Assembly: GCA_030522415.1 (NCBI GenBank)
Contig: CM060131.1
Coordinates: forward strand, 9,257,203 to 9,321,202
Reading direction: 5' to 3'
DNA from: Channallabes apus
Taxonomy: Eukaryota > Chordata > Actinopteri > Siluriformes > Clariidae
Length of the DNA: 64,000 bases
This document shows positions 1 to 64,000 of this stretch, in pieces (the stretch's first letter is position 1; each line of letters opens with the position of its first letter). The position numbers and the translations under genes were made by a program. The notes under the pieces were generated by a model. The model had not been told where the DNA came from, did no database searches, and saw only the letters and a program-made list of their open reading frames with translations.

Positions 1-1264
1 CAACGCAGCATCAGTATAACGACACTTCCCCAGGAATACAGAATTAAAAGTGGCAAAACGGGAAGACAGAGATGTCATTACCAAATTACTGTAGTTCTTA
101 GATTTGAAAAAAGGCAATTTAAGCCTGGGGCAGTCGACAATATATTTCCTTTCATAGCCCTATTAGCTTGTGTGAAAGGGCAAAACAGTGAGCATTGAGT
201 AAATGTTTTTTTTTTTTTTTTTTTACTTGACTGAGCCTCTTATATAAAATAAGAAAAGATTTAAAACCTAACTTTGTTAGGGTTTTATCCTAGTTTAGTT
301 TATTGTCTAATTAGGTTGATGTGTTTACCTACTGTATGTATGAAACATATACTGTAAGGTCTTGTGCATGTACTGTACAGTACAGTATATACTGTATAAA
401 CTGAGTGAATACAACTGATTTATCATGCAACAAAGCAAAAGGCAAAAAAGAAAGAAGAACCAACAGTACTGATAATATGAATTATTGGCTAGATTTGCGC
501 TTGTACAATATGAATCATGCAGGATGTTGTGGTGCTTTATATAACTTATGTTAGATTTAATGAATGCTATTTGTATTTTTTGTAAAATCTTTCATTGTTG
601 CTACAGTATTGTTGTTCTTTTGGCTGCTCCATTAGGGACTAGACCACAGTCTATCATCTGAGCCACATATTTGATTCTGGCACAGGTTTTTATACTGGAT
701 GTCCCAACTCTCCCGTTTCATCCACAACGCTCTGCAACCCTGAGAGTTGGGCTTTGCCTCGGAAGCAAACTCAGAATCTATATTTAACATCTATAGAATC
801 TATATTCAACAGTTTGACAGCATAATTTGCTAAATGCTTTTTTTTTTTTGGACAAATAATTCTGGCAAATAATTTTTCTCTTGCCCGTAATGTTGTCTAT
901 ACCAAAACTTTTAATTTGAAAAACACTTCATATCCTTATTTCAAAAGCTTTAAGCTTCCATGTTTTACCCAGACCAAAACATGGAATGGGCTCATAACAT
1001 AGCAAAATACAAAACTAGGCACATTGTTCACTTCTTTCTATCATGTGATCAGTTTTGTAAAACTGCTAGCTGAGAAAATAGTGACAGCTATTAGTGCACT
1101 AAATGTGTTAAATAGATTTTTGGAGAATGGTAAAGTCAAGAAAAAGGATGTTTACACTCTGCTACTGCCATTGCAGTTACCTCAGCTTTCAGGAACTACA
1201 GTACTTGTACTGTATGTACTGTATCATGTAATCAGTGAGAAACTGGTACAACTATTTGTATTGC
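1..1264. other. Unassigned A/T-rich DNA
   Basis: I see no coding region. It holds a poly-T run (about 206-225) and a dense cluster of TACTGTA/TACAGTA heptamers at 364-398 and 1198-1235. Short open frames around 1024-1264 have no recognisable domain. Confidence 0.6.
364..398. repeat. Chained TACTGTA/TACAGTA footprint cluster
   Basis: Four heptamers of the form TAC(T/A)GTA overlap or abut within about 30 bp, sharing TA ends. This is the pattern expected if a TA-targeting Tc1-type element repeatedly entered and left the same spot, each exit leaving five extra bases. A simple local repeat expansion is the alternative. Confidence 0.5.
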
Positions 1265-1895
1265 CATCTTCATACAGTAAGTCATCTGATGACTCTGTGG
1301 TTGTTGGATATATTCAATGAGGTGACACCTCAGAGTACCTGTCAGTGGTGGAGAATTTTATTATCTGGTGTGAATCTAATCATCTTCAATATCAAGAAAA
1401 CAACTGAACTAGTAGTGGACTTAAAAAAAATAATCAAAGACCCTTATCATTGCTCTCTCTGTCCAATGTGAGAGGTTGTATTCGGAGTACAAATGCCTGG
1501 GAGTCCAATTAGACAATAAACCAGATTGAGCAATAAACACAAAACTACTTCAAAAGAAAGACCAGAGCCGGCTGTAACCATGCGGATGTTCTATGACTCC
1601 ATGGTGGCTAATGTAAAGGTTTATGAGGTGGTCTGTGGGGGCTGTAGCATGAAGGTGGTGGACAAAAAAATAGATAATACTAGATAATAAATAGATAAGA
1701 CAAAAAAGGAGAATACTGTCTAAACTCCCTCAATCCTGCACAATCCTTCTCACAAACTACACAGTGTGCTGGCCAATCAAAGGAGTACATTCAGCCAGAG
1801 ACTCATCACAGCCAAGTGCTCTACTGAGCACCACATGAGATCCTCTCTTTTAGTGGCCATTAAAGTGTACAGCACTCTTCTCGGTAAAAACTGAA
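1265..1895 (+). pseudogene. Non-LTR retrotransposon reverse transcriptase, C-terminal remnant
   Basis: Fragments in all three forward frames resemble the region downstream of the catalytic YADD in fish LINE polymerases. They include a DSVVVGYI-like stretch, a W-C-x-x-N-H-L-Q motif near 1358-1400 (FIIWCESNHLQ), a MRMFYDSMVA motif near 1579-1610, and a C-terminal stretch resembling the 'H..FSERL..PRC..ER.R.SFLP' tail near 1790-1880. Frames are broken several times and no upstream endonuclease or RT core is visible, so it is a 5'-truncated, old copy. It is probably CR1/Rex-like, but the clade is uncertain. Confidence 0.55.
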
Positions 1896-3365
1896 ACTAT
1901 AACAGAAAGTGTAAAAAACTTGTAAAAACACTATTATTAAATTATTTAAATCAATTTATTACCAATATGCAAGGGCAATACTCACTGTCAAACTACAGTT
2001 AGTCTTATTTCTCACACCCTTGGCTAGTACCATATGGAATACTTGTCATTCCATTTCACTTCATGTTCTGAGGTTGAAGGTGAACATTATAGCTTTAATC
2101 TATTTTTAAGATGTGTCTCTTTGCAGCCTGTCACGGTAAAATATTTGTTCCCATTTCTTTAATTTAATCTTTAATTGAATCATTAAAATTAATATAAAGA
2201 AATGATGGTTAGTTCAAGACTTTTGCACAGGACTGTATATTTAAAAAAAGCTATGGAATACTGTAGCGTAGCTTTCTGTTTCTCTTACAAATCTATAGTT
2301 CTACTTTTCCCTCTTTCACAGTCACTAACACTCGCGTTGCAGTATTTGGGAGCTTTTATTCATGTTACTGTATAGTAATATTTCCATAAGAGAAAACATA
2401 CATACAACATAAAAATAAAAAAAAAATTGTAAAAAAAAAAAAAACATGAGACACACACATACTGTGCAGGAACCAGTTTTTGTTTTGTCTTGTTCTGTTT
2501 GTTTCGTCCTGTTCTGTACTGGGATTTATGAACTCTGTTATAACTTACAGTTTGATGAAGCACAAAAAGATGTTATATGCCACGTCTATACTAATGATGA
2601 ACTACTGAGGTGAAACAGAATCTGTTAAAGAAGAAGGATGACAATGCTGTGAACTAAAGTTTTGTATTGTTTTAAATGTTTCTCATGAACTTTCGACAAC
2701 CTCTGTAATTAAAAAGTTTTTGTGCAAGAAAAGTCAAAATTTTTTAACCTTGTTCCAATTTGCTGCCAGTGACTCACTATAAAACATAATACTTTATTTT
2801 AATAAAACTGAGCAAATTATTGATACTAGACTGCATATTTAAGGAACCAACAACACAACTTCAGGCTGATTTATCCTTTATGACAAAACTGCCGAGACGG
2901 TGTTATAGCATTTAGCAAAAACACACGAGATGCACAATGACAAGCAAAACTATTTCAATATAATATTTTGGCATTTCTATCACACCCTTGTTACTTAAAT
3001 AATCACTGCATAATACTTTTTGCTTTAATTAAAAAAAAAAATAGTTCTTAAAGTGCTGTCAAGCTGTTTTTAATTTAAATATTTAAAAAAATTAATTATG
3101 CCATATACAGCACAGTAGAACGCTGTGCACTGTGTTGGAGCACTTGCACAACTGCTCATATGCTGCACATCTCAAATTCAAGAGGACTACCTTGGACTTA
3201 AAAAATGTGGACAAAAACATGGACAATAACACTGCTGCTGATACACACATCACATCATGATGAAACGTCATACGGTACATGCCATATCTTCTTACAGTAT
3301 ATTGCACATTCTGCACATTCACATTTTACACATCCTGGTTAACCTAAACTTTTAATTAATACATT
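1896..3365. other. Unassigned A/T-rich DNA
   Basis: I see no coding signal or recognisable repeat family. It contains poly-A/T runs, a few TAC(A/T)GTA heptamers (near 2262, 2366 and 3295), and nothing else I can name. Confidence 0.5.
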
Positions 3366-3370
3366 TAATA

Positions 3371-4353
3371 TTAAATGTCCCTCTCATTCACACACATGTA
3401 TTCCACCTTGCTGTGGCTAACCTTCATTCCTCTGCTTTCCAGAGCATACCTCCACCTCTCCAAATTTTCCTCCACCTCTTCCCTGCTCTCACTACAAAGC
3501 ACAATGTCATCTGCAAACATCATAGTCCATGGTGACTCCTGTCTTACCTCATCTGTCATCCTGTCTATCACCAGAGCAAACCAAATGGGGCTTAGAGCCG
3601 ATCCTTGATGCAGACCCACCTCCACCTTGAACTCTTCTGTCACACCTACAGCACATCTTACCATTGTCTTAGCGCTCTCATACAGTACATGTCCTGCACC
3701 ACTCTAACATACTTCTCTGCCACTCCAGTCTTCCTCATACAATACCACAGCTCCTCTCTTGTACGCTTTCTCTAAATCTACAAAGACACAATGCAACTTT
3801 TTATTTCCTTCTCTGTACTTCTCCATCAGCATCCTCAAAGCAAATACTGCATCTGATGTACTCTAGGCATAAAACCATATTGCTGCTCACAAATGCTCAC
3901 CTCTGCCCTTAACCTAGCTTCCACTACTCTTTCCCACAGCTTCATTGTATGACTCATTAGCTTTATACTTCTGTAATTGCCACAGCTTTGCAACCCTTGT
4001 TCTTAAAAATCGGCACCAATACACTTCTCCTCCATTCCTCTGGAATCCTCTCACTCTCCAAAATCTTGTTAAACAAACAGGTCAAAAACTCTACTGCCAC
4101 CTCTCCTAAGCACTTCCATACCTCCACAGGTATGTCATCAGGACCAACAGCCTTTCCACTCTTCATCCTCTTCAACGCCCTTCTCACCTAACTTTTTACT
4201 AATATTTGCTACTTCCTCTTCCACAACAGTCACCTCTTCTACACTTTGTTCTCTTTCGTTTTCCTCATTCATCAGCTCCTCAAAGTACTCCTTCCATCTT
4301 CCCATCACCCTCCTGGCATCTGTCAGTACATTTCCATCTCTTTCTTTAATCAC
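3371..4353 (-). pseudogene. RTE reverse transcriptase domain (broken)
   Basis: Reading downward from 4353, the linker (RVMGRWKEYFEELMNEEN), the RT N-terminus (KMKSGKAVGPDDIPVEVWK, then IPEEWRRSVLVPIFKNKG) and the catalytic region (LHQGSALSP, then MMFADDIVL with the FADD aspartates) occur in order. They are split across frames near 4190, about 3965, and 3681-3687. The last break coincides with TACAGTA: the frame upstream reads VQDMY, and five bases later it continues as ESAKTMVRCAVGV in another frame. In the family this enzyme performs target-primed reverse transcription. This copy cannot encode it. Confidence 0.75.
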
Positions 4354-5490
4354 TCTAACATGCTACACATCCTTCCCATCTCTATCTCTCTGCCTCGCCA
4401 ACCTGTACAGATCCACCTCACCCTCTTTACTGTCCAGCCTAGCATACAAGTCCTCATATGCTCTTTGTTTGGATTTGCCAACTCTACCTTCATTTTACGC
4501 TGTATCTCCCTGTACTCCTGTCTACTATTTTCAGTCCTCTCAGTATCCCACTTCTTCTTAGCTAGCCTCTTTCCCTGTATACACTCCTGGACTTCCTCGT
4601 TCCACCACCAAGTCTCCTTGTCCACTTTCCCCTTACCTGATGATACACCAAGTACCCTTCTACCTGTCTCCCTGATCACATTGGCTATGGTTGTCCAGTT
4701 AACTGAAAGCAGCTCCTGACCAACCATAGCCTGTCTCAACTCCTCCCTAAAGACTACACAACATTCTTCCTTTTTCAACTTCCACCACTTTGTCCTCTGC
4801 TCTGCCTTTGTCCACATCAACTTCCTCACCACCAGGGTTATTTTACAGACCACCATTCTGTGTTGTCTGGCTACACTCTCCCCTACCAACACTTTGCAGT
4901 CACTAATCTCTTTCAGATTACAACGTCAACAAAAGATGTAGTCCACCCTACTGTATGTTCCTGCCTCTTCTGGAAGAAAGTATTTACTACTACCACCATC
5001 TGTCCTTCTACATTCCTGTCCTGAAGACCAAACCTGCCCATCACATTTTCATCACCTCTGTTCCCTTCCCCAACATGTCCATTGAAGTCTGCACCAATCA
5101 CCACTCTCTCACCTCTGGGGATGCTCTGCATCACTTCATTCTCTTCTAACTCACTTCCTACCTGTGGGGCATAGCCACTAATAACTTTGAACATCACCCC
5201 TTCAATTTCCAGCTTCAGACTCATCACCCTATCTGATACTCTCTTCACCTCTAGTAAACATTCCTTACAAACTCCTCTTTCAGAATAACTCATACTCCAT
5301 TTCTTTTCCTATTCACACCATCGTAAAACAATTTGAATCCTGATCCTAAGCTTCTGGCCTTGCTACCTTTCCACCTGGACTCCTGGACACACAGTATATC
5401 CACCTTCCTTCTCTGCATCATATCAACCAACTCTCTTTCCCTCCCTGTCACGGTCCCAACATTCAAAGTCCCTACTATCACTCCTAAACG
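4350..5490 (-). pseudogene. RTE apurinic-like endonuclease and linker (broken)
   Basis: The endonuclease N-terminus is recognisable from GTLNVGTVTGRERELVDMM and ILCVQESRWKGSKAR (the catalytic E lies in VQES), followed by SGYAPQVG and IGADFNGHVG, the DxN metal-site motif. Compared with usual RTE endonucleases, the segment between ELEE and EVMQS and the segment before VVNTFFQK are shortened in frame. The frame breaks at 5290, and again at 4949-4955 where TACTGTA occurs. Dropping those five bases joins EH-RVDYIFC to the downstream CNLKEI/GESVARQHRM frame. The linker to the RT runs to 4350. Confidence 0.75.
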
Positions 5491-5875
5491 CTTGCCTTTC
5501 CTTTTCTCTCTCTGCTTTCAAACACGCCTTCCTCCTCTCCTTCTTCGACCAACAGTAGCCCAAATTCCACCGGCACCCTGTAGGTCAACAGCACCAGTGG
5601 CCGTCGTTGTTAACCCGGGCCACGACCGATCCGGTATGGGAATTATGATTGCGAATCATTGATTTGGCAAATGTTTTTTACATCGGATGCCCTTCCTGAC
5701 ACAACCCCAGACTTGGGACTGGCACAAGAAAACACAACAAATACAAAACTAAACAAAACAACCCAAACGGGCGTTTTGGCGCCCTCTAGGGGTTAACCCT
5801 TACAGTACCCCCCTTCTAAAATGCTCCTCCGGAGCATCACTGGAGGCCCAGGACTACCACCCCAATGTTCTTCCT

Positions 5876-6431
5876 TTAGTCTCTTGATCCAGAGGCTGGG
5901 TGACGGTACTGGCGTTGGGACTTTCGTGCCGGGCTGAGGAGCCGGCATGACGAACTCTGCGGCGGACTGAGGAGCGGGCGCGACGATCTCTGCGCCTGGC
6001 TGAGGAGCGGGCGCGACGATCTCGGCGCCTGGCTGAAGATCTGTAGCTCCGCTTGATGAGCTCGGTGGCTGATGAGCCGGAGGGAAGCTTGACGGCGGCG
6101 GCGGAGCTGGTGCGAGGCTTGGCGGCTACTGAAGAGATAACGCGCCGTCATCGAAGCCTGGAGGAGGAGGAAGGACCATGCTCTCTAGGTCGCACGGCTG
6201 CAGCAGAGCGGATGTGAGGCTTGGCGGCGCTGATGGGAGGCTCGGCAGTGTCAGTGCTGGAGCTTCGCTCGGCGCCGGTACGTCGTCCTCAAAGCCGAGA
6301 GGCGGTGGAAGGACAATGCTCTCCTGCGTCAGAGCGGCAGTGAGGTTCGGCGGTGGCTGACGAGCTCGCTTGCTGTCCAGCGCCGGAGCGTCTTCCCCCG
6401 CGTTGAGCACCGGAGACGGAGGAGTGTGTTC
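5876..6431 (-). pseudogene. Proline-rich ORF of LTR element copy 1 (frameshifted)
   Basis: Reading downward from 6431, the frame encodes repeats ending in PPP.GFE/D (VLPPPLGFEDDVPAP, then MVLPPPPGFDDG). It shifts frame near 6130 and continues as repeats of an APAPQPGAEIV-like unit. It has no ATG of its own: the upstream open frame runs into the inserted SINE. The same PPPGFE-type repeat is encoded by the related element at 18874-19284, so the ORF is a conserved cargo of this family. Function is unknown, and I see no enzymatic motif. Confidence 0.55.
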
Positions 6432-6747
6432 AGGGTCGCAGGGGACCTGGAGCCTATCCCAGGAGACTTCGGGCACTAGGCGGGGTACATGGGGTCCAAT
6501 CTAGGCGGGGTACATAGGAGCCAATCCATCGCAGAGCACACACACATACACACACTACGGGCAATTTAGGAATGCCAATTAGCCTAACCTGCATATCTTT
6601 GGACTGTGGGAGGAAACCGGAGTACCCGGAGGAAACCCACCAAGCACGGGGAGAACATGCAAACTCCATGCACACAGAGACGGGAATCGACCCCTGGACC
6701 CTGGAGGTGCAAGGCGACAGTGCTAACCAATACACCACCGGCCGCCC
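6431..6747 (-). repeat. tRNA-derived SINE, family A, copy 1
   Basis: Starts GGGCGGC at 6747 and has an A-box-like TGGTGTATTGG and a B-box-like GGTCGATTCCC. The shared body follows (GTGCATGGAGTTTGCATG, CTCCGGTTTCCTCCCACAG, GGGATAGGCTCCAGG). It interrupts the LTR of the element at 5729-6918. Other copies lie at 7503, 22480, 23945 and 60145. Confidence 0.75.
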
Positions 6748-7000
6748 AGGCTATTTATACAAATCATAATTATCATCCTCGGTTCAGGTGAACTTCTACA
6801 TCACCTGACCGAGGTGCATCCTGGGAACTGAAGTTTAAACATAAAACACAACAAATACAAAACTAAACAAAACAACCCTAACGGGCATTTTGGCGCCCTC
6901 TAGGGGTTAACCCTTACAACTTACCCCAAATAAAAAATAAATAAATACAATTTCTCTTAGTGCAATTTTTCCTTGCAGTAAAATTCACTCTACTCTAGCT

Positions 7001-7022
7001 TTATTATTATTATTATTATTAT

Positions 7023-7055
<33 letters not shown>
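7001..7055. repeat. Compound (TTA)n(TAG)n microsatellite
   Basis: About eight ATT/TTA units change abruptly to about eleven TAG units. Confidence 0.9.
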
Positions 7056-7462
7056 ATCTTGAACAGGTTATATAAGCATTTTGCTGCATATCACACATTG
7101 TCATATGTTGCCATATCATATGTTAACAAATAAAATTTTTATTTGAATATCTGAAACCTAGATTTTATGTGGCTATTTTACAAAAATGTTGCAATAATAT
7201 ATTGCAATATCTTTACAGCGACATATTCACCAGATATTGTTCAAATAAGGTAACTGAATGCTAATGTGACTGACACTCAAGCCAGTATATTTACTTCAAG
7301 ATAAACACCCTTAGCTAAATTAGCTAAAACTGAGTTACAATACACACAAGCTAAAACCTTAATGTTAATTAATTCCCTAAATGATAAAACTAGTCATGTC
7401 CATTGCTTTGTAACTATGTGGATCACAGTTTTTTTTTAAAACATTGCTCAGCATAAAAAAGG

Positions 7463-7464
<2 letters not shown>

Positions 7465-7502
<38 letters not shown>
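7465..7502. repeat. (AT)n microsatellite
   Basis: About 19 AT units directly before a SINE. A similar AT run follows the SINE at about 7883-7914, so the SINE may have inserted into an AT tract. Confidence 0.9.
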
Positions 7503-7504
<2 letters not shown>

Positions 7505-7879
7505 GCGGCACGGTGGTGTAGTGGTTAGCACCGTCGCCTTGCACCTCCAGGGTCTGGGTTCGATTCCCCGGCCAGGCTCGATTCCCGTCTCTGTGTGCAT
7601 GGAGTTTGCATGTTCTCCCCGTGCTTGGTGGGTTTCCTCCGGGTACTCCGGTTTCCTCCCACAGTCCAAAGATATGCAGGTTAGGCTAATTGGCGTTACC
7701 AAAATTGACCGTAGTGTGTGAATGAGTGTGTGAATGTGCGTATGAGTGTGTGCCCTGCGATGGATTGGCACCCTGTCCAGGGTGTACCCTGCCTTGTGCC
7801 CGAAGTCTCCTGGGATAGGCTCCAGGTCCCCCGCGACCCTGAATAGAGGATAAAGCGGTACAGAAAATGAATGAATGAA

Positions 7880-7883
<4 letters not shown>
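7503..7883 (+). repeat. tRNA-derived SINE, family A, full copy
   Basis: The best-preserved member: GGGCGGCACGGTGGTG start, A box TGGTGTAGTGG, B box GGTTCGATTCC at about 7558, a conserved body, and a 3' end of GGGATAGGCTCC...GGATAAAGCGG followed by (AATG)n. The pol III boxes and short tandem tail support a SINE. Flanking (AT)n tracts may be the target. It carries no protein. Confidence 0.8.
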
Positions 7884-7922
<39 letters not shown>

Positions 7923-7952
7923 TTCTTTTTTTTTTTTTTTTCTTTTTTTTTT
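7883..7952. repeat. (AT)n plus T-rich tract
   Basis: About 15 AT units followed by nearly pure T, immediately after the SINE tail. Confidence 0.85.
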
Positions 7953-8804
7953 CTCAAGTTTGTTTCCATTTGACTAAATACATTTCACCAGGCTGATGTT
8001 ATCAGCTGTTTTCTCTTTGAAAATGCCAGATATACTGTTCTGATCAACGACATTAATGCTAGGTCCTTATTTGGCATGCTTGATGCTGATTGGACAATGA
8101 CAAGGAAAAAAAGAATTGTAGCTTTTCAGGCTGTTATCCAGATCACTCAAGGAAACTAATTTAATGTAAAGTAAAGTTACTTATAATATTATAGTAAGGA
8201 GTATTGCTTTTTCCTGAATAACCTACTTCCCTTCTGGCAGCTTTTCAGGATTTGTATACTTGTGCAAATTTGACAGCCATGAATAAAACCTGATTCACGA
8301 ATAAATGCTAATTCATTCAGGCTCATATTTCCTCTTGCTGTAGACATTCTTCATGTCTAACACTCTGTAGCCAATCAACAACGAGCATGGAATGTTTAAT
8401 AAGGACTGTCCTCTACCATTATGTTGATGCAATATTGATGCTTTCACATTTGTTGTGGATTTTCTGCTGTGTTCTTTTAAGTTGTTCATTTGCTATTGGG
8501 TTTTTGGACTTGTTTCATTTTTGTTTCTACGTAGCTGGATTTTTGTAATTGGTGTAGGTTTCTTTGGTCTAGTTTTTGCTGTTGTATTTTAGGATTGGTT
8601 ATTTGTTGTTGAGCTTTTCATTTGTTTTGTGTTTTTTTTTTTTTATCCCATTGTGGTTTTTGTTTTTTCTGGTATGTACTGTAGTGTTTTGCATTTTGGC
8701 TGTGAGTCAGGTCCACCTAAAACAGTTGCACACTATTTTGTTACACCACCTTCAGTTTTGATTAAGGCACATATAAATTATGAATTTTTTTTCAAATTTA
8801 CGTA
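7953..8804. other. Unassigned DNA
   Basis: T-rich on the plus strand from about 8460 to 8700. No coding or repeat signal I can name, apart from one TACTGTA near 8676. Confidence 0.5.
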
Positions 8805-9215
8805 TGTGGCCATCCGAAGATCTCTGGTTCGGTTCCCGGGTGATGCTGTAACCTCTCACAGCCAGAGGCCTTGAGAGAGTTAAATTGAGAGAGATAATTA
8901 AATTAGTGCTCCCACATTAATCACACGGCTCTACGCCATTCGGGGTGTCCATGAGCTCGCGCACGCGGAGGGAGCGGATATCGCTGGCCTCCGAGTGTGT
9001 GACGCTGCCCCCAACGGTGCGTGAGTGAGCAGTTCGAAAAGAAGAGGTCGACTGGTGTCACGTGGTTTGGAGGAAACGCGTGAAACGGCTGAATGGTAGT
9101 ATTCACTAGTGACGGGCGGGAATTGGACGGGAGGGAATTGGACACGACTACATTGGGGAGAAAATCGGGGGAAAAGAATTGGACAGGACTAAATTAAAAA
9201 AACAAACAAACAAAC
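8805..9215 (+). repeat. tRNA-derived SINE, family B, 5'-truncated copy
   Basis: Shares a B-box region (GGTTCGGTTCCCGGGTGATGCTGT), CACAGCC(A/G)GAGGCC, GTGCTCCCACATTAAT and a 3' A-rich end with the full copy at 41643-42045 (there on the minus strand). The A-box end is lost. It ends in a (AAAC)n/A tract at about 9198-9230. Confidence 0.7.
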
Positions 9216-9230
9216 AAACAAAAAAAAAAC

Positions 9231-9795
9231 TTGCGTATGTAATGTCATAACATTTGTTTTTGTTCAAAGGTGGATTAATGTTTGGCCAAGATCTTTGATT
9301 GATGACAGGAGATTCAAAACACTCTATACTGTCTTCTACAGGATCCCAAATACTTTCAGTGGGCTTAAGGTCAGAACTCTGACTGTTGTGGCAAATATGT
9401 GAAACTGTGAAAATTATGTGTGAAAATGATTCCTCAAGCTCCCACATAACATTGCTAAGTCTAGACCTGACCAACTGAAGTAACCCCAAACCATAACATT
9501 GCCTCCAGTGTCTTGTACAATAGTCACTATGAATGATGGGTGCAATACTTCATGCAGTTCCCTTCTTACCCTGACACATCAATAATGCTGGAATATGGGT
9601 CAATCTGGATTCAACAAACTACCTATCTTTTTTCCATTGCTTCAAAGTCTGATCTTTATATCTTTAGTGATTAGATCTTTATGATCTTTAGTCTCACTAG
9701 CGAACTGGACCTCAATAAAATGGAAGTCTCAATAAGAAGTGGTTTTCTTATGGCCACACATCTGTTTAGTACCATATCTGTAGGTTCTTGTCACA
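9231..9795. repeat. Possible interspersed repeat, unclassified
   Basis: Phrases such as TTCAAAGTCTGATCTTTAT and GGTTTTCTTATGGCCACACA look like a widespread teleost non-autonomous DNA element, but this rests on memory alone. No terminal repeats were identified. Confidence 0.3.
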
Positions 9796-9796
9796 C

Positions 9797-9816
9797 TGTG
9801 TGTGTGTGTGTGTGTA
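9797..9816. repeat. (GT)n microsatellite
   Basis: About nine GT units. Confidence 0.85.
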
Positions 9817-10599
9817 AATGCTCTTACTTTTACTATTAAACATTTATTTCTATTGTTGATTCTTATGGTGCAACTTCACCAAGTGTTTAAGTCATGATTG
9901 CTCATGTTTTTTTTTTTAACCACATGCTATGTTATTGGTTCAGCACAATCCTTCCAGGACAGTTCTTAACCCATTTCCAGTACTTTGATCTCCTTAGTTC
10001 TTTCCTTTATTTTGCAGCAGGATAAAACGCAGTAACATCTTTCCCATGATCACAGGATGTGTCTTCCGCCTTGGTGGTAGATATGAGAAACTATTCACTA
10101 CATCAGTTACAGGTAAAATAATTGTTGCCAGCTGAACCATTAATAACTGCAATTAATAATCTTGCAATTGAAAGCTTCTAAGTATTTGCTTATTTAAATC
10201 CAAATGGTGACTTTTTGGGCCAGACAGCATATAAACCGATTAGAAAGCAAATTGTGGGCATCCGTAGTAGGCAGTGATGTTTTGGATAGCTAAGCTAAAA
10301 AAACTAAATGTTTCTTGCAGCACCACATAGTATCACCCTTTACCAATTCAAATTACATGATTGTTGAAGTGAGACTAAAGCCAAATGAATCAATACATGC
10401 CAAGGTGTATTAGGAAAAAAAAAGACAGAAAGGAAAAAAAAAAACAGTGCTGGGCATTGTCCTGTTATAGCCTCCTTGCTCTGCCCTATCAGACTCACCC
10501 ATGCCTGCATCAGACCACATACATTATTGAACGGCTCAGTTCACGTTGGCAAGCTGTCGCAGTGTTTTTTAGTGCGTGAATGAGTGCGAGTGATAGTGT

Positions 10600-10860
10600 G
10601 TTCATGGTCGGTGCTTTTCCAGCATTTATACACAGGGGGCACCAGCAGCTAGGGAATGAAGCTTAGACTTCAACTGTCTGAACTGCACTTTCAAAACCAA
10701 AAGGATTTCATCTTAACAGAGTATATAAGAGGAGAGGCTATTGGATCTGGGATTGGAACTGCAACCGTGGTGTATGTGAGTACATTTATTTGATTGGATT
10801 CATTTAGTGTCTTCCTCATTCGGACAATAAAGAAACAGTTAAGTTATTTGAACACAGTTT
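10600..10860 (+). repeat. Possible solo LTR-like block
   Basis: A GTATATAAGAGG TATA-like box at about 10720 is followed about 90 bp later by AATAAAGAAAC, resembling LTR U3-R-U5 order. No paired LTR and no clear TG...CA ends were found, so this is weak. Confidence 0.2.
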
Positions 10861-11829
10861 CCCAACTGTAGATCTGAGAGGTTAAATGTCATGTACATAA
10901 ACTTAACAAAAAATTATAAAAAAATTTTCTCTTTTGAATGTCCATTTTCATTTGAATGAACTAATTTTGCCAAGTGGATTTTATTTACGGATGTCGGCTT
11001 GCTCTTCAAAACTAATTTTGTTAATTTTAGATTTAGAATGTTTTCTTTAAAAAAAATCTTTGTGTTTCCAGTGGTTATAGGTAATGATTTAAATTTATTA
11101 TGAGTGTTCCATTGTTATTTACTTTATGAATATGTATGAAGGCCCATAGGTTAATGTTACTGTACAGTAGGCAAGGGATAGTATTAAAAACAATAATGTA
11201 GATCTTACATTATTACAGTAATGTAGATCTTACAGCTTTTAAGTAAAATTCTATTTTGTAAATTTCCCTATGTGTTCTGAATAAATGTTCTTTAGCCAGA
11301 CAGACGACAGAATACTATGATGATGACTGAGTGCTAAAGAGATTAAGGGCGGAACAAAGAGGTAGAGAGAAGGAGAATGATCTCCATGACTCATGGTTGG
11401 TTGTTGCCTATTACTGATAACTGCCTATCCATTAACTGCAATTTTCTACTTACCCCAAATGTTCAATTAGCTGTGGTTTTTAGAATCTAGTGTGAAATAT
11501 TTGATACCTCTCACCCAAAATATTCCCCAAAAATCTGAGCAACCCCTCATTTATTCATATTAAGTGATTTTTTCTTTTGACTAAACTATGTAGATTAAAT
11601 TAAACAAATCGAAACAAATGTTTTGCTGTGGCATGTTGCAAACTTCCCAAAGATGCAATTCAACAATTGGTTGCTTATGTTACAATCTCAGCAGAAACCT
11701 TATTTCCCCTCTTATCTGTTCCAACCAGTCAGCATTCAACATCACCAGTATATTAATTACCGCCCTGATCATCTGTCATCATCTGCAGCTGTTTCTCACT
11801 GGTTCATGCCTTAATTTAGATTCAAAGAT

Positions 11830-11950
11830 CACTGTGTGGCTTAACAAACAAAAAACATTGATCCTAAACTGGTCAGGGACTGGACTGAAAATGAGATCCA
11901 AAAAGCCAAGTCGTGCAGCAGCATTCTGGATCAGCTGCAGAGGAATGGTG
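11830..11950 (-). pseudogene. LINE reverse-transcriptase scrap (CR1/L2-like)
   Basis: On the minus strand, near 11948-11918, the frame reads LQLIQNAAAR. This is the motif seen in both L2 copies of this window ([10 protein letters not shown] at about 34175 and [10 protein letters not shown] at about 55270). Flanking sequence is too diverged to assign. Confidence 0.4.
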
Positions 11951-12201
11951 GACAGAGGAGAACCTTCAGAAAAGAAACTTCTATAAAGTACACCACAGGA
12001 TAATAAAATAAACCCAGTGAATATTTGGTTTAAAAAGCTTCATAATTAAAACAATTGGGAGGTTTTACAGAGGATGCCAGAGTTTGTCCTTGTCACACTT
12101 GCTTCTTTTCTATTTGAATTTTATTTTCATTGTAAAATGTTGCATCGACTTTAAGGTCATAATAATATACACTAACCCCAACCCCCCCCCTCCCAAAAAA
12201 A

Positions 12202-12202
12202 G

Positions 12203-12236
<34 letters not shown>
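12202..12236. repeat. (CA)n microsatellite
   Basis: About 16 CA units after a C-rich run. Confidence 0.9.
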
Positions 12237-12838
12237 TTCCTCAAATTCAATTATTCAGTTTGATTTAATTACTCTGACCCTCATTAATGAAGCATATGAA
12301 TATGAACCTGTAGAAAGCCTGTCAGATGGGTGCTTAGTGTTAGGGATTAACTCTAATTCTCCGATAAACTGAGATATCTCTGTGTGCCACATGGATTTTA
12401 ATTTAATCCCTTCCTGACAACACTGTCTGTGACGACTATAAATTTAAAAAATGTCATAAGCATTTTAGCAAAACTGGCAGCAATGTTACATGTATAAACT
12501 GGGCAAACGCAATGATTTAGCACCAAGGCATATTTAAGTCATACATAATAAAATGATGAAACTTTGATTTAATAGTAGTACTGTAAGTAATAATAATTAT
12601 TAATAATTAAATAATAGTACACTTTCATTGATGGCATAAATGTTGAAGGTGGATATAAAGCTACGTAAGCATCCATTTAAAAAATCCTTTCCTGCAGATT
12701 TTTGTGCTATAAAAACATTTTTTTATTTACATTTTGGTGTAGTAACAACAGAAATTCAAGTGAGAACAAATTTTGTAGATAAAAAGACAGAAAAAGTACA
12801 ATAACATGGTTGCACAAGTTTGCACAGACAGAATTATT

Positions 12839-12852
12839 CCCCCCCCCCCCCC
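12839..12852. repeat. Poly-C run
   Basis: About 14 consecutive C. Confidence 0.85.
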
Positions 12853-13154
12853 AGTTTAGCTGTATAACAGAGGCCTGCAGCCCAGGTCCATTATTCCCTG
12901 TCTCCACAATCCCACCTGAAGATAATTAGCTCTGTAGCGTGGTTCTTGCGCCACCATACTTCACTATGATGTACATCTAGTGATACATTACTTGTTTTTG
13001 CACAAAACAAATTTGTTTAAAATCTTCCCTGAACATTTCATCCTTGGTCTCAGACCATACTATGTTTGTTTTTTCTTTCTTATTGAGAAAGGGCTTCCCT
13101 CATTAATATTGATGGAATTAAGCTTCGTACACACATACAGTACCAAAGTCAGCC

Positions 13155-13570
13155 ATAGTTTTATAACCTGAAACATTATGCCCAATATCGTGTGCCCTGG
13201 CCCCTTGGGGCATGACTCCACAAGACCTTTAAGGGTGTGCTGTGATGTCTGGCACCAGGACGTTAGCAGCAGATCCCTTGAGTCCTGTGGGTCTGGGAAG
13301 TTTGGAAGCTAGGACAGAGGTCTTTGCTTGATGAGCCCTATGCAAGTTGGGCTGTGTTGCACTGGAGTTCTGGTGCCTTTATACCGTGGCCTGCTTGGCT
13401 TTGTTTTTCCAAGTTGTGCTGCATTGGCTTTTACAGTATGTGTGATCAGACCAGATGAGCTGGCCTTTGGTCCCCACAGGAATGGGTGAGCCTTGGGTGC
13501 TCTTGAGCCTGTCATCAGTTTACTGATGGTGTTAACGTTGTGACTGATCGACGTGCACAGGTATTTTTAA
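13155..13570 (-). mobile_element. Tc1-like transposon remnant
   Basis: Minus-strand sequence matches, with gaps, Tc1-like transposase regions: the nucleotide stretch for the GHGRPRL.DARGERR-like motif (about 13470-13510) and a GATGTCTGGCACCAGGACGTTAGCAGC-type segment from the 3' part of the gene (about 13240-13280). A second degenerate copy lies at 24385-24660. The coding frame is lost. The family cuts and pastes at TA. Confidence 0.5.
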
Positions 13571-13574
13571 AACA

Positions 13575-14729
13575 GGTATTTTTAAAACAAACTCCATTTT
13601 GCTTTACTGAAAATGGACTCTTTTGGAAAATTCCTTCCAAGGTGTCTTTAGTGTTGTGGCCTGTACAGTGAAAATGGTGTTTTTGGCTTGGAAGAGTGTG
13701 CACTATATGTGCTACAGTATATATCTTATGTTTGATTAAGTACGTAGAGTGTGACTACTTAGTAAGATTTTTTTTTTCAGTTTGGCCAACATGGCCTTAT
13801 GGTTAGGACTGTACGGTAAAGCCACCTGATTGTTTGGAATACTTAGACAGCATGTTTTTGTCTTTTCTGGACATTTAGTTTTTTTTGAGAAGGAAGAAGA
13901 AAAAAACATATAGTTAGACCTACATAATAAGCATAATGTGATTATGGAAGTATGCCCTGTCTGAATCATTTAATTGCCTCAATTTGTTGCACTTTCAAGA
14001 AAAGAAAAGAACAAAAATGAGTAAGCATGATTAAAGAAATGACAAGCACACTTGGACCCCAAATGGCACCATACCAGCATTGCCTTTCCGGTGAGTGGTA
14101 TTTTTGTCCGGCACAAGAAACATTAAACCACCACTCTCTAATCCAAATAAGGTTAACAAATACTGAATCTAAAGCATGCTGGTTGTACTTGGAGCTTCTG
14201 TAAGCATTTAATATGTCCCAAAAATTGCAGTTAATTCTATCACGTGTCATCTTGCGCATGTGATGTACTGTAATTCAGGGCGTTTGAGCACAGTGTTATT
14301 ATGTCGGATTCATCTTGACCCTAAGTGGACATATGGACAGCACACAAATGCGTCAAAGCAATTTAGTGTAATTATCATAATAAGACACATCTAAAAGCCA
14401 CTGCTGAAACAATGTGACTGAAAAAAATTATAATCTCTGTGACTACACCTCAGTGAATTCTGTGGAATGAAGTCAGAACTAAACACGCTTTATCATATTT
14501 CCTACAGCAAAAGCATACTGACCCTGTAGATGCGCCTAACACTTACTCTTTATCTGTGTGTGTGTCAGTAGACTGTGGAGACTTGACCTTTAAACAGATT
14601 TGAAAGTTATTACCTGTCCTGTCACTATAGCAACAAACAGAGACTGACAGATTTAAGCTGGCAAATTTTGTGCTCAACATGGGTGAGCATGAGTGTGCAG
14701 AGTATTTTTGGACAGTGACAAGAAGATTA
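13575..14729. other. Unassigned DNA
   Basis: Contains a direct repeat of a short AACAGGTATTTTTAAAAC unit at 13557-13590 and TAC(A/T)GTA heptamers near 13722 and 14265. No gene or named repeat is seen. Confidence 0.5.
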
Positions 14730-15170
14730 TAAATGAAGATTAAAAAAAAAGTTTGGAGTGAAAAAGTAGAGGAGACCGAAAAAGGATGAAAGAAACAATA
14801 TGATAGAAAAAGAGAAGAGTATAGAATAAAGACAAAAGAGATGAAAAAGGCAAGATAAAATGAAAATGAGAAAATAAAAGGTAAACTGATGAGAGAAGAG
14901 ATTGTGATAGAGATAAGAGAAAAGAAAACAAAGACAGAGTGAAGACAAGAGAACCAAAGGTAAAAAAAAGATTAAAAAAGACAAAAAAGACAAGGAGAGA
15001 AGAGAAAGGAATAGGGAATCAAAAAGAGGACAAGAGAAATGAAACAGGAGCCCAAACGTAAAAAAAAAAAGGCAATAGAAAGACAAGGGAATAAAATGAA
15101 AAGAGAAGAAGGTAAGATGAAGAGAGAAAACCGACAAGAGAAGAGAAGAGAGTGGAAAAGCAGGAGCAGT
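14730..15170. repeat. Long purine-rich (GA-rich) tract
   Basis: About 440 bp in which the plus strand is overwhelmingly A and G, with recurring AGAGAAGA/AAAAAGA units and few pyrimidines. The long open frames on the minus strand here (rich in Phe, Leu and Ser) are artefacts of this composition, not genes. Such tracts can adopt triplex structures. Confidence 0.75.
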
Positions 15171-15792
15171 GGGGGAATGTGATGTGTAGTCGACCTGCAA
15201 ATGAAATATGATTTCCTTCACAGTGATGATGGTGAATACAGGAAAAGTAAGTGACAGGTACATTCTCTTGTCACGACTCCATTTTCCTCCCTACACAACA
15301 ATTTACCTCGCAACAGCCAGAATTCTATCTCTGCCTTTGTGTTTTCATCTAGATCTGTCATATTCCACTGTAAATATTCACTCGGAACTTGGATGTTATT
15401 CTCATGCTTGCTGAACTGTAAAAGTACACCTCATGTTCTCTGCTGAGACTACAGAAAGTTTTGTGGCTGACCAAAATGATTTAAGCACTGACTGTGTCTG
15501 CATTCAGTTCACAGGACATGGTTTCCTATGTATTTGAACCAATTTGGGTAATTATATTAAGTCAAGTGTAAACATTAGCAAAATCAGTCATTTAATCAGA
15601 ATTATGATGTTAATGATGAATTATCATTTAATCAGAATTATGATGATAAAAATATTAAAATTATTTACTGTTTCTTGATTTAAAGTGTTTCAGTCTACAA
15701 CCTCAATTCCATAAATGTTGGGACAGTATGGAAAGTGGCAATAAAAGCAAAAAGGAGTAATCTGTAAAGTATGTTTACATTGTACTATATTG
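15171..15792. other. Unassigned DNA
   Basis: Non-repetitive except for an imperfect direct repeat of about 22 bp (near 15589 and 15626). No gene is seen. Confidence 0.5.
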
Positions 15793-17500
15793 AAAACGTC
15801 ATGGGCTACTTTGCTGTAACCCTGTTCCCTGAAAAAGCGGGAACGAGATGCTGCGTGAAAACGCTTTCGGAACGAGAATACCAACGCCGCCGCACTGCAA
15901 GTGTCTGGACCCCCGGGGTTTTGTAGTGTGCGCACAGTCCCCAAGGGGTCTCAGCCATAATTCTGCGTTGCTGGAATTGCGTGGACATCCAACTATAAAA
16001 TCTGACAAATGTGTGCGGAGAGGACCAACCTGTCGCATCACAGAGGACGCCTCTTACCAGAGGCATTGATGAGGCAAGTCCCCTGGTCGAATGGGCCTTA
16101 ATTACTAGAGGCGAAGTCTGCCACGTGCCTCATAGGCTAGGGCAATAGCATCTCTCACCGAATGTGATACTGTAGCATTTGTCTAGTGGCGGCCGAATGC
16201 TAGAGAATACTAGGGCATAAGCCCGAGATCAATTTTCTTGTAGAAACTCCAGCACTGAAACAATTTGGCAGTGGACTGGGTCTACATCTTTTACTATGCA
16301 CCAATTTTCAATACACTCCATTTGAGGACATAAGTTCTTCTAGTGGAGGGAGTCCTAGCACTTATTATAGTTTCAATTACACTGGCTAGAAGACCAGCCT
16401 CTCTTCACTGGTCCCCCACAGGAGCCAGACGTGAAGGTAGAAGAGTTCGGGCCAGGGATGGAATGTCGTCCCATGCACCTGAGACAGAATCTCCCTCCTC
16501 ACAGGAGAGATATTAGATCTGAACACCACACACTGGTCGGCCAACAGGGCGCTATCAATGCGAGGCACAAGACTTGATGACGAACCTTCGCCAGGACTCC
16601 CGAGAGCAGAGCTATGGGAGGAAATGCATAAGACGCAGTCTGGGCCACATATGGGCCATGGACTGACTACCTCTGGGTGGGGTTTCCAAACCCAGTGTGT
16701 CACAGCGTGCCTGGACAGCAAGTCTGCTCCCATATTCATGTGCCCTGGAATGTAAATCCTCCTGAGGGGCAGGAACTTGTCCTGTGCCCCATGGCAGAAT
16801 CTGGTGCGCTAGCTTTTCCCAGACGTTCATGATGTCGAAGCGATAGCTGCTAAGACTGAGCCAGAATCAGCCAGTCGTCTATGTAATTCAGGATACGGAT
16901 GCCCTGGAATCATAGAGCCAGGGCTGGATCCTTGCATTTTATATATGTGTGGGGTGACATGGCTAGGCCAAATGGAAGGACCCGATACTGGTAGGTTTCG
17001 CCCCCGAAAGCGAACCTCAGGAACTTCCTGTATTGTGGCAATATTTCTATATGAAAATATTCGTCCTTCAGGTCGATTGTCACAAACCAAACCTCTGGTG
17101 TAAAATTGGACACAACCCCCTGTCTCTCTTGGAAAGCAAGAAATACTGACTGTAATAGCCTGATTCTCTGTCTGGCAGGGGAACATGTTCTACGGCCCCG
17201 TTTTCCAGCAAACTCTGTAATCTCTACTGTGCTTTGTACCTAAAGAGACATACCTGCTTCTCTAAAAGGGGCACATGTTTTGACACTTTGGCTAGATGGG
17301 GGGGTGGGGGGACGTTTTAGATGTTCGGCATCCTGAAACATGGCAGGAAGGAACCGAACACCTAACATTTCACTGGAGACGGAGACGGTGGCGGAGATTG
17401 AACTACGGCCTCCTGAGGGTGCTAGGAAGGAGTTTATATTCCTTACTGGAATTTTTACACGCCTTCGCATCAACAACATTTGAATAAATCAATGTCAATA
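15793..17500 (-). mobile_element. DIRS-type retrotransposon, degenerate internally deleted copy
   Basis: Minus-strand remnant of the same family as the copy at 49640-54160. In order from 17500 down: a capsid-like C-terminal scrap (about 17480-17440); the RT entry segment (ENGAVEHVPLPDRESGYYSQYF-like, with gaps); VWFVTIDLKDEYFHIEILPQ and FAFGGETYQYRVLPFGLA (about 17100-16930); a deletion removing the catalytic YIDD region; RNase H end (MNMGADLLSRHAV, about 16740); and the recombinase C-terminus (about 16066-15850). The terminal repeat at 15793-15870 matches the right terminus of the other copy at about 59320-59392. Confidence 0.75.
15850..16066 (-). pseudogene. DIRS tyrosine recombinase, C-terminal remnant
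   Basis: Reads ...LVRGVLCDATGWSSPHTFVRFYS on the minus strand. This fragment keeps the F-V-R-F-Y arrangement in which the Y is the expected catalytic nucleophile of the DIRS integrase. The longer copy at 53840-53890 reads FVRFNS there instead. The upstream recombinase body is decayed. Confidence 0.6.
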
Positions 17501-18486
17501 GCACAAAACACGGGATGAATACGGCCTATTCCATGAACCCCATCATGGAGGTCGCCAAAGAAGGGGAGGGACCATCGTTGAGGCCCCTCCTCCGGGCACT
17601 CGACAGAAACCTGTCGTCTACCTTTGAGCGTTTGGGGGATTTTTATTTTATTTTTACGGCGAATTGAGGTGTAACCGCCATGCTTCTATAGTGGATATCG
17701 TCATATGGACTTGTTAACACTTTGGTAAACCTTTGTCCATTAACACAATTTGTTGCTACATTTACTGTACAAATGCAACTTAAGGTCCAACAAAGCCATA
17801 CATCTATATTGTGAAGAGATGTTCAAGACTTCTCTGGGCTCTGTCTAACCTAAGATGGACAGTGGTATACTGGAAAGGGGTTTTGTTGTCCAACGAGTGA
17901 TGTCAAAGAAGAAAAAGGACCATCCAAGCTGTTATCAGCATCAGGTCCAAATGCCAGCATCGGTCACTTTTTTGGAATTGGGTTTGTATGTACTATGGTT
18001 ACGTATTGAATTTTGTGGTATTTTAGTGGTGTTGGAGTATTATGGAGTAAACAAATGGACTATTAGGGGGCTTTCCCACTTTTCTAAATTCATTCCCTAA
18101 TTGGTGCGTTCTTCAGATTGTAGAAAACCATAGGGAGATTGTCAGAAAGATTTTGAGAGTTTAGTACAGCTTAAAAAAACTTTTTTAAGTTATTCCCGAA
18201 AGGATTATATCAGCTTCTGGGTGATCATGAAGTCTAAATATATTACAATTTCCTTGTTTAAGGTTGACATGGACAGTTTTGATTACTGGCGCGTGTGTAA
18301 AACCTTTCAAACAGGAGGTGAAGAAAACACACTAAAATAGTTAAATCAAACGCAGCACAACAAACTACTCAATAGTGTGATTTACTTAGGACTAATGACA
18401 TGATTACATCCATTAATAAAATGGCTAAATCCAACCACAAGATATTCACTACACAGTATACCCTATTAGATACTACATTTTGTATG
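17501..18486. other. Unassigned DNA
   Basis: No gene seen. The stretch at 17560-17650 is G/C-rich and might be a further transposon scrap. The rest is A/T-rich unique-looking DNA. Confidence 0.45.
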
Positions 18487-18859
18487 TGTCAGGGTTAACC
18501 CCTAGAGGGTGCCTTGCATCCAGAGACTCTTTGAGTTCTTTTTGTGTTTTTGTTATTTGGAACTACGTTTCCCAAAATGCACCTCGGTCAGGTGAACCGT
18601 CATTAGTTCAGTTATAAATAGCCTGTTTAAGTTCTGTTTCCTTTGTCTTGCATCTGTTTCGTTAGCCTGATCTGTTTTGTTAAATTGCTATTGTAAAAAT
18701 GCTGTTTGGTTTGGTTTTTGTTCATAGAGTCATGTTTGGTTTGTTCTTGTTTGAAGTATGTTTGTTTGTGTTTTCTTTATATTATTAAAATCACTTAAAA
18801 GTCTTTACCTCTACGCCTACTGTAGACCTCGCCTGCAACCACACCAGCTTTGTCTCAAA
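18487..18859 (+). repeat. 5' LTR of element copy 2
   Basis: Starts TGTCAGGG; TATAAATAGCC at about 18614. The exact 3' boundary is uncertain because the last about 15 bases differ from the 3' LTR. Confidence 0.75.
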
Positions 18860-18873
18860 CAAAGTTAAGGGCT

Positions 18874-19284
18874 ATGTTTCTAGAGCTCTTTAGCCTCAGT
18901 GGAGGCCCGGCCAAGCCAGAGAGCCTCAGTGGAGGCCCGGCCAAGCCAGAGAGCCCTGAAAGACATGAGCTTCCTCCGCCAGGCTTCGAGGAGCCCGACC
19001 AAGCGATCGCTCCGCCGCCAGGCTTCGAGGACGTCATGCTTCCACCTCCATCAGGCTGGAATGTCCTGCCAGTGCCTGCTCCGCCACCCTGCTTTGAGGC
19101 CGACGACCAAGTGCTTGCTCCACCGCCTGGCGCCGACCACCCAGTGCTTGCTCCGCCTCTCAGCACTGACCACCTAGTGCTCACCCAGGACCCTGTTTCA
19201 ATCACACCTCCTGAAAGGAGAGGAATCTTGCACGTCCTGTTTGCCCTGCCATCCTGCCCGACGGACAGAATCTACAGCCTCTGA
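18874..19284 (+). CDS. Proline-rich PPPGFE-repeat protein of LTR element
   Basis: An open frame of about 136 residues from the first ATG inside the element. It opens with two identical 10-residue units (SLSGGPAKPE, from a 30-bp tandem DNA repeat at about 18894-18953). It continues with repeats built on PPPGFE (ELPPPGFEEPDQA, APPPGFEDVM, then degenerate APPPCFEADDQ and APPPGADHPVL). I see no signal peptide, membrane span, zinc knuckle or protease motif, so it is not an obvious gag. A related, frameshifted frame is carried by copy 1. It could be a captured host coding segment or an evolved cargo ORF. Whether it is translated is unknown. Confidence 0.5.
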   Translation: MFLELFSLSGGPAKPESLSGGPAKPESPERHELPPPGFEEPDQAIAPPPGFEDVMLPPPSGWNVLPVPAPPPCFEADDQVLAPPPGADHPVLAPPLSTDHLVLTQDPVSITPPERRGILHVLFALPSCPTDRIYSL

Positions 19285-19373
19285 GTTAGGAGGCCAGACA
19301 CAGGACCTTGGGGAGGGTGCACAGGACCTCCAGTGGCACTCCGGAGTAGCGCCTTTTGAGGGGGGGTTATGTC

Positions 19374-19731
19374 AGGGTTAACCCCTAGAGGGTGCCTTGT
19401 GCCCATGGACTCTTTGAGTTCTTTTTGTGTTTTTGTTATTTGGAATTACGTTTCCCAAAATGCACCTTGGTCAGGTGAATCGAGTTAGCTCATTAGTTCA
19501 GTTATAAATAGCCAGTTTAAGTTCTGTTTCCTTTGTCTTGCATCTGTTTCTTTAGCCTGATCTGTTTTGTTAAATTGCTATTATAAAATGCTGTTTGGTT
19601 TGGTTATTGTTCATAATCATGTTTGGTTTATTCTTGTTTGAAGTATGTTTGTGTTTTCTTTATATTATTAAAATCACTTAAGTCTTTACCTGTGTCTATG
19701 CCTCGCCTGCAACCACACCACATCTCTGACA
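19374..19731 (+). repeat. 3' LTR of element copy 2
   Basis: Starts TGTCAGGG directly after the purine tract and ends ...CATCTCTGACA. Confidence 0.8.
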
Positions 19732-20099
19732 GAATGGTGACATAATGCGTTATGGTTTGCAGATGTGTGCAAGTTCACACTTTGGAGCACCTAAATGGAT
19801 AATTTTTTATTTTTTAAATATATTGACCAACACGTTCTGGTGCAAGTGAGAACATTTATGATGCGTTTGAAATTTATGATATGTGCCTTTTGTGTGTACC
19901 ACAAAACCAGATTATTTGTGGTTTCTCATTTTTATACATTCAACACTGCACACCAAGCTACTTAATAGTGTGTTGTAGGCTAATAGATACTACACTGCGT
20001 ATGGTGACATTTATTATAGAGGTCCATGGCTGAAGCAATTAAAGGGGTATGTGTAATAAATCTCTCTCTCTCTCTATTTATCTATCTAAGTTTTATTGA
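19732..20099. other. Unassigned DNA
   Basis: No feature except a short (TC)n/(TATC)n run at about 20060-20090. Confidence 0.5.
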
Positions 20100-20733
20100 A
20101 GGTTTTCAGACTTTTTTTTTTACACCCAAATAATTTTTCTTGTTGTTGTTCTACACACAGCACTCCACAATGACAAAGTAAAAATGGGTGTTTGGAGTGT
20201 TTTGTTATTTCACCAAAAATAAAGACTGAAATATCCCATGTACATACAGTATGTATTCAGACTCTTTGTTATGACACTTTTGTTATGATGCATTCGAGCT
20301 CTGGTGCATCCTACTCCTACTGTATCAGAGGTCCTTGAGATGTTTCTACAACTTGATTGGAGTGTACAGTACCTGTGCCTGACTAAGTTAATTAGATATA
20401 ATTAGGAAAGGCACATACAGTACCAGTCTATATAAAATCTTACAGTAAATGGAGAATGTCAGGGTGAACAACAGCACAATGAGGTCAAGAGAATTATCTG
20501 TAGACCTGCAAGACAAGATTGTATCAAAGACACAGATGAGGGGAAGGATACAAGAATATTTGTCCTAATAAAAGTAGCGAAGTAGCCTGCATTAGTCTAA
20601 GATATTAGGAACAACCAACAATTTTCCTAGCTCTGTCTGCCTAGCCAAACTGAATAATCAGTTACAAAAGGTCCATGGCCAGCCAGGTAACCAAGATCCT
20701 GAAAGCAAGACACCCCTACCCATGACCTACACC
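20100..20733 (+). mobile_element. Tc1-like transposon remnant (5' part)
   Basis: The left part matches the leader of salmonid-type Tc1-like elements (TTCAGACT, CTTGAGATGTTTCTACAACTTGATTGGAGT, GGAAAGGCACA, TCTATATAA). An ATG at 20479 begins MRSRELSVDLQDKIVSK, the start of the transposase helix-turn-helix domain. The frame then decays, with LAKL and NNFPSS-like pieces to about 20700, and the catalytic DDE domain is absent. The leader contains several TAC(A/T)GTA heptamers (20327, 20368, 20416) in places where the family lacks them, in my recollection. Confidence 0.7.
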
Positions 20734-20735
20734 TA

Positions 20736-21290
20736 CAGCTCTGGAAAAAAATAAGAGACCACTGCAAAAATAATTAGTTTCAAATGTTTTTTACTTTCAG
20801 TTGTATATATTGGTGAGATTAACTGTTTTGTTTCATTTTTGGTGAACTGCTGACAATGTTTCTCCTAAATTCAAAATATAAATGTTAGAGTGTATATTTA
20901 AAGGAAATGACACCATCACAACACATCAAATAACCCAAGATCATAGATAGATCAAGATACCCCAAGCTTTAATAATTCAAATAAAACAAAATGCAAATAA
21001 CACAAACAAATTGTGTTAATGCTTTGGCTAAATAACATTAAGAAATCAGTATTTGGTAGAATAACCCAGATTTGCAATTACAACTCTCATGCATTTTGGC
21101 ATGCTCTCCATCAGTTTTTCACGTTGTTGTTGGGTAACTTTATACAGTACCACTCTTTCTTCAAAAAAACAGCTCAGCTTTGCTTGATGGTTTGTTACGA
21201 CCCATCTTCCTCTGGATGACATTTCAGAAGATTTCTGTAGTAAATTGTAGTGCTTTCTTATTGTTTTTTTCAGAGCTGCATGCACACCCT
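20736..21290. mobile_element. Non-autonomous DNA element, CAG-TIR type
   Basis: Begins CAGCTCTGGAAAAAAATAAG immediately after a TA (20734-20735), the terminus of a widespread teleost element whose interior includes GGCATGCTCTCCA(T/C)CAG(T/C)(T/C)TTTCAC and GTTGTTGGGTAACTTTAT. The right terminus was not found, so the copy is probably truncated. An inserted CAGTA at 21145-21149 interrupts the otherwise conserved TTTATA-CCACTC stretch. Superfamily uncertain; TA plus CAG fits Tc1/mariner. Confidence 0.5.
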
Positions 21291-22479
21291 ATACTTATAC
21301 CTGCTTTTTGTTAAATAAAAAAAGATCTCATCTTGTGACTATATGCCTGTGTTGCTTCCCAAGACAAGTTCTTACAACCATAGCCCACCATGCTTGGCGC
21401 CCTAAGGGACCAGAGCTGCGCAAGGGGAACTTACAAAATAAATACCAGACTTAAGGTAATGTCATAGCTGATTGGTGTATGTAGACTTTAATAGATTTTT
21501 TAATAAGTTTACTTCTTTAGTCATCTCAGTTATAAATTTGTAAAGGTTAGAAGAATTATTTATGAATAGAGTCGTTAGAAATCTGCAGAAAACACACTGA
21601 TAAAAGTACAAGTGCAGGGCTCAATGTGTGTATGTGTATGGGGAGATATTTTTATTTATTTACATTTTTTTTTACTTTGTACAGAAATGTGTACAGAAGG
21701 TATTTTTGAGTTCACATACAGTATCACGCACATACCCATCTGTCTAACACCAAAGATCCTCCAGCTACTGACGGTCTTACCTCTCTGGACTGGAAGTTCA
21801 TCTAGTTCGTCATTCCAAGTACCCTACAATTAAGCCTGCTGTAATCATACCCATCTCTTGCCATATATTGCTAATATAATTACTATGATTATCAAACACA
21901 TTATCCAGCCTGCATTTTGTTTGCTTATAATTATGCAATGATTGCGCTAGGTCTATTTGTTTTCCTCTGGGCTCCATGACTTAATTTTCACTGCATGGTA
22001 CACCTATTTTTATTTATTTATTTACTAAACGGCACTTCATTAATGGAATGCAATGCATTAAGCGCAAAAAAGTAAATGTTTTTTCTAGATGTCAGTAGAA
22101 TCAGCATGGGTTAGAATGACATGTGATGGATGTTACAGGTATAGCTTTCTGCATTAACAAAGATAGAGGCCATCATTTTACAGTTTTTGGCCTTTTGCTG
22201 CAGTGGTATTATGTAATCATAGTAATCTGCGAGGGGGAGAAATGGCCACCCACTCATATTGCAGGGTCAGTCATATTCCCTTAATGCCATAACTCAACAT
22301 GCCTCCAGCTTTGCATGGAACCGTGCAAGAGCTCACACAACTCTGTGACTAACAAATCTACAGTATAATTGCAGCTTTCCCACGCACAAAAACAGCCTTT
22401 ATTCAAAACAAGATGCCATTACTTCTTAAATGATACAATATATAATAAAATACAGTATAAGTTGAAATTCCAGTGCTCT
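21291..22479. other. Unassigned DNA
   Basis: No coding or named repeat seen. A few TAC(A/T)GTA heptamers (21719, 22360 and others) occur. Confidence 0.5.
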
Positions 22480-22562
22480 TGGCTTGCACCTCCAGGGTCT
22501 GGGATCGATTCTCGGCCAGGTTCAATTCCCAACTCTGTGTGCATGGAGTTTGCATGCTTACT
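22480..22562 (+). repeat. SINE family A fragment
   Basis: CTTGCACCTCCAGGGTCTGG...GTGTGCATGGAGTTTGCATG matches the B-box and body of the full copy at 7503-7883. Both ends are missing. Confidence 0.7.
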
Positions 22563-23040
22563 TCCGCATGTAACTCTACTGTATATGAATAAGAGGTACA
22601 GTATGAATGCAAGGTGGTGTTTTGGTGCAGTATTGCTGTGGTGTCCAGCTTTTGGGTCCCACGTGTCTGCGCCTTAAGCTTAGTGGTACCGGAATATGCT
22701 CTGGATCTATGGTGATCCCATCCATGATAAATCATTTACTCAAAGTGATTCAGACATTACTGCAATTCTGGCAAAATGGATTCTGCAGCAAGCACTTTAG
22801 AGAACCACTGAGGAAGGCATCACACTGCCCCATATTCACTTGAACATTTTCAATGGAGGGAAAGCAGTGGAGAGGACATTATACTGTATGACAAGGGTGT
22901 CAGGGACAACATTTTTATGTTAAATACTACTTTTGTACCCTGTGGTCAGCAAGTCCCTTTTTATAGCAAATAATAGAAAATACATTTTGACCTCCTTTCA
23001 CATTTTGCTTAGACCACTGTCACTGGTTTTTAAATGCACA
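22563..23040. other. Unassigned DNA
   Basis: No feature seen beyond TAC(A/T)GTA heptamers near 22578, 22597 and 22883. Confidence 0.5.
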
Positions 23041-23345
23041 CTGTATGGGCAAAAGTTTATGGACACTTGATTGCCATACCATTTTGAATAACCTATTCCA
23101 GATTTAGTCACTTATTTTCTGTTATAATAACTTCCACTTTTCTGGGAAGGTTTCCACTATAATTTAGAGTGTGGTTCTGTGGGTTTTCCCATCTATAAAA
23201 AAAAAAGTGCATTAATAAGGTCGGGCACAAATGTTTGGTGTTCCAATTCATCCCAATTGTGTTCAGTGGTGCTGAGGTCAGGGCTCTACAGTATGCACTC
23301 GTTCTTCTTCAACATTGGCAAACCAGGTGTCTTAGTTGTAAAGGG
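23041..23345 (+). repeat. Interspersed DNA-element remnant, unclassified
   Basis: TATGGGCAAAAGTTTATGGACAC, TTCCACTTTTCTGGGAAGG and GTGTTCAGTGGTGCTGAGGTCAGGGCTCTA match, from memory, a very common teleost DNA-transposon repeat. A TACAGTA lies inside the GGGCTCT-TGCACTCG stretch (23284-23290). Confidence 0.45.
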
Positions 23346-23944
23346 AAACAGTACTGCGACAGCATGCAATGACATCCTATACAATTGTGTGCAGCCAACT
23401 TACTGGTAAGAGTTTGTAGAAGTATCATGGATGTGATGGTCATACATGTGTTTATATAATATACATTTAAACCAGTCAAAACAAGCTGCCAGTTTGTGTA
23501 CTTTGTTGTGAACTCTTAACCGCCTATTATGGGGTTATTCTTAAATTCAATAGACAATAGCCTGTGCTCAAATTTAGCTTGAGGCTATGTTTTTATTAAT
23601 GTCATTTTGATCCATTAAAATTTATGGCCACAAGCCACTGCTGATTCAGTGTCATTATTAAAAATGTCTGGTGCTTTGTAAATCTGAAGGAAAAAAGATA
23701 GCATTATGGACTGTCCCACTGGATCCATCTCTCATTATACACATTAACATTTACAACATTTAGCCTAACGGTTCCCAGGAAAAAGGGGTTTTCTTTTAAA
23801 ATGATGTGCAAATTCAAGTTGTTTGCGTAGAATTAGGCCTTTAGTATTAATTTGATGACAAGAAGGATAATTTCACCATAAAGTACAAAGAAGAGAACCA
23901 AAATAGGTCTTCCTTGCACATTGAGGGGTGTTGAGTTCTTTTAA
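23346..23944. other. Unassigned DNA
   Basis: No feature seen. Confidence 0.5.
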
Positions 23945-24212
23945 GGGCGGTACTGTGGCTGAGTGGTCAGCACTGTCAACTTGCACCTCCAGGTTCCGGG
24001 TTGAATTCCCGCCTGGGGTCTGTGTGCATGAAGTTTGCAAGTTTGCATGTTCTCCCTGTGCTTGGTGGGTTTCCTTCGAGTGCTGTGGTTTCCTCCCAGA
24101 GTCAAAAGACCTGCAGATTATGCAAATTGCTGTTCCTGTGCAGGGCGTACCCCGGCTCTTAGGATAGGCTCCAGGCACCCTGTGACTCTGTATGCAGGAT
24201 AAGGCAATATAG
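23945..24212 (+). repeat. tRNA-derived SINE, family A
   Basis: GGGCGGTACTGTGGCTGAGTGG (A box) through GGGATAGGCTCC-like and GGATAAGGCAATATAGATG at the 3' end. Diverged about 15-20% by eye from the copy at 7503. Confidence 0.75.
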
Positions 24213-24384
24213 ATGTAGATCTATGATAAGTAAAGGCTTAAAGGAAGCAAAATGCAGACTGGGGTGTGGGAGTTCTTTAAGGCAGGTGGACACTCGTTTT
24301 TGGATTTGTAGGCAAACATTAGATGTAATCTGAGATGGGTAAATACAGGAAGCTAGTGAAGGAAACAGAAATAGAATGAGGACT

Positions 24385-24660
24385 GTGCATTAGCAACCTT
24401 GGGATCTTTGCCTACCGGGCCCTGAGTGCAGCATATTCTGATGCCTTTTTATTGTGGTCAACAGTGACTTTTTTTGGCAAGTTGTGCCGCAATGGTTTTT
24501 CAGACGGAGTGGCCTTTGGTCCCGGTCAACATGGGTGAGCTTTGGGTGCGCATGATCCTATCACCGATTGTTGGTGTATAGTTGGTAATCAGTGATGTTT
24601 AGGTCACTTGGGTAGTGGTTTTGATGTTTTGGCTGATGGGTGTATGTATATCATACATTA
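24385..24660 (-). mobile_element. Tc1-like transposon remnant, second copy
   Basis: Shares with 13370-13530 the stretches GATGCCTTT, CAAGTTGTGC(C/T)GC, TGGCCTTTGGTCCC and GGGTGAGC(T/C)TTGGGTGC. No coding frame remains. Confidence 0.45.
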
Positions 24661-25815
24661 TGTATTATAAAGTAAGAAGAACTTACTACTAAATTATTAA
24701 CCTACTTACCTACTGTATAGTGGTATTCTAACTGTAATTCTTGTCAAGTTGAAGCTTTGATAATCAGTTTACTTAAACAAGGTCATTTAAGGTCATCTCC
24801 TAAGTGGCTTTTAAGGCAGCTGCTGTTGTTGCTACGTATACACAGCATTTTCTTTAGCTTTGAATGTTCTTCTTTCTACCCATTCAAGTGATTTCATCAA
24901 ATTAACCTTTGTTTTATTTTACATTATTATACTTGCATGCATTCCTATTTCTCTACTGATTTATTATTTTTGATTTTATGTTTTTGGTGCTTTGGACGAT
25001 GCGATCTCTGTATGTATTAATCTTGACAGCTGCAAAAATTTCAATCATCATGTGACCTTGCATTCAGGATCTGACCTCACTATGTAAATGACTGTAAATG
25101 AATGCAAATATGGATATTTCCTGCAAGCTTCCCTTGATGCCACCACTAATCAGAGTTTTTACAGTGTAACATTTGTCTTTGCTTTTGCTCTTGATTCTCG
25201 AGCATAAACTTCTGCCCTTGTGTTTTATCTCTCTCACAGGTCTAGTAGCTCTGTTTCCATTAGAGCCTGTAATGGTGTTGGCATTTTAAACTTCCTTTCA
25301 AATCTTCAGAAAGCTTGAATCCGTGTTACCTTCACCATTAAGACATGGCATATCAGATGCTGCTGACAGGAAGCAAATTAAATTATTCTGCTTAAAATGC
25401 ATTCGCAGTGATGTAGACAGGTGAAACAAATTACTCTCTTTGTTTTGAGCTACTTTTTAAAAACAAGATAGTGAAAGGCCATATTGACTCCTTGATGAAA
25501 GTTGGACTGAGGGTATATTTCCACTCAACATTTAGAAAAAAAAACATGGCATTGTGGAATAAAGAATGGCAAGAACTTCAGTCATGACATTAAAAAAAAG
25601 TTGATTTTAAGTAACAGGGGCAAAACCAGACAAAAACATCTCTCCGTTATTCATACTGAATGTCTTTAAGCAATTTTTGGGCAGTTTTGTATGGTATTCC
25701 ACAAGCCTCAGCAGAAGATTCAAAGCATTTACTGTAATTTTCAAAAGAAAATTGAAACGTGTCTAATTATCCCCTGTTTAGGTATGTAATGAGGCATTGC
25801 ATTGTATTATATGCG
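24661..25815. other. Unassigned DNA
   Basis: Unique-looking A/T-rich sequence with no gene or named repeat. Confidence 0.5.
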
Positions 25816-26745
25816 GGACAGTCAAAAATTATGAGCACTCTGGCTGTATAGATTATTTAAATTAACTTTTAAAAAAACAAAGACATTTTTTTTGGCATAA
25901 TTGCTTTTCAATACACTGTCGATCTGAGCTAGTCAGCTAATTAGGTCTCTTGGTTAGCTAGCTGGTTCCGGTAGAGTTGTGTTGTAAATTTATGTTGTTT
26001 CACGTATGTACTGTAGCACCTTGGTCCTGGAGGATCGTTGTTTCGTTTCACTGTGTGCTGAACTGTACAGTATATGGTTGGAATGACAATAAAAGTCTAC
26101 TTGACTTGACTACTTGATCTGTCAGCAGGCTTTCGTATTCCCTCATTAAACATATTTTAGGCTAAACTGCAAGCCATGAATGCACTGCTGTCTTCACTTC
26201 TTCATCAGAAGTAAATCTTCATCCTCGTAGGGCTTCTTTCAGGGGACCAAACAGGTAAAAGTCGGATGGAGTAAAATCAGGACTATAGGGAGGATGCTTT
26301 AACACCTCAAAGTTAAGTTTTTCCAGAGTGTCGACTGTGTGGGCAGAAGTTTATAGACATGCATTGTCATACAAGATCACAATGCCCTTGGATAGCAGTC
26401 CTCTGCATTTAACCTGAAGTTTAGGCTTCAGTATCGGTCAAGTTTTTGTTTGCAGATATCCATACAGTTTCTCCATAATGCCCAAAGTATTCAATAAATA
26501 ATGGCATTAGATAAATTTTCAGCCCTCAAAAACAAATCATTGCACTCTTCTCTTCTTGCGTGCAAATCATAAGTAGGGAATCTTTTTTGCTCACATGGCA
26601 GTTACAAATGAGATAATTTAACATGTTCACACCTTCACAGCAGTGACTGAGGAGACAGTGGCCTTGAACAGAAAGTGCTGATAAGACAGTGCAGCCAACA
26701 GACGTTTTAATATAACCGAAGTGTGAATAATTTTTGACTCAACCT
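25816..26745 (-). mobile_element. mariner-like element, degenerate, with nested LINE tail
   Basis: Terminal inverted repeats are visible: AGTCAAAAATTATG.GCACT at about 25819 and its complement at about 26722-26740. The transposase C-terminus lies between them on the minus strand. A foreign block at about 25980-26110 ends with GACAATAAAAGTC followed by repeated ACTTGACT, typical of the 3' tail of a retroposon, and sits inside the mariner sequence. That block contains a CAGTA insertion at 26068-26072. Confidence 0.65.
26160..26400 (-). pseudogene. mariner transposase, C-terminal part
   Basis: From 26390 down the frame shows ILYDNAC (the D of the HDNA motif), then HPPYSPDFTPSDF and LFGPLKEALRG with the final catalytic D in YSPD, then FTSDEEVKTAVHSW. 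In-frame stops occur after YDNACL and after LRG. The N-terminal DNA-binding half is not recognisable. Confidence 0.75.
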
Positions 26746-26984
26746 TGTACAGTACGTTTGATGCGAGGTTCTACAACATCACCAACAGCTTGGTTAGAGA
26801 TCTAATGTATATTATAATTAGGACACTAAATCAGGTTACATTATATTGCTTTAATGCTTTTGTATGCGTTAATCAAATTTATTTGGAAATCTAGATACTG
26901 AGCATATGCCCTTGTACTGTATGTACTCTCTATGATTCTGATCCCTACACTTTGTCGATCTGATAACAAGCTTTTATAAATATT

Positions 26985-27215
26985 TTTAGGCTAAACTGCA
27001 AGCCATGAAAGCACTACTGTCTTACCATCATCCTTGTAGAGCTTCTTTCAGGGGACCAAACCAGACCAAAGTCTAATGAAGTGAGATCAGGACCATAGGG
27101 AGGATGCTTTAACACCTCAAAGTTTTGTGAGTGTCGACAGTGTGCAGACGTGCCCGACCCTTGGATAGCAGTCCTCTGCATTTAACCTGAAGTTTAGGCT
27201 TCAAGTCTTCAATAA
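26985..27215 (-). pseudogene. mariner transposase, second C-terminal fragment
   Basis: A second copy of the same segment about 830 bp away (GCTAAACTGCAAGCCATGAA ... CTTTCAGGGGACCAAAC ... GGGAGGATGCTTTAACACC), with different small deletions. It is either an independent insertion or a local duplication. Confidence 0.65.
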
Positions 27216-27388
27216 GCATCTCACTGTCTCATCATCTCACATGAGCACTGTTGATTGTTGAACCTTTTTTCTGGTTATCTTCCAATACTGGCCCTTGAGA
27301 ATCCCATAAATACTTAGCTTATGCGCTTGTACTGCATGTACTCATATGTATACAGTACTTCTATGCATATGTAGTTTTACAATGACAT
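27216..27388. other. Unassigned DNA
   Basis: Short spacer; contains TACAGTA near 27352. Confidence 0.4.
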
Positions 27389-28786
27389 CCACTACCAAAC
27401 AAAAGTTTGAACACAACTTGTAATTCAATTGTCTTTCAAGATTTTTATAAACAATGTTGAAGACATACAAAAGATACATACTTGAGATATTGAGATGTTT
27501 CTGATACTTACGCTGAATCCCAATTCTACCCCTTACCCCTACACTTAGCCCTACCCCGCCGTTTGGCGCGTTCACGTGAAGGGTTACGGGTGTCTCATTT
27601 CTCTTTTGGTTGGAGGGGTAGGGGGAAGGGGAAGGGCCAGATAGCCCTCTAAACGAAGATTTTTCGGGACCTCACTTCAAACGAAGGGCTAAGCGAAATT
27701 TTCAACATGGCTGCTCACTCGAGCAAGCAGACCCATAAATGTTAAGTAATTTTTGCCATTAATAAAGATTTTTATGACAAGTTTTCATTATATGTATATT
27801 TCCTTTAGTCTTGTGTTTGTGTTTATGGTGATGTTCTGTAAAGAAACGTTTGCAAAAAAAATCGCTAAACTTTGCTAGCGGATAGCAACGATTGCACGAT
27901 CTTACAAAATTATATTTTTATGTCACATACACTTTACTACATGCTACAAACAAATATGAAAGTTCAGTAGCACGGCAGTTTGCCGAGCATTTGATAACGC
28001 ATTGTTTGTTTTGCTTACAGCCATATGTGTACATGTAAATGAACGGTGCTTACACTATTCTTACTTATTGCAACGTGACCACAGTTTTGTAATTTATATT
28101 CTGTATATGGACGGCTGAGGAAACCCGAAGGCTCATCCGTTTCCGTGGTGAAAATGAGCAACTTTTTTAAAAATCAAAATACGGCGCAAAAAAACTTTGG
28201 GAGTGAGTAATCTCTCTCTTATTGGAATGTGAGGAATCTCTCTCTTATTGGACATCGGCGCATGTCCTCTATCGTAACATTAGGAACTAGCGACAACATA
28301 TGATGACGTATAACAGTGTTGTAGTGGTGTCCCATTTCTTGGAGGAAATATTTAAACTCTTCCCCTTTCCACTTCGTTTCAAGGGACAAGGGGAAGGGGC
28401 GAGGGGTAGAAAATAGAATTGGGATTCAGCCTTATACTCTGGAAAGCCTAACAGCTCTAATCTGAGGTGCTGTTAATTGGTGATTTCTGATGCTAGTTAC
28501 TATAAATCAACTTGCAGCAGAGGTACAGTACGTTTTGATCCTGCTTTCCAAGGATGGTCTTCTTGAAAGCCAGTTCCATCAAGGTGCTTAATGGGTTTTT
28601 GCAAATGCACTTGATAATACTGTTCATGCAAGATCTATTCCACAAAACCTGGCCTTTGTGTCTTAAAATAACAACAGACTGTTGTTGTTCATCAATTACT
28701 GTACCTAATTCCAGAAAATATCAAGTATTGTCCCAGAATGTAGAAAAATAAATCCAAACTTGTGTCGAACCTTTTGACTGGAACTG
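27389..28786. mobile_element. Tc1/mariner-type non-autonomous element, split by a nested element
   Basis: The right end reads, inward from a TA at 28787-28788, CAGTTCCAGTCAAAAGGTTCGACAC. The left end at about 27389 (CCACTACCAAACAAAAGTTTGAACAC) is a diverged inverted counterpart. A partial copy of the right half (AATCTGAGGTGCTGTTAATT.GTGATTT) is at 45490-45610. The element is interrupted by the insertion at 27511-28431. No transposase is encoded. Confidence 0.6.
27511..28431. mobile_element. Non-autonomous element with GCTGAATCCCAATT TIRs, PIF/Harbinger-like
   Basis: The ends are inverted repeats: (C)GCTGAATCCCAATTCTACCCC at 27511 and (G)GCTGAATCCCAATTCTA at 28431 on the opposite strand, each followed by C-rich CCCTT runs. 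Both sides are flanked by TTA (27508-27510 and 28432-28434), a 3-bp duplication that fits PIF/Harbinger. Length 921 bp, with no transposase. It is inserted in the Tc1-type element at 27389-28786. Confidence 0.65.
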
Positions 28787-28789
28787 TAT

Positions 28790-30379
28790 GCCAGCATGTC
28801 TATGAATGTTTTTTTTTTCTCTGATCATTACAAAATTTTTCTTATTAGGATGGATTTAACAGCAAAAGGGTCTGGTTATACAGTACTGCTAAAGACAGCG
28901 ATGCTAATGCTGAGCAACAACAAGTTTTATCTTTGAACAATTGCAAAACCAATTTACAAAGTTCTATGTCAAATTACCCTGTTTTTATGAACCTAATTGC
29001 CTCAGAAGTGATTTCTGTTGTGACTGGAAATAGTCTTCATTTGCACGTCCCATTGCTTCAAAAAGGTTTCCAGCTGCAATGGCCCACTTCAGCTGTAGGG
29101 AGCCTTAAATGAGTGTTTTTGCTTCTTTCCACCTGATTCCGCTCCTGCACAGCCTGATTATTAACAGCCGAGTGGAATCAGGTGGGTTGGAGGAGAGATA
29201 ACAAAAGTAGTGCATGGTGCTCTGCAGTTTTAGATTAAACACATTCAGGCTGGAGCCTGCAAGAAAAGGGCGAATTTTCTTACAGAGGATTTTTAAGCCT
29301 ATAATTTAAAGCTAAGTGGTTCCTGTGTTATTCACCTGGTTAAGAAATGTTGGTGTAAGCACACAGCTTCCACTGTATTCTCCATATTTAAAACTTCTCT
29401 AGTTTTGATTGCAGGTATTTACCACAACTGAGTGCTTGGCATGTCTGTTGGCTCTTCATAGATTCTGACTATGATTCTTGGAAAAGATTGAATAAAAAAT
29501 TCTCACCCAAAGGCTTGACTCTGTTTCAATTCAAGCTATACTTTAAAGTGAGTGACAACTTGAAGGATGCAGTGGTGGTAGAACCATGACAGGCCTTCTT
29601 TCAGCTCTAAACTGATAAACATCGACTATGCAGTACTGTTTACACTACAAGTACATGATCAGTCCAATGTTTCGAATTTAGCAGAATCAGCAATGAGCTC
29701 TGCGTTTTTAGGGTGTGTAAGGAAAACTTTCTAGTTGAAGCCCCATTGGAAGTGGTTACAGAAAATGCCAAGAGTGTGCAAAAACATCATTAGGAATATA
29801 TATATATATATATACAGATATACAGTATATTTGCTTACACTTTAATTTGTCACTGAATACTTTCTTGTAAGTTATTAAGATAAGTTAAAAATGTCATTAT
29901 ACTCAGTACAATTAAATTATGCATAGGATATCTTTCCTATAAATGATCAAGGGGAGCAAGAAAGGTAATGATTCTAAAACTAAAAATAATAATCGAAATA
30001 AATGAAGAAAACCTTTTTTAAATGGGGATTCTTTTATCCGGGGGATTATTAGAGATAATTACTTTATACTGTAGATTCTCACTGGAACCAGAAAAATGCA
30101 CCACATCAAGCAGGTTCTTAAATCTTTATGCCTGGCTCCCAGTATGTTATGGACCTGATGGTAAGGTACTAGCACTTGTCTAAAATCCCTATGGGTTAGG
30201 GCTATGTACTCTATATGTCTTGGTCTGCTTAAGCTATATAAGCTGAACTTGGCTCTGAGCTCATTAGGAACTCACTAGTTAATTGTACTTAAGGAAAATA
30301 CGAATCTTGGAGAAGCAGCATTACAGTATATGTTGCTCTTAGACGAAACCAAATGTGAGAGAACCTTATAAGCTTATGT
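28790..30379. other. Unassigned DNA
   Basis: Mostly unique-looking. Holds the hairpin at 29129-29185, an (AT)n at about 29797-29814 and several TAC(A/T)GTA heptamers (28879, 29830, 30067, 30323). No gene seen. Confidence 0.45.
29129..29185. other. Perfect-stem hairpin, 16-bp arms
   Basis: CCACCTGATTCCGCTC at 29129-29144 pairs with GAGTGGAATCAGGTGG at 29170-29185 with one mismatch, leaving a 25-nt loop. It lies in otherwise unique DNA. It could be a structured RNA, a remnant of a palindromic element, or chance. Confidence 0.55.
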
Positions 30380-30610
30380 AGCTTCCTGTTTTTGTATCGT
30401 TGCCGCGAAAGTTTCGCGTTTGTATCAGCGTTTAAACTACATCGCTTTATACAATAACAATATTAATAGCAACTAGCTTTTACATCTCCATACTATTCGG
30501 CTTAGTCTTTTTTCTGCAATTTTTGGAGAACGCGCGAGTTTCCTCGTCTAAGAACAACAAACGGAATTCATCTCCAAACAACTAAAACTCCGACACAGAG
30601 GTACGTTATC

Positions 30611-31517
30611 ATGTCTACCGTTCAGCTTGTTCAGTGTGTGGAGTGCAGGATGTTTAGACATTCTTCCTCCATCATTAGCGATAATTTTATTTGTGATAGG
30701 TGTGTGTTAGTGAGCACTCTGATGGAGAAGATAGCATTAGAGGAGCGCATCCAGACTTTAGAGAGGGTTAGAGAGTGTGAGAGCAGCGTTATTCCCGTAG
30801 CGGACAGTCTGGGTGCCACAGGCGGAGATAAACAGCCCCGACTCCGGCATTAGAGCCCTCACAGCGGGGCGAGTGGGTGACGACTCGGCGGCATACTCAT
30901 TCAGCCAAAGCTAACGCTAAGGCTAGCCCACTGGAGCACACCTCCTCTGCGTTTCACGTGTCCAACAGGTTTGCTCTCCTCAGTGATGCACCCGCTGAGA
31001 AACCTGAAAGAGCTCTGGTTATAGGAGACTCTATACTGAGGCACGTGACATTAGCTAGACCTTTAGGGGCGCCAGCGGCAGTGGTTACTGTAGGTGTATC
31101 CCGGGAGCCAGAGCACCGGACATAGCAGGTAATCTTAGGGCTCTAGGACAGCACAGGTTCTCTAAGATAGTGGTACATGCTGGAGCTAACGATATACGCC
31201 TTCGTCAGTCAGAGGTTAGTAAGAGTAACTTTACAGAGGTGTTTAAATTAGCGAAGGCGATGTCCGATGAATTAGTATGCTCTGGTCCCATCCCAATGAG
31301 ACGTGGCGACATAGCTTACAGCAGGTTATGGTCGCTGAATCGCTGGATGTCCAGGTGGTGCTCTGAAAATAATGTGGGCTTTATAGATAATTGGAAGACC
31401 TTTGAGGGCAAAGCTGGCCTGTTAGGGCGGGTCGGTGTCCATCCCACTCGGGAAGGTGCTGCTCTCATTTCCTGTAGTATAGCTCATAGTCTCAGTAGAG
31501 GTCTAGTTAATCGGTGA
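30611..31517 (+). pseudogene. L2 ORF1: nucleic-acid-binding and SGNH-esterase protein (broken)
   Basis: Starts at ATG 30611 (MSTVQLVQCVECRMFRHS) with a CxxC...CxxC pair (VECRMFRH... FICDRC) and a short coiled-coil-like segment. The second part is an SGNH/GDSL hydrolase: ALVIGDSILRH (catalytic S in GDS), VVHAGANDIRL (N of the GxND block) and GVHPTREGA (catalytic H). Two frame changes occur, one near 30840 and one at 31086-31092 where TACTGTA is present; without its five bases the PGARAPDIAG stretch is in frame with the rest. The protein is broken here. In related CR1/L2 elements ORF1 esterase domains are thought to assist retrotransposition. Confidence 0.75.
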
Positions 31518-34500
31518 CAATCCAGAGCTCAGGCCAGGGAGCAGACAGACAGGCTAAACCAACCGTCTGCTAGCTGCATAGAGTCGTCACTCAGGGTTCA
31601 CCATATTGAGACTGTGTCTGTTCCCCGATCTAAGCACAAATGTAGAAAGACTCAGAAAGTCTGTTTCAATAATCTAATTAACATAAAGTCCACAAACTCC
31701 GATCATACTGAATGCGCAGCCGGCACCTCTGATCTGAAGCTAGGATTGTCAAATATTAGATCTCTCGCATCAAAAGCGGTTATTGTTAATGAAATTATCA
31801 CAGATCAAGCATTTGATATACTCTGTTTAACTGAAACATGGGTTAAACAGGACGAGTATGTAGCTCTAAATGAAGCTAGTCCTCCTGGGTACAGCTACAT
31901 ACACTAGCCTTGGTTAACTGGTAGAGGAGGAGGCGTCGCAGTTATTCATAATGATAATCTGTCTATCGTACAAAAACACGGACACAAATTTAACTCATTT
32001 GAAATTCTTTATAGTAACATAAGTGTACTTAAGTATATTAAGTCAGCTCAATCGATTCCACTAATTATAATTTACAGACCTCCAGGGCCGTATTCTGAAT
32101 TTCTTAGTGAATTTGCGGATTTCATCTCAGACCTGGTCGTTTCTGTAGACAAAGCGTTAATTGCCGGAGATTTTAACATTCATTTTGAGAATCCAGAAGA
32201 CCCTCTGAGAACAGCATTTATGTCCATACTGGACTCCTTAGGCGTAAATAAGTGTGTAGTAGGACCCACTCATGAAGCAGGTCACACTTTAGACTTAATA
32301 ACATTTTTCGGATTAAGTATAAGAAATGTATTCACAATTCCACTGTCTGAAATTATTTCAGATCACTATCTTGTCTCCATTCAAGTGTGTCACGGTGATA
32401 ATGTACGCACAGCACCGCACTACCGTATTAAACGTACATTCACATCAACTACTACACAGAGTTTTATCAGTAATCTCCCAGAGTTACCAACTTCGATTAG
32501 GTCACCGTCTGACCCCACAGAACTCGATCAGGCGACTGAATATTTAGAGTTGACATTTCGTTGTACCTTAGATAATGTAGCTCCAGCTAAAAGAAAAATT
32601 ATTAGAGATAAGAAACTCGCTCCCTGGTATAACGATCACACGCGCACTTTAAAACAGACCGCTCGGAAATTAGAGCGTAAATGGCGTCAAACTAAATTGT
32701 TAGTATTTCAAATAGCATGGAAAGAGAGCATCCTGAACTATAGGAAAGCTCTTAGTGTAGCTAGATCAACGTATCTCTCCACTCTTATAGAAGAAAATAA
32801 AAATAATCCTAGATTTTTATTTAATACCATAGCCAAATTAACCAGAAATAAGACCACTACAGAAATCTCCACAACAACATCATGCAATAGTGAGGACTTC
32901 ATGAACTTTTTTAATAATAAAATTGTAAATATCAGGCATAAAATTGAGGCTTTGAAACCGAACAATGTAATTGATACAGATGTTAACCTAGGCATGTCAG
33001 ATTCAAACCTAGAATACTTTACTCCCCTTGAAGAGAATGAACTAATTTCACTCATCTCTTCTGCAAATTCGTCAACCTGTATATTAGATCCTATACCAAC
33101 ACATTTTCTTAAACAGATAGTACCAGTAATAACAACCGCTGTTGAGAATAATTAATTCCTCATTCAGCATTGGTTATGTTCCAAAATCTTTTAAATTAGC
33201 AGTTATCAAACCTATAATTAAGAAACCTGACCTCGACCCCTGTCAGCTGTCCAATTACAGGCCAATATCAAACCTCCCCTTTATCGCTAAGATTCTGGAA
33301 AAGGTACAGTAGTAGCGGAGCAGCTATGCTCATACTGTATCTACATAGAAATGGCATACATGAACTGGCCTCATCACAGCACTCGTTAAAGTAGTAAATG
33401 ACCTCCTATTGGCCTCTGATCAGGGTTGTGTAACTATGCTTGTATTACTCGACCTCAGTGCAGCTTTTGACACCATTGATCATGCTATTCTTCTTCACAG
33501 ATTAGAAAATGTAGTAGGAATTAAGGGTACAGCCCTCTCCTGGCTCAGATCCTATTTGACTGATCGTTATCAGTATGTAGACTTAAATGGTGATTATTCT
33601 GCATGTTCTCTAGTGGAGTTTGGCATTCCGCAGGGTTCAGTTTTAGGCCCACTGCTTTTTTCCCTTTACATGCTTCCTCTGGGCAACATAATCCGTAAGC
33701 ATGGTATTAGTTTTCATTGTTATGCTGACGACACACAGGTATATGTCTCAGCAAAACCTGATGTGAAAAACCAGCTTACTAAAGTTCAGCAATGTGTGCA
33801 GGACATAAGAAATTGGATGCTAATTAACTTCCTTCTGCTTAATCCGGATAAGACAGAAGTTCTAGTCATAGGACCGCATACAGCTAGAAGTAAAATCTTA
33901 GATCACACCGTAACTTTAGATGGCCTTTCTGTTCCATCAAGTGCAACAGTAAAAGACCTCGGCGTGATTATAGATTCCAGCCATTCATTTGAAGCTCATG
34001 TACTGTAGATAATATCACCAGGATAGCATTCTTTCACCTCAGAAATATTGCCAAGATAAGAAATATATTGTCGCTAAACGATGCAGGAAACTAATTCATG
34101 CTTTTATCACTTCTAGGTTGGACTATTGTAATGCCTTACTGTCTGGTTGTTCTGTTAGGTGCATAAACAAGCTTCAGCTAGTCCAGAATGCAGCAGCGAG
34201 AGTCCTCACTAGAACCAGAAGATATGAGCACATTACCCCTATCCTATCTTCACTACATTGGCTCCCTGTGAAATTTTGCATTAATTTTAAAATACTACTC
34301 TTGACATATAAAGCATTAAATGGTCTCGCGCCGCAGTATCTGAGCGAACGGCTAGTGTCTTACGATCCGCCACGCCTACTTCGGTCAAACGAAGGCTGCT
34401 TGTCAGTACCGCGTATTATGAAAACTACAGCTGGGGGCAGAGCTTTTTCTTACAAAGCCCCAAAATTATGGAATAGTCTTCCAAATAGTGTTCGGGACTC

Positions 34501-34564
34501 AGACACAGTCTCAGTGTTTAAGTCTAGGCTAAAAACCTATTTATTTAGCCAAGCATTTTTATAA
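31518..34564 (+). pseudogene. L2 ORF2: endonuclease and reverse transcriptase (broken)
   Basis: Open frame continues from directly after the ORF1 TGA, in the same frame and with no ATG. The endonuclease shows LGLSNIRSL, ILCLTETW (catalytic E), YRPPGPY, ALIAGDFNIH and IISDHYLV (catalytic D-H). A TAG at 31905 interrupts it. The frame shifts near 33150. RT motifs follow: [48 protein letters not shown] (catalytic YADD) and a C-terminal [19 protein letters not shown] region to 34564. Frame breaks at 33305, 33333 and 34001 each carry a TAC(A/T)GTA absent from copy B at the aligned position. Confidence 0.8.
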
Positions 34565-35576
34565 ATAGATTTGCCATAGGTAAAGGAGCAGATCGGGGGA
34601 CTCATGGACGTAGAGTATTATGGTGAACTGGTATGTTTAGATGCTGTCTTCCTCAGTCTCATTTGATCACTCAGGTTTGTTGATGGTGAGGTGATTGTTT
34701 GCTTTACTTCTCAGGGAGCCCTCATGTTTGTGTTTCCTTCTGGCTCTCCCTTTTAGTTATGCTGTCATACAGTAGTTAGTCCTGCCGGAGTACCTGCTTG
34801 CACTCTACAGTAAGTATACATTCACATTATACATTATGTGACTGTGACCATACCTAACTGCCATCTCTCCTCCTCTTCTCTTTCTCCCCTTCTTTCTCTT
34901 TCCTCTCTCCCCCTGTCTCGCCCTTTCTCTCTCTCTCTCTGTCGAGCTACACATGTCATCCCTGAGCTGCAAGTGATCCAGACTCCCTCTGCCCTCCGGA
35001 CCTGTCTGATCCATCCTGGTGCCCCGTTTCTGGTTGGAGGTCTCGTCGCATGGATGCCCCGTGTGTCTCTTTGGGATGCGTCTGGTGTCTGGGGATGATT
35101 CTATCTACTTAGAAGATGGTTCTGGCCTCGACTGGTGTTGTCAGCTGTTTCTCTGAGGACTTGACAATTCGATAGTTCAGGACTAGAACTTTCTACAAGT
35201 CTATCTGAGTCTCCAATAACTACTGGACTCCATTTTAACATCAATTAACATCAACTATTATAGCTGAACCTAACACTTAACACTGTATAAATGCAGATAA
35301 TTTCCTGCTATCTGTTTCACCCAGATGACGATGGGTTCCCTGTTGAGTCTGGTTCCTCTCAAGGTTTCTTCCTATTACCATCTCAGGGAGTTTTTCCTTG
35401 CCACTGTCGCCCTCGGGCTTGCTCACCAGGGACTATCTGAACATTTTGATTCATAAACATTCACATTCCATACAAACTTAAATAATTCTTTTGATTGTGT
35501 AAAACTGTTTTGAGACAATGTCAATTGTTAAAAGCGCTATACAAATAAAACTGAATTGAATTGAATAAGCAGAAGC
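34565..35576 (+). repeat. L2 copy A 3' UTR and tail
   Basis: Long 3' UTR with a pyrimidine-rich tract (about 34863-34945) and the conserved fish L2 tail, ending in short tandem CTGAATTGAATT units at 35549-35576. Confidence 0.75.
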
Positions 35577-35883
35577 GACCTAACCCTAGTCATTTATAAA
35601 CCAAGACTGAGAATCTACCAGTTTAACCAAGGTTTCAGTTAATTAAGGGATGGCACTGCATTTTTGTTACTTTTTCTTATAATTTATTTAATGCAATATA
35701 TACTTTAATTTTAGTTACTAATGTTCTATTTAACTTGTATATTTTTAAAATTAATTTGATCATTATAAAAATCAGTTGTTCATATATACTTACAGTTTTA
35801 TTTGTAAAGCACTTTGAAATGCCTCATGTAAGAAATATGCTACAGCAATAAACTGGCCTTGCTTTGCCTTTTATGAGCAGCAT

Positions 35884-35923
<40 letters not shown>

Positions 35924-36984
35924 TGCAGGTGCATCTTGTTTTCATCATTATTGTACAATCCTGTAATTCTGAATGATCCAGTGAACGATTGCCATGACAA
36001 AAAACCATGGCAGAAATAAACATCACTGCAAGAGACTCATGGCTTTGCATAAGCAATGTCATATGGACAATTTCTTTAAATAGAAGTAAGTGTACATTTA
36101 CCACAGTTAAAACAATATAATTTCAAAGGTTATATAATCTTTCTGAATGTGGCTGAAACACCCATTGTGACTGCCTCAAAGCATCTCAAATTTCTTTGTA
36201 AAGATGAAAAATGGAAAAGAAAAAAAAAATAGAAAGTTGTAATTAATTTTAACAAAAAATTTAACCTTATTTGTTGTTTAGGTTCTGTAATAAAAAGAAC
36301 AGAAATGTGGAAACCGTTAAAGCTTTCAAAAAATGCTGTTCACAGTAATGTTTAAAGTGATATACATGTACTGTAGCTATGATTGCTTTAAGGTACAACA
36401 CAGATTCACCATAAAAATGTACCACAATGCATGTGTGAACATTCATGCGTAGTATTCCAAAGCTGTGCAATGTTATACGAGGCTTCACATGACTTTTCTA
36501 CTACAAAAAAAATTGCTTCCATAATGATTTTCTTTACAGTTGTTTGTCTCTTTTCATTTAATGCAGTGACAAGTCTTTATGCATTGTTGTGGTAAATGAT
36601 AACAGCACTTTTTTGCATGGTTCATATTTCACACAATTCCTACAATAAAAACTTTCATTTGCACATTTCCACATGATCATGTTAAATAATATCAATCAAC
36701 TGATCTACATGTGGTGCTTGTGATACAGTAAGGCTGGCAGAAATACTGAAGTGTTCTCGCTCAGAGCCTTTTCCGTCCGGCATTCGACTCAGGTGACTTA
36801 TTATAAATCTGTTAACACACATGTTTGATTTACACATTTGACATGTTTTCATCAACCTAAGATTAAAAAAACAAGACTTGATTCACTTGAATGCCTTTAA
36901 ATGCAGTAAATATGAAAAGAAAATATGCTATGCATGAGCATGTGCCACACTTTTACAGTAAACACATTTACCACATTTATGCAC
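35577..36984. other. Unassigned A/T-rich DNA
   Basis: Contains a (GT)n at about 35887-35920. Nothing else recognised. Confidence 0.5.
35887..35920. repeat. (GT)n microsatellite
   Basis: About 16 GT units, followed by GCGCGTGC. Confidence 0.9.
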
Positions 36985-37250
36985 ACAAACAAATGCTGGG
37001 TTGTTTTTTCTACCAAAACGCTGGGTTGCCTCTGTTGGGTAATTTTTCTGGGTTATTTACAGAGAATTGGGTAGTTTTTGTGTAACCTGCTGGGTTGAAG
37101 TTTGCTTGGCCCCTCCCCCAAAGTTCACCGGTGTATTCAGCGGCTGTTTCAGCTTCATGCCTTCCCTTGAGCTCCCACACCGCTGATTACGGTTCATCCT
37201 CCTCGTGCATTTAAGGGAAAATTACGTTAAATACAAGCTCTGTATACACA
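36985..37250. mobile_element. Left end of a composite element with CTGGGTT repeats
   Basis: Several spaced copies of (G)CTGGGTT/TTGGGTA occur at 36994-37095, the same motif, inverted, as the AACCCAGC repeats at about 41400-41640 and 42046-42060. Together they may be the termini of one DNA element now holding the Gypsy insertion and the exon at 40735. The unit ends near 37100, and the following 150 bp are unique-looking. Confidence 0.4.
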
Positions 37251-37253
37251 TGT

Positions 37254-37574
37254 TCACTCACATAAGTCACATACTGTATGACTGAAAAATAATGGGGGCG
37301 TGGGTGGAATCATAGGAGAGGTGATGAAGGGTTTAAGTTGGGAGATGTGAAATACCGGGTGGATCCGGAGCGCTGCAGGCAGCTGGAGCCAGTAGGTGAC
37401 AGGGTTTATCTGGAGGGTGATGCAGTAAGGGCCAATGAACCTGCGTGATAGTTTCCGTGACTTGGTGTGAAGATGGAGATTTCTTGTGGAGAGCCATACC
37501 TTGTCACCTATGTGGTACAATCGTCCGGCGATGTTGAGTGGTGTAGCGGATGTTAACTCGTGATGGACTGCCAC
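37254..37574 (-). pseudogene. Gypsy integrase C-terminal region
   Basis: Reads GDKVWLSTRNL, SRKLSRRFIGPY and LPAALRIHPVFHISQLKP, the conserved GPY/F-type C-terminus of Gypsy integrases. The zinc-binding HHCC and DDE core are missing. Confidence 0.75.
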
Positions 37575-37754
37575 CAGAATTCACGTTGGAGAAATTGGAG
37601 GGTCCGTCGCGTGCCCGGGTGTCCCGAGATGGGAGATGAATGGCCCCATCGGAGGACTTCTGCTCTCATGGAGTTGGGCATGTAGAGTCGTCCAGGCAGC
37701 ACACCTGCCGGTTCGGTCTCTGTGGCTTGTGCCTGGCGGACACAGTGGGGCGAT

Positions 37755-37925
37755 GATCTTTACATTTACATTTACATTTAGGCATTTGGCAGACACTCGT
37801 ATCCAGAGCGACTTACATTTTTATCTCATTATACATCTGAGCAGTTGAGCGTTAAGGGCCTTGCTCAAGGGCGCAACAGTGGCAACTTGGTGGTTGTAGG
37901 GTTTGAACCTGGGATCTTCCAAACC
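37755..37925 (-). repeat. tRNA-head SINE with LINE-like tail (V-SINE-like)
   Basis: Minus-strand read: GGTTCAAACCC (B-box-like, about 37900), TTGAGCAAGGCCCTTAA, then GTAAGTCGCTCTGGATACGAGTGTCTGCCAAATGCC and (AAATGT)n. The tail resembles that of fish L2 LINEs and of V-SINE-type elements. It sits in the Gypsy pol gene. Confidence 0.75.
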
Positions 37926-39208
37926 GTAGTCCAAACCTCCATCTTTGATGGAGGTAGGACAGGTGTTGGGGTTCGCCCGGGGGTCGTCTTCCCCGTGTTG
38001 GTGGGAGAGGGCGTCTGATTGGTATTCTTTGACCCCGGGTGGTATGAAAGGTGGAAATTGTAATGTGGATAGTGATGAGGTTTTGGTGATTGGTCCAGAT
38101 GGTGAATGGCTCCCTGGAGCCAGTGACGCCATTCCTCCAAAGCCCACTTTATGGTCAACAGCTCGCGATCCCCTACACCGTATCTCTGCTGAGTGGGATC
38201 AAACTTTTGGGAGAAGAAACCACAAGGGTGTAGTTTCTGATCTGAACCTCGCTGGGAGAGAACAGCCCCAGCGCTCACATCCGAGGCGTCTACTTCCATA
38301 ACGAATGGCTTCTTTGCATCTGGGTGAAGAAGTATGGGAGCATTAGTGAAGCGGCGACAAAGTTCATTGAATGCAAAGATGGCAGTGGGGTTGAGGGTGA
38401 AGCTATGAGATGATGGGCATGTTAGGGCAGTTAATGGTGCTGCAACCGTACTGTAGTCCCGGAAAAAGCGACGATAGAAATTCGCGAACCCGAGAAACCG
38501 TTGAAGTTGCTTGAGAGTCTTGGGTAGGGACCAATGATGCACAACCTCCAGCTTCTGCGGGTCCATGGCCACACCCTGGGGCGAAATGACAAAACCCAGA
38601 AACATGGTGGAGCACTCGTGAAAAGCGCACTTCTCCAACTTACAGTACAGCTGGTGGGCAAGCAATCTCTTTAGGACCGCCCTAACGTGTTGAATATGTT
38701 CATTGACTGTGCGGGAGTAAATGAGGATGTCATCTAAATAAACGAACGCCCACAAGCCTAGCATGTCCCGGACAGACTCATTTATGAACTGCTGGAAGGC
38801 TGTGGGGGCGTTGCAAAGTCCAAAGGGGATGACTAAACTCTCGTAATGTCCAGTGGGGTTGATGAAAGCCGTCTTCCACTCATCACCGTCTCTGATATGC
38901 ACAGAGTTGTAGGCGCTCTGGAGGTCCAACTTAGGAAATATGGTGGCACCAGAGAGTGCGTCCAGTGTTGAGTTGGTGAGAGGCAATGGGTGTCAGTTTT
39001 TTATGGTGATATTATTTAGCCCCCGATAATCAACACATGGACGAAGTTCACCTCTTTCTTCCTCGGACTTCCTAATTGGTTGGGTTTGATGGATGATGGG
39101 GCTAGATGACAGGGGCCGACCATCGACAGATGTAATCCGAACCGGCTGGGATAACGCCTTGATTTTTACACCCAGTTTTTTGGCAGTCAATGAAGTTACC
39201 TGCGGCAC
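37865..39208 (-). pseudogene. Gypsy reverse transcriptase and RNase H (broken)
   Basis: From 39208: QPIRKSEEERGELRPCVDYRGLNNITIKN, then after a stop [40 protein letters not shown] and [11 protein letters not shown] (catalytic D-D). Then comes [27 protein letters not shown] and the RNase H start with [17 protein letters not shown] and [16 protein letters not shown]. The frame then runs into non-homologous sequence near 38030 where integrase should begin. The TACTGTA at 38449 and TACAGTA at 38643 in this gene are in frame (they encode YS and YC) and are not insertions. Confidence 0.8.
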
Positions 39209-39320
39209 CGACTCCTGACCCGTTTGTGGCCAAACTGGAGGCTTTCTTGGATCGTGAGATGGGAAATGTTGGTCATCGTGGTAGAGAGTTGGAGGTGACC
39301 CGGTGAGCTGCTCTCATCTC

Positions 39321-39821
39321 TCACCGGGTCTGGGCATTTCCCGACCAAAGAGGACAGATGGCTCTGTGGTGCGCCGCTGACCCACAATAGGCACAGAGCC
39401 TCTCCCTAAATCGCCGTTCCCGTTCTGCACCGGTCAAGGAGGCGCGTCCTAATTGCATGGGTTCCCCGGCTCCAGTGTCAACCATGGCAGGATGTGAAGA
39501 GCCGACATGTTTGGTGATGGAGGTGGTGATGGAGGTCGGTGGTTGAGGTGCTGAGTGCTTATAATCGGCAGTATAACGACTCACGGACAGTCCTCCCTGC
39601 CGCAGGTGGTACAGCTTTGTGTTGGTCTCCACCTCGCCCGCAGGGTGTTCGAACGTTAGCTTTAACTGTTTGGTGAATTCGTTATATGAATGGGCGGTGT
39701 CTGAATCTGAACGAAGAACTGCTGTGGCCCACTCAGCTGCCTGCCCGGGTAGCAACGAAACGAGGAGAGCAATGCGCAACTGATCGGTGGAGTATTTGGT
39801 GGAATTAAACTCAAACACCAT
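39321..39821 (-). pseudogene. Gypsy gag fragment with zinc knuckle
   Basis: Capsid-like segment (STDQLRIALLVSLLPGQAAEWATAVL, YNEFTKQLKLTFEHPAGEVE, LRQGGLSVSRYTADY) followed after an apparent deletion by a CCHC knuckle (CAYCGSAAHHRAIC). The N-terminus and mid-capsid are missing. Confidence 0.75.
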
Positions 39822-39929
39822 ATCAAATGTCTAATGCAGTTAGAAAAACACTACACTTCCCGTCCGTGCCATTCCATTTATCCGCTAGTGAAAGAAATAT
39901 ATCAGTAGATGGGGGGGGGGGGATCATTC

Positions 39930-40308
39930 TGTCAGGAACTAACCCGGGTTGATCAGAAGACTTAGCGATTAGCGGTTAGCCCTTTGTAGCATGGATGGTA
40001 AACCCAAACGCGGAAGCAAGAGAGTAGGCAGGATAACCACGCGAATTATTCTAAGGACTCTCACAGAAGGGGAGCAAGGGAAAAGCACAAATTTAACCCG
40101 TGTCCTACAGTATAAACACACTTGAATCAGAAAATAAACCCAAGAAAGTGAATACTCACAAAATGGCTGACGGACAGTCTGAACTGACATGGGCGAACTC
40201 AATGCCCGAGCGATGTGATGCGCCATCTTGTCTCCTTTTATGCTTCCTGTGTCATGACCGTATTACTCCCGGGTCCTAGTGCCAGTCGCGGAACGAGTGT
40301 GTGTGACA
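39930..40308 (-). repeat. Gypsy 5' LTR
   Basis: 379 bp with inverted TGTCA...TGACA termini. It starts TGTCACACACACTCG at 40308 and ends GTTCCTGACA at 39930, then GAATGATCC and a run of C where a primer-binding site would be. No partner LTR is present. Confidence 0.65.
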
Positions 40309-40734
40309 TCTTTTACATCTAAAAGTTATCTAAATTAACTATCCGTCAACACACCAACTACAGGAAAAAGCACCACAGCTGAACAGGTAACTACTAGATG
40401 GAAGTATTAATATTTTGGTGATTGTAATGTACCAGTATGACACCATCTATGACATTTTTTTCGGTAATTATCTTAAAATTAACTCAGATCACAAGATCAA
40501 GTAGTCTGACATAAAGAGCTTTATCCTAAAAGCCATGCTTATTTTGCTGTTTTATTTTTGGTAGTAACTGTCTCCATGTTTTTGTTTCAGGTTACCTATA
40601 TCCTATCTTAATGGACAGCTTAGTCATTTTTTATTTAGTATCAATCCTATTACACACTAAATTAATAGTCTTTTTCAGTTTAATCTTTGCTATTCAACAA
40701 AATTTTTACTTTCTTTCATTTCTTTCTTTCTATG

Positions 40735-41010
40735 GTTGGAACCAACATGGTGGAATACCTCCAGCAAACTGAAGTGTCAAGGCCGTACCCCTACAACCTG
40801 ACGTTGGGAGATAATGACCATCGCTGCTCTCAGGCATTTGTCATTCTGGTGGGACAGACACTGGACAGGCTCTGGAGCAATGCACACTACTTGGGGCGGT
40901 TGATGGGTGCTTCAAGGCATTTTATATTTTTGACATTAACTATCCAAAGCAGTGTGCTCCTGTATAGGACTTTTTGTAATGTTGCTATGAAATAGCAAGG
41001 CCTACCTGAA
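40735..41010 (+). pseudogene. Exon fragment of a teleost multicopy gene family (C-terminal domain)
   Basis: Frame 1 reads RPYPYNLTLG and QAFVILVGQTL. After a one-frame shift near 40860 it continues GAVDGCFKAFYIFDINYPKQCAPV and then, past a stop, DFL.CCYEIA.PT. This is, from memory, the C-terminal domain of a family of uncharacterised teleost proteins sometimes named sterile alpha motif domain-containing protein 3-like, which contain AVD.CFKAFYVF-type motifs. A pyrimidine-rich tract before 40735 could be the remains of an acceptor site. Frameshift and stops make it non-functional. Confidence 0.5.
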
Positions 41011-41642
41011 AAGTTGTAGACAGTGTTTGTATGTTAAAATGAGACCAGGGCTGGATAATTTTGTTCTGCAGAAAAGATATCTGAAGTCACAGAGAGATCC
41101 TGCTCTGTAGAACCTGCCACAGTCTATTTGTGCAATTACTCAATTCTGCCCTCGTGAGTAATAGTATAGTAATGGTGTCGCTGTTACTGTATCTGTTCTT
41201 GTGCTTTTGAAAAATAAATGTTTTTTCTATGAACATTTAATAGGATGTTGTTTATTGCATAGATGTATGGTTTGCAAAACTTGGACGTTTTTTTGTAATA
41301 GACCAGTATATCGAAGTAATTTAACTGTTTAATAGACATGGGTATTATTATTTTTTTACAGATTCACTGTAAAACATGAAAATAATTAAAACCTATTTGT
41401 GAGGTAGAATTAACCCAACATTCCAGTTAAAATTAACCAACATATCGGTAGAACCTTTGACCAATTTATGTGGTAGAATTAACCCAGCATTATAGTTAAA
41501 TATGACCTAGCAATTGGGTTGAATATTTAACCCATCTTGCTGGGTTAAACAAATAACCCATTTTGCTGGGTTAAATTAACCCAGCATGTAGTTAGTCTAA
41601 TATTTACCCAGCAGCTGGGTTAAAAACAACCCAGACTGGGTT

Positions 41643-42045
41643 TTTCTTTTTTTAATTTTCCCCCTTTTATCTGAATTTTCTCCCCTAATTTAGTCATGTC
41701 CAATTCCTCCTGGTCGCTGGAGGCTCCCACATTAAGCTTCTACCGCCGCAGACCGACCATTTTTTTCAAACTGCTCGCTCATGTTTGGGAGCGGCGTAAC
41801 ACACTCGGAGGAACAGCGCTATCCGCTCCCTTCGCCTGTGCAAGCTCACGGACGCCCCTGTTTGGCTTGTTGAGCCGTCATTAATGTGGGAGCACTGAGT
41901 ACCTCTCATCCCTCCCCCCTGAGAGAGCTCAGCCAATTAGCTCTCTCTAGGCCTCCGGCTGTGAGCGGTAACAGCATCACCCGGGGTTCGAACCAGCGAT
42001 CTCCAGATGATAGGGCGAGCGCTTTACCACTGCGCCACTCGGAGG
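41643..42045 (-). repeat. tRNA-derived SINE, family B, full copy
   Basis: Minus-strand read: GGGCCTCCGAGTGGCGCAGTGG (A box), GGTTCGAACCC (B box), the body shared with 8805-9215, and an A/T-rich 3' end at 41643. It is flanked by perfect 13-bp duplications CCCAGACTGGGTT at 41630-41642 and 42046-42058, proving insertion into the AACCCAG-repeat terminus. Confidence 0.9.
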
Positions 42046-42062
42046 CCCAGACTGGGTTGTTT

Positions 42063-43059
42063 TTAGGTTGTGTTGTTTTAGGACTTCAAAAGAACTTCAT
42101 CAATCATCGGTATTTTTAGGGTGTGTTGTTTTAGGACTTCAAAAGAACTTCATCAATTTCTGAGGCAGCTCTTGTTTTTTTTTCTTTACAAATTAAAGAG
42201 AAGGTGAAAGGATAGTTGAGTCACTATTGACGCGACAGGAAAATCATACACTTTCAGCTTTGAGAGAACTGGTGAACTTTAATGGTGAATATTATTTCGT
42301 TTGACTTCTTGACTTGTGTGCTTTGACAAAATTCCAGTTACTTGAACTTTCACTTGGTTTTCTGACTGTTGAATTGGTTTCTGGTTTTCACCTTTTTCTT
42401 ATTGTTGATGTTTACTCATCATCTGTCCCATAATTTGTTTTTGGAACAGAATTTTAAATACTGTTTTGGATTTTTTTTCTCAGTTCCTCCATTAAATTAG
42501 AAAAATATTTTGTATCCATTTCATTTTCTGTTTTATGATGAATTACAGCAGATTTGCTCCTACTATGAATGCAGCAGGAGAACATAACAGGCAGATTGCC
42601 AAAGTAGCACAAGGGTGAGTGATGGGGAACTACAGCTGCACCTGGCTAAACTGATGCCGAGTTGAAATTCATCTTGCAGACGGTAAAATCTACTGCTACA
42701 CTATCCATCCCCAACATGCTGGCAAGACCACCTAGTGTAATGTCTTTTTGCTGCATATCTTATGAGGCCTCTCCAGGCAAGAGGGCCAGTCACAATAACA
42801 ATAGCAAAAATCATAATCTATAATTTCACCTCACTGCCAAAGTGCTAACTTGGGCCTCTGTGGTATGGTTCGAAGAAGAAGGAGATTATCTGGCTTCCCA
42901 TGTTTGTTTTGTCATGCTCTTTTTCCACTAACCTGAGAGACAAGAAATTAATAAAAAGTTACTCACCATTTGCAATAGATGTAGAAGAGTAGTTTAGTAT
43001 GTTCTGGATTGTCTTTCTGAAATTAACTGTTTTAACCTCCTCTTAGGGTCTCCATTATT
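42063..43059. other. Unassigned DNA with a 53-bp tandem duplication
   Basis: A unit containing TGTGTTGTTTTAGGACTTC is repeated at 42069 and 42122 (period 53). The rest shows no gene or named repeat. Confidence 0.5.
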
Positions 43060-43207
43060 TAAAGAAGAAGACTAAACAAGTACAGTTTACTTGGAAGGGC
43101 TAGGAGAAAGCTTCTTCTGATTAAAAAAAGAACATGGAAGCGTGATTGAGGTTTGCAAAACTGCATTTGAACAAATCACAAGGCTTTTCGAACAATGTCC
43201 TCTAGAC

Positions 43208-43974
43208 CAGTGGTTCTCAAACTTTCAAGCCAGCGACAAGATCTCACGACCCCACTATCAAAAACAAGCAATAAACATAGCAAGCTGTTCACAGTATTTT
43301 GACTACATTTACTATACATCAAAATATTTTTGGCTTACCTTTCAATGGCAGGGGAGTACTTGTTTTTGGCAGCACAAAAGCTTCATTCGTGGCCTGATGG
43401 TGGATACAGCTACCCGCTGATCATCTTCGACATCATGAGGTTATCGGCATTTATATATATAACAGTGGAAAAAGACTGCTCACACAAATATGTAGATCCA
43501 AATTGAAGCAGTACATCCATTGCTGCACGGGACAACTTGTGTATTCGGTTGCTACCGCAACTTAGTGAATACTGATACTGACTGCACTTTATGAATTCTT
43601 CCTCATATTTCTGACGTTTCCTACTTTGATCTGACGGGGTCTTGCTCTTTTGCTTGGTTGATGTACATGGTTCCGATGACTCAGGCAAACAATTTCCTTA
43701 ACATTTTTTGATTTGTGAATAACAAATTTATCCATCTCGGCAGTTGCGGTTTTCACGCGCAGTTGTGCGCTGTAGCAATAACTAGTGAGCTGCACAGTGA
43801 TGTCATATCTTTGAGTCTCAAATTTTTTTTTAAACACTCAATTTAAACACTCACACTCAATCAGTAATATCTTTACAAATCAGAAAATATTTATTCATAG
43901 CATTTACAAAAAAATCTATCAAAATTATTCCCTGACCATAAGAGTGGTCGCGACCCCCAGTTTGGGAACCACTG
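43208..43974 (-). mobile_element. hAT-family deletion derivative, 767 bp
   Basis: Flanked by perfect 8-bp duplications CTCTAGAC (43200-43207 and 43975-43982), the hAT hallmark. TIRs: CAGTGGTTCTCAAACT at the left and CAGTGGTTCCCAAACT at the right (inverted). It lies within the Tc1-like transposase remnant and encodes a shortened transposase-like frame. Confidence 0.9.
43410..43688 (-). pseudogene. hAT transposase N- and C-terminal fragments fused by internal deletion
   Basis: About 92 residues: an N-terminal basic stretch (SRKRQKYEEEFIK), a short middle (SRAAMDVLLQFGSTYLCEQSFST) and the start of the C-terminal dimerisation region. The family's catalytic RNase H-like core and BED finger are missing, so it cannot catalyse transposition. 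The retained STYLCE.SFS motif is the typical hAT C-terminal signature. Confidence 0.6.
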
Positions 43975-44335
43975 CTCTAGACCAGGGGTCTAGACAGATG
44001 AGAATTAAGTGGAGTTGCTTGGCCTTAATGTTCAGTGCCATGTTTGGCAAAAACAGGAATACTTCATACCCACTGTCAAGCAAAGTGGTGAAGGGGTGAT
44101 GATTTGAGCTTGTTTTTGCAGCCACAGGACCAGGGCACCTGGTCGAACATGAACTCTGTATGCCAGAGTATTGAAATTCGCTCATGCAACAGGACAATGA
44201 TCTGAAGCAAACCAGTAAATCTACATTAGAATGGTTAAATATATAAGAATCAAGGTTTTGGGATGGCCTAGTCAAAGTCCAGATCACAACTCAATTGAAA
44301 TGCTGTGGTGGGACCTTTTGAATAAGTGAATGTGT

Positions 44336-45489
44336 CACAAACCCATGTTCAAAGTCTGCTTTCATCCCTTGAAATTTCCTTTCCCACACTGTCATTCTCC
44401 TCACGACCGCATCGCCTGCACACCGGTTTCTCATCCAGCGCTGATTTCTTCCGGCTTATAAGAAGCGCAGCGGATTGCGTTGCTGGATTATTGTGTGTTT
44501 TCTCACCTCAATATTCTCGCGTTTTGTTTCACGTTTTTTTCATTGTTGACCTCACTTTGTTCCCGCATTTTTGGCTCAACGCCCTCTCTGACGGATCACA
44601 TGGCCTTATTTTAGACAGTGGACCCAAAATGTATGAAATGATGACATCTAATCACTTACATTAACATGCCTGCAAAACTTACTCCCCTTGCTGTAATAAA
44701 ATAAATCACAAACATTTCAATAACTGCTAATGTTGCAGTTCAAGTATACTTTAATCCCCCAGACGCAGTAACATAGTTGTTTAATCTAGGTGCAATATTA
44801 ATCTCTTTATGTCGTGGAAGCCATAAAATGGATTAGCAATTATCTTGTGCACTGTGTGAACGATTCTTTCCAACTGGCGAGTCGTTACCGCTCATGCCTG
44901 ACATTTTTCATCTGCTGAAATTAACATTTAGCTCACTCACTCAGGCAGCAATATTAAGATTCATAATAGTCTGATCAATAGTAGTTATTACTATCATTAT
45001 TGCCCCTCTTGGTATTATTATTTCTATTATGTTTCGAAGTGTGTAATTGATCTCAATGTCAAACTCATTATGATCTTTTGTGCTTGGACTGGCATGGATC
45101 ACCAAGCTGAGTATGTGAGGCATTTCTGTGGATTCCTATCATTTCTAAGCAGATGTTGGACTGAACAATTTGTATGCCATATTCAGGAGAAGCTGTAACA
45201 AAAAATAATACAATTTGCAACATTTCGTTTTTCATTTCACATATAATTAATTAGAAGGAGCAGTGACTGGGAATAGACAAGGCTGGCCTGTAGCCACCTT
45301 GACCCCCTCAGAAAAAGCAGAAGGAAAGATAATTAATAAATAAATTAATAAATAAATATGTTTATTAAATCATTTATTTGGGTCAAGGTGGCTATAAGTC
45401 ATTCTAGACTAATTTTATTTTCAGCCACAGTAAAAAGTTTGAAATTTGCAATAATCACCCCTGAACAGTTGATATTGAGATGAGTCTGC
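44336..45489. other. Unassigned DNA, possible LTR-like scrap at start
   Basis: 44390-44600 is G/C-richer with a CTTATAAGAAG box and may be part of an LTR, but no partner or ends were found. The remainder has no recognised feature. Confidence 0.35.
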
Positions 45490-45615
45490 TATTCATTTAT
45501 AATGGCGCTAATCTGAGGTGCTGTTAATTAGTGATTTTTTACTTATGTTTTGGTCTTGCTTTCCTGGGATGGTCATTGAATCCAGTTTCATCTTGATGAG
45601 TTTGCAAAAAAAAAA
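45490..45615 (+). repeat. Partial copy of the Tc1-type element at 27389
   Basis: CTAATCTGAGGTGCTGTTAATT.GTGATTT and CTTGCTTTCC..GGATGGTC match 28454-28560. It ends in a poly-A run at 45606-45621. Confidence 0.6.
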
Positions 45616-46069
45616 AAAAAAACATATCAGCTGACCTTCAGTAGCATGGTAATTTAATAGGATTTGTGTATCCCAGCTTGAGGAAAAAATGACAAGACGT
45701 TACAGCACTAAACAGGTTCTAGACAGGTTGGACTGTAGTGTTCCAAAAGTAACTCCAGAAACCTCTTTATTCTTTATCCTAGCTCATTAAGAAAGCCTAG
45801 CTCAATACTGGGAACTCCCCTGGAGTGCTTGGAGTTGATAGGGAAATGATGGATGCTAAACATCTGTTAACCATAATTGACATATCATTTTATATACAGT
45901 ATGATTATTAAATACTTAAATTGTGGCTTGGCTGGAACAATTAGTACAGGGTGGGTGAAAATTAAATAGCCATTAAATAGTTAATGGCTATGGCATATCA
46001 ACTGGACTCCTTCTTAGTTTAGTAGAGATGTTTCACTGAATACAACAGATTATTACAACAAAGTCATTG
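45616..46069. other. Unassigned DNA
   Basis: No recognised feature. Confidence 0.4.
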
Positions 46070-46800
46070 GACTTCTAGAGGACAATCACACCTACGTATG
46101 AACAACTGAAAAGAGACTCCACAAACACCTATAAGAAAAAGGCGATAGACTGTTATCACAACAGGTTGGCCTTTCTGGACTGTGTACTGCTGATTGGGAA
46201 GCAAAAAACAGAAGTCTACAGGAAAGCCACACAAAGATCAATACTTGCCATTTGACTCTCACCACCCATTGCAACATGAATTAAGTTTCATCAGGACAGT
46301 GAAGTCTGACGGCAGCGCTCAAGACATGCAGATATCCTAAGTGAGCCTTCAACAAAATAACTTCCATACCGAAAAGAACTATGACAGAGAGTGCTGAAAC
46401 CCAAACACAACAGAAGAAAAATCTTATCATCTCTTATGTGGCAGTAGTGTCAGAAAAGCTTAGAAGAATTTTTGTAAAGAACAACATACCAGCTGACTTC
46501 AAACCCACCAACACACTAAGAGAGAGACTCGTCCACACCAAAACATAAGAAAAGCAATATAATATATGAGGTTCAATGCAGTAAAGAGTGTTCAGAGCTC
46601 TACATTAGGGAGACAAAACATCCTTTCCATAAAAGGATGTATTCAACACTGGATGAAAATATACAAATTTAGTACACAGAGGATACTGTAGATGGTTTAA
46701 TAGAGGGGTGAAAGGAACCATCTACAGTATGTGCAGGTGGAAGATCCTCCTCTCAACAGAGGTGGAGGTCTCTTAACTGTTCAGGAGTGAGCTACAGTAA
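46070..46800 (+). pseudogene. Penelope-like element: RT end and GIY-YIG endonuclease (broken)
   Basis: Pieces in order: RT C-terminus (RLAFLDCVLLIGKQKTEVYRKAT, about 46160-46230), the segment before the nuclease (VVSEKLRRIFVKNNIPADFKPTNTLRERLVHT, about 46450-46540), and a GIY-YIG region with YEVQCSKECSELYIGETKHPFHKRM-like content (about 46555-46640). The C-terminus is EDRWFNRGVKGTIYVQVE / PPLNRGGGL (about 46680-46770). The last part is broken twice, at 46684-46690 (TACTGTA) and 46723-46729 (TACAGTA). Ignoring the five extra bases at each gives one continuous frame. The 5' half of the element is missing. Confidence 0.7.
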
Positions 46801-48395
46801 GATCGCAGCACGCTATGAAATGTGGAATTTAATTTTTCTTGTGCAGAGATGCCATTTAATTAATGCCTGGTTACTTTTCACCCACCCAGTGGAATCTTGG
46901 ATTGCGAGTAACATGGTCTGTGAGTGTTTTGCAAGACAAGCAAATTTTAAAAATAAATTTCAACATAATAAACAAGCGAGGGCTTGATGTACGAGTAGTA
47001 CTCATGCACTTTGATTATGAGTAATCGTCTCCCATGCTCAGTGTCAGTGCGCGTGCATCACTCGTATAGTCAACATCCGTGCGCGTGCAAAAGTCGTCCC
47101 ACACAGTAGCCCCTTCCCTCCTCTCATCTTACTTTAGCTTCACACACACGTGGAATACGTGGATACCATGGCTCTTCATGGTCATAAAGACGCAGACTGT
47201 CTTGGGCACAGATGCACCAGCGAGACTCGCACCAACAATTTGTCCTCTTTTGAACTCTTATATGTCACCCATAATGTTGTGTGCATTACAATATTTTAAG
47301 TAAAACTGTGCTATTACTGTACTCTGCTAATTAAACCTTCACACTCTGCTCTTACTGGTGCAATCAATGAAGACTGGTCACCAGGCTGGTCAAATTTAGC
47401 CATGAAACCTCCAACACTAAATTTGCCAGTGTTTCAGTTTCATTGTCGAACCCCTACAGTATATATATTCTGGGAATTTTGCATAAAATGAGAATACGCC
47501 TAAAAGGGAATGGCAATTCTTTGCTTCCTTGCTCATTTGTTTAACACATTTTTCAGGGTGTTAAACAAATTTTAACACCCTGCAGAAAGTTAATAATAGC
47601 AAAGCATTTTTAATCAACTTACATGCATGTTTTTATGAGCCTGAAGTAACACCCATGGACAACAAGAAAAACAATGCATCTACAGAAGTTTACCCAGTAG
47701 ATCAACAAACGTCACATTCACAATTTTAGAAATGTTCATTCATAGCAATGTAAGGAAGTAAAAATGTTGCAGCAACATTATGTACTGTAGTATGGTTTCA
47801 AAAAATTCTTATAAAATTCTGATAACAATAAATCGATAGTAGGGAATATATGTTAATTAAGCTTATTATCTTTTACTCCGATGAGTTAATGAAATTAGTG
47901 AATAGAGTAAAAAAAATGTAGCCATACGGCACTCAAAAAAAGAGTTAATCAAGCTACTAATATATAGCTAATTTTTTATTAAACTGTACAGATTTATTGT
48001 GCACATATGGCATATTCATGATATTCTGTTTGCTGTAAGTATTATCACTATTAAAATAACAAATTCATAAGTGCTAGTAAAATATTTTTACCTATGATTG
48101 CATTGGTACTATTAAAAAAGTGAAGATTTAATCTATATTTTAGGAAATATTAAGATTAAAACGAGAGGCTAAATCTAAAATTTAAGAGTCACATAGTGGA
48201 TCACTGGTAATAATTTATTCTATTACTCTGTGCTTAATTAACAGCTGACTAATCTGTCAGTTATGGGTATTAGTGACCTATCAAGCACAAAATGAATTAT
48301 TGTGTGACCTTTACTGTAAATTATTGCCATGCATTTTATATACAGTAAATAGCAAAAACTGAAATGATTAATATGAGCACAACCTACTGTAATAG
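46801..48395. other. Unassigned A/T-rich DNA
   Basis: No gene or named repeat; several TAC(A/T)GTA heptamers (47318, 47455, 47783, 48313, 48341, 48384). Confidence 0.5.
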
Positions 48396-48404
48396 TGTGT
48401 GTGT

Positions 48405-48439
<35 letters not shown>

Positions 48440-48500
48440 TATTCGCACAAGTGTGTGTGTGTGCATATTTGTGTGTGCACGCTTTTGTGTGTGTTTGTGT
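48396..48500. repeat. (GT)n-rich microsatellite
   Basis: Interrupted GT repeats, longest run about 48412-48437. Confidence 0.85.
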
Positions 48501-48616
48501 TTAGAGCGATGGTGGCATTTCTGTTCTGCCTCTAACTACATGAAGTTAGAAAGCATATAATAAAAAAGGCCAGACTCTGCATAATGGAGAGAGCAATTTT
48601 TTGCTACAGTACATAT

Positions 48617-48618
<2 letters not shown>

Positions 48619-48683
<65 letters not shown>
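48619..48683. repeat. (CA)n microsatellite
   Basis: About 32 uninterrupted CA units. It is inverted relative to the nearby (GT)n at 48396, so the pair could form a long imperfect hairpin. Confidence 0.95.
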
Positions 48684-48686
<3 letters not shown>

Positions 48687-49124
48687 CACAAAACACTTGC
48701 AGTCTTGCAATCACAGTACATTTTTTGTTTTTCTTTACGCTTGGTGTAAGCAAAAATCTATTCAGCAGAACTGCCAATAATGGAGATGGTATCAGAGAAA
48801 CCTATTCACCACAATGTTGTTGAAATGAACATTATGTTTTCCTCGGATGTTATCAGTGCTGTTAAAGGAACCAGCATGAGTATATTACTTTAAATTTTTT
48901 TTCCACCAACTGAATTTTTACTTTTAAATGCATACCCTGGGTTGCCATTGACCAATCCTAAAGTTTCTGATTTCTCTCTGCCTGCTTTACTTGTATCGGA
49001 ACTTCTTTGGACAATGCAGATTCAATACTTTGTATCAATGTCAGACCTTTTTATCTCCTTAATGTAACTCTTAACTAATGCTCTCAACTAAGAAACTGCC
49101 CCAAACTGGTCATCAAACTGCTTA
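48684..49124. other. Unassigned DNA
   Basis: No recognised feature. Confidence 0.45.
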
Positions 49125-49352
49125 TCAGTTGTTGCTAGTCTTTCAGCTGCTTCCATTGAGGGGTTTGCCACAATGCACCATCCGATCCGCATACAAGTTG
49201 GCACAGGTTTTTTTTTTTTCCCCGGATGCCTATCCCAACGTGACCCTCCCATTTTACCCAGGCTGGGGTTTGGGCATTGGGTGGGAATTGAACCTAGACC
49301 TTCCGCATGGCAGGCGAGATACCTATTACTGAGCCACCAGTGCCCTAAACTG
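49125..49352 (-). repeat. tRNA-derived SINE with RTE-like tail
   Basis: Minus-strand read: GGGCACTGGTGGCTCAGTAATAGG (A box), GGTTCAATTCCC (B box), then GGGAGGGTCACGTTGGGATAGGCATCCGG, CCTGTGCCAA and GCAAACCCCTCAATGGAAGCAGCTGAAAG. The GGCATCCG...TGCCAA segment also occurs in the leader of the RTE element (about 5728-5660), so SINE and RTE share a module. Confidence 0.65.
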
Positions 49353-49639
49353 CTTATCAGTCAGTTGTCCAATTAGTTTTGACCCAATGAATGACCCTAA
49401 AACAACATTGCAAACTCTACCTCAAAACAACAAAAATTTCACAAAGCATAAATGCTATTTATAAATTTTAACTTTCTTTCAAAGTTATCCCAACTTGAGG
49501 TAGTCAACAGTGGTCCAGCTTAATTTCATTAAAGCAATTGTAACTTTCAAAGACCACCCAGTACCAAAACTGTTCTAACATCTGTAATGTAGCCAAATTA
49601 ATGTGAACGAATGTTTTGACAACCAAAAATTCCTGCTGA
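49353..49639. other. Unassigned DNA
   Basis: No recognised feature. The expected left terminal repeat of the adjacent DIRS is not here. Confidence 0.45.
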
Positions 49640-49673
49640 CAGAGAGAAAAACCATAAAAACTCACCAGACAAA

Positions 49674-50878
49674 ATGGCGGAGTTCAGAGTTAGATGCCCG
49701 TGTGATCGCTTTCTTTCCGAAGGCGATATGCACATCCTCTGTTTTGAATGTTTGGGTGACAGTCATGCTCTCCTTGGACTTAAAAGAGAGTGTGAGCTGT
49801 GATACTCTCCCAATGAAAGTGTTATGCGCACGCCTCGCATTCTTTAGGGAACCACGAGCTGCGCTGCACTCCTGGGGATCTCAGGTTGATCTGACCGAGG
49901 CATGAGAGACGGAGTCCCTCTTTTCTCTCGCCCTCTCCCCAGATCACGTAATTTCTCCCTCCACTTCACGAGCGCACTTCGGTGCCTCTCGTGAGTGACT
50001 GGAAGAGATTCATTCTCCTGCTTCTTTGGAAATGGAAGTAGCTACCTCAGAACGATCCTCTAGAGATGATAAAGAGTATGACGAGTTGATTGAAGTTATA
50101 ACACGTCCAGTCGAACAACTACACATAGATTTGCCCACAGGAGCAAGCTCACCCTAAACAATCTAAATTAGATGACAGATTTCTGTCGGATGGCCAGGAG
50201 ATGGCGCCACAACGCCGCTCTCTCCCCTTTCTTGATGATCTCCACAACGAATTATCTCGTTCATGGAGGCATCCTTTTTCTTCCCGTATCTTTGTACCAT
50301 CGACTTCGTTTTATTCGAATATTGTTGATGCAACGGCACGAGGTTATGTGATGATGCCCCAGATGAGAAGACGCTCGCGGGCTATCTCGCTCCTGGGACA
50401 TCATCCTCACTAAAGAAGCCGACCCTTCCCTCCAAGCCGTGTAGAACTAGGGAAGGAGTTCCAAGCAGCAGGTCAAGCCGGCGCTTGATTGCACACCATG
50501 GTGGCTTTGCAGGCGTAACAGGCTGACCTGCTGATTGATCTGAGCACGAGCGGCAATATGAATCACGAAGCATACCTAGAATTACGCTGGGCTACTGATC
50601 TGTCCCTGCGTGCGACGAAACAGACAGTCCGTGCTATGGGCCGTTCTATGGCCTCCCTGGTGTTTGCAGAGAGGTACCTGTGGCTAAATCTAACATACAT
50701 TAAGGACAAAGATCGAGCATTCCTTCTCGATGCTCCTCTCTCACCCTCAGGCCTATTTGTCGATGCGGTTAATACCGTCGCCACCAGATTTAGAGAGGCC
50801 AGGCTTTATGAACAGGCTTTTGGGAAATTTCTCCCACGCCGTGCCCAGGAGTCGATGCCGTCGGCCACCCAACCTTGA
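49674..50878 (+). pseudogene. DIRS capsid-like ORF1 (frameshifted)
   Basis: ATG at 49674 begins MAEFRVRCPCDRFLSEGDMH followed by CFECLGDSHALLG, a Cys-rich start (CPC...CxxC) typical of DIRS ORF1. The frame shifts near 49800 and continues CDTLPMKVLCARLAFFRE. Further breaks follow. The C-terminal part (50558-50878) reads LELRWATDLSLRATKQTVRAMGRSMASLV and LWLNLTYIKDKDRAFLLDAPLSPSGLF, a helical capsid-like region. Confidence 0.65.
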
Positions 50879-51137
50879 CCTGATCTGCGTCTCGCCAGGT
50901 GAGAGGCGCAGAAGGAGAGCGTCAGTAGCCGCGCATCCCCCCGTAAGGACAGGGGTATGGCTCGGCACCCCCCTCAGGCCGCCCCCAAGAGCATAGATCG
51001 CCGCAGCGTCTTCTTTACGAAGAAGAATTCCTGAGAGCGGAACCCAGGACCGTGGGGTGTCCCCCCTGGGGAGGGGCATATAGTAGCATGCCCCCCCAGG
51101 CACCTCCAGGAGATTAGGAGACACGTTAGTTCTTCGG

Positions 51138-52696
51138 TTGGATCCTGCCACATTCCAGGACACCGAACCACTAACATCCCCCAGCCCAGTAGAAGTACTC
51201 GTACCTCTTTCGGAGAAGCTGGCAACGTGGAAGCTACTGCCAGGCATATCTCCCTGTGTTTTAAAGACTGTAGAGAAAGGATCCAGGATCCAGTTTACAT
51301 ATCGCCCTCCGCGTTTCAACAGCGTGGTCTCCACTTCCGTGATACTGGAAAGGGCGCATCTTCTGAGTTCCGAACTCCAGACACTACTGCATAAGGGAGC
51401 CATAGAACAGGTTCCTCATCCAAATATGGAGTCAGGCTACTACAGTCGGTACTTCCTGGTCCCCAAGAAGGACGGGGACTGCGTCCAATTTTGGATCTTC
51501 GCGGTTTGAAATGCTATCTCAAAAAATGCAGCTTCAAAATGTTGACCATAAAAACTATTGTCTCACAAATCCAACCACAGGATTGGTTTGTGACAATAGA
51601 TTTAAAGGACACATACTTTCACACAGAAATTTTGCCACAGCACAGGAAGTTCCTGAGGTTCGCTTTTGGGGGAAAAGCCTCCCAATTTCGGATCCTTCCA
51701 TTCGGTCTAGCCCTATCACCCCGCACATACACGAAATGCATGGATGCAGTTCTGGCTACCTTGAGACTCCAGGGCATCCACATTTTGAATTACATAGATG
51801 ACTGGCTAATCCTGGCCCAGTCTCAGCAGCTAGCACTTCGACACCGGGATGTCGTCCTAGCTCATCTTCATTCGCTGGGATTGAGACTCAACGCCACGAA
51901 AAGCGTTCTCTTTCCGGCGCAGAGGACTACGTACTTGGGTGTCAGGTGGAATTCGATCACTATGCAGGCACATTTGTCTCCTGCTCGTGTCGAATCCATA
52001 AACAACGCTCTGAAGGAAATAAGGCTAGACCAGGAAGTGACTGTACATCACTTACAAAAATGTTTAGGCCTCATGGCAGCTGCATCCACGGTGATACCTT
52101 TGGGTCTCTTGCACATGAGAGCTTTTCAGCTGTGGCTAAGAGCCAGGGGAGTTCATACAAGAACCAATCCCCGAAGGCAAATAAGAGTTATGCGCAAAGG
52201 ACTTCGTACCCTTTATATGTGGTTCAGACCCTGGTTCCTCACCTTGGGTCCCACTCTAGGTCCATCTTGTCGTCGCAAAATGCTAACGATAGACGCTTCC
52301 CTTACCGGCTGGGGCGCAGTCTTGGATGGCCGTCCAGCCCATCTTCTCGCATGGCACATCAATTGCCTCGAAATGATAGCTCTATTTTTAGCTCTACAGC
52401 ACTTCCTCCAGCAGCTGAGAGGCTACCATGTCCTAGTGCGGGTGGACAGCACATCGGTAGTCTCCTACATAAATCGCCAGGGCGGTCTGCATTCGCGCCG
52501 TTTGAACGAGCTAGCGCATCAGGTTCTGCTCTGGGCTCAGGACAAGTTCCTGTCCCTCAGGGCGATTCACATTCCAGGATACATGAATGTGGGAGCAGAC
52601 TTACTGTCCAGACAAGCTGTGAACCACTGGGAATGGAAACTCCACCCCGAAGTAGTCAGTGGCCCAATTTATGCCTCTATGCGTTCCCTCCAGTAG
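51138..52696 (+). pseudogene. DIRS reverse transcriptase and RNase H (one frameshift)
   Basis: N-terminal entry (LHKGAIEQVPHPNMESGYYSRYFLVPKKDG) lies in one frame to about 51490. A single-base-type shift then leads into a 401-residue open frame: LDLRGLK, DWFVTIDLKDTYFH, FRILPFGLALSPRTY and LNYIDDWLILAQ (catalytic DD). The RNase H follows with LTIDASLTGWGAVLDG, ALQHFLQQL and VDSTSVVSYINRQGG, ending ADLLSRQ. Apart from the shift near 51490, this domain is well preserved. Confidence 0.85.
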
Positions 52697-52891
52697 TCTT
52701 ACTCCCGGGAGTCCTGGCGAGGGTCCGTCAACACGGTTTGCACCTCTCATTGATAGCGCCCTGTTGGCCGGCCGGAGTATGGTTCTCGGATCTAATATCT
52801 CTCCTCGGCGGCTCACCTTGGATGATTCCAGTGAGGAGGGATCTCAGGCACAGGGGACAATATTTTATCCCCGGCACGAGCTCTGGAACAT

Positions 52892-53914
52892 TTGGCCCCT
52901 GAACGGGACCAATTAAGTCAAGCTGGCCTTTCAGCAGGCGTAATTGACACCATCCTAAGCGCTAGTGCTCCCTCCACTAGAAGAATTTATCCTTTCAAAT
53001 GGAAAGTATTCGAAAGTTGGTGCATGGCAAAGCAGGTGGACCCAGTTCACTGCCAAATTGTTTCAGTGCTGGAGTTCCTTCAAGAGAAATTGTCTTCGGG
53101 CTTGTGCCCTAGTACCCTCAGAATGTACGTGGCCACTATTTCAGCCTGCCACGTGCTGACTGAAGGGGTTACACCGGGAAATCACCTTTTAGTTGCCCAT
53201 TTTATTCGTTGAGCTAAACGGTTGAGGCCACTCACTAGAGCCACGGTCCCTTCGTGGGATTTATCTACCGTGCTCGAAGGTCTAATCGACACGCCTTTTG
53301 AACCACTAGAGTCAGCGCCTGACAAGCTTCTGACTCTCAAGATGGTTTTTCTTATGGCCATTACCTCTCTCTAGAGGATCGGAGATCTGCGTGCCTTGTC
53401 AGTCTCCCCATCTTGCCTGGACTTTGCCCCTGGGCTAGTCAAGGCCATTTTGCATCCTCACCCTAACAATCTGCCGAAAGTTCCTTTCTCAACCATGCAC
53501 CCTATTGTTCTTAAAGCCTTCTGTCCTCCGCCTTTTATAGATTCGGAGCAGGAGAAACTTCACTTACTGTGTCCAGTACGTGCTCTTCAGACCTACGTCC
53601 ACCGCACCAGCCAGTGGCGTAAGTCAGAGCAACTTTCTATGTGTGATGCTATGGAGGCCGCAACCGGGGGGGCGGCTGCCACTACACAGACATTGTCACA
53701 CTCGGTGAGTGATGCTATTGCCCTCTCCTATGAGGTGCGTGGACTCACTTCGCCTCTAGGAGTCAGGGCTCATTCGACCAGAGGGGTCGCCTCATCTATT
53801 GCTCTTGCAAGAGGTACTCCCCTGCAACAAGTGTGTGACGCGGCAGGATGGTCCTTTCCGCACACATTTGTAAGATTTAATAGTCTGGATGTCCATGCCA
53901 CTCCGGGCTCATGA
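52892..53914 (+). pseudogene. DIRS tyrosine recombinase (two stops, catalytic Tyr position altered)
   Basis: One continuous frame with in-frame TGA at 53210 and TAG at 53372. N-terminal SAM-like domain: STRRIYPFKWKVFESWC and STLRMYVATISACH. Catalytic half: RIGDLRALSVSP (first Arg), AHSTRGVASSIAL (HxxR), CDAAGWSFPHTF, then FVRFNS where the other copy in this window (about 15990) has FVRFYS. If the Y is the nucleophile, this copy lacks it. In the family the enzyme integrates a circular DNA intermediate by site-specific recombination. Confidence 0.8.
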
Positions 53915-53984
53915 GTCCTTGAGTCAGCTTCCCAGACATAGGTCTGAGACTTTCCGGCTTTGTGCGCACATGCTCTGGAGGTCC

Positions 53985-54160
53985 AGACACTTGCAGTGCG
54001 GCGGCGTTGGTATTCTTGTTCCCATAGTGTTTTCACGCAGCATCGAGTGAAGCCTTTGAAAGGGAATGTGATGCTGCGTCCTAATGCCGCACTGCCACGT
54101 GACCAGACGTCCGTTCAGACAAATTAATCTGAGGAATGTCACCGGCTCACTGTTATTTAT
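53985..54160 (+). repeat. DIRS internal/terminal repeat region
   Basis: GGTCCAGACACTTGCAGTGCGGCGGCGTTGGTATTC followed by TTTTCACGCAGCATC. The latter recurs at the outer terminus (about 59310) and, inverted, at 15845-15870 in the other copy. Confidence 0.6.
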
Positions 54161-54261
54161 TCAATTAAATTTTTCAATTCAATTTTATTTATATACCGCT
54201 TTTAACAATGGTCATTGTCTCAAAGCAGCTTCACAAAAATTTAAGATATTTAACAAAAAAA

Positions 54262-54282
54262 AAAATTATAATAATAAAAATA

Positions 54283-54315
<33 letters not shown>

Positions 54316-54316
54316 T
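54262..54316. repeat. (TAA)n microsatellite
   Basis: AATAATAAT run after an A-tract within the L2 3' region. Confidence 0.85.
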
Positions 54317-54887
54317 ATAGAAAAGAAAATAATTGGAAGTGTGGATGTGTGAGAAAAATGTGCAGATAATAATAATGAGACGAATGAATGAAATTTCTCT
54401 GATGAGCAAGCCAAGGGTGGTGGTGACGGTGGCAAGGAAAAACTCCCTGAGATGGCATTAGGAAGAAACCTTGAGAGGAACCAGACTCAACAGGGAACCC
54501 ATCCTCATTTGGGCGATAACAGATAGAAATGATATAACATCTTGTGTGTTGTGCAGGTGAAAATTCAATATGACAGAAATTATTTAAATTGACATGAAGA
54601 CCAGTTCAGCATAGGGACGAGTCAGTAGGTGCAGAGGGCAGATGAGGTCTGGATCACTGGAAGCACAGGAGCAGCATGTGTAGCTCCAACCATCATAAAG
54701 CTGAATCCAGCTGGAGCTGGTCCTTCTCTGGATGCCTCAGGAACCTCGCAGGGTCGGCCTTTGTCTACTGAAGCTGGCAAAATCTCCCGATACCTCGGGA
54801 TGGGTAGAGAAATACAGAACAGATGGGGAGAATTAGCGTAGTTGCCATTCGGTATAGGTGTACTGGAGTATGAGATTATGGGATGAG

Positions 54888-57800
54888 TTATGTGTATGCC
54901 AGATTAAAAAGATGCGTCTTGAGTCTACTTTTGAACTGAGAAACCGTGTCTGCTCCCCGTACACTGTCTGGAAGGCTATTCCAAAGCTTTGGAGCTAAAT
55001 ATGAAAAAGCCCTACCCCCTTTTGTAGATTTTGAAATTCTGGGAACTACCAGAAGTCCGGAGCTTTGTGATCTTAAGGCGCGTGGTGGATTGTAGCGTAT
55101 CAGAAGACTGGTTAGGTATGTGGGAGCTAAACCATTTAAGGCCTTGTATGTAAGTAATACTATTTTGTAATTTATTCTAAACTGAACAGGTAGCCAGTGC
55201 AGGGATGATAATATTGGGGTTATATGATCATATTTTCTGGATCTAGTGAGAACCCTGGCAGCTGGATTTTGGATTAACTGAAGCTTGTTTATTGAGGATG
55301 CAGGACAACCACCTAGTAATGTATTACAATAGTCCAGTCTGGAGGTCATGAATGCATGAACTAGCTTTTCTGCATCAGATACGGATAAGATGTTCCTAAG
55401 TTTAGCAATATTTCGAAGATGGAAAAAGGCTGTTTTTGTGATATTTGAAATGTGATTTTCAAAAGACAAGTTACTGTCTAATATTACGCCCAGGTCTTTT
55501 ACTGCTGAGCTTGTAGTAACAGTACATCCTTCTAAGCGCAGACTGAATTGTGAAAGCTGTTGTGTGCTGGTTTTTGGGCCAATAAGTAATATCTCTGTCT
55601 TATCTGAATTTAATAAAAGAAAGTTATTGGTCATCCAATCTTTTATGTCCTGGACACACTCAGTTAATCTAGACAACTTAGGTATTTCGTCTGGTTTAGT
55701 TGAGATATATAATTGGGTATCATCAGCATAACAATGGAAACTAATCCCATGTCTTCTTATGATGTTACCCAAGGGAAGCATGTATATTGAGAACAACAGA
55801 GGTCCTAAAACTGACCCTTGTGGGACCCCATATTTCACTGGCATTACACCAGACGGTTCTCCATTTAGATCTACAAAATGGTAGCGATCAGACAGGTAAG
55901 ATCTAAACCATTTTAATGCCTGTCCCTGAATACCTATATAATTTTGTAAGCGATCTATGAGAATATTATGATCTATAGTGTCGAATGCAGCACTAAGATC
56001 GAGCAGGACTAGCAATGAGATGCAGCCTTGGTCTGAAGCTAAAAACAAGTCGTTTGTAATCTTAACTAGTGCAGTTTCTGTGCTATGATGGGGCCTTAAA
56101 CCTGACTGAAATTCTTCAAGGATGTTGTTATCCTGCAAGAATGTGCAAATTTGAGCTGATACTACTTTTTCTAGTATTTTTGATATGAACGGAAGGTTTG
56201 AAATCGGTCTGTAATTTGTTATTTCATTCGCGTCCAAATTAGATTTTTTAAGAAGCGGCTTAATAACTGCTAACTTGAAAGGTTTAGGGACGTGACCTAG
56301 ATGTAATGAAGAATTAATAATGTTTAGAAGTGGTTCTCCAACCGTAAGCATCACTTCTTTTAAAAATCTGGTTGGGATTGGGTCTAACAGGCACGTTGTT
56401 GATTTAGCCGAGGTGATGAGTTTATACAGCTCTTCCTGTCCTATACTGTACCTGTAAAGCACTGAAAATCTAAATGTGAAGCTATAGGCTGAACTGGATC
56501 GTGAGATACTATTAGAGGCTGAACCTCCATTATTTTCTTCCTGATATTATTGATTTTTTCATTAAAGAAGTCCATAAAGTCTTCACTTCTAAACTGTGAT
56601 GGGATACTCTCTGCAGGCATCTTAGGTTTTGTTAGGCGAGCCAGTGTACTAAATAAGAACCTGGGATTGTTTTGGTTTCTTGCTATCAGTTGGCCAAGAT
56701 GCTCAGTCCTAGCAGTTTTTAGAGCCTGTCTATAGTTGCACATACTGTCTTTATACGCAATTCGAAAAACTTCTAATTTAGTTTTCCTCCATTTTCGCTC
56801 GAGGTTACGGGTTGCTCTCTTTAGCGCGCGAGTATGACTGTTGTACCACGGTGCAAATGTTTTATCTCTGACTTTTTTTAATCTGATGGGAGCAACAGTG
56901 TCTAATGTACTGGTAAGAATAGTGCCCATGCTGCTAGTCACTTCATCTAGATCATCTGCATTTAGGGGTCTAATAAGAAATTGGGACAGATCCGGCAGAT
57001 TACTTGTGAATCTGTCTTTAGTAGTGGGATTCATATTTCTAACAGATTGATAACGTGGGGAGACACAGCTAATCTGTTCTACGGGTAGAGTATACTGTAT
57101 GTCAGGAGGTGATGTCACTTTGAGGTATGATCTCTATATTAGAGACATCTATACCATGGGATATAATTAAATCTAGCGTATGATTAAAGCGGTGAGTTGC
57201 TCCAATTATATTTTGCTTAACCCCAAAGGAATTTAGTAAATCCATAAATGTGAGTGCTAAAGCGTCGTTAGCATCATCTACATGAATGTTAAAGTCTCCT
57301 ACTATCAACACTTTGTCAGAGTTAACCAATAGGTCTGATAGCAGATGTCCAAATTCTTTAAGAAAATCGCCATATGGCCCCGGGGGTCTGTACACGGTGG
57401 CCAGGGTAAAATATAGCAAGGGTTTATTACGTATTTCATTTAGTGCAACATTAATGATAAGCACTTCAAATGAATTAAACCTGGGCCTTATTTTCTGGGT
57501 AACAGTGAGTACATCATTGTAGATAGTGGCGACACCACCACCGCGACCAATTAGATGGGGCTCGTGCTTATAGAAATATCCTGACGGAGTAGCCTCATTC
57601 AGACCAAAATATTCATTTGGTTTATGCCAGGTTTCGGTGAGACAGAGTGCATCAAGGCAATAATCTGAGATAATTTCATTAACAATAAGTGCTTTAGGCG
57701 CAAGAGATCTAATGTTGAGTAGTCCAAACTTTAGAGGTGGATTTTGACTACTTATTTTGCCTTTTTCTGGTTTTATGGTTATCAGATTGTTTCGGGCAAA

Positions 57801-57941
57801 TTTAACAAATTTATTCTTTTTTCTCACTATTCGGGGAACAGACACAGTTTCTATAGGACAAGCTATGTGTGTGCGTCTATCACTACGGTGAGTTGTGATG
57901 TGGCTAATATGTTTGGAATCTACAGTATGACTTACCGCCAG
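54888..57941 (-). pseudogene. L2 ORF2: endonuclease and reverse transcriptase (few breaks)
   Basis: The frame is open from right after the ORF1 TGA (57944-57942) with no ATG. Endonuclease: FGLLNIRSLAPKA, LCLTETWH (catalytic E), YRPPGPYGD, LIVGDFNIHVDD. The frame breaks at 57118-57102, where the catalytic SDH block should be. A TACTGTA (57093-57099) and a small deletion both lie there. The next frame runs 57118-56450. The break at 56444-56450 (TACTGTA) joins, without its five bases, as [14 protein letters not shown]. The final frame (56462-54888) holds [49 protein letters not shown] (catalytic) and LHWLPVQFR to the end, complete. Confidence 0.85.
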
Positions 57942-58865
57942 TCAGATGGTTCGTAGTGTCCTGGAGATGTTGTCAGAGAGGACCGCTGCTCCAGCTCTGC
58001 TAGGGTGTAGGCCATCGGTGTGATAGAGCCTAGGACGCTCCCAGAAAACATTCCAGTTATCAACAAAGCGTAATTTCTGTTGTTGACACCAAGATTGTAA
58101 CCATTCATTAAAGGCAAATAATCTACTGAACTTCTCGATTCCTCGCTGAAATGTGGGAAGCGGTCCAGATACGATGATCCTTGTCATGGGTGATGTGCTG
58201 CGGACCTTCTCGACCAGGCTCCTGAAGTCCTTCTTTAGGATCTCCGTCTGCCTCAGCCTGGTGTCGTTCGTGCCGGCATGAAGAATCACAGCTCCAATGT
58301 TCCTCCTCAAGGCAGCAGGCACCTGTGCAGCAACATCAAGAACACGTGCACCAGGTAAACAGCGTGTGTGCACCTTACCTTTAGCCGTGGTAGCACGCAC
58401 GTGACGAACGATGGAGTCTCCGATGACCAGGACGTCGTGTGCTGTCTCACGGAGAGGAGCGAAGCGGTTTCGGGTCGAGATGTCGAAGACGGGTGGTGGC
58501 GGAGGGGGAGAGGTCCTCGCCCGGGGCTTGGCGTGCTTCTTCCGCTGCTGCTGTATCCAGGGTCCGTGGTATCCCGGCGCCGGGGTGTAGGAAAACTGGG
58601 CGGGCTGCGTCCTTGGTGTGTTGGACCTGGGCAGAGAAACACGCGGGGTTGAGGTTGTCGGAGAGATTGTGTCACGCCGAGAATTTACCTGGGACACGTG
58701 AGCGTCGGTCCGCGTCGATTCCAGCGTGGCTTTCCGCTGCTGTAGCCGGGCCAGCTTCACCTGTAGCTCACGGATCAGCTTCTCCACGGCCTCCAGCTCC
58801 AAATCCACCGAGTGCAGCTCCAATGGCTCCTCACCTGCACTCAGAGGCAGAATCACAACCGACAT
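57942..58865 (-). CDS. L2 ORF1: coiled-coil and SGNH-esterase protein (intact)
   Basis: Uninterrupted, about 307 residues from the second in-frame ATG (MSVVILPLSAG). An upstream start codon at 58910 gives 322, but this ATG matches family practice better. Residues about 20-70 form a heptad-like coiled coil (LELEAVEKLIRELQVKLARLQ), followed by a basic, proline-rich linker. The esterase comprises DVLVIGDSIVRH (Ser block), AVILHAGTNDTRL (Gly-x-Asn-Asp block) and YHTDGLHPSRAGA (Asp-His block), all residues retained. Copy A carries a broken homologue. In CR1/L2 elements ORF1 binds RNA; the esterase role is unresolved. It is the only fully open element protein in the window. Confidence 0.8.
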   Translation of the reverse strand: MSVVILPLSAGEEPLELHSVDLELEAVEKLIRELQVKLARLQQRKATLESTRTDAHVSQVNSRRDTISPTTSTPRVSLPRSNTPRTQPAQFSYTPAPGYHGPWIQQQRKKHAKPRARTSPPPPPPVFDISTRNRFAPLRETAHDVLVIGDSIVRHVRATTAKGKVHTRCLPGARVLDVAAQVPAALRRNIGAVILHAGTNDTRLRQTEILKKDFRSLVEKVRSTSPMTRIIVSGPLPTFQRGIEKFSRLFAFNEWLQSWCQQQKLRFVDNWNVFWERPRLYHTDGLHPSRAGAAVLSDNISRTLRTI

Positions 58866-59174
58866 GGTGTCTAAACACGGAAAATAATCGATGTGAAGAA
58901 GCGAAAACAAACTTTACAAACAAACGTGATAGCCGGGCTAACGGGCTAGCGATGCTAATGCTAATTAGCGATGCTAATGCCGGCTAAAAGCGGTGTGCTG
59001 CAAAACATACGTTTACGTACGTACGTAAACGTACGTATAACACGCGTTTCGAGTAAATATATTATAAGATACTTATCCGTTTTATGTACACTCTTCGTAA
59101 GGGGACGAAAAAGTTTAAAAGTTGGTCAGTATGGAAAAACTGCTCGGAAAAAAGCAGCGTCTCAGCGTCCTCGT
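58866..59174 (-). promoter_or_regulatory. L2 copy B 5' UTR with palindrome
   Basis: CpG-containing leader with a 14-bp direct repeat AGCGATGCTAATGC (58947 and 58966) and a perfect 26-bp palindrome at 59008-59033. L2 elements need an internal promoter, and this leader is the likely site. That is inference only. Confidence 0.4.
59008..59033. other. 26-bp perfect palindrome
   Basis: Centre between 59020 and 59021. The half-site TACGTTTACGTAC is repeated inverted and built from ACGT cores. Confidence 0.85.
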
Positions 59175-59392
59175 ACAAGGGTTGCAATTTATAACCTGCA
59201 GGTGCGTCTAATCTTATGACGTCACCTGACCAAATTTATATAAGCCAAACTTTGGCATGCTTGATACACACATGCTTCACAACCGGCAGCATGACAAGAT
59301 GTTTCTCATAGCGTTTTCATGCAGAATCTCGTTCCCGCCTTTTCAGGGAACAGGGTTACAGCGAAGTAACCCGAGATGTTTTCCCAGAGGCT
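59175..59392 (+). mobile_element. DIRS right terminus beyond the L2 insertion
   Basis: GACGTCACCTGACC, a TATATAAG box, then GCGTTTTCATGCAGAATCTCGTTCCCGCC and TTCAGGGAACAGGGTTACAGCGAAGTAACCC. The last block is the inverted match of 15793-15870 in the other DIRS copy, fixing it as the terminus. Confidence 0.75.
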
Positions 59393-60144
59393 TTATTGTT
59401 CCTGTTGGTATGCTTTGGATTTAGATGGATTTGTATCTCCTGCCTGCTACCACTGCTGCATTCATGATCTTTGTGGAAGAGTGCCAGTCATTTGCTATGA
59501 GTCATTGCTCATTGCTGACTTTCCATGACTGCATTCTGCTTTGTTTCGGCATTTGCTTGGTTGTTCGTTTCACTTGGTTGCTTGGGGACATAGTGTGGTG
59601 CTGGCTAGAGAGCTACTGTACATTATCAACTGGCTGACTATGTTAGCTGAACTTAGTTAAGTTACTACTCATTTCTGAATGTCATGATATTAAAAATACG
59701 GAACTCTACGCTGGAACCCTTGCATTTTAACCAGATGTTCCTAAATATCTCAATTTCATTAACTGCATTGGTCTGTCTTACTGCCTCTGATACAGTATAC
59801 AGAATGAACAAAGATTGTTGTACTGTTCATTGCTGTGACAATATTATTGGAAATATTGATAGCCATATTCTGTACAAACATTTGTGATGCTCTTTTAATC
59901 CCGGTGTTTATTTATTGCTTCCATCCTTAATAATTAGTTTTCATCTTTGTAAATAGTTTCACCTTCTTCTCAAATCCACTTTCAAGTAATCTCTTATCAT
60001 TGACTACTTTTTTACTGACTAATATTTTGACCAAAACCTGCCTACTTGATTATGAAATATTACAACAACTTACACTAAAACTAGAAGCTGAAACACGTAA
60101 TTATTATGTAAGGGATAATGTTTAAAATAAAATAAGTTTATGTA
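59393..60144. other. Unassigned DNA
   Basis: No recognised feature; TAC(A/T)GTA near 59614 and 59793. Confidence 0.45.
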
Positions 60145-60440
60145 GGCGGCACGCTGGCTTAGTGGTTAACACTTTGCCTTGCACCTTCAGGGTCCAGATT
60201 CGATTCTGTGTGCACGGAGTGCATGTTTTCCCTGTGTTTGCTGGGGATTCTCCGGTTTCCTCCCACAGGAAGGAGATTTCACACAAATTGCCCGTTATGT
60301 GTGAATGTGAGTGTGTGTACCCTCTTTTGAACTGGAAACCTGTCCAGGGTGTACGGCATCTCGTGGCCTAAGTCTTCTGGGATAGGCTCCAGGCCCCTCT
60401 GCGACCCTGTATACAGGATTAAGCAATGTATATGATGAGT
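60145..60440 (+). repeat. tRNA-derived SINE, family A
   Basis: GGCGGCACGCTGGCTTAGTGG (A box), GATTCGATTC (B box), CTCCGGTTTCCTCCCACAG, GGGATAGGCTCCAGGCCC and GGATTAAGCAATG. The same family as 7503-7883. Confidence 0.75.
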
Positions 60441-61417
60441 GAGGCTTATGTAATATGGTCAAAGTGACAGAAATTTATGGACCGATTAATAAATGTTTTA
60501 TTAAAAGCTCAGTGCAAAAATGAAAATGTCAAACTGGCAGGGGTCAATACACAACTGCCATGAAATTACTGCGTATAAACAAGTATCGCAGAAACAGTCC
60601 CAAATCAGAAAACATGATTACATGGCTTGGGCTCTTACTGAGAGATTGACAAGTGTTTGAATTGACTGAGAATAAACCATTGTTTAGACTGGCCTAGTTT
60701 TATATGTGAAGGTAAGGTAATGTATTGTTTTTTGTGATTTTAATCCTGTCTGAATCTTTTGTATTTTCAACAGACTGTTTCTTATATTTTGTAAAATTAA
60801 CACAATAAATAGCCCATGGCAATATGTAGATACTCTGATTGACATGTTTATTAAAAAAAAAAAAGTTTATTTCATGCTCTTGAAAAAGTAGCTTTCTGCT
60901 TTTGTTTTTTGCTAAAAATAAAGTTACTCCAGAAAGTGAGAGCAAAATAAAACCAAGTATAAAGATTAAAAGATAAAGAAGGAATATGATATAGAACAGA
61001 TTTAAACAGACTTACCAGAGAATAGACACTTCTGGTGTGTTTTACTGTTGTTACTGCGTTCCCGGGTAGAGGAGCAGTTTTAATTTGGGTGCTTGAGGCT
61101 ATGGGTCACTGACTGGAGGGTTTAAGTTTTAGAACTGCAGGGTTGCCACCATGTAGTGCTGGTCCCAATCCTGTTGGGAAAATTGTGAGTCGAGCAGGAA
61201 GGGGGATCAGGCATAAAACCTACTGTATGCTAGACCTTGGATCAAACAGTTCAATGTGGTGACCCCAAGGATAAAAGGCAAAAGCCTTAGTTTCCAGTAT
61301 TGCTATAGTATTCCATTCCCAGTGTTACTGTATAGTATAGTACAGTATACTGAGCATTGCTATGTTATGGACATGTGACCTTCAATGTCCTAAAACAAGT
61401 GATATTAACATTTATAG
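60441..61417. other. Unassigned DNA
   Basis: No recognised feature apart from TAC(A/T)GTA heptamers near 61224 and 61326-61347. Confidence 0.45.
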
Positions 61418-61912
61418 TGGGGCAAAAAAGTATTTAGTCAGCCACCAATTGTTGTCCCATTTAAAAAGATGAGAGAGGTCTGTAATTTTCATCATGGGTA
61501 TACCTCAACTATGAGGGACAAAATAAGAAAATCCAGAAAATCACACTGTAGGATTTTTTTATTATTTATTTGGTAAAGTCCTCTGTAAAATAAGTATTTG
61601 GTCTCCTACAAACAAGCAAGATTTCTGGCTCTCACAGACCTGTAACTTCTTCTTTAAGAGGCTCCTCTGTCCTCCTTGTTTCCTGTATTAATGGCATTGC
61701 CAACAAAAGGTAATACTTATTTTCCACCATAATTTGCAAATAAATTCTTTAAAAATCCTACAGTGTGATTTTCTGGATTTTTTCCCCCTTATTTTGTCTC
61801 TCATAGTTGAGGTATACCTACAGTATGATGAAAATTACAGACCTCTCTCATCTTTACAAATGGGAGAACTTGCACAGTTGGTGGCTGACTAAATACTTTT
61901 GTGCCCCAGTGT
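61418..61912. mobile_element. Long-TIR hairpin element (Tc1/mariner-type, non-autonomous)
   Basis: Two arms of about 180 bp are inverted repeats: AGTGGGGCAAAAAAGTATTTAGTCAGCCACCAA at the left and its inverted counterpart ending at about 61912 (GTGCCCC.GTGTA). Both contain AAAGATGAGAGAGGTCTGTAATTTTCATCAT and CAGAAAATCACACTGTAGGATTTTT. The right arm carries a CAGTA insertion (61821-61825) that the left arm lacks. TA is adjacent to the termini. No transposase is encoded. Confidence 0.75.
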
Positions 61913-64000
61913 ACATGAGAACATGTTATGTATGTACACTAGTAAGCCTACTGTGCGTATATGTACATTGTGAAGACACTTCCATTACTGCGTTTTGTAG
62001 ACATGCCAATTGCCACAAGTGATTACTACAGGCATCCCCTTACAATATTACTGTACTTAACAGATAAATGTCTGGGAGCCTTATCCAATGCATGAGCTAC
62101 TGTACACGTCCAAGTGAGAGAGCCCCCTGGCAAACAGGAGGTACATTGCAGTGATTTTTTGTGACAGCAAAAAGAAAATATCTATTTCCCAGTCACTGTC
62201 CATTCAAAATTGGATTCAATGTCATATTGACATTTGCAATATGATTTTTTAGACCTTACAGGCTATGAGCTGTTGCTGTGGATTTAAACAATAAGTTAGA
62301 CATGGATGTTATTAAAATATAGCATCAATATAGATTCAAAATCTTTTTCAGAACTTTACTGGAAAATCCCCACTGCTTCTTTCACCTTGTCTATGGACAC
62401 AAAGGAGACACTTTGTATTAAAGTATTACAAGTATTCAAATATTACTTGAACCAGCTTATTCGGCCTATACACTTCACTGTAGTAGTGTCAGGGACCAGT
62501 TTTTGTTAAACAAAAATGTAAATACAATGCACAGCAGCTCATTCAACTAAAGAAGACGCAATAAGTACTTTTAAATTGAAATAAAAATGTAAAGAGAAAA
62601 AAGGAGAAAAATAGTATTTTAGGAATTTTCAGAATAACCAAATAAAGAATAAATGTGCCAGATACATTATTCTCTCCTTATTAGTTTAGCTTTATGAGTT
62701 TACCTATATAAAGACACTTTTGCTTGTTTATCATGGATTATTATTTATATCAAAGACTTTTTTCTTAATAGATACTTTATCATATCCATTGTCTTGGAAT
62801 TAAATCAGTCTGGGTTTGGCCTTATCTTCCTCATTGTGCACCTTCTCACTAAACTCCCCAGCATTAATCAGACCTATGCTGTTAACACATTTAATTAAAC
62901 GTAACTATGTAGAAGTGAATTAATCAGCCGATTTGACCGTGTTCCGACTGAGTGTTGTTAAAGAGGGCTACTGAAAAGGTTGTGTGAAATTACACACATG
63001 CATAATCTCAGAGACAAATGAGGTGAAGCGGCTTTAAATGTCTTACAGGAGCCCAACCGGCGATAACAGCTGACCTTTACACTTCACATGCACAAAGCTG
63101 TTGGCAAAAAGAGGGAGCGGGGGAGAGAGAGAGAGAGAGAGAGAGAGGGAAGAGAGAGGACAGTCAGTATAAATAAATCAAATGAGCAGGAATACTTAGA
63201 AAAAATACTTAGTTTAAAGTAAATCATAGGAAAATGTAATAAACAAGTTAAACATGAAATGTCCAGCCCTGGTTTGGCACTACATCTAGGTTGTCTCCTG
63301 GCTTATGCTCTGAGCTACAGTAACTGGGATAATCTTCAGTTTGCCCAAACAACAGACTAATGCGGCAGTTCTTAAATAGATAATTATTACAGTAAAACAG
63401 ATAATTGCTTCATGAATTTAGAGTTCAGAGAATTCAGACAGTCAATTCTATGTTTTTTTTTTTTTTTTGGTAAAGTAAGACCTATGAGGATTGGGTCCAC
63501 TGCGAGTCTTCCTTTCAAGAACTAAGGGGCAGCAAGACTACACCTTAATCAATGTGATTGAGCAGGAGAGAGAGAGAGGCTACATCTGGAACCTGGGGTA
63601 AAATGTGATTAAATACCACCTTCTTAATACTGCAGTATGAGTGCTGGAGATGTTCGAACTCTTCTCTTCAGATGCTTATCTCAAGGTGAAGAAGGAAGAC
63701 TCTTCTCAGTTTCATGTCTTCCTGCATTATTCATGTAAATCAGCATGTTTTATGTGTGAGTTATGATCTCATGCAGTGTACCAAGCAGATGAGTGCCAAG
63801 GGCAATAGCGATTCATAAAATGAAATCTGAATGAGAGAGATGACCTATGCTTTTTCTGCAATAGGCGCTAATATCATATATAGGTCAACTGGATGTGCTG
63901 TATCATATAGTATCATACATTATTATATGTTCACTTAGAGGCAGCACTCTTCTACTGTATGTCAATGGACAATTATAGTCATCAAATAACACAAAGAAAA
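61913..64000. other. Unassigned, largely unique DNA
   Basis: No gene. A (GA)n microsatellite at 63119-63150 and a poly-T at 63452-63468. 62790-63110 is non-repetitive, with several TTAATTA/ATTAATCA motifs and could be a conserved noncoding block, but nothing in the sequence proves it. Confidence 0.4.
63119..63150. repeat. (GA)n microsatellite
   Basis: About 13 GA units within a G/A-rich stretch. Confidence 0.85.

Follow-up and report, generated by a model that had tools for sequence, protein, structure and literature searches.

RESULTS

TAC(A/T)GTA is in excess across the window

Is the heptamer TAC(A/T)GTA in this DNA an original word of the sequence, or is it the scar of transposons that have left? 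We counted it exactly in the window, that is, the whole 64,000-base stretch analyzed here, and found 95 copies, near-equal in the two orientations (49 TACAGTA and 46 TACTGTA). Dinucleotide and trinucleotide composition predict 9.2 and 12.0 copies, respectively, and with the motif masked from the background the expectation is 8.2, 8.8, or 9.7 (di-, tri-, or tetranucleotide). The excess noted in the original prediction from a hand count (about 90 to 95 motifs against about 13 expected) is confirmed, with exact figures of 95 against 8 to 12. Just three heptamers, AAAAAAA, ACACACA, and CACACAC, outnumber the motif when the strands are merged, and the runner-up TANNNTA pair, TAAATTA/TAATTTA, totals 36. 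Even under a fifth-order Markov model fitted on the same unmasked sequence, the motif had the top z score (95 versus 62; z = 4.1).

The bases around the motif vary from site to site, so the copies do not represent one repeat family. From word counts and flanks, we regard most of the 95 motifs (positions 1 to 64000, without strand) as probable excision footprints. Three of them have TAs in common (371, 376, and 381, spanning 371 to 387, without strand), and their 5-bp spacing suggests a footprint within a footprint; a second TA-sharing pair lies at 11158 and 11163.

One-mismatch neighbors of the motif are also in excess (245 versus 178 to 201 expected), with a ratio of 1.29, about 2.8 standard deviations above shuffled control words (0.983; standard deviation, 0.111). 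Because these neighbors had no transition bias, decay offers no means of dating the motifs, and a pure-decay reading of about 7 to 11% mean divergence is a rough upper bound only. We also noted a possible second scar type, TACATTA/TAATGTA, with 27 copies against 13 to 15 expected.

Most judged motifs are 5-base insertions

For comparison with repeat copies, 94 of the 95 motifs were usable, the remaining one being too close to the window end, and other TANNNTA words served as controls. Ten motifs had a spanning repeat copy inside the window. At 7 of these the copy fit better without five bases, compared to 2 of 31 control words (Fisher P = 1.6e-4); with two simple-repeat sites removed, the proportion was 5 of 8. 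Gap lengths in 23 repeat pairs pointed the same way, since 5 of 8 five-base gaps fell at the motif but 0 of 46 gaps of 1 to 2 bases did. Insertion of 5 bp after a TA, which had been proposed for several loci and for which alignment of repeats had been suggested, held at six motifs for which a repeat copy exists (16168, 33305, 33333, 34001, 56444, and 61819).

Two LINE copies served as test beds for frame breaks, copy A at 30506 to 34564 on the plus strand and copy B at 54888 to 58913 on the minus strand. Frame breaks in these copies coincide with the motif, and the frame of the other copy is kept if five bases are skipped. In ORF2 of copy A, footprints on the plus strand were seen at 33305 to 33311 and, in a divergent stretch, at 33333 to 33339, each with a frame break and a 5-base gap. 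A third plus-strand footprint in this ORF, at 34001 to 34007, breaks the frame and aligns gap-free with copy B once five bases are omitted. ORF2 of copy B has a footprint at 56444 to 56450 on the minus strand, again with both frame break and 5-base gap. In ORF1 of copy A, the motif at 31086 to 31092 (plus strand) is a probable footprint, its frame break being located only to within about 45 bases. A search of copy B against viral contigs, a collection not meant for fish genomes, gave no relative, and eight reverse transcriptases at 26 to 30% identity in prokaryote genomes say nothing on fish.

Outside the two LINE copies, +5-type frame breaks also occur at 16168 and 3681. The first, in a DIRS-like remnant (16168 to 16174, minus strand), is a footprint by both frame and copy, the copy near 53.7 kb being 5 bases shorter. 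The second (3681 to 3687, minus strand) lies in a LINE reverse transcriptase fragment, where joining the frames extends the Pfam RVT_1 match back from profile position 110 to 85. The motif at 4949 to 4955 (minus strand), in a LINE fragment shared with 3681, is a probable footprint from its frame alone, as Pfam gave for its flanks only a weak match under the cutoff, both with and without the join. In a Tc1 remnant, the footprint at 61819 to 61825 (plus strand) faces an opposite inverted-repeat arm lacking exactly 5 bases. At 18818 to 18824 (plus strand), a probable footprint, the copy near 19.7 kb fits better when five bases are omitted, but the net difference is 7 bases rather than 5, and we graded this site less clean.

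In total, 10 of 13 judged motifs are insertions (7 clean and 3 less clean) and 3 are not. The motif at 5801 to 5807 (plus strand) has a repeat copy of equal length at 19.3 to 19.4 kb, and those at 38449 to 38455 (minus strand) and 38641 are native words in an uninterrupted Ty3-type ORF. Three native words in 13 would fit a chance background of roughly 1 in 10, and roughly one-tenth of the 95 motifs would be chance words, three of them identified here.

Motif flanks carry a Tc1-type half-site bias

Bases flanking the motif are biased toward A-Y half-sites, as in Tc1-type insertion. A-Y-N half-sites were found at 56 of 172 motif sides (33%) against a mean of 27.0 (16%), a count reached in 0 of 20,000 draws, while other TANNNTA words were background-like (98 of 598). 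TACATTA/TAATGTA was at 22% (12 of 54), compared to the 16% background and the 33% at the motif. Enrichment of the full AYATATRT 8-mer was not significant (2 of 86 versus 40 of 4280; P = 0.2), and palindromy between the two sides of the motif showed no excess.

CAG-ended Tc1-like remnants lie in the window

CAG-terminated elements beside TA had been reported at 20736 and 28786, and both ends are present. The first belongs to a Tc1-like remnant with CAGCTCTGG ends (20736 to 21278, without strand), with TA|CAGCTCTGG at 20736. The second is a lone Tc1-like end on the minus strand (28762 to 28786), with 2 mismatches in 25 to an end word; it is a right end, reads GACTGGAACTG|TA, and terminates at 28786. 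We also found a Tc1-like remnant with (C/T)AGTGGGGC ends (61415 to 61911, without strand) and a possible CAG-ended element with 5 mismatches in 24 between its ends (45947 to 46889, without strand). We take these CAG-ended remnants to resemble fish Tc1 families, and one repeat in the window presumably resembles catfish repeats.

No intact transposase was found in the window, only degraded stretches: a Tc1 transposase at 43994 to 44317 on the plus strand (E = 2e-8 to a probe) and a mariner-like transposase at 26111 to 26434. Pfam gave nothing for the ORF at 9148 to 9549, a suspected Tc1 piece, and an Rfam scan gave no match. Searches of two repeat words against viral contigs and of a Tc1 remnant against phages, in collections not meant for fish genomes, were negative.

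DISCUSSION

Repeat copies against controls, the gap-length spectrum, reading frames, and target bias agree on the excision-footprint interpretation for this window, and the CAG-ended Tc1 remnants count in its favor too. Counting against it are the three motifs that are not insertions, the full AYATATRT 8-mer and the palindromy, neither of them significantly raised, the failure to find an intact transposase, the one-mismatch neighbors free of transition bias, and the 7-base difference at 18818. We are confident that Tc1-family (Sleeping Beauty-like) DNA transposons with CAG-starting ends left about 85 of the 95 motifs as excision footprints that were then inherited. Going by known biochemistry, an element would enter at a TA and duplicate it. 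The transposase would then excise it by cuts staggered by 3 bases, so that CAG, or CTG where the other end is the source, stays behind between two TAs, and end joining would close the break, presumably in cells that gave rise to the germ line. The net gain would be 5 bp, with CAGTA or CTGTA following a TA, and renewed insertion could follow, sometimes into a TA created by an earlier footprint. This footprint chemistry is textbook Sleeping Beauty, and the remarkable part is the density, roughly one scar per 750 letters.

Real scars may stem chiefly from a different TA-inserting, CAG-ended family, such as a pogo/Tigger or mariner branch, rather than from Sleeping Beauty-like Tc1 elements; we consider this unlikely. 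The recognizable CAG-ended remnants look like fish Tc1 families, and the excess is confined to the 3-base CAG/CTG class. The degraded mariner-like stretch does lend this reading something, as do the 0- to 4-bp footprints that Passer, a pogo element, leaves (PMC9976928).

Much less probable is that TAC(A/T)GTA was present without insertion, as a word with a function, for example, a regulatory site, or as one favored by mutation. The three native motifs fit this, and miR-101 and miR-144 begin with a match to the motif in a primer table (PMC6694524). However, repeat copies at six motifs lack exactly five bases, the half-site bias is Tc1-like, and motifs disrupt retrotransposon frames, a place in which a regulatory site of the host would not be expected.

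We see hardly any chance that the motifs belong to mini-elements with inverted repeats starting CAGTA, in which case TA plus CAGTA would mark the terminus of an element instead of a scar. Several Rhodnius MITEs start with TACAGTA (PMC4678618), but here the flanks differ at every motif, an inverted-repeat scan had no paired CAGTA-type ends, and copies differ by five bases rather than by a whole element. An assembly or polishing artifact is just as improbable, since it would not account for C(A/T)GTA being added exclusively behind a TA, with Tc1-like flanks and both orientations equal. Precise elimination between TAs of the ciliate type was rejected as well, since it leaves a single TA without a scar.

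Sleeping Beauty and Frog Prince offer the closest parallel to the footprints proposed here. A table in PMC3878927 gives their footprint as C(A/T)GTA and a passage of PMC3432063 as TAC(A/T)GTA, the identical seven bases and +5 at TA; those scars come from laboratory mobilization, whereas the ones here arose naturally, seem to be inherited, and lie densely. Zebrafish ZB is likewise a fish Tc1/mariner element with a Sleeping Beauty-like target preference and 0- to 3-bp footprints, but these were measured in cultured cells, and the available part of the report holds no genome-wide scar count (PMC7913693). Caenorhabditis elegans Tc1 inserts at TA with the consensus AYATATRT and leaves somatic end-joining scars; its usual scar, however, is +4, and the worm germ line mostly restores the element via homologous recombination (PMC13148408 and PMC9635669). 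The corresponding +4 footprint, TACATGTA, did not figure in the listed top eight TA-N4-TA words by enrichment. Tc1 elements are also the most abundant repeat type in catfish genomes rich in Tc1/mariner, but the main texts of these papers lack the word "excision," and a lone "footprints" refers to the elements themselves (PMC5953449 and PMC5829208, the latter word in PMC5953449). None of the literature matches listed described naturally occurring Tc1 footprints on a genome-wide scale, a weak negative, as subscription journals lay mostly outside the search.

With about 85 five-base scars, departures of jumping genes would be a major source of small mutations in this window. Genome-wide, inherited Tc1 footprints may reach a density of about 1.3 per kb (over 1 million per Gb), outnumber surviving elements by at least 10:1, and account for about half of the small lesions that break frames in old retrotransposons, although we lean slightly against this extension. 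If it is true, the germ line would often end-join excision breaks instead of restoring the element, and every footprint would by the way create a stretch that matches miR-101/miR-144 exactly over their first seven bases. A surviving transposon copy marks a last landing place, while a footprint is the record of a departure. If footprints are this dense genome-wide, past jumps could be counted per surviving copy and put in order from how old the interrupted repeats are, target choice could be measured without surviving insertions, and the germ-line repair of transposon breaks would be revealed. Ordinary indel models would then be missing a leading, sequence-specific source of +5 frameshifts.

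Abundance of the TAC(A/T)GTA motif

Occurrences of TACAGTA or TACTGTA in the window had been put by hand count at 90 to 95, with about 13 expected. The exact total proved to be 95 (49 + 46). These motifs start at 87, 330, 350, 371, 376, 381, 390, 602, 1197, 1208, 1217, 1273, 2259, 2366, 3293, 3681, 4949, 5801, 8677, 11158, 11163, 11214, 12579, 13136, 13432, 13713, 14266, 16168, 17763, 18818, 20245, 20318, 20365, 20416, 20441, 21143, 21717, 22359, 22451, 22577, 22597, 22882, 23287, 24711, 25730, 26009, 26066, 26748, 26915, 27351, 28524, 28697, 28879, 29821, 30067, 30322, 31086, 33305, 33333, 34001, 34768, 34806, 36369, 36724, 36954, 37272, 38449, 38641, 40106, 41185, 45895, 46684, 46723, 46793, 47315, 47455, 47783, 48312, 48341, 48385, 48605, 56444, 57093, 57921, 59614, 59791, 61221, 61326, 61341, 61819, 62049, 62098, 63316, 63388, and 63953. 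The GC content of the window is 41%. The expected count is 9.2 under a dinucleotide and 12.0 under a trinucleotide model; masking the motif gives 8.2, 8.8, and 9.7 for di-, tri-, and tetranucleotides. With strands merged, only AAAAAAA, ACACACA, and CACACAC outnumber it among 7-mers, and the second-ranking TANNNTA pair totals 36. TACATTA/TAATGTA, possibly a second scar type, is mildly enriched (27 places versus 13 to 15 expected).

Motifs as five-base insertions in repeat copies

Eight motifs lie within repeats having another copy, as judged by comparing the window with itself. Repeat copies inside the window served as the reference. Each motif and its 70-base flanks, both in full and with the five bases left out, were used as a query on the remaining window sequence (94 of 95 motifs; 63953 is too near the window end). 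A spanning copy was present for 10. Seven scored higher without the five bases (12579, 13432, 16168, 18818, 29821, 34001, and 61819) and three in full form (5801, 45895, and 48341), the last two being each other's match with the motif present in both. As control words we used 306 other TANNNTA words. Spanning copies existed for 31, with the shorter form better in 2, the full form in 26, and a tie in 3 (7/10 versus 2/31; Fisher P = 1.6e-4). We graded 12579 and 29821, which match simple-repeat stretches, as weak, together with 13432, whose matching copy is 14 bases short; dropping the two simple-repeat sites leaves 5 of 8 motifs better without the five bases.

Realignment of 23 repeat pairs (6,979 columns) yielded eight gaps exactly 5 bases long, five of which fell at motifs (56444, 33333, 33305, 16168, and 61819). 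None of the 1-base (29) or 2-base (17) gaps did. The gap at 18818 is longer, at 7 bases. At 34001, a 9-base gap is partly balanced by a 4-base gap in the opposite copy, for a net difference of 5, and the alignment becomes gap-free once the five bases are left out.

Reading frames

What we take to be one LINE family is present in the window as two copies, each with a Pfam reverse transcriptase match: copy A (30506-34564, +) and copy B (54888-58913, -). Copy B also carries an ORF1 (57942-58913, -), unbroken over 323 codons, in which Pfam recognizes a GDSL-lipase-like domain (E = 9.5e-18). We placed frame breaks by protein comparison of the copies and frame display. Frame shifts occur at 33305, 33333, and 34001 in copy A and at 56444 in copy B, and skipping five bases restores the frame of the other copy. 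The same skip keeps frame at 31086, where similarity is weak on one side and locates the break only to within about 45 bases; at 16168 in a presumably DIRS-like remnant, relative to a copy near 53.7 kb; and at 3681 in a separate LINE fragment, where the skip lets the RVT_1 match extend back from profile position 110 to 85. Frame evidence alone indicates the same for 4949, where a Pfam search of the site gave no support for the join. Since five extra bases would disrupt the frame of the unbroken Ty3-type ORF at 37865-38992, 38449 and 38641 within it are native words. Position 57921 lies between ORFs, and 37272 is without a repeat copy in the window.

Read by eye from the alignments, ORF2 of the two LINE copies contains about nine frame-changing lesions. 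Five are at motifs (33305, 33333, 34001, 56444, and 57093), with the motif's share assumed at 57093, which coincides with another length change in copy B; about four are elsewhere (33122-33133, within 33345-33370, 34085-34088, and one near 57093).

Altogether, 13 motifs could be judged. Ten are insertions, seven clean (16168, 33305, 33333, 34001, 56444, 61819, and 3681) and three less so (18818, 31086, and 4949), and three are not (5801, 38449, and 38641); a chance background of 8 to 12 in 95 predicts one to two non-insertions per 13.

Target-site preference

Flanks were analyzed at 86 isolated motifs, omitting nine clustered ones. A at -3 from the TA had a frequency of 46% versus 32% at other TAs, and Y at -2 one of 65% versus 51%; AA or TT at -2,-1 was avoided (7.6% versus 23%). 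A-Y-N half-sites numbered 56/172 (mean, 27.0; maximum, 49 in 20,000 draws), and control words were background-like (98/598). The Tc1 insertion consensus is given as AYATATRT (PMC9635669). The full 8-mer, too rare in the window for significance, occurred at 2/86 motifs versus 40/4280 (P = 0.2), and palindromy between motif flanks showed no excess.

Candidate source elements and timing

Of the CAG ends noted earlier at 20736 and 28786, the former belongs to a Tc1-like remnant with both ends present (20736-21278) and the latter to a lone end (28762-28786). A second two-ended remnant spans 61415-61911, and 45947-46889 is a possible CAG-ended element. A transposase probe sequence matched degraded transposase stretches at 43994-44317 (E = 2e-8), 9465-9572 (E = 1e-4), and 26111-26434 (E = 2e-4), and found no intact transposase in the window. 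About 85 footprints face about seven recognizable remnants, a rough ratio of about 12:1. Elsewhere, a SINE-like repeat forms a long inverted pair (6429-6764 and 7487-7843; arms 81 to 97% complementary) with about 700 bp of different sequence between its arms; it presumably resembles repeats from catfish and relatives. The LINE, DIRS-like, and Ty3-type elements, together with the Tc1 ends, suggest teleost DNA.

Neighboring motifs lay within 60 bp of each other 21 times versus 11.5 expected for random TA sites with 2-kb blocks kept (P = 0.0015), and three motif pairs have a TA in common; at 500 bp there was no excess over random TA sites. The short-range clustering could come from very local re-insertion or locally favored target DNA. 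Motifs per kb were 0.99 in LINE copy A, 0.75 in copy B, and 1.77 in the rest of the window, and the DIRS-like copy at 50500-54120 has none in 153 TAs. These differences would weakly fit scars building up with time since each segment arrived, the weakness being that a motif-free copy has a chance of about 4% at the window's per-TA rate, by our arithmetic. The DIRS-like copy is perhaps younger than most excisions.

Probable excision footprints and their possible consequences

Taken together, repeat copies, reading frames, target bias, and CAG-ended remnants agree with the original prediction of healed Tc1-type excision, which is very probably right for this window. Tc1/mariner excision is described as leaving 2- to 3-base 3' overhangs, which joining keeps between the TAs (PMC3878927), and Sleeping Beauty sites as being repaired mainly by NHEJ, with CAG remaining (PMC8151067). 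In the C. elegans germline, the account is instead of element restoration by homologous recombination (PMC13148408). If the scars were made by end joining, we infer that many excisions escaped element restoration in this individual's ancestors. The footprint itself is of a known kind; the novelty, for this window, may lie in the scar load. TACTGTA is an exact complement of bases 1 to 7 of both miR-101 and miR-144 in the sequences printed in PMC6694524, giving an exact seed match, and scars within 3' UTRs could create targets for these microRNAs.
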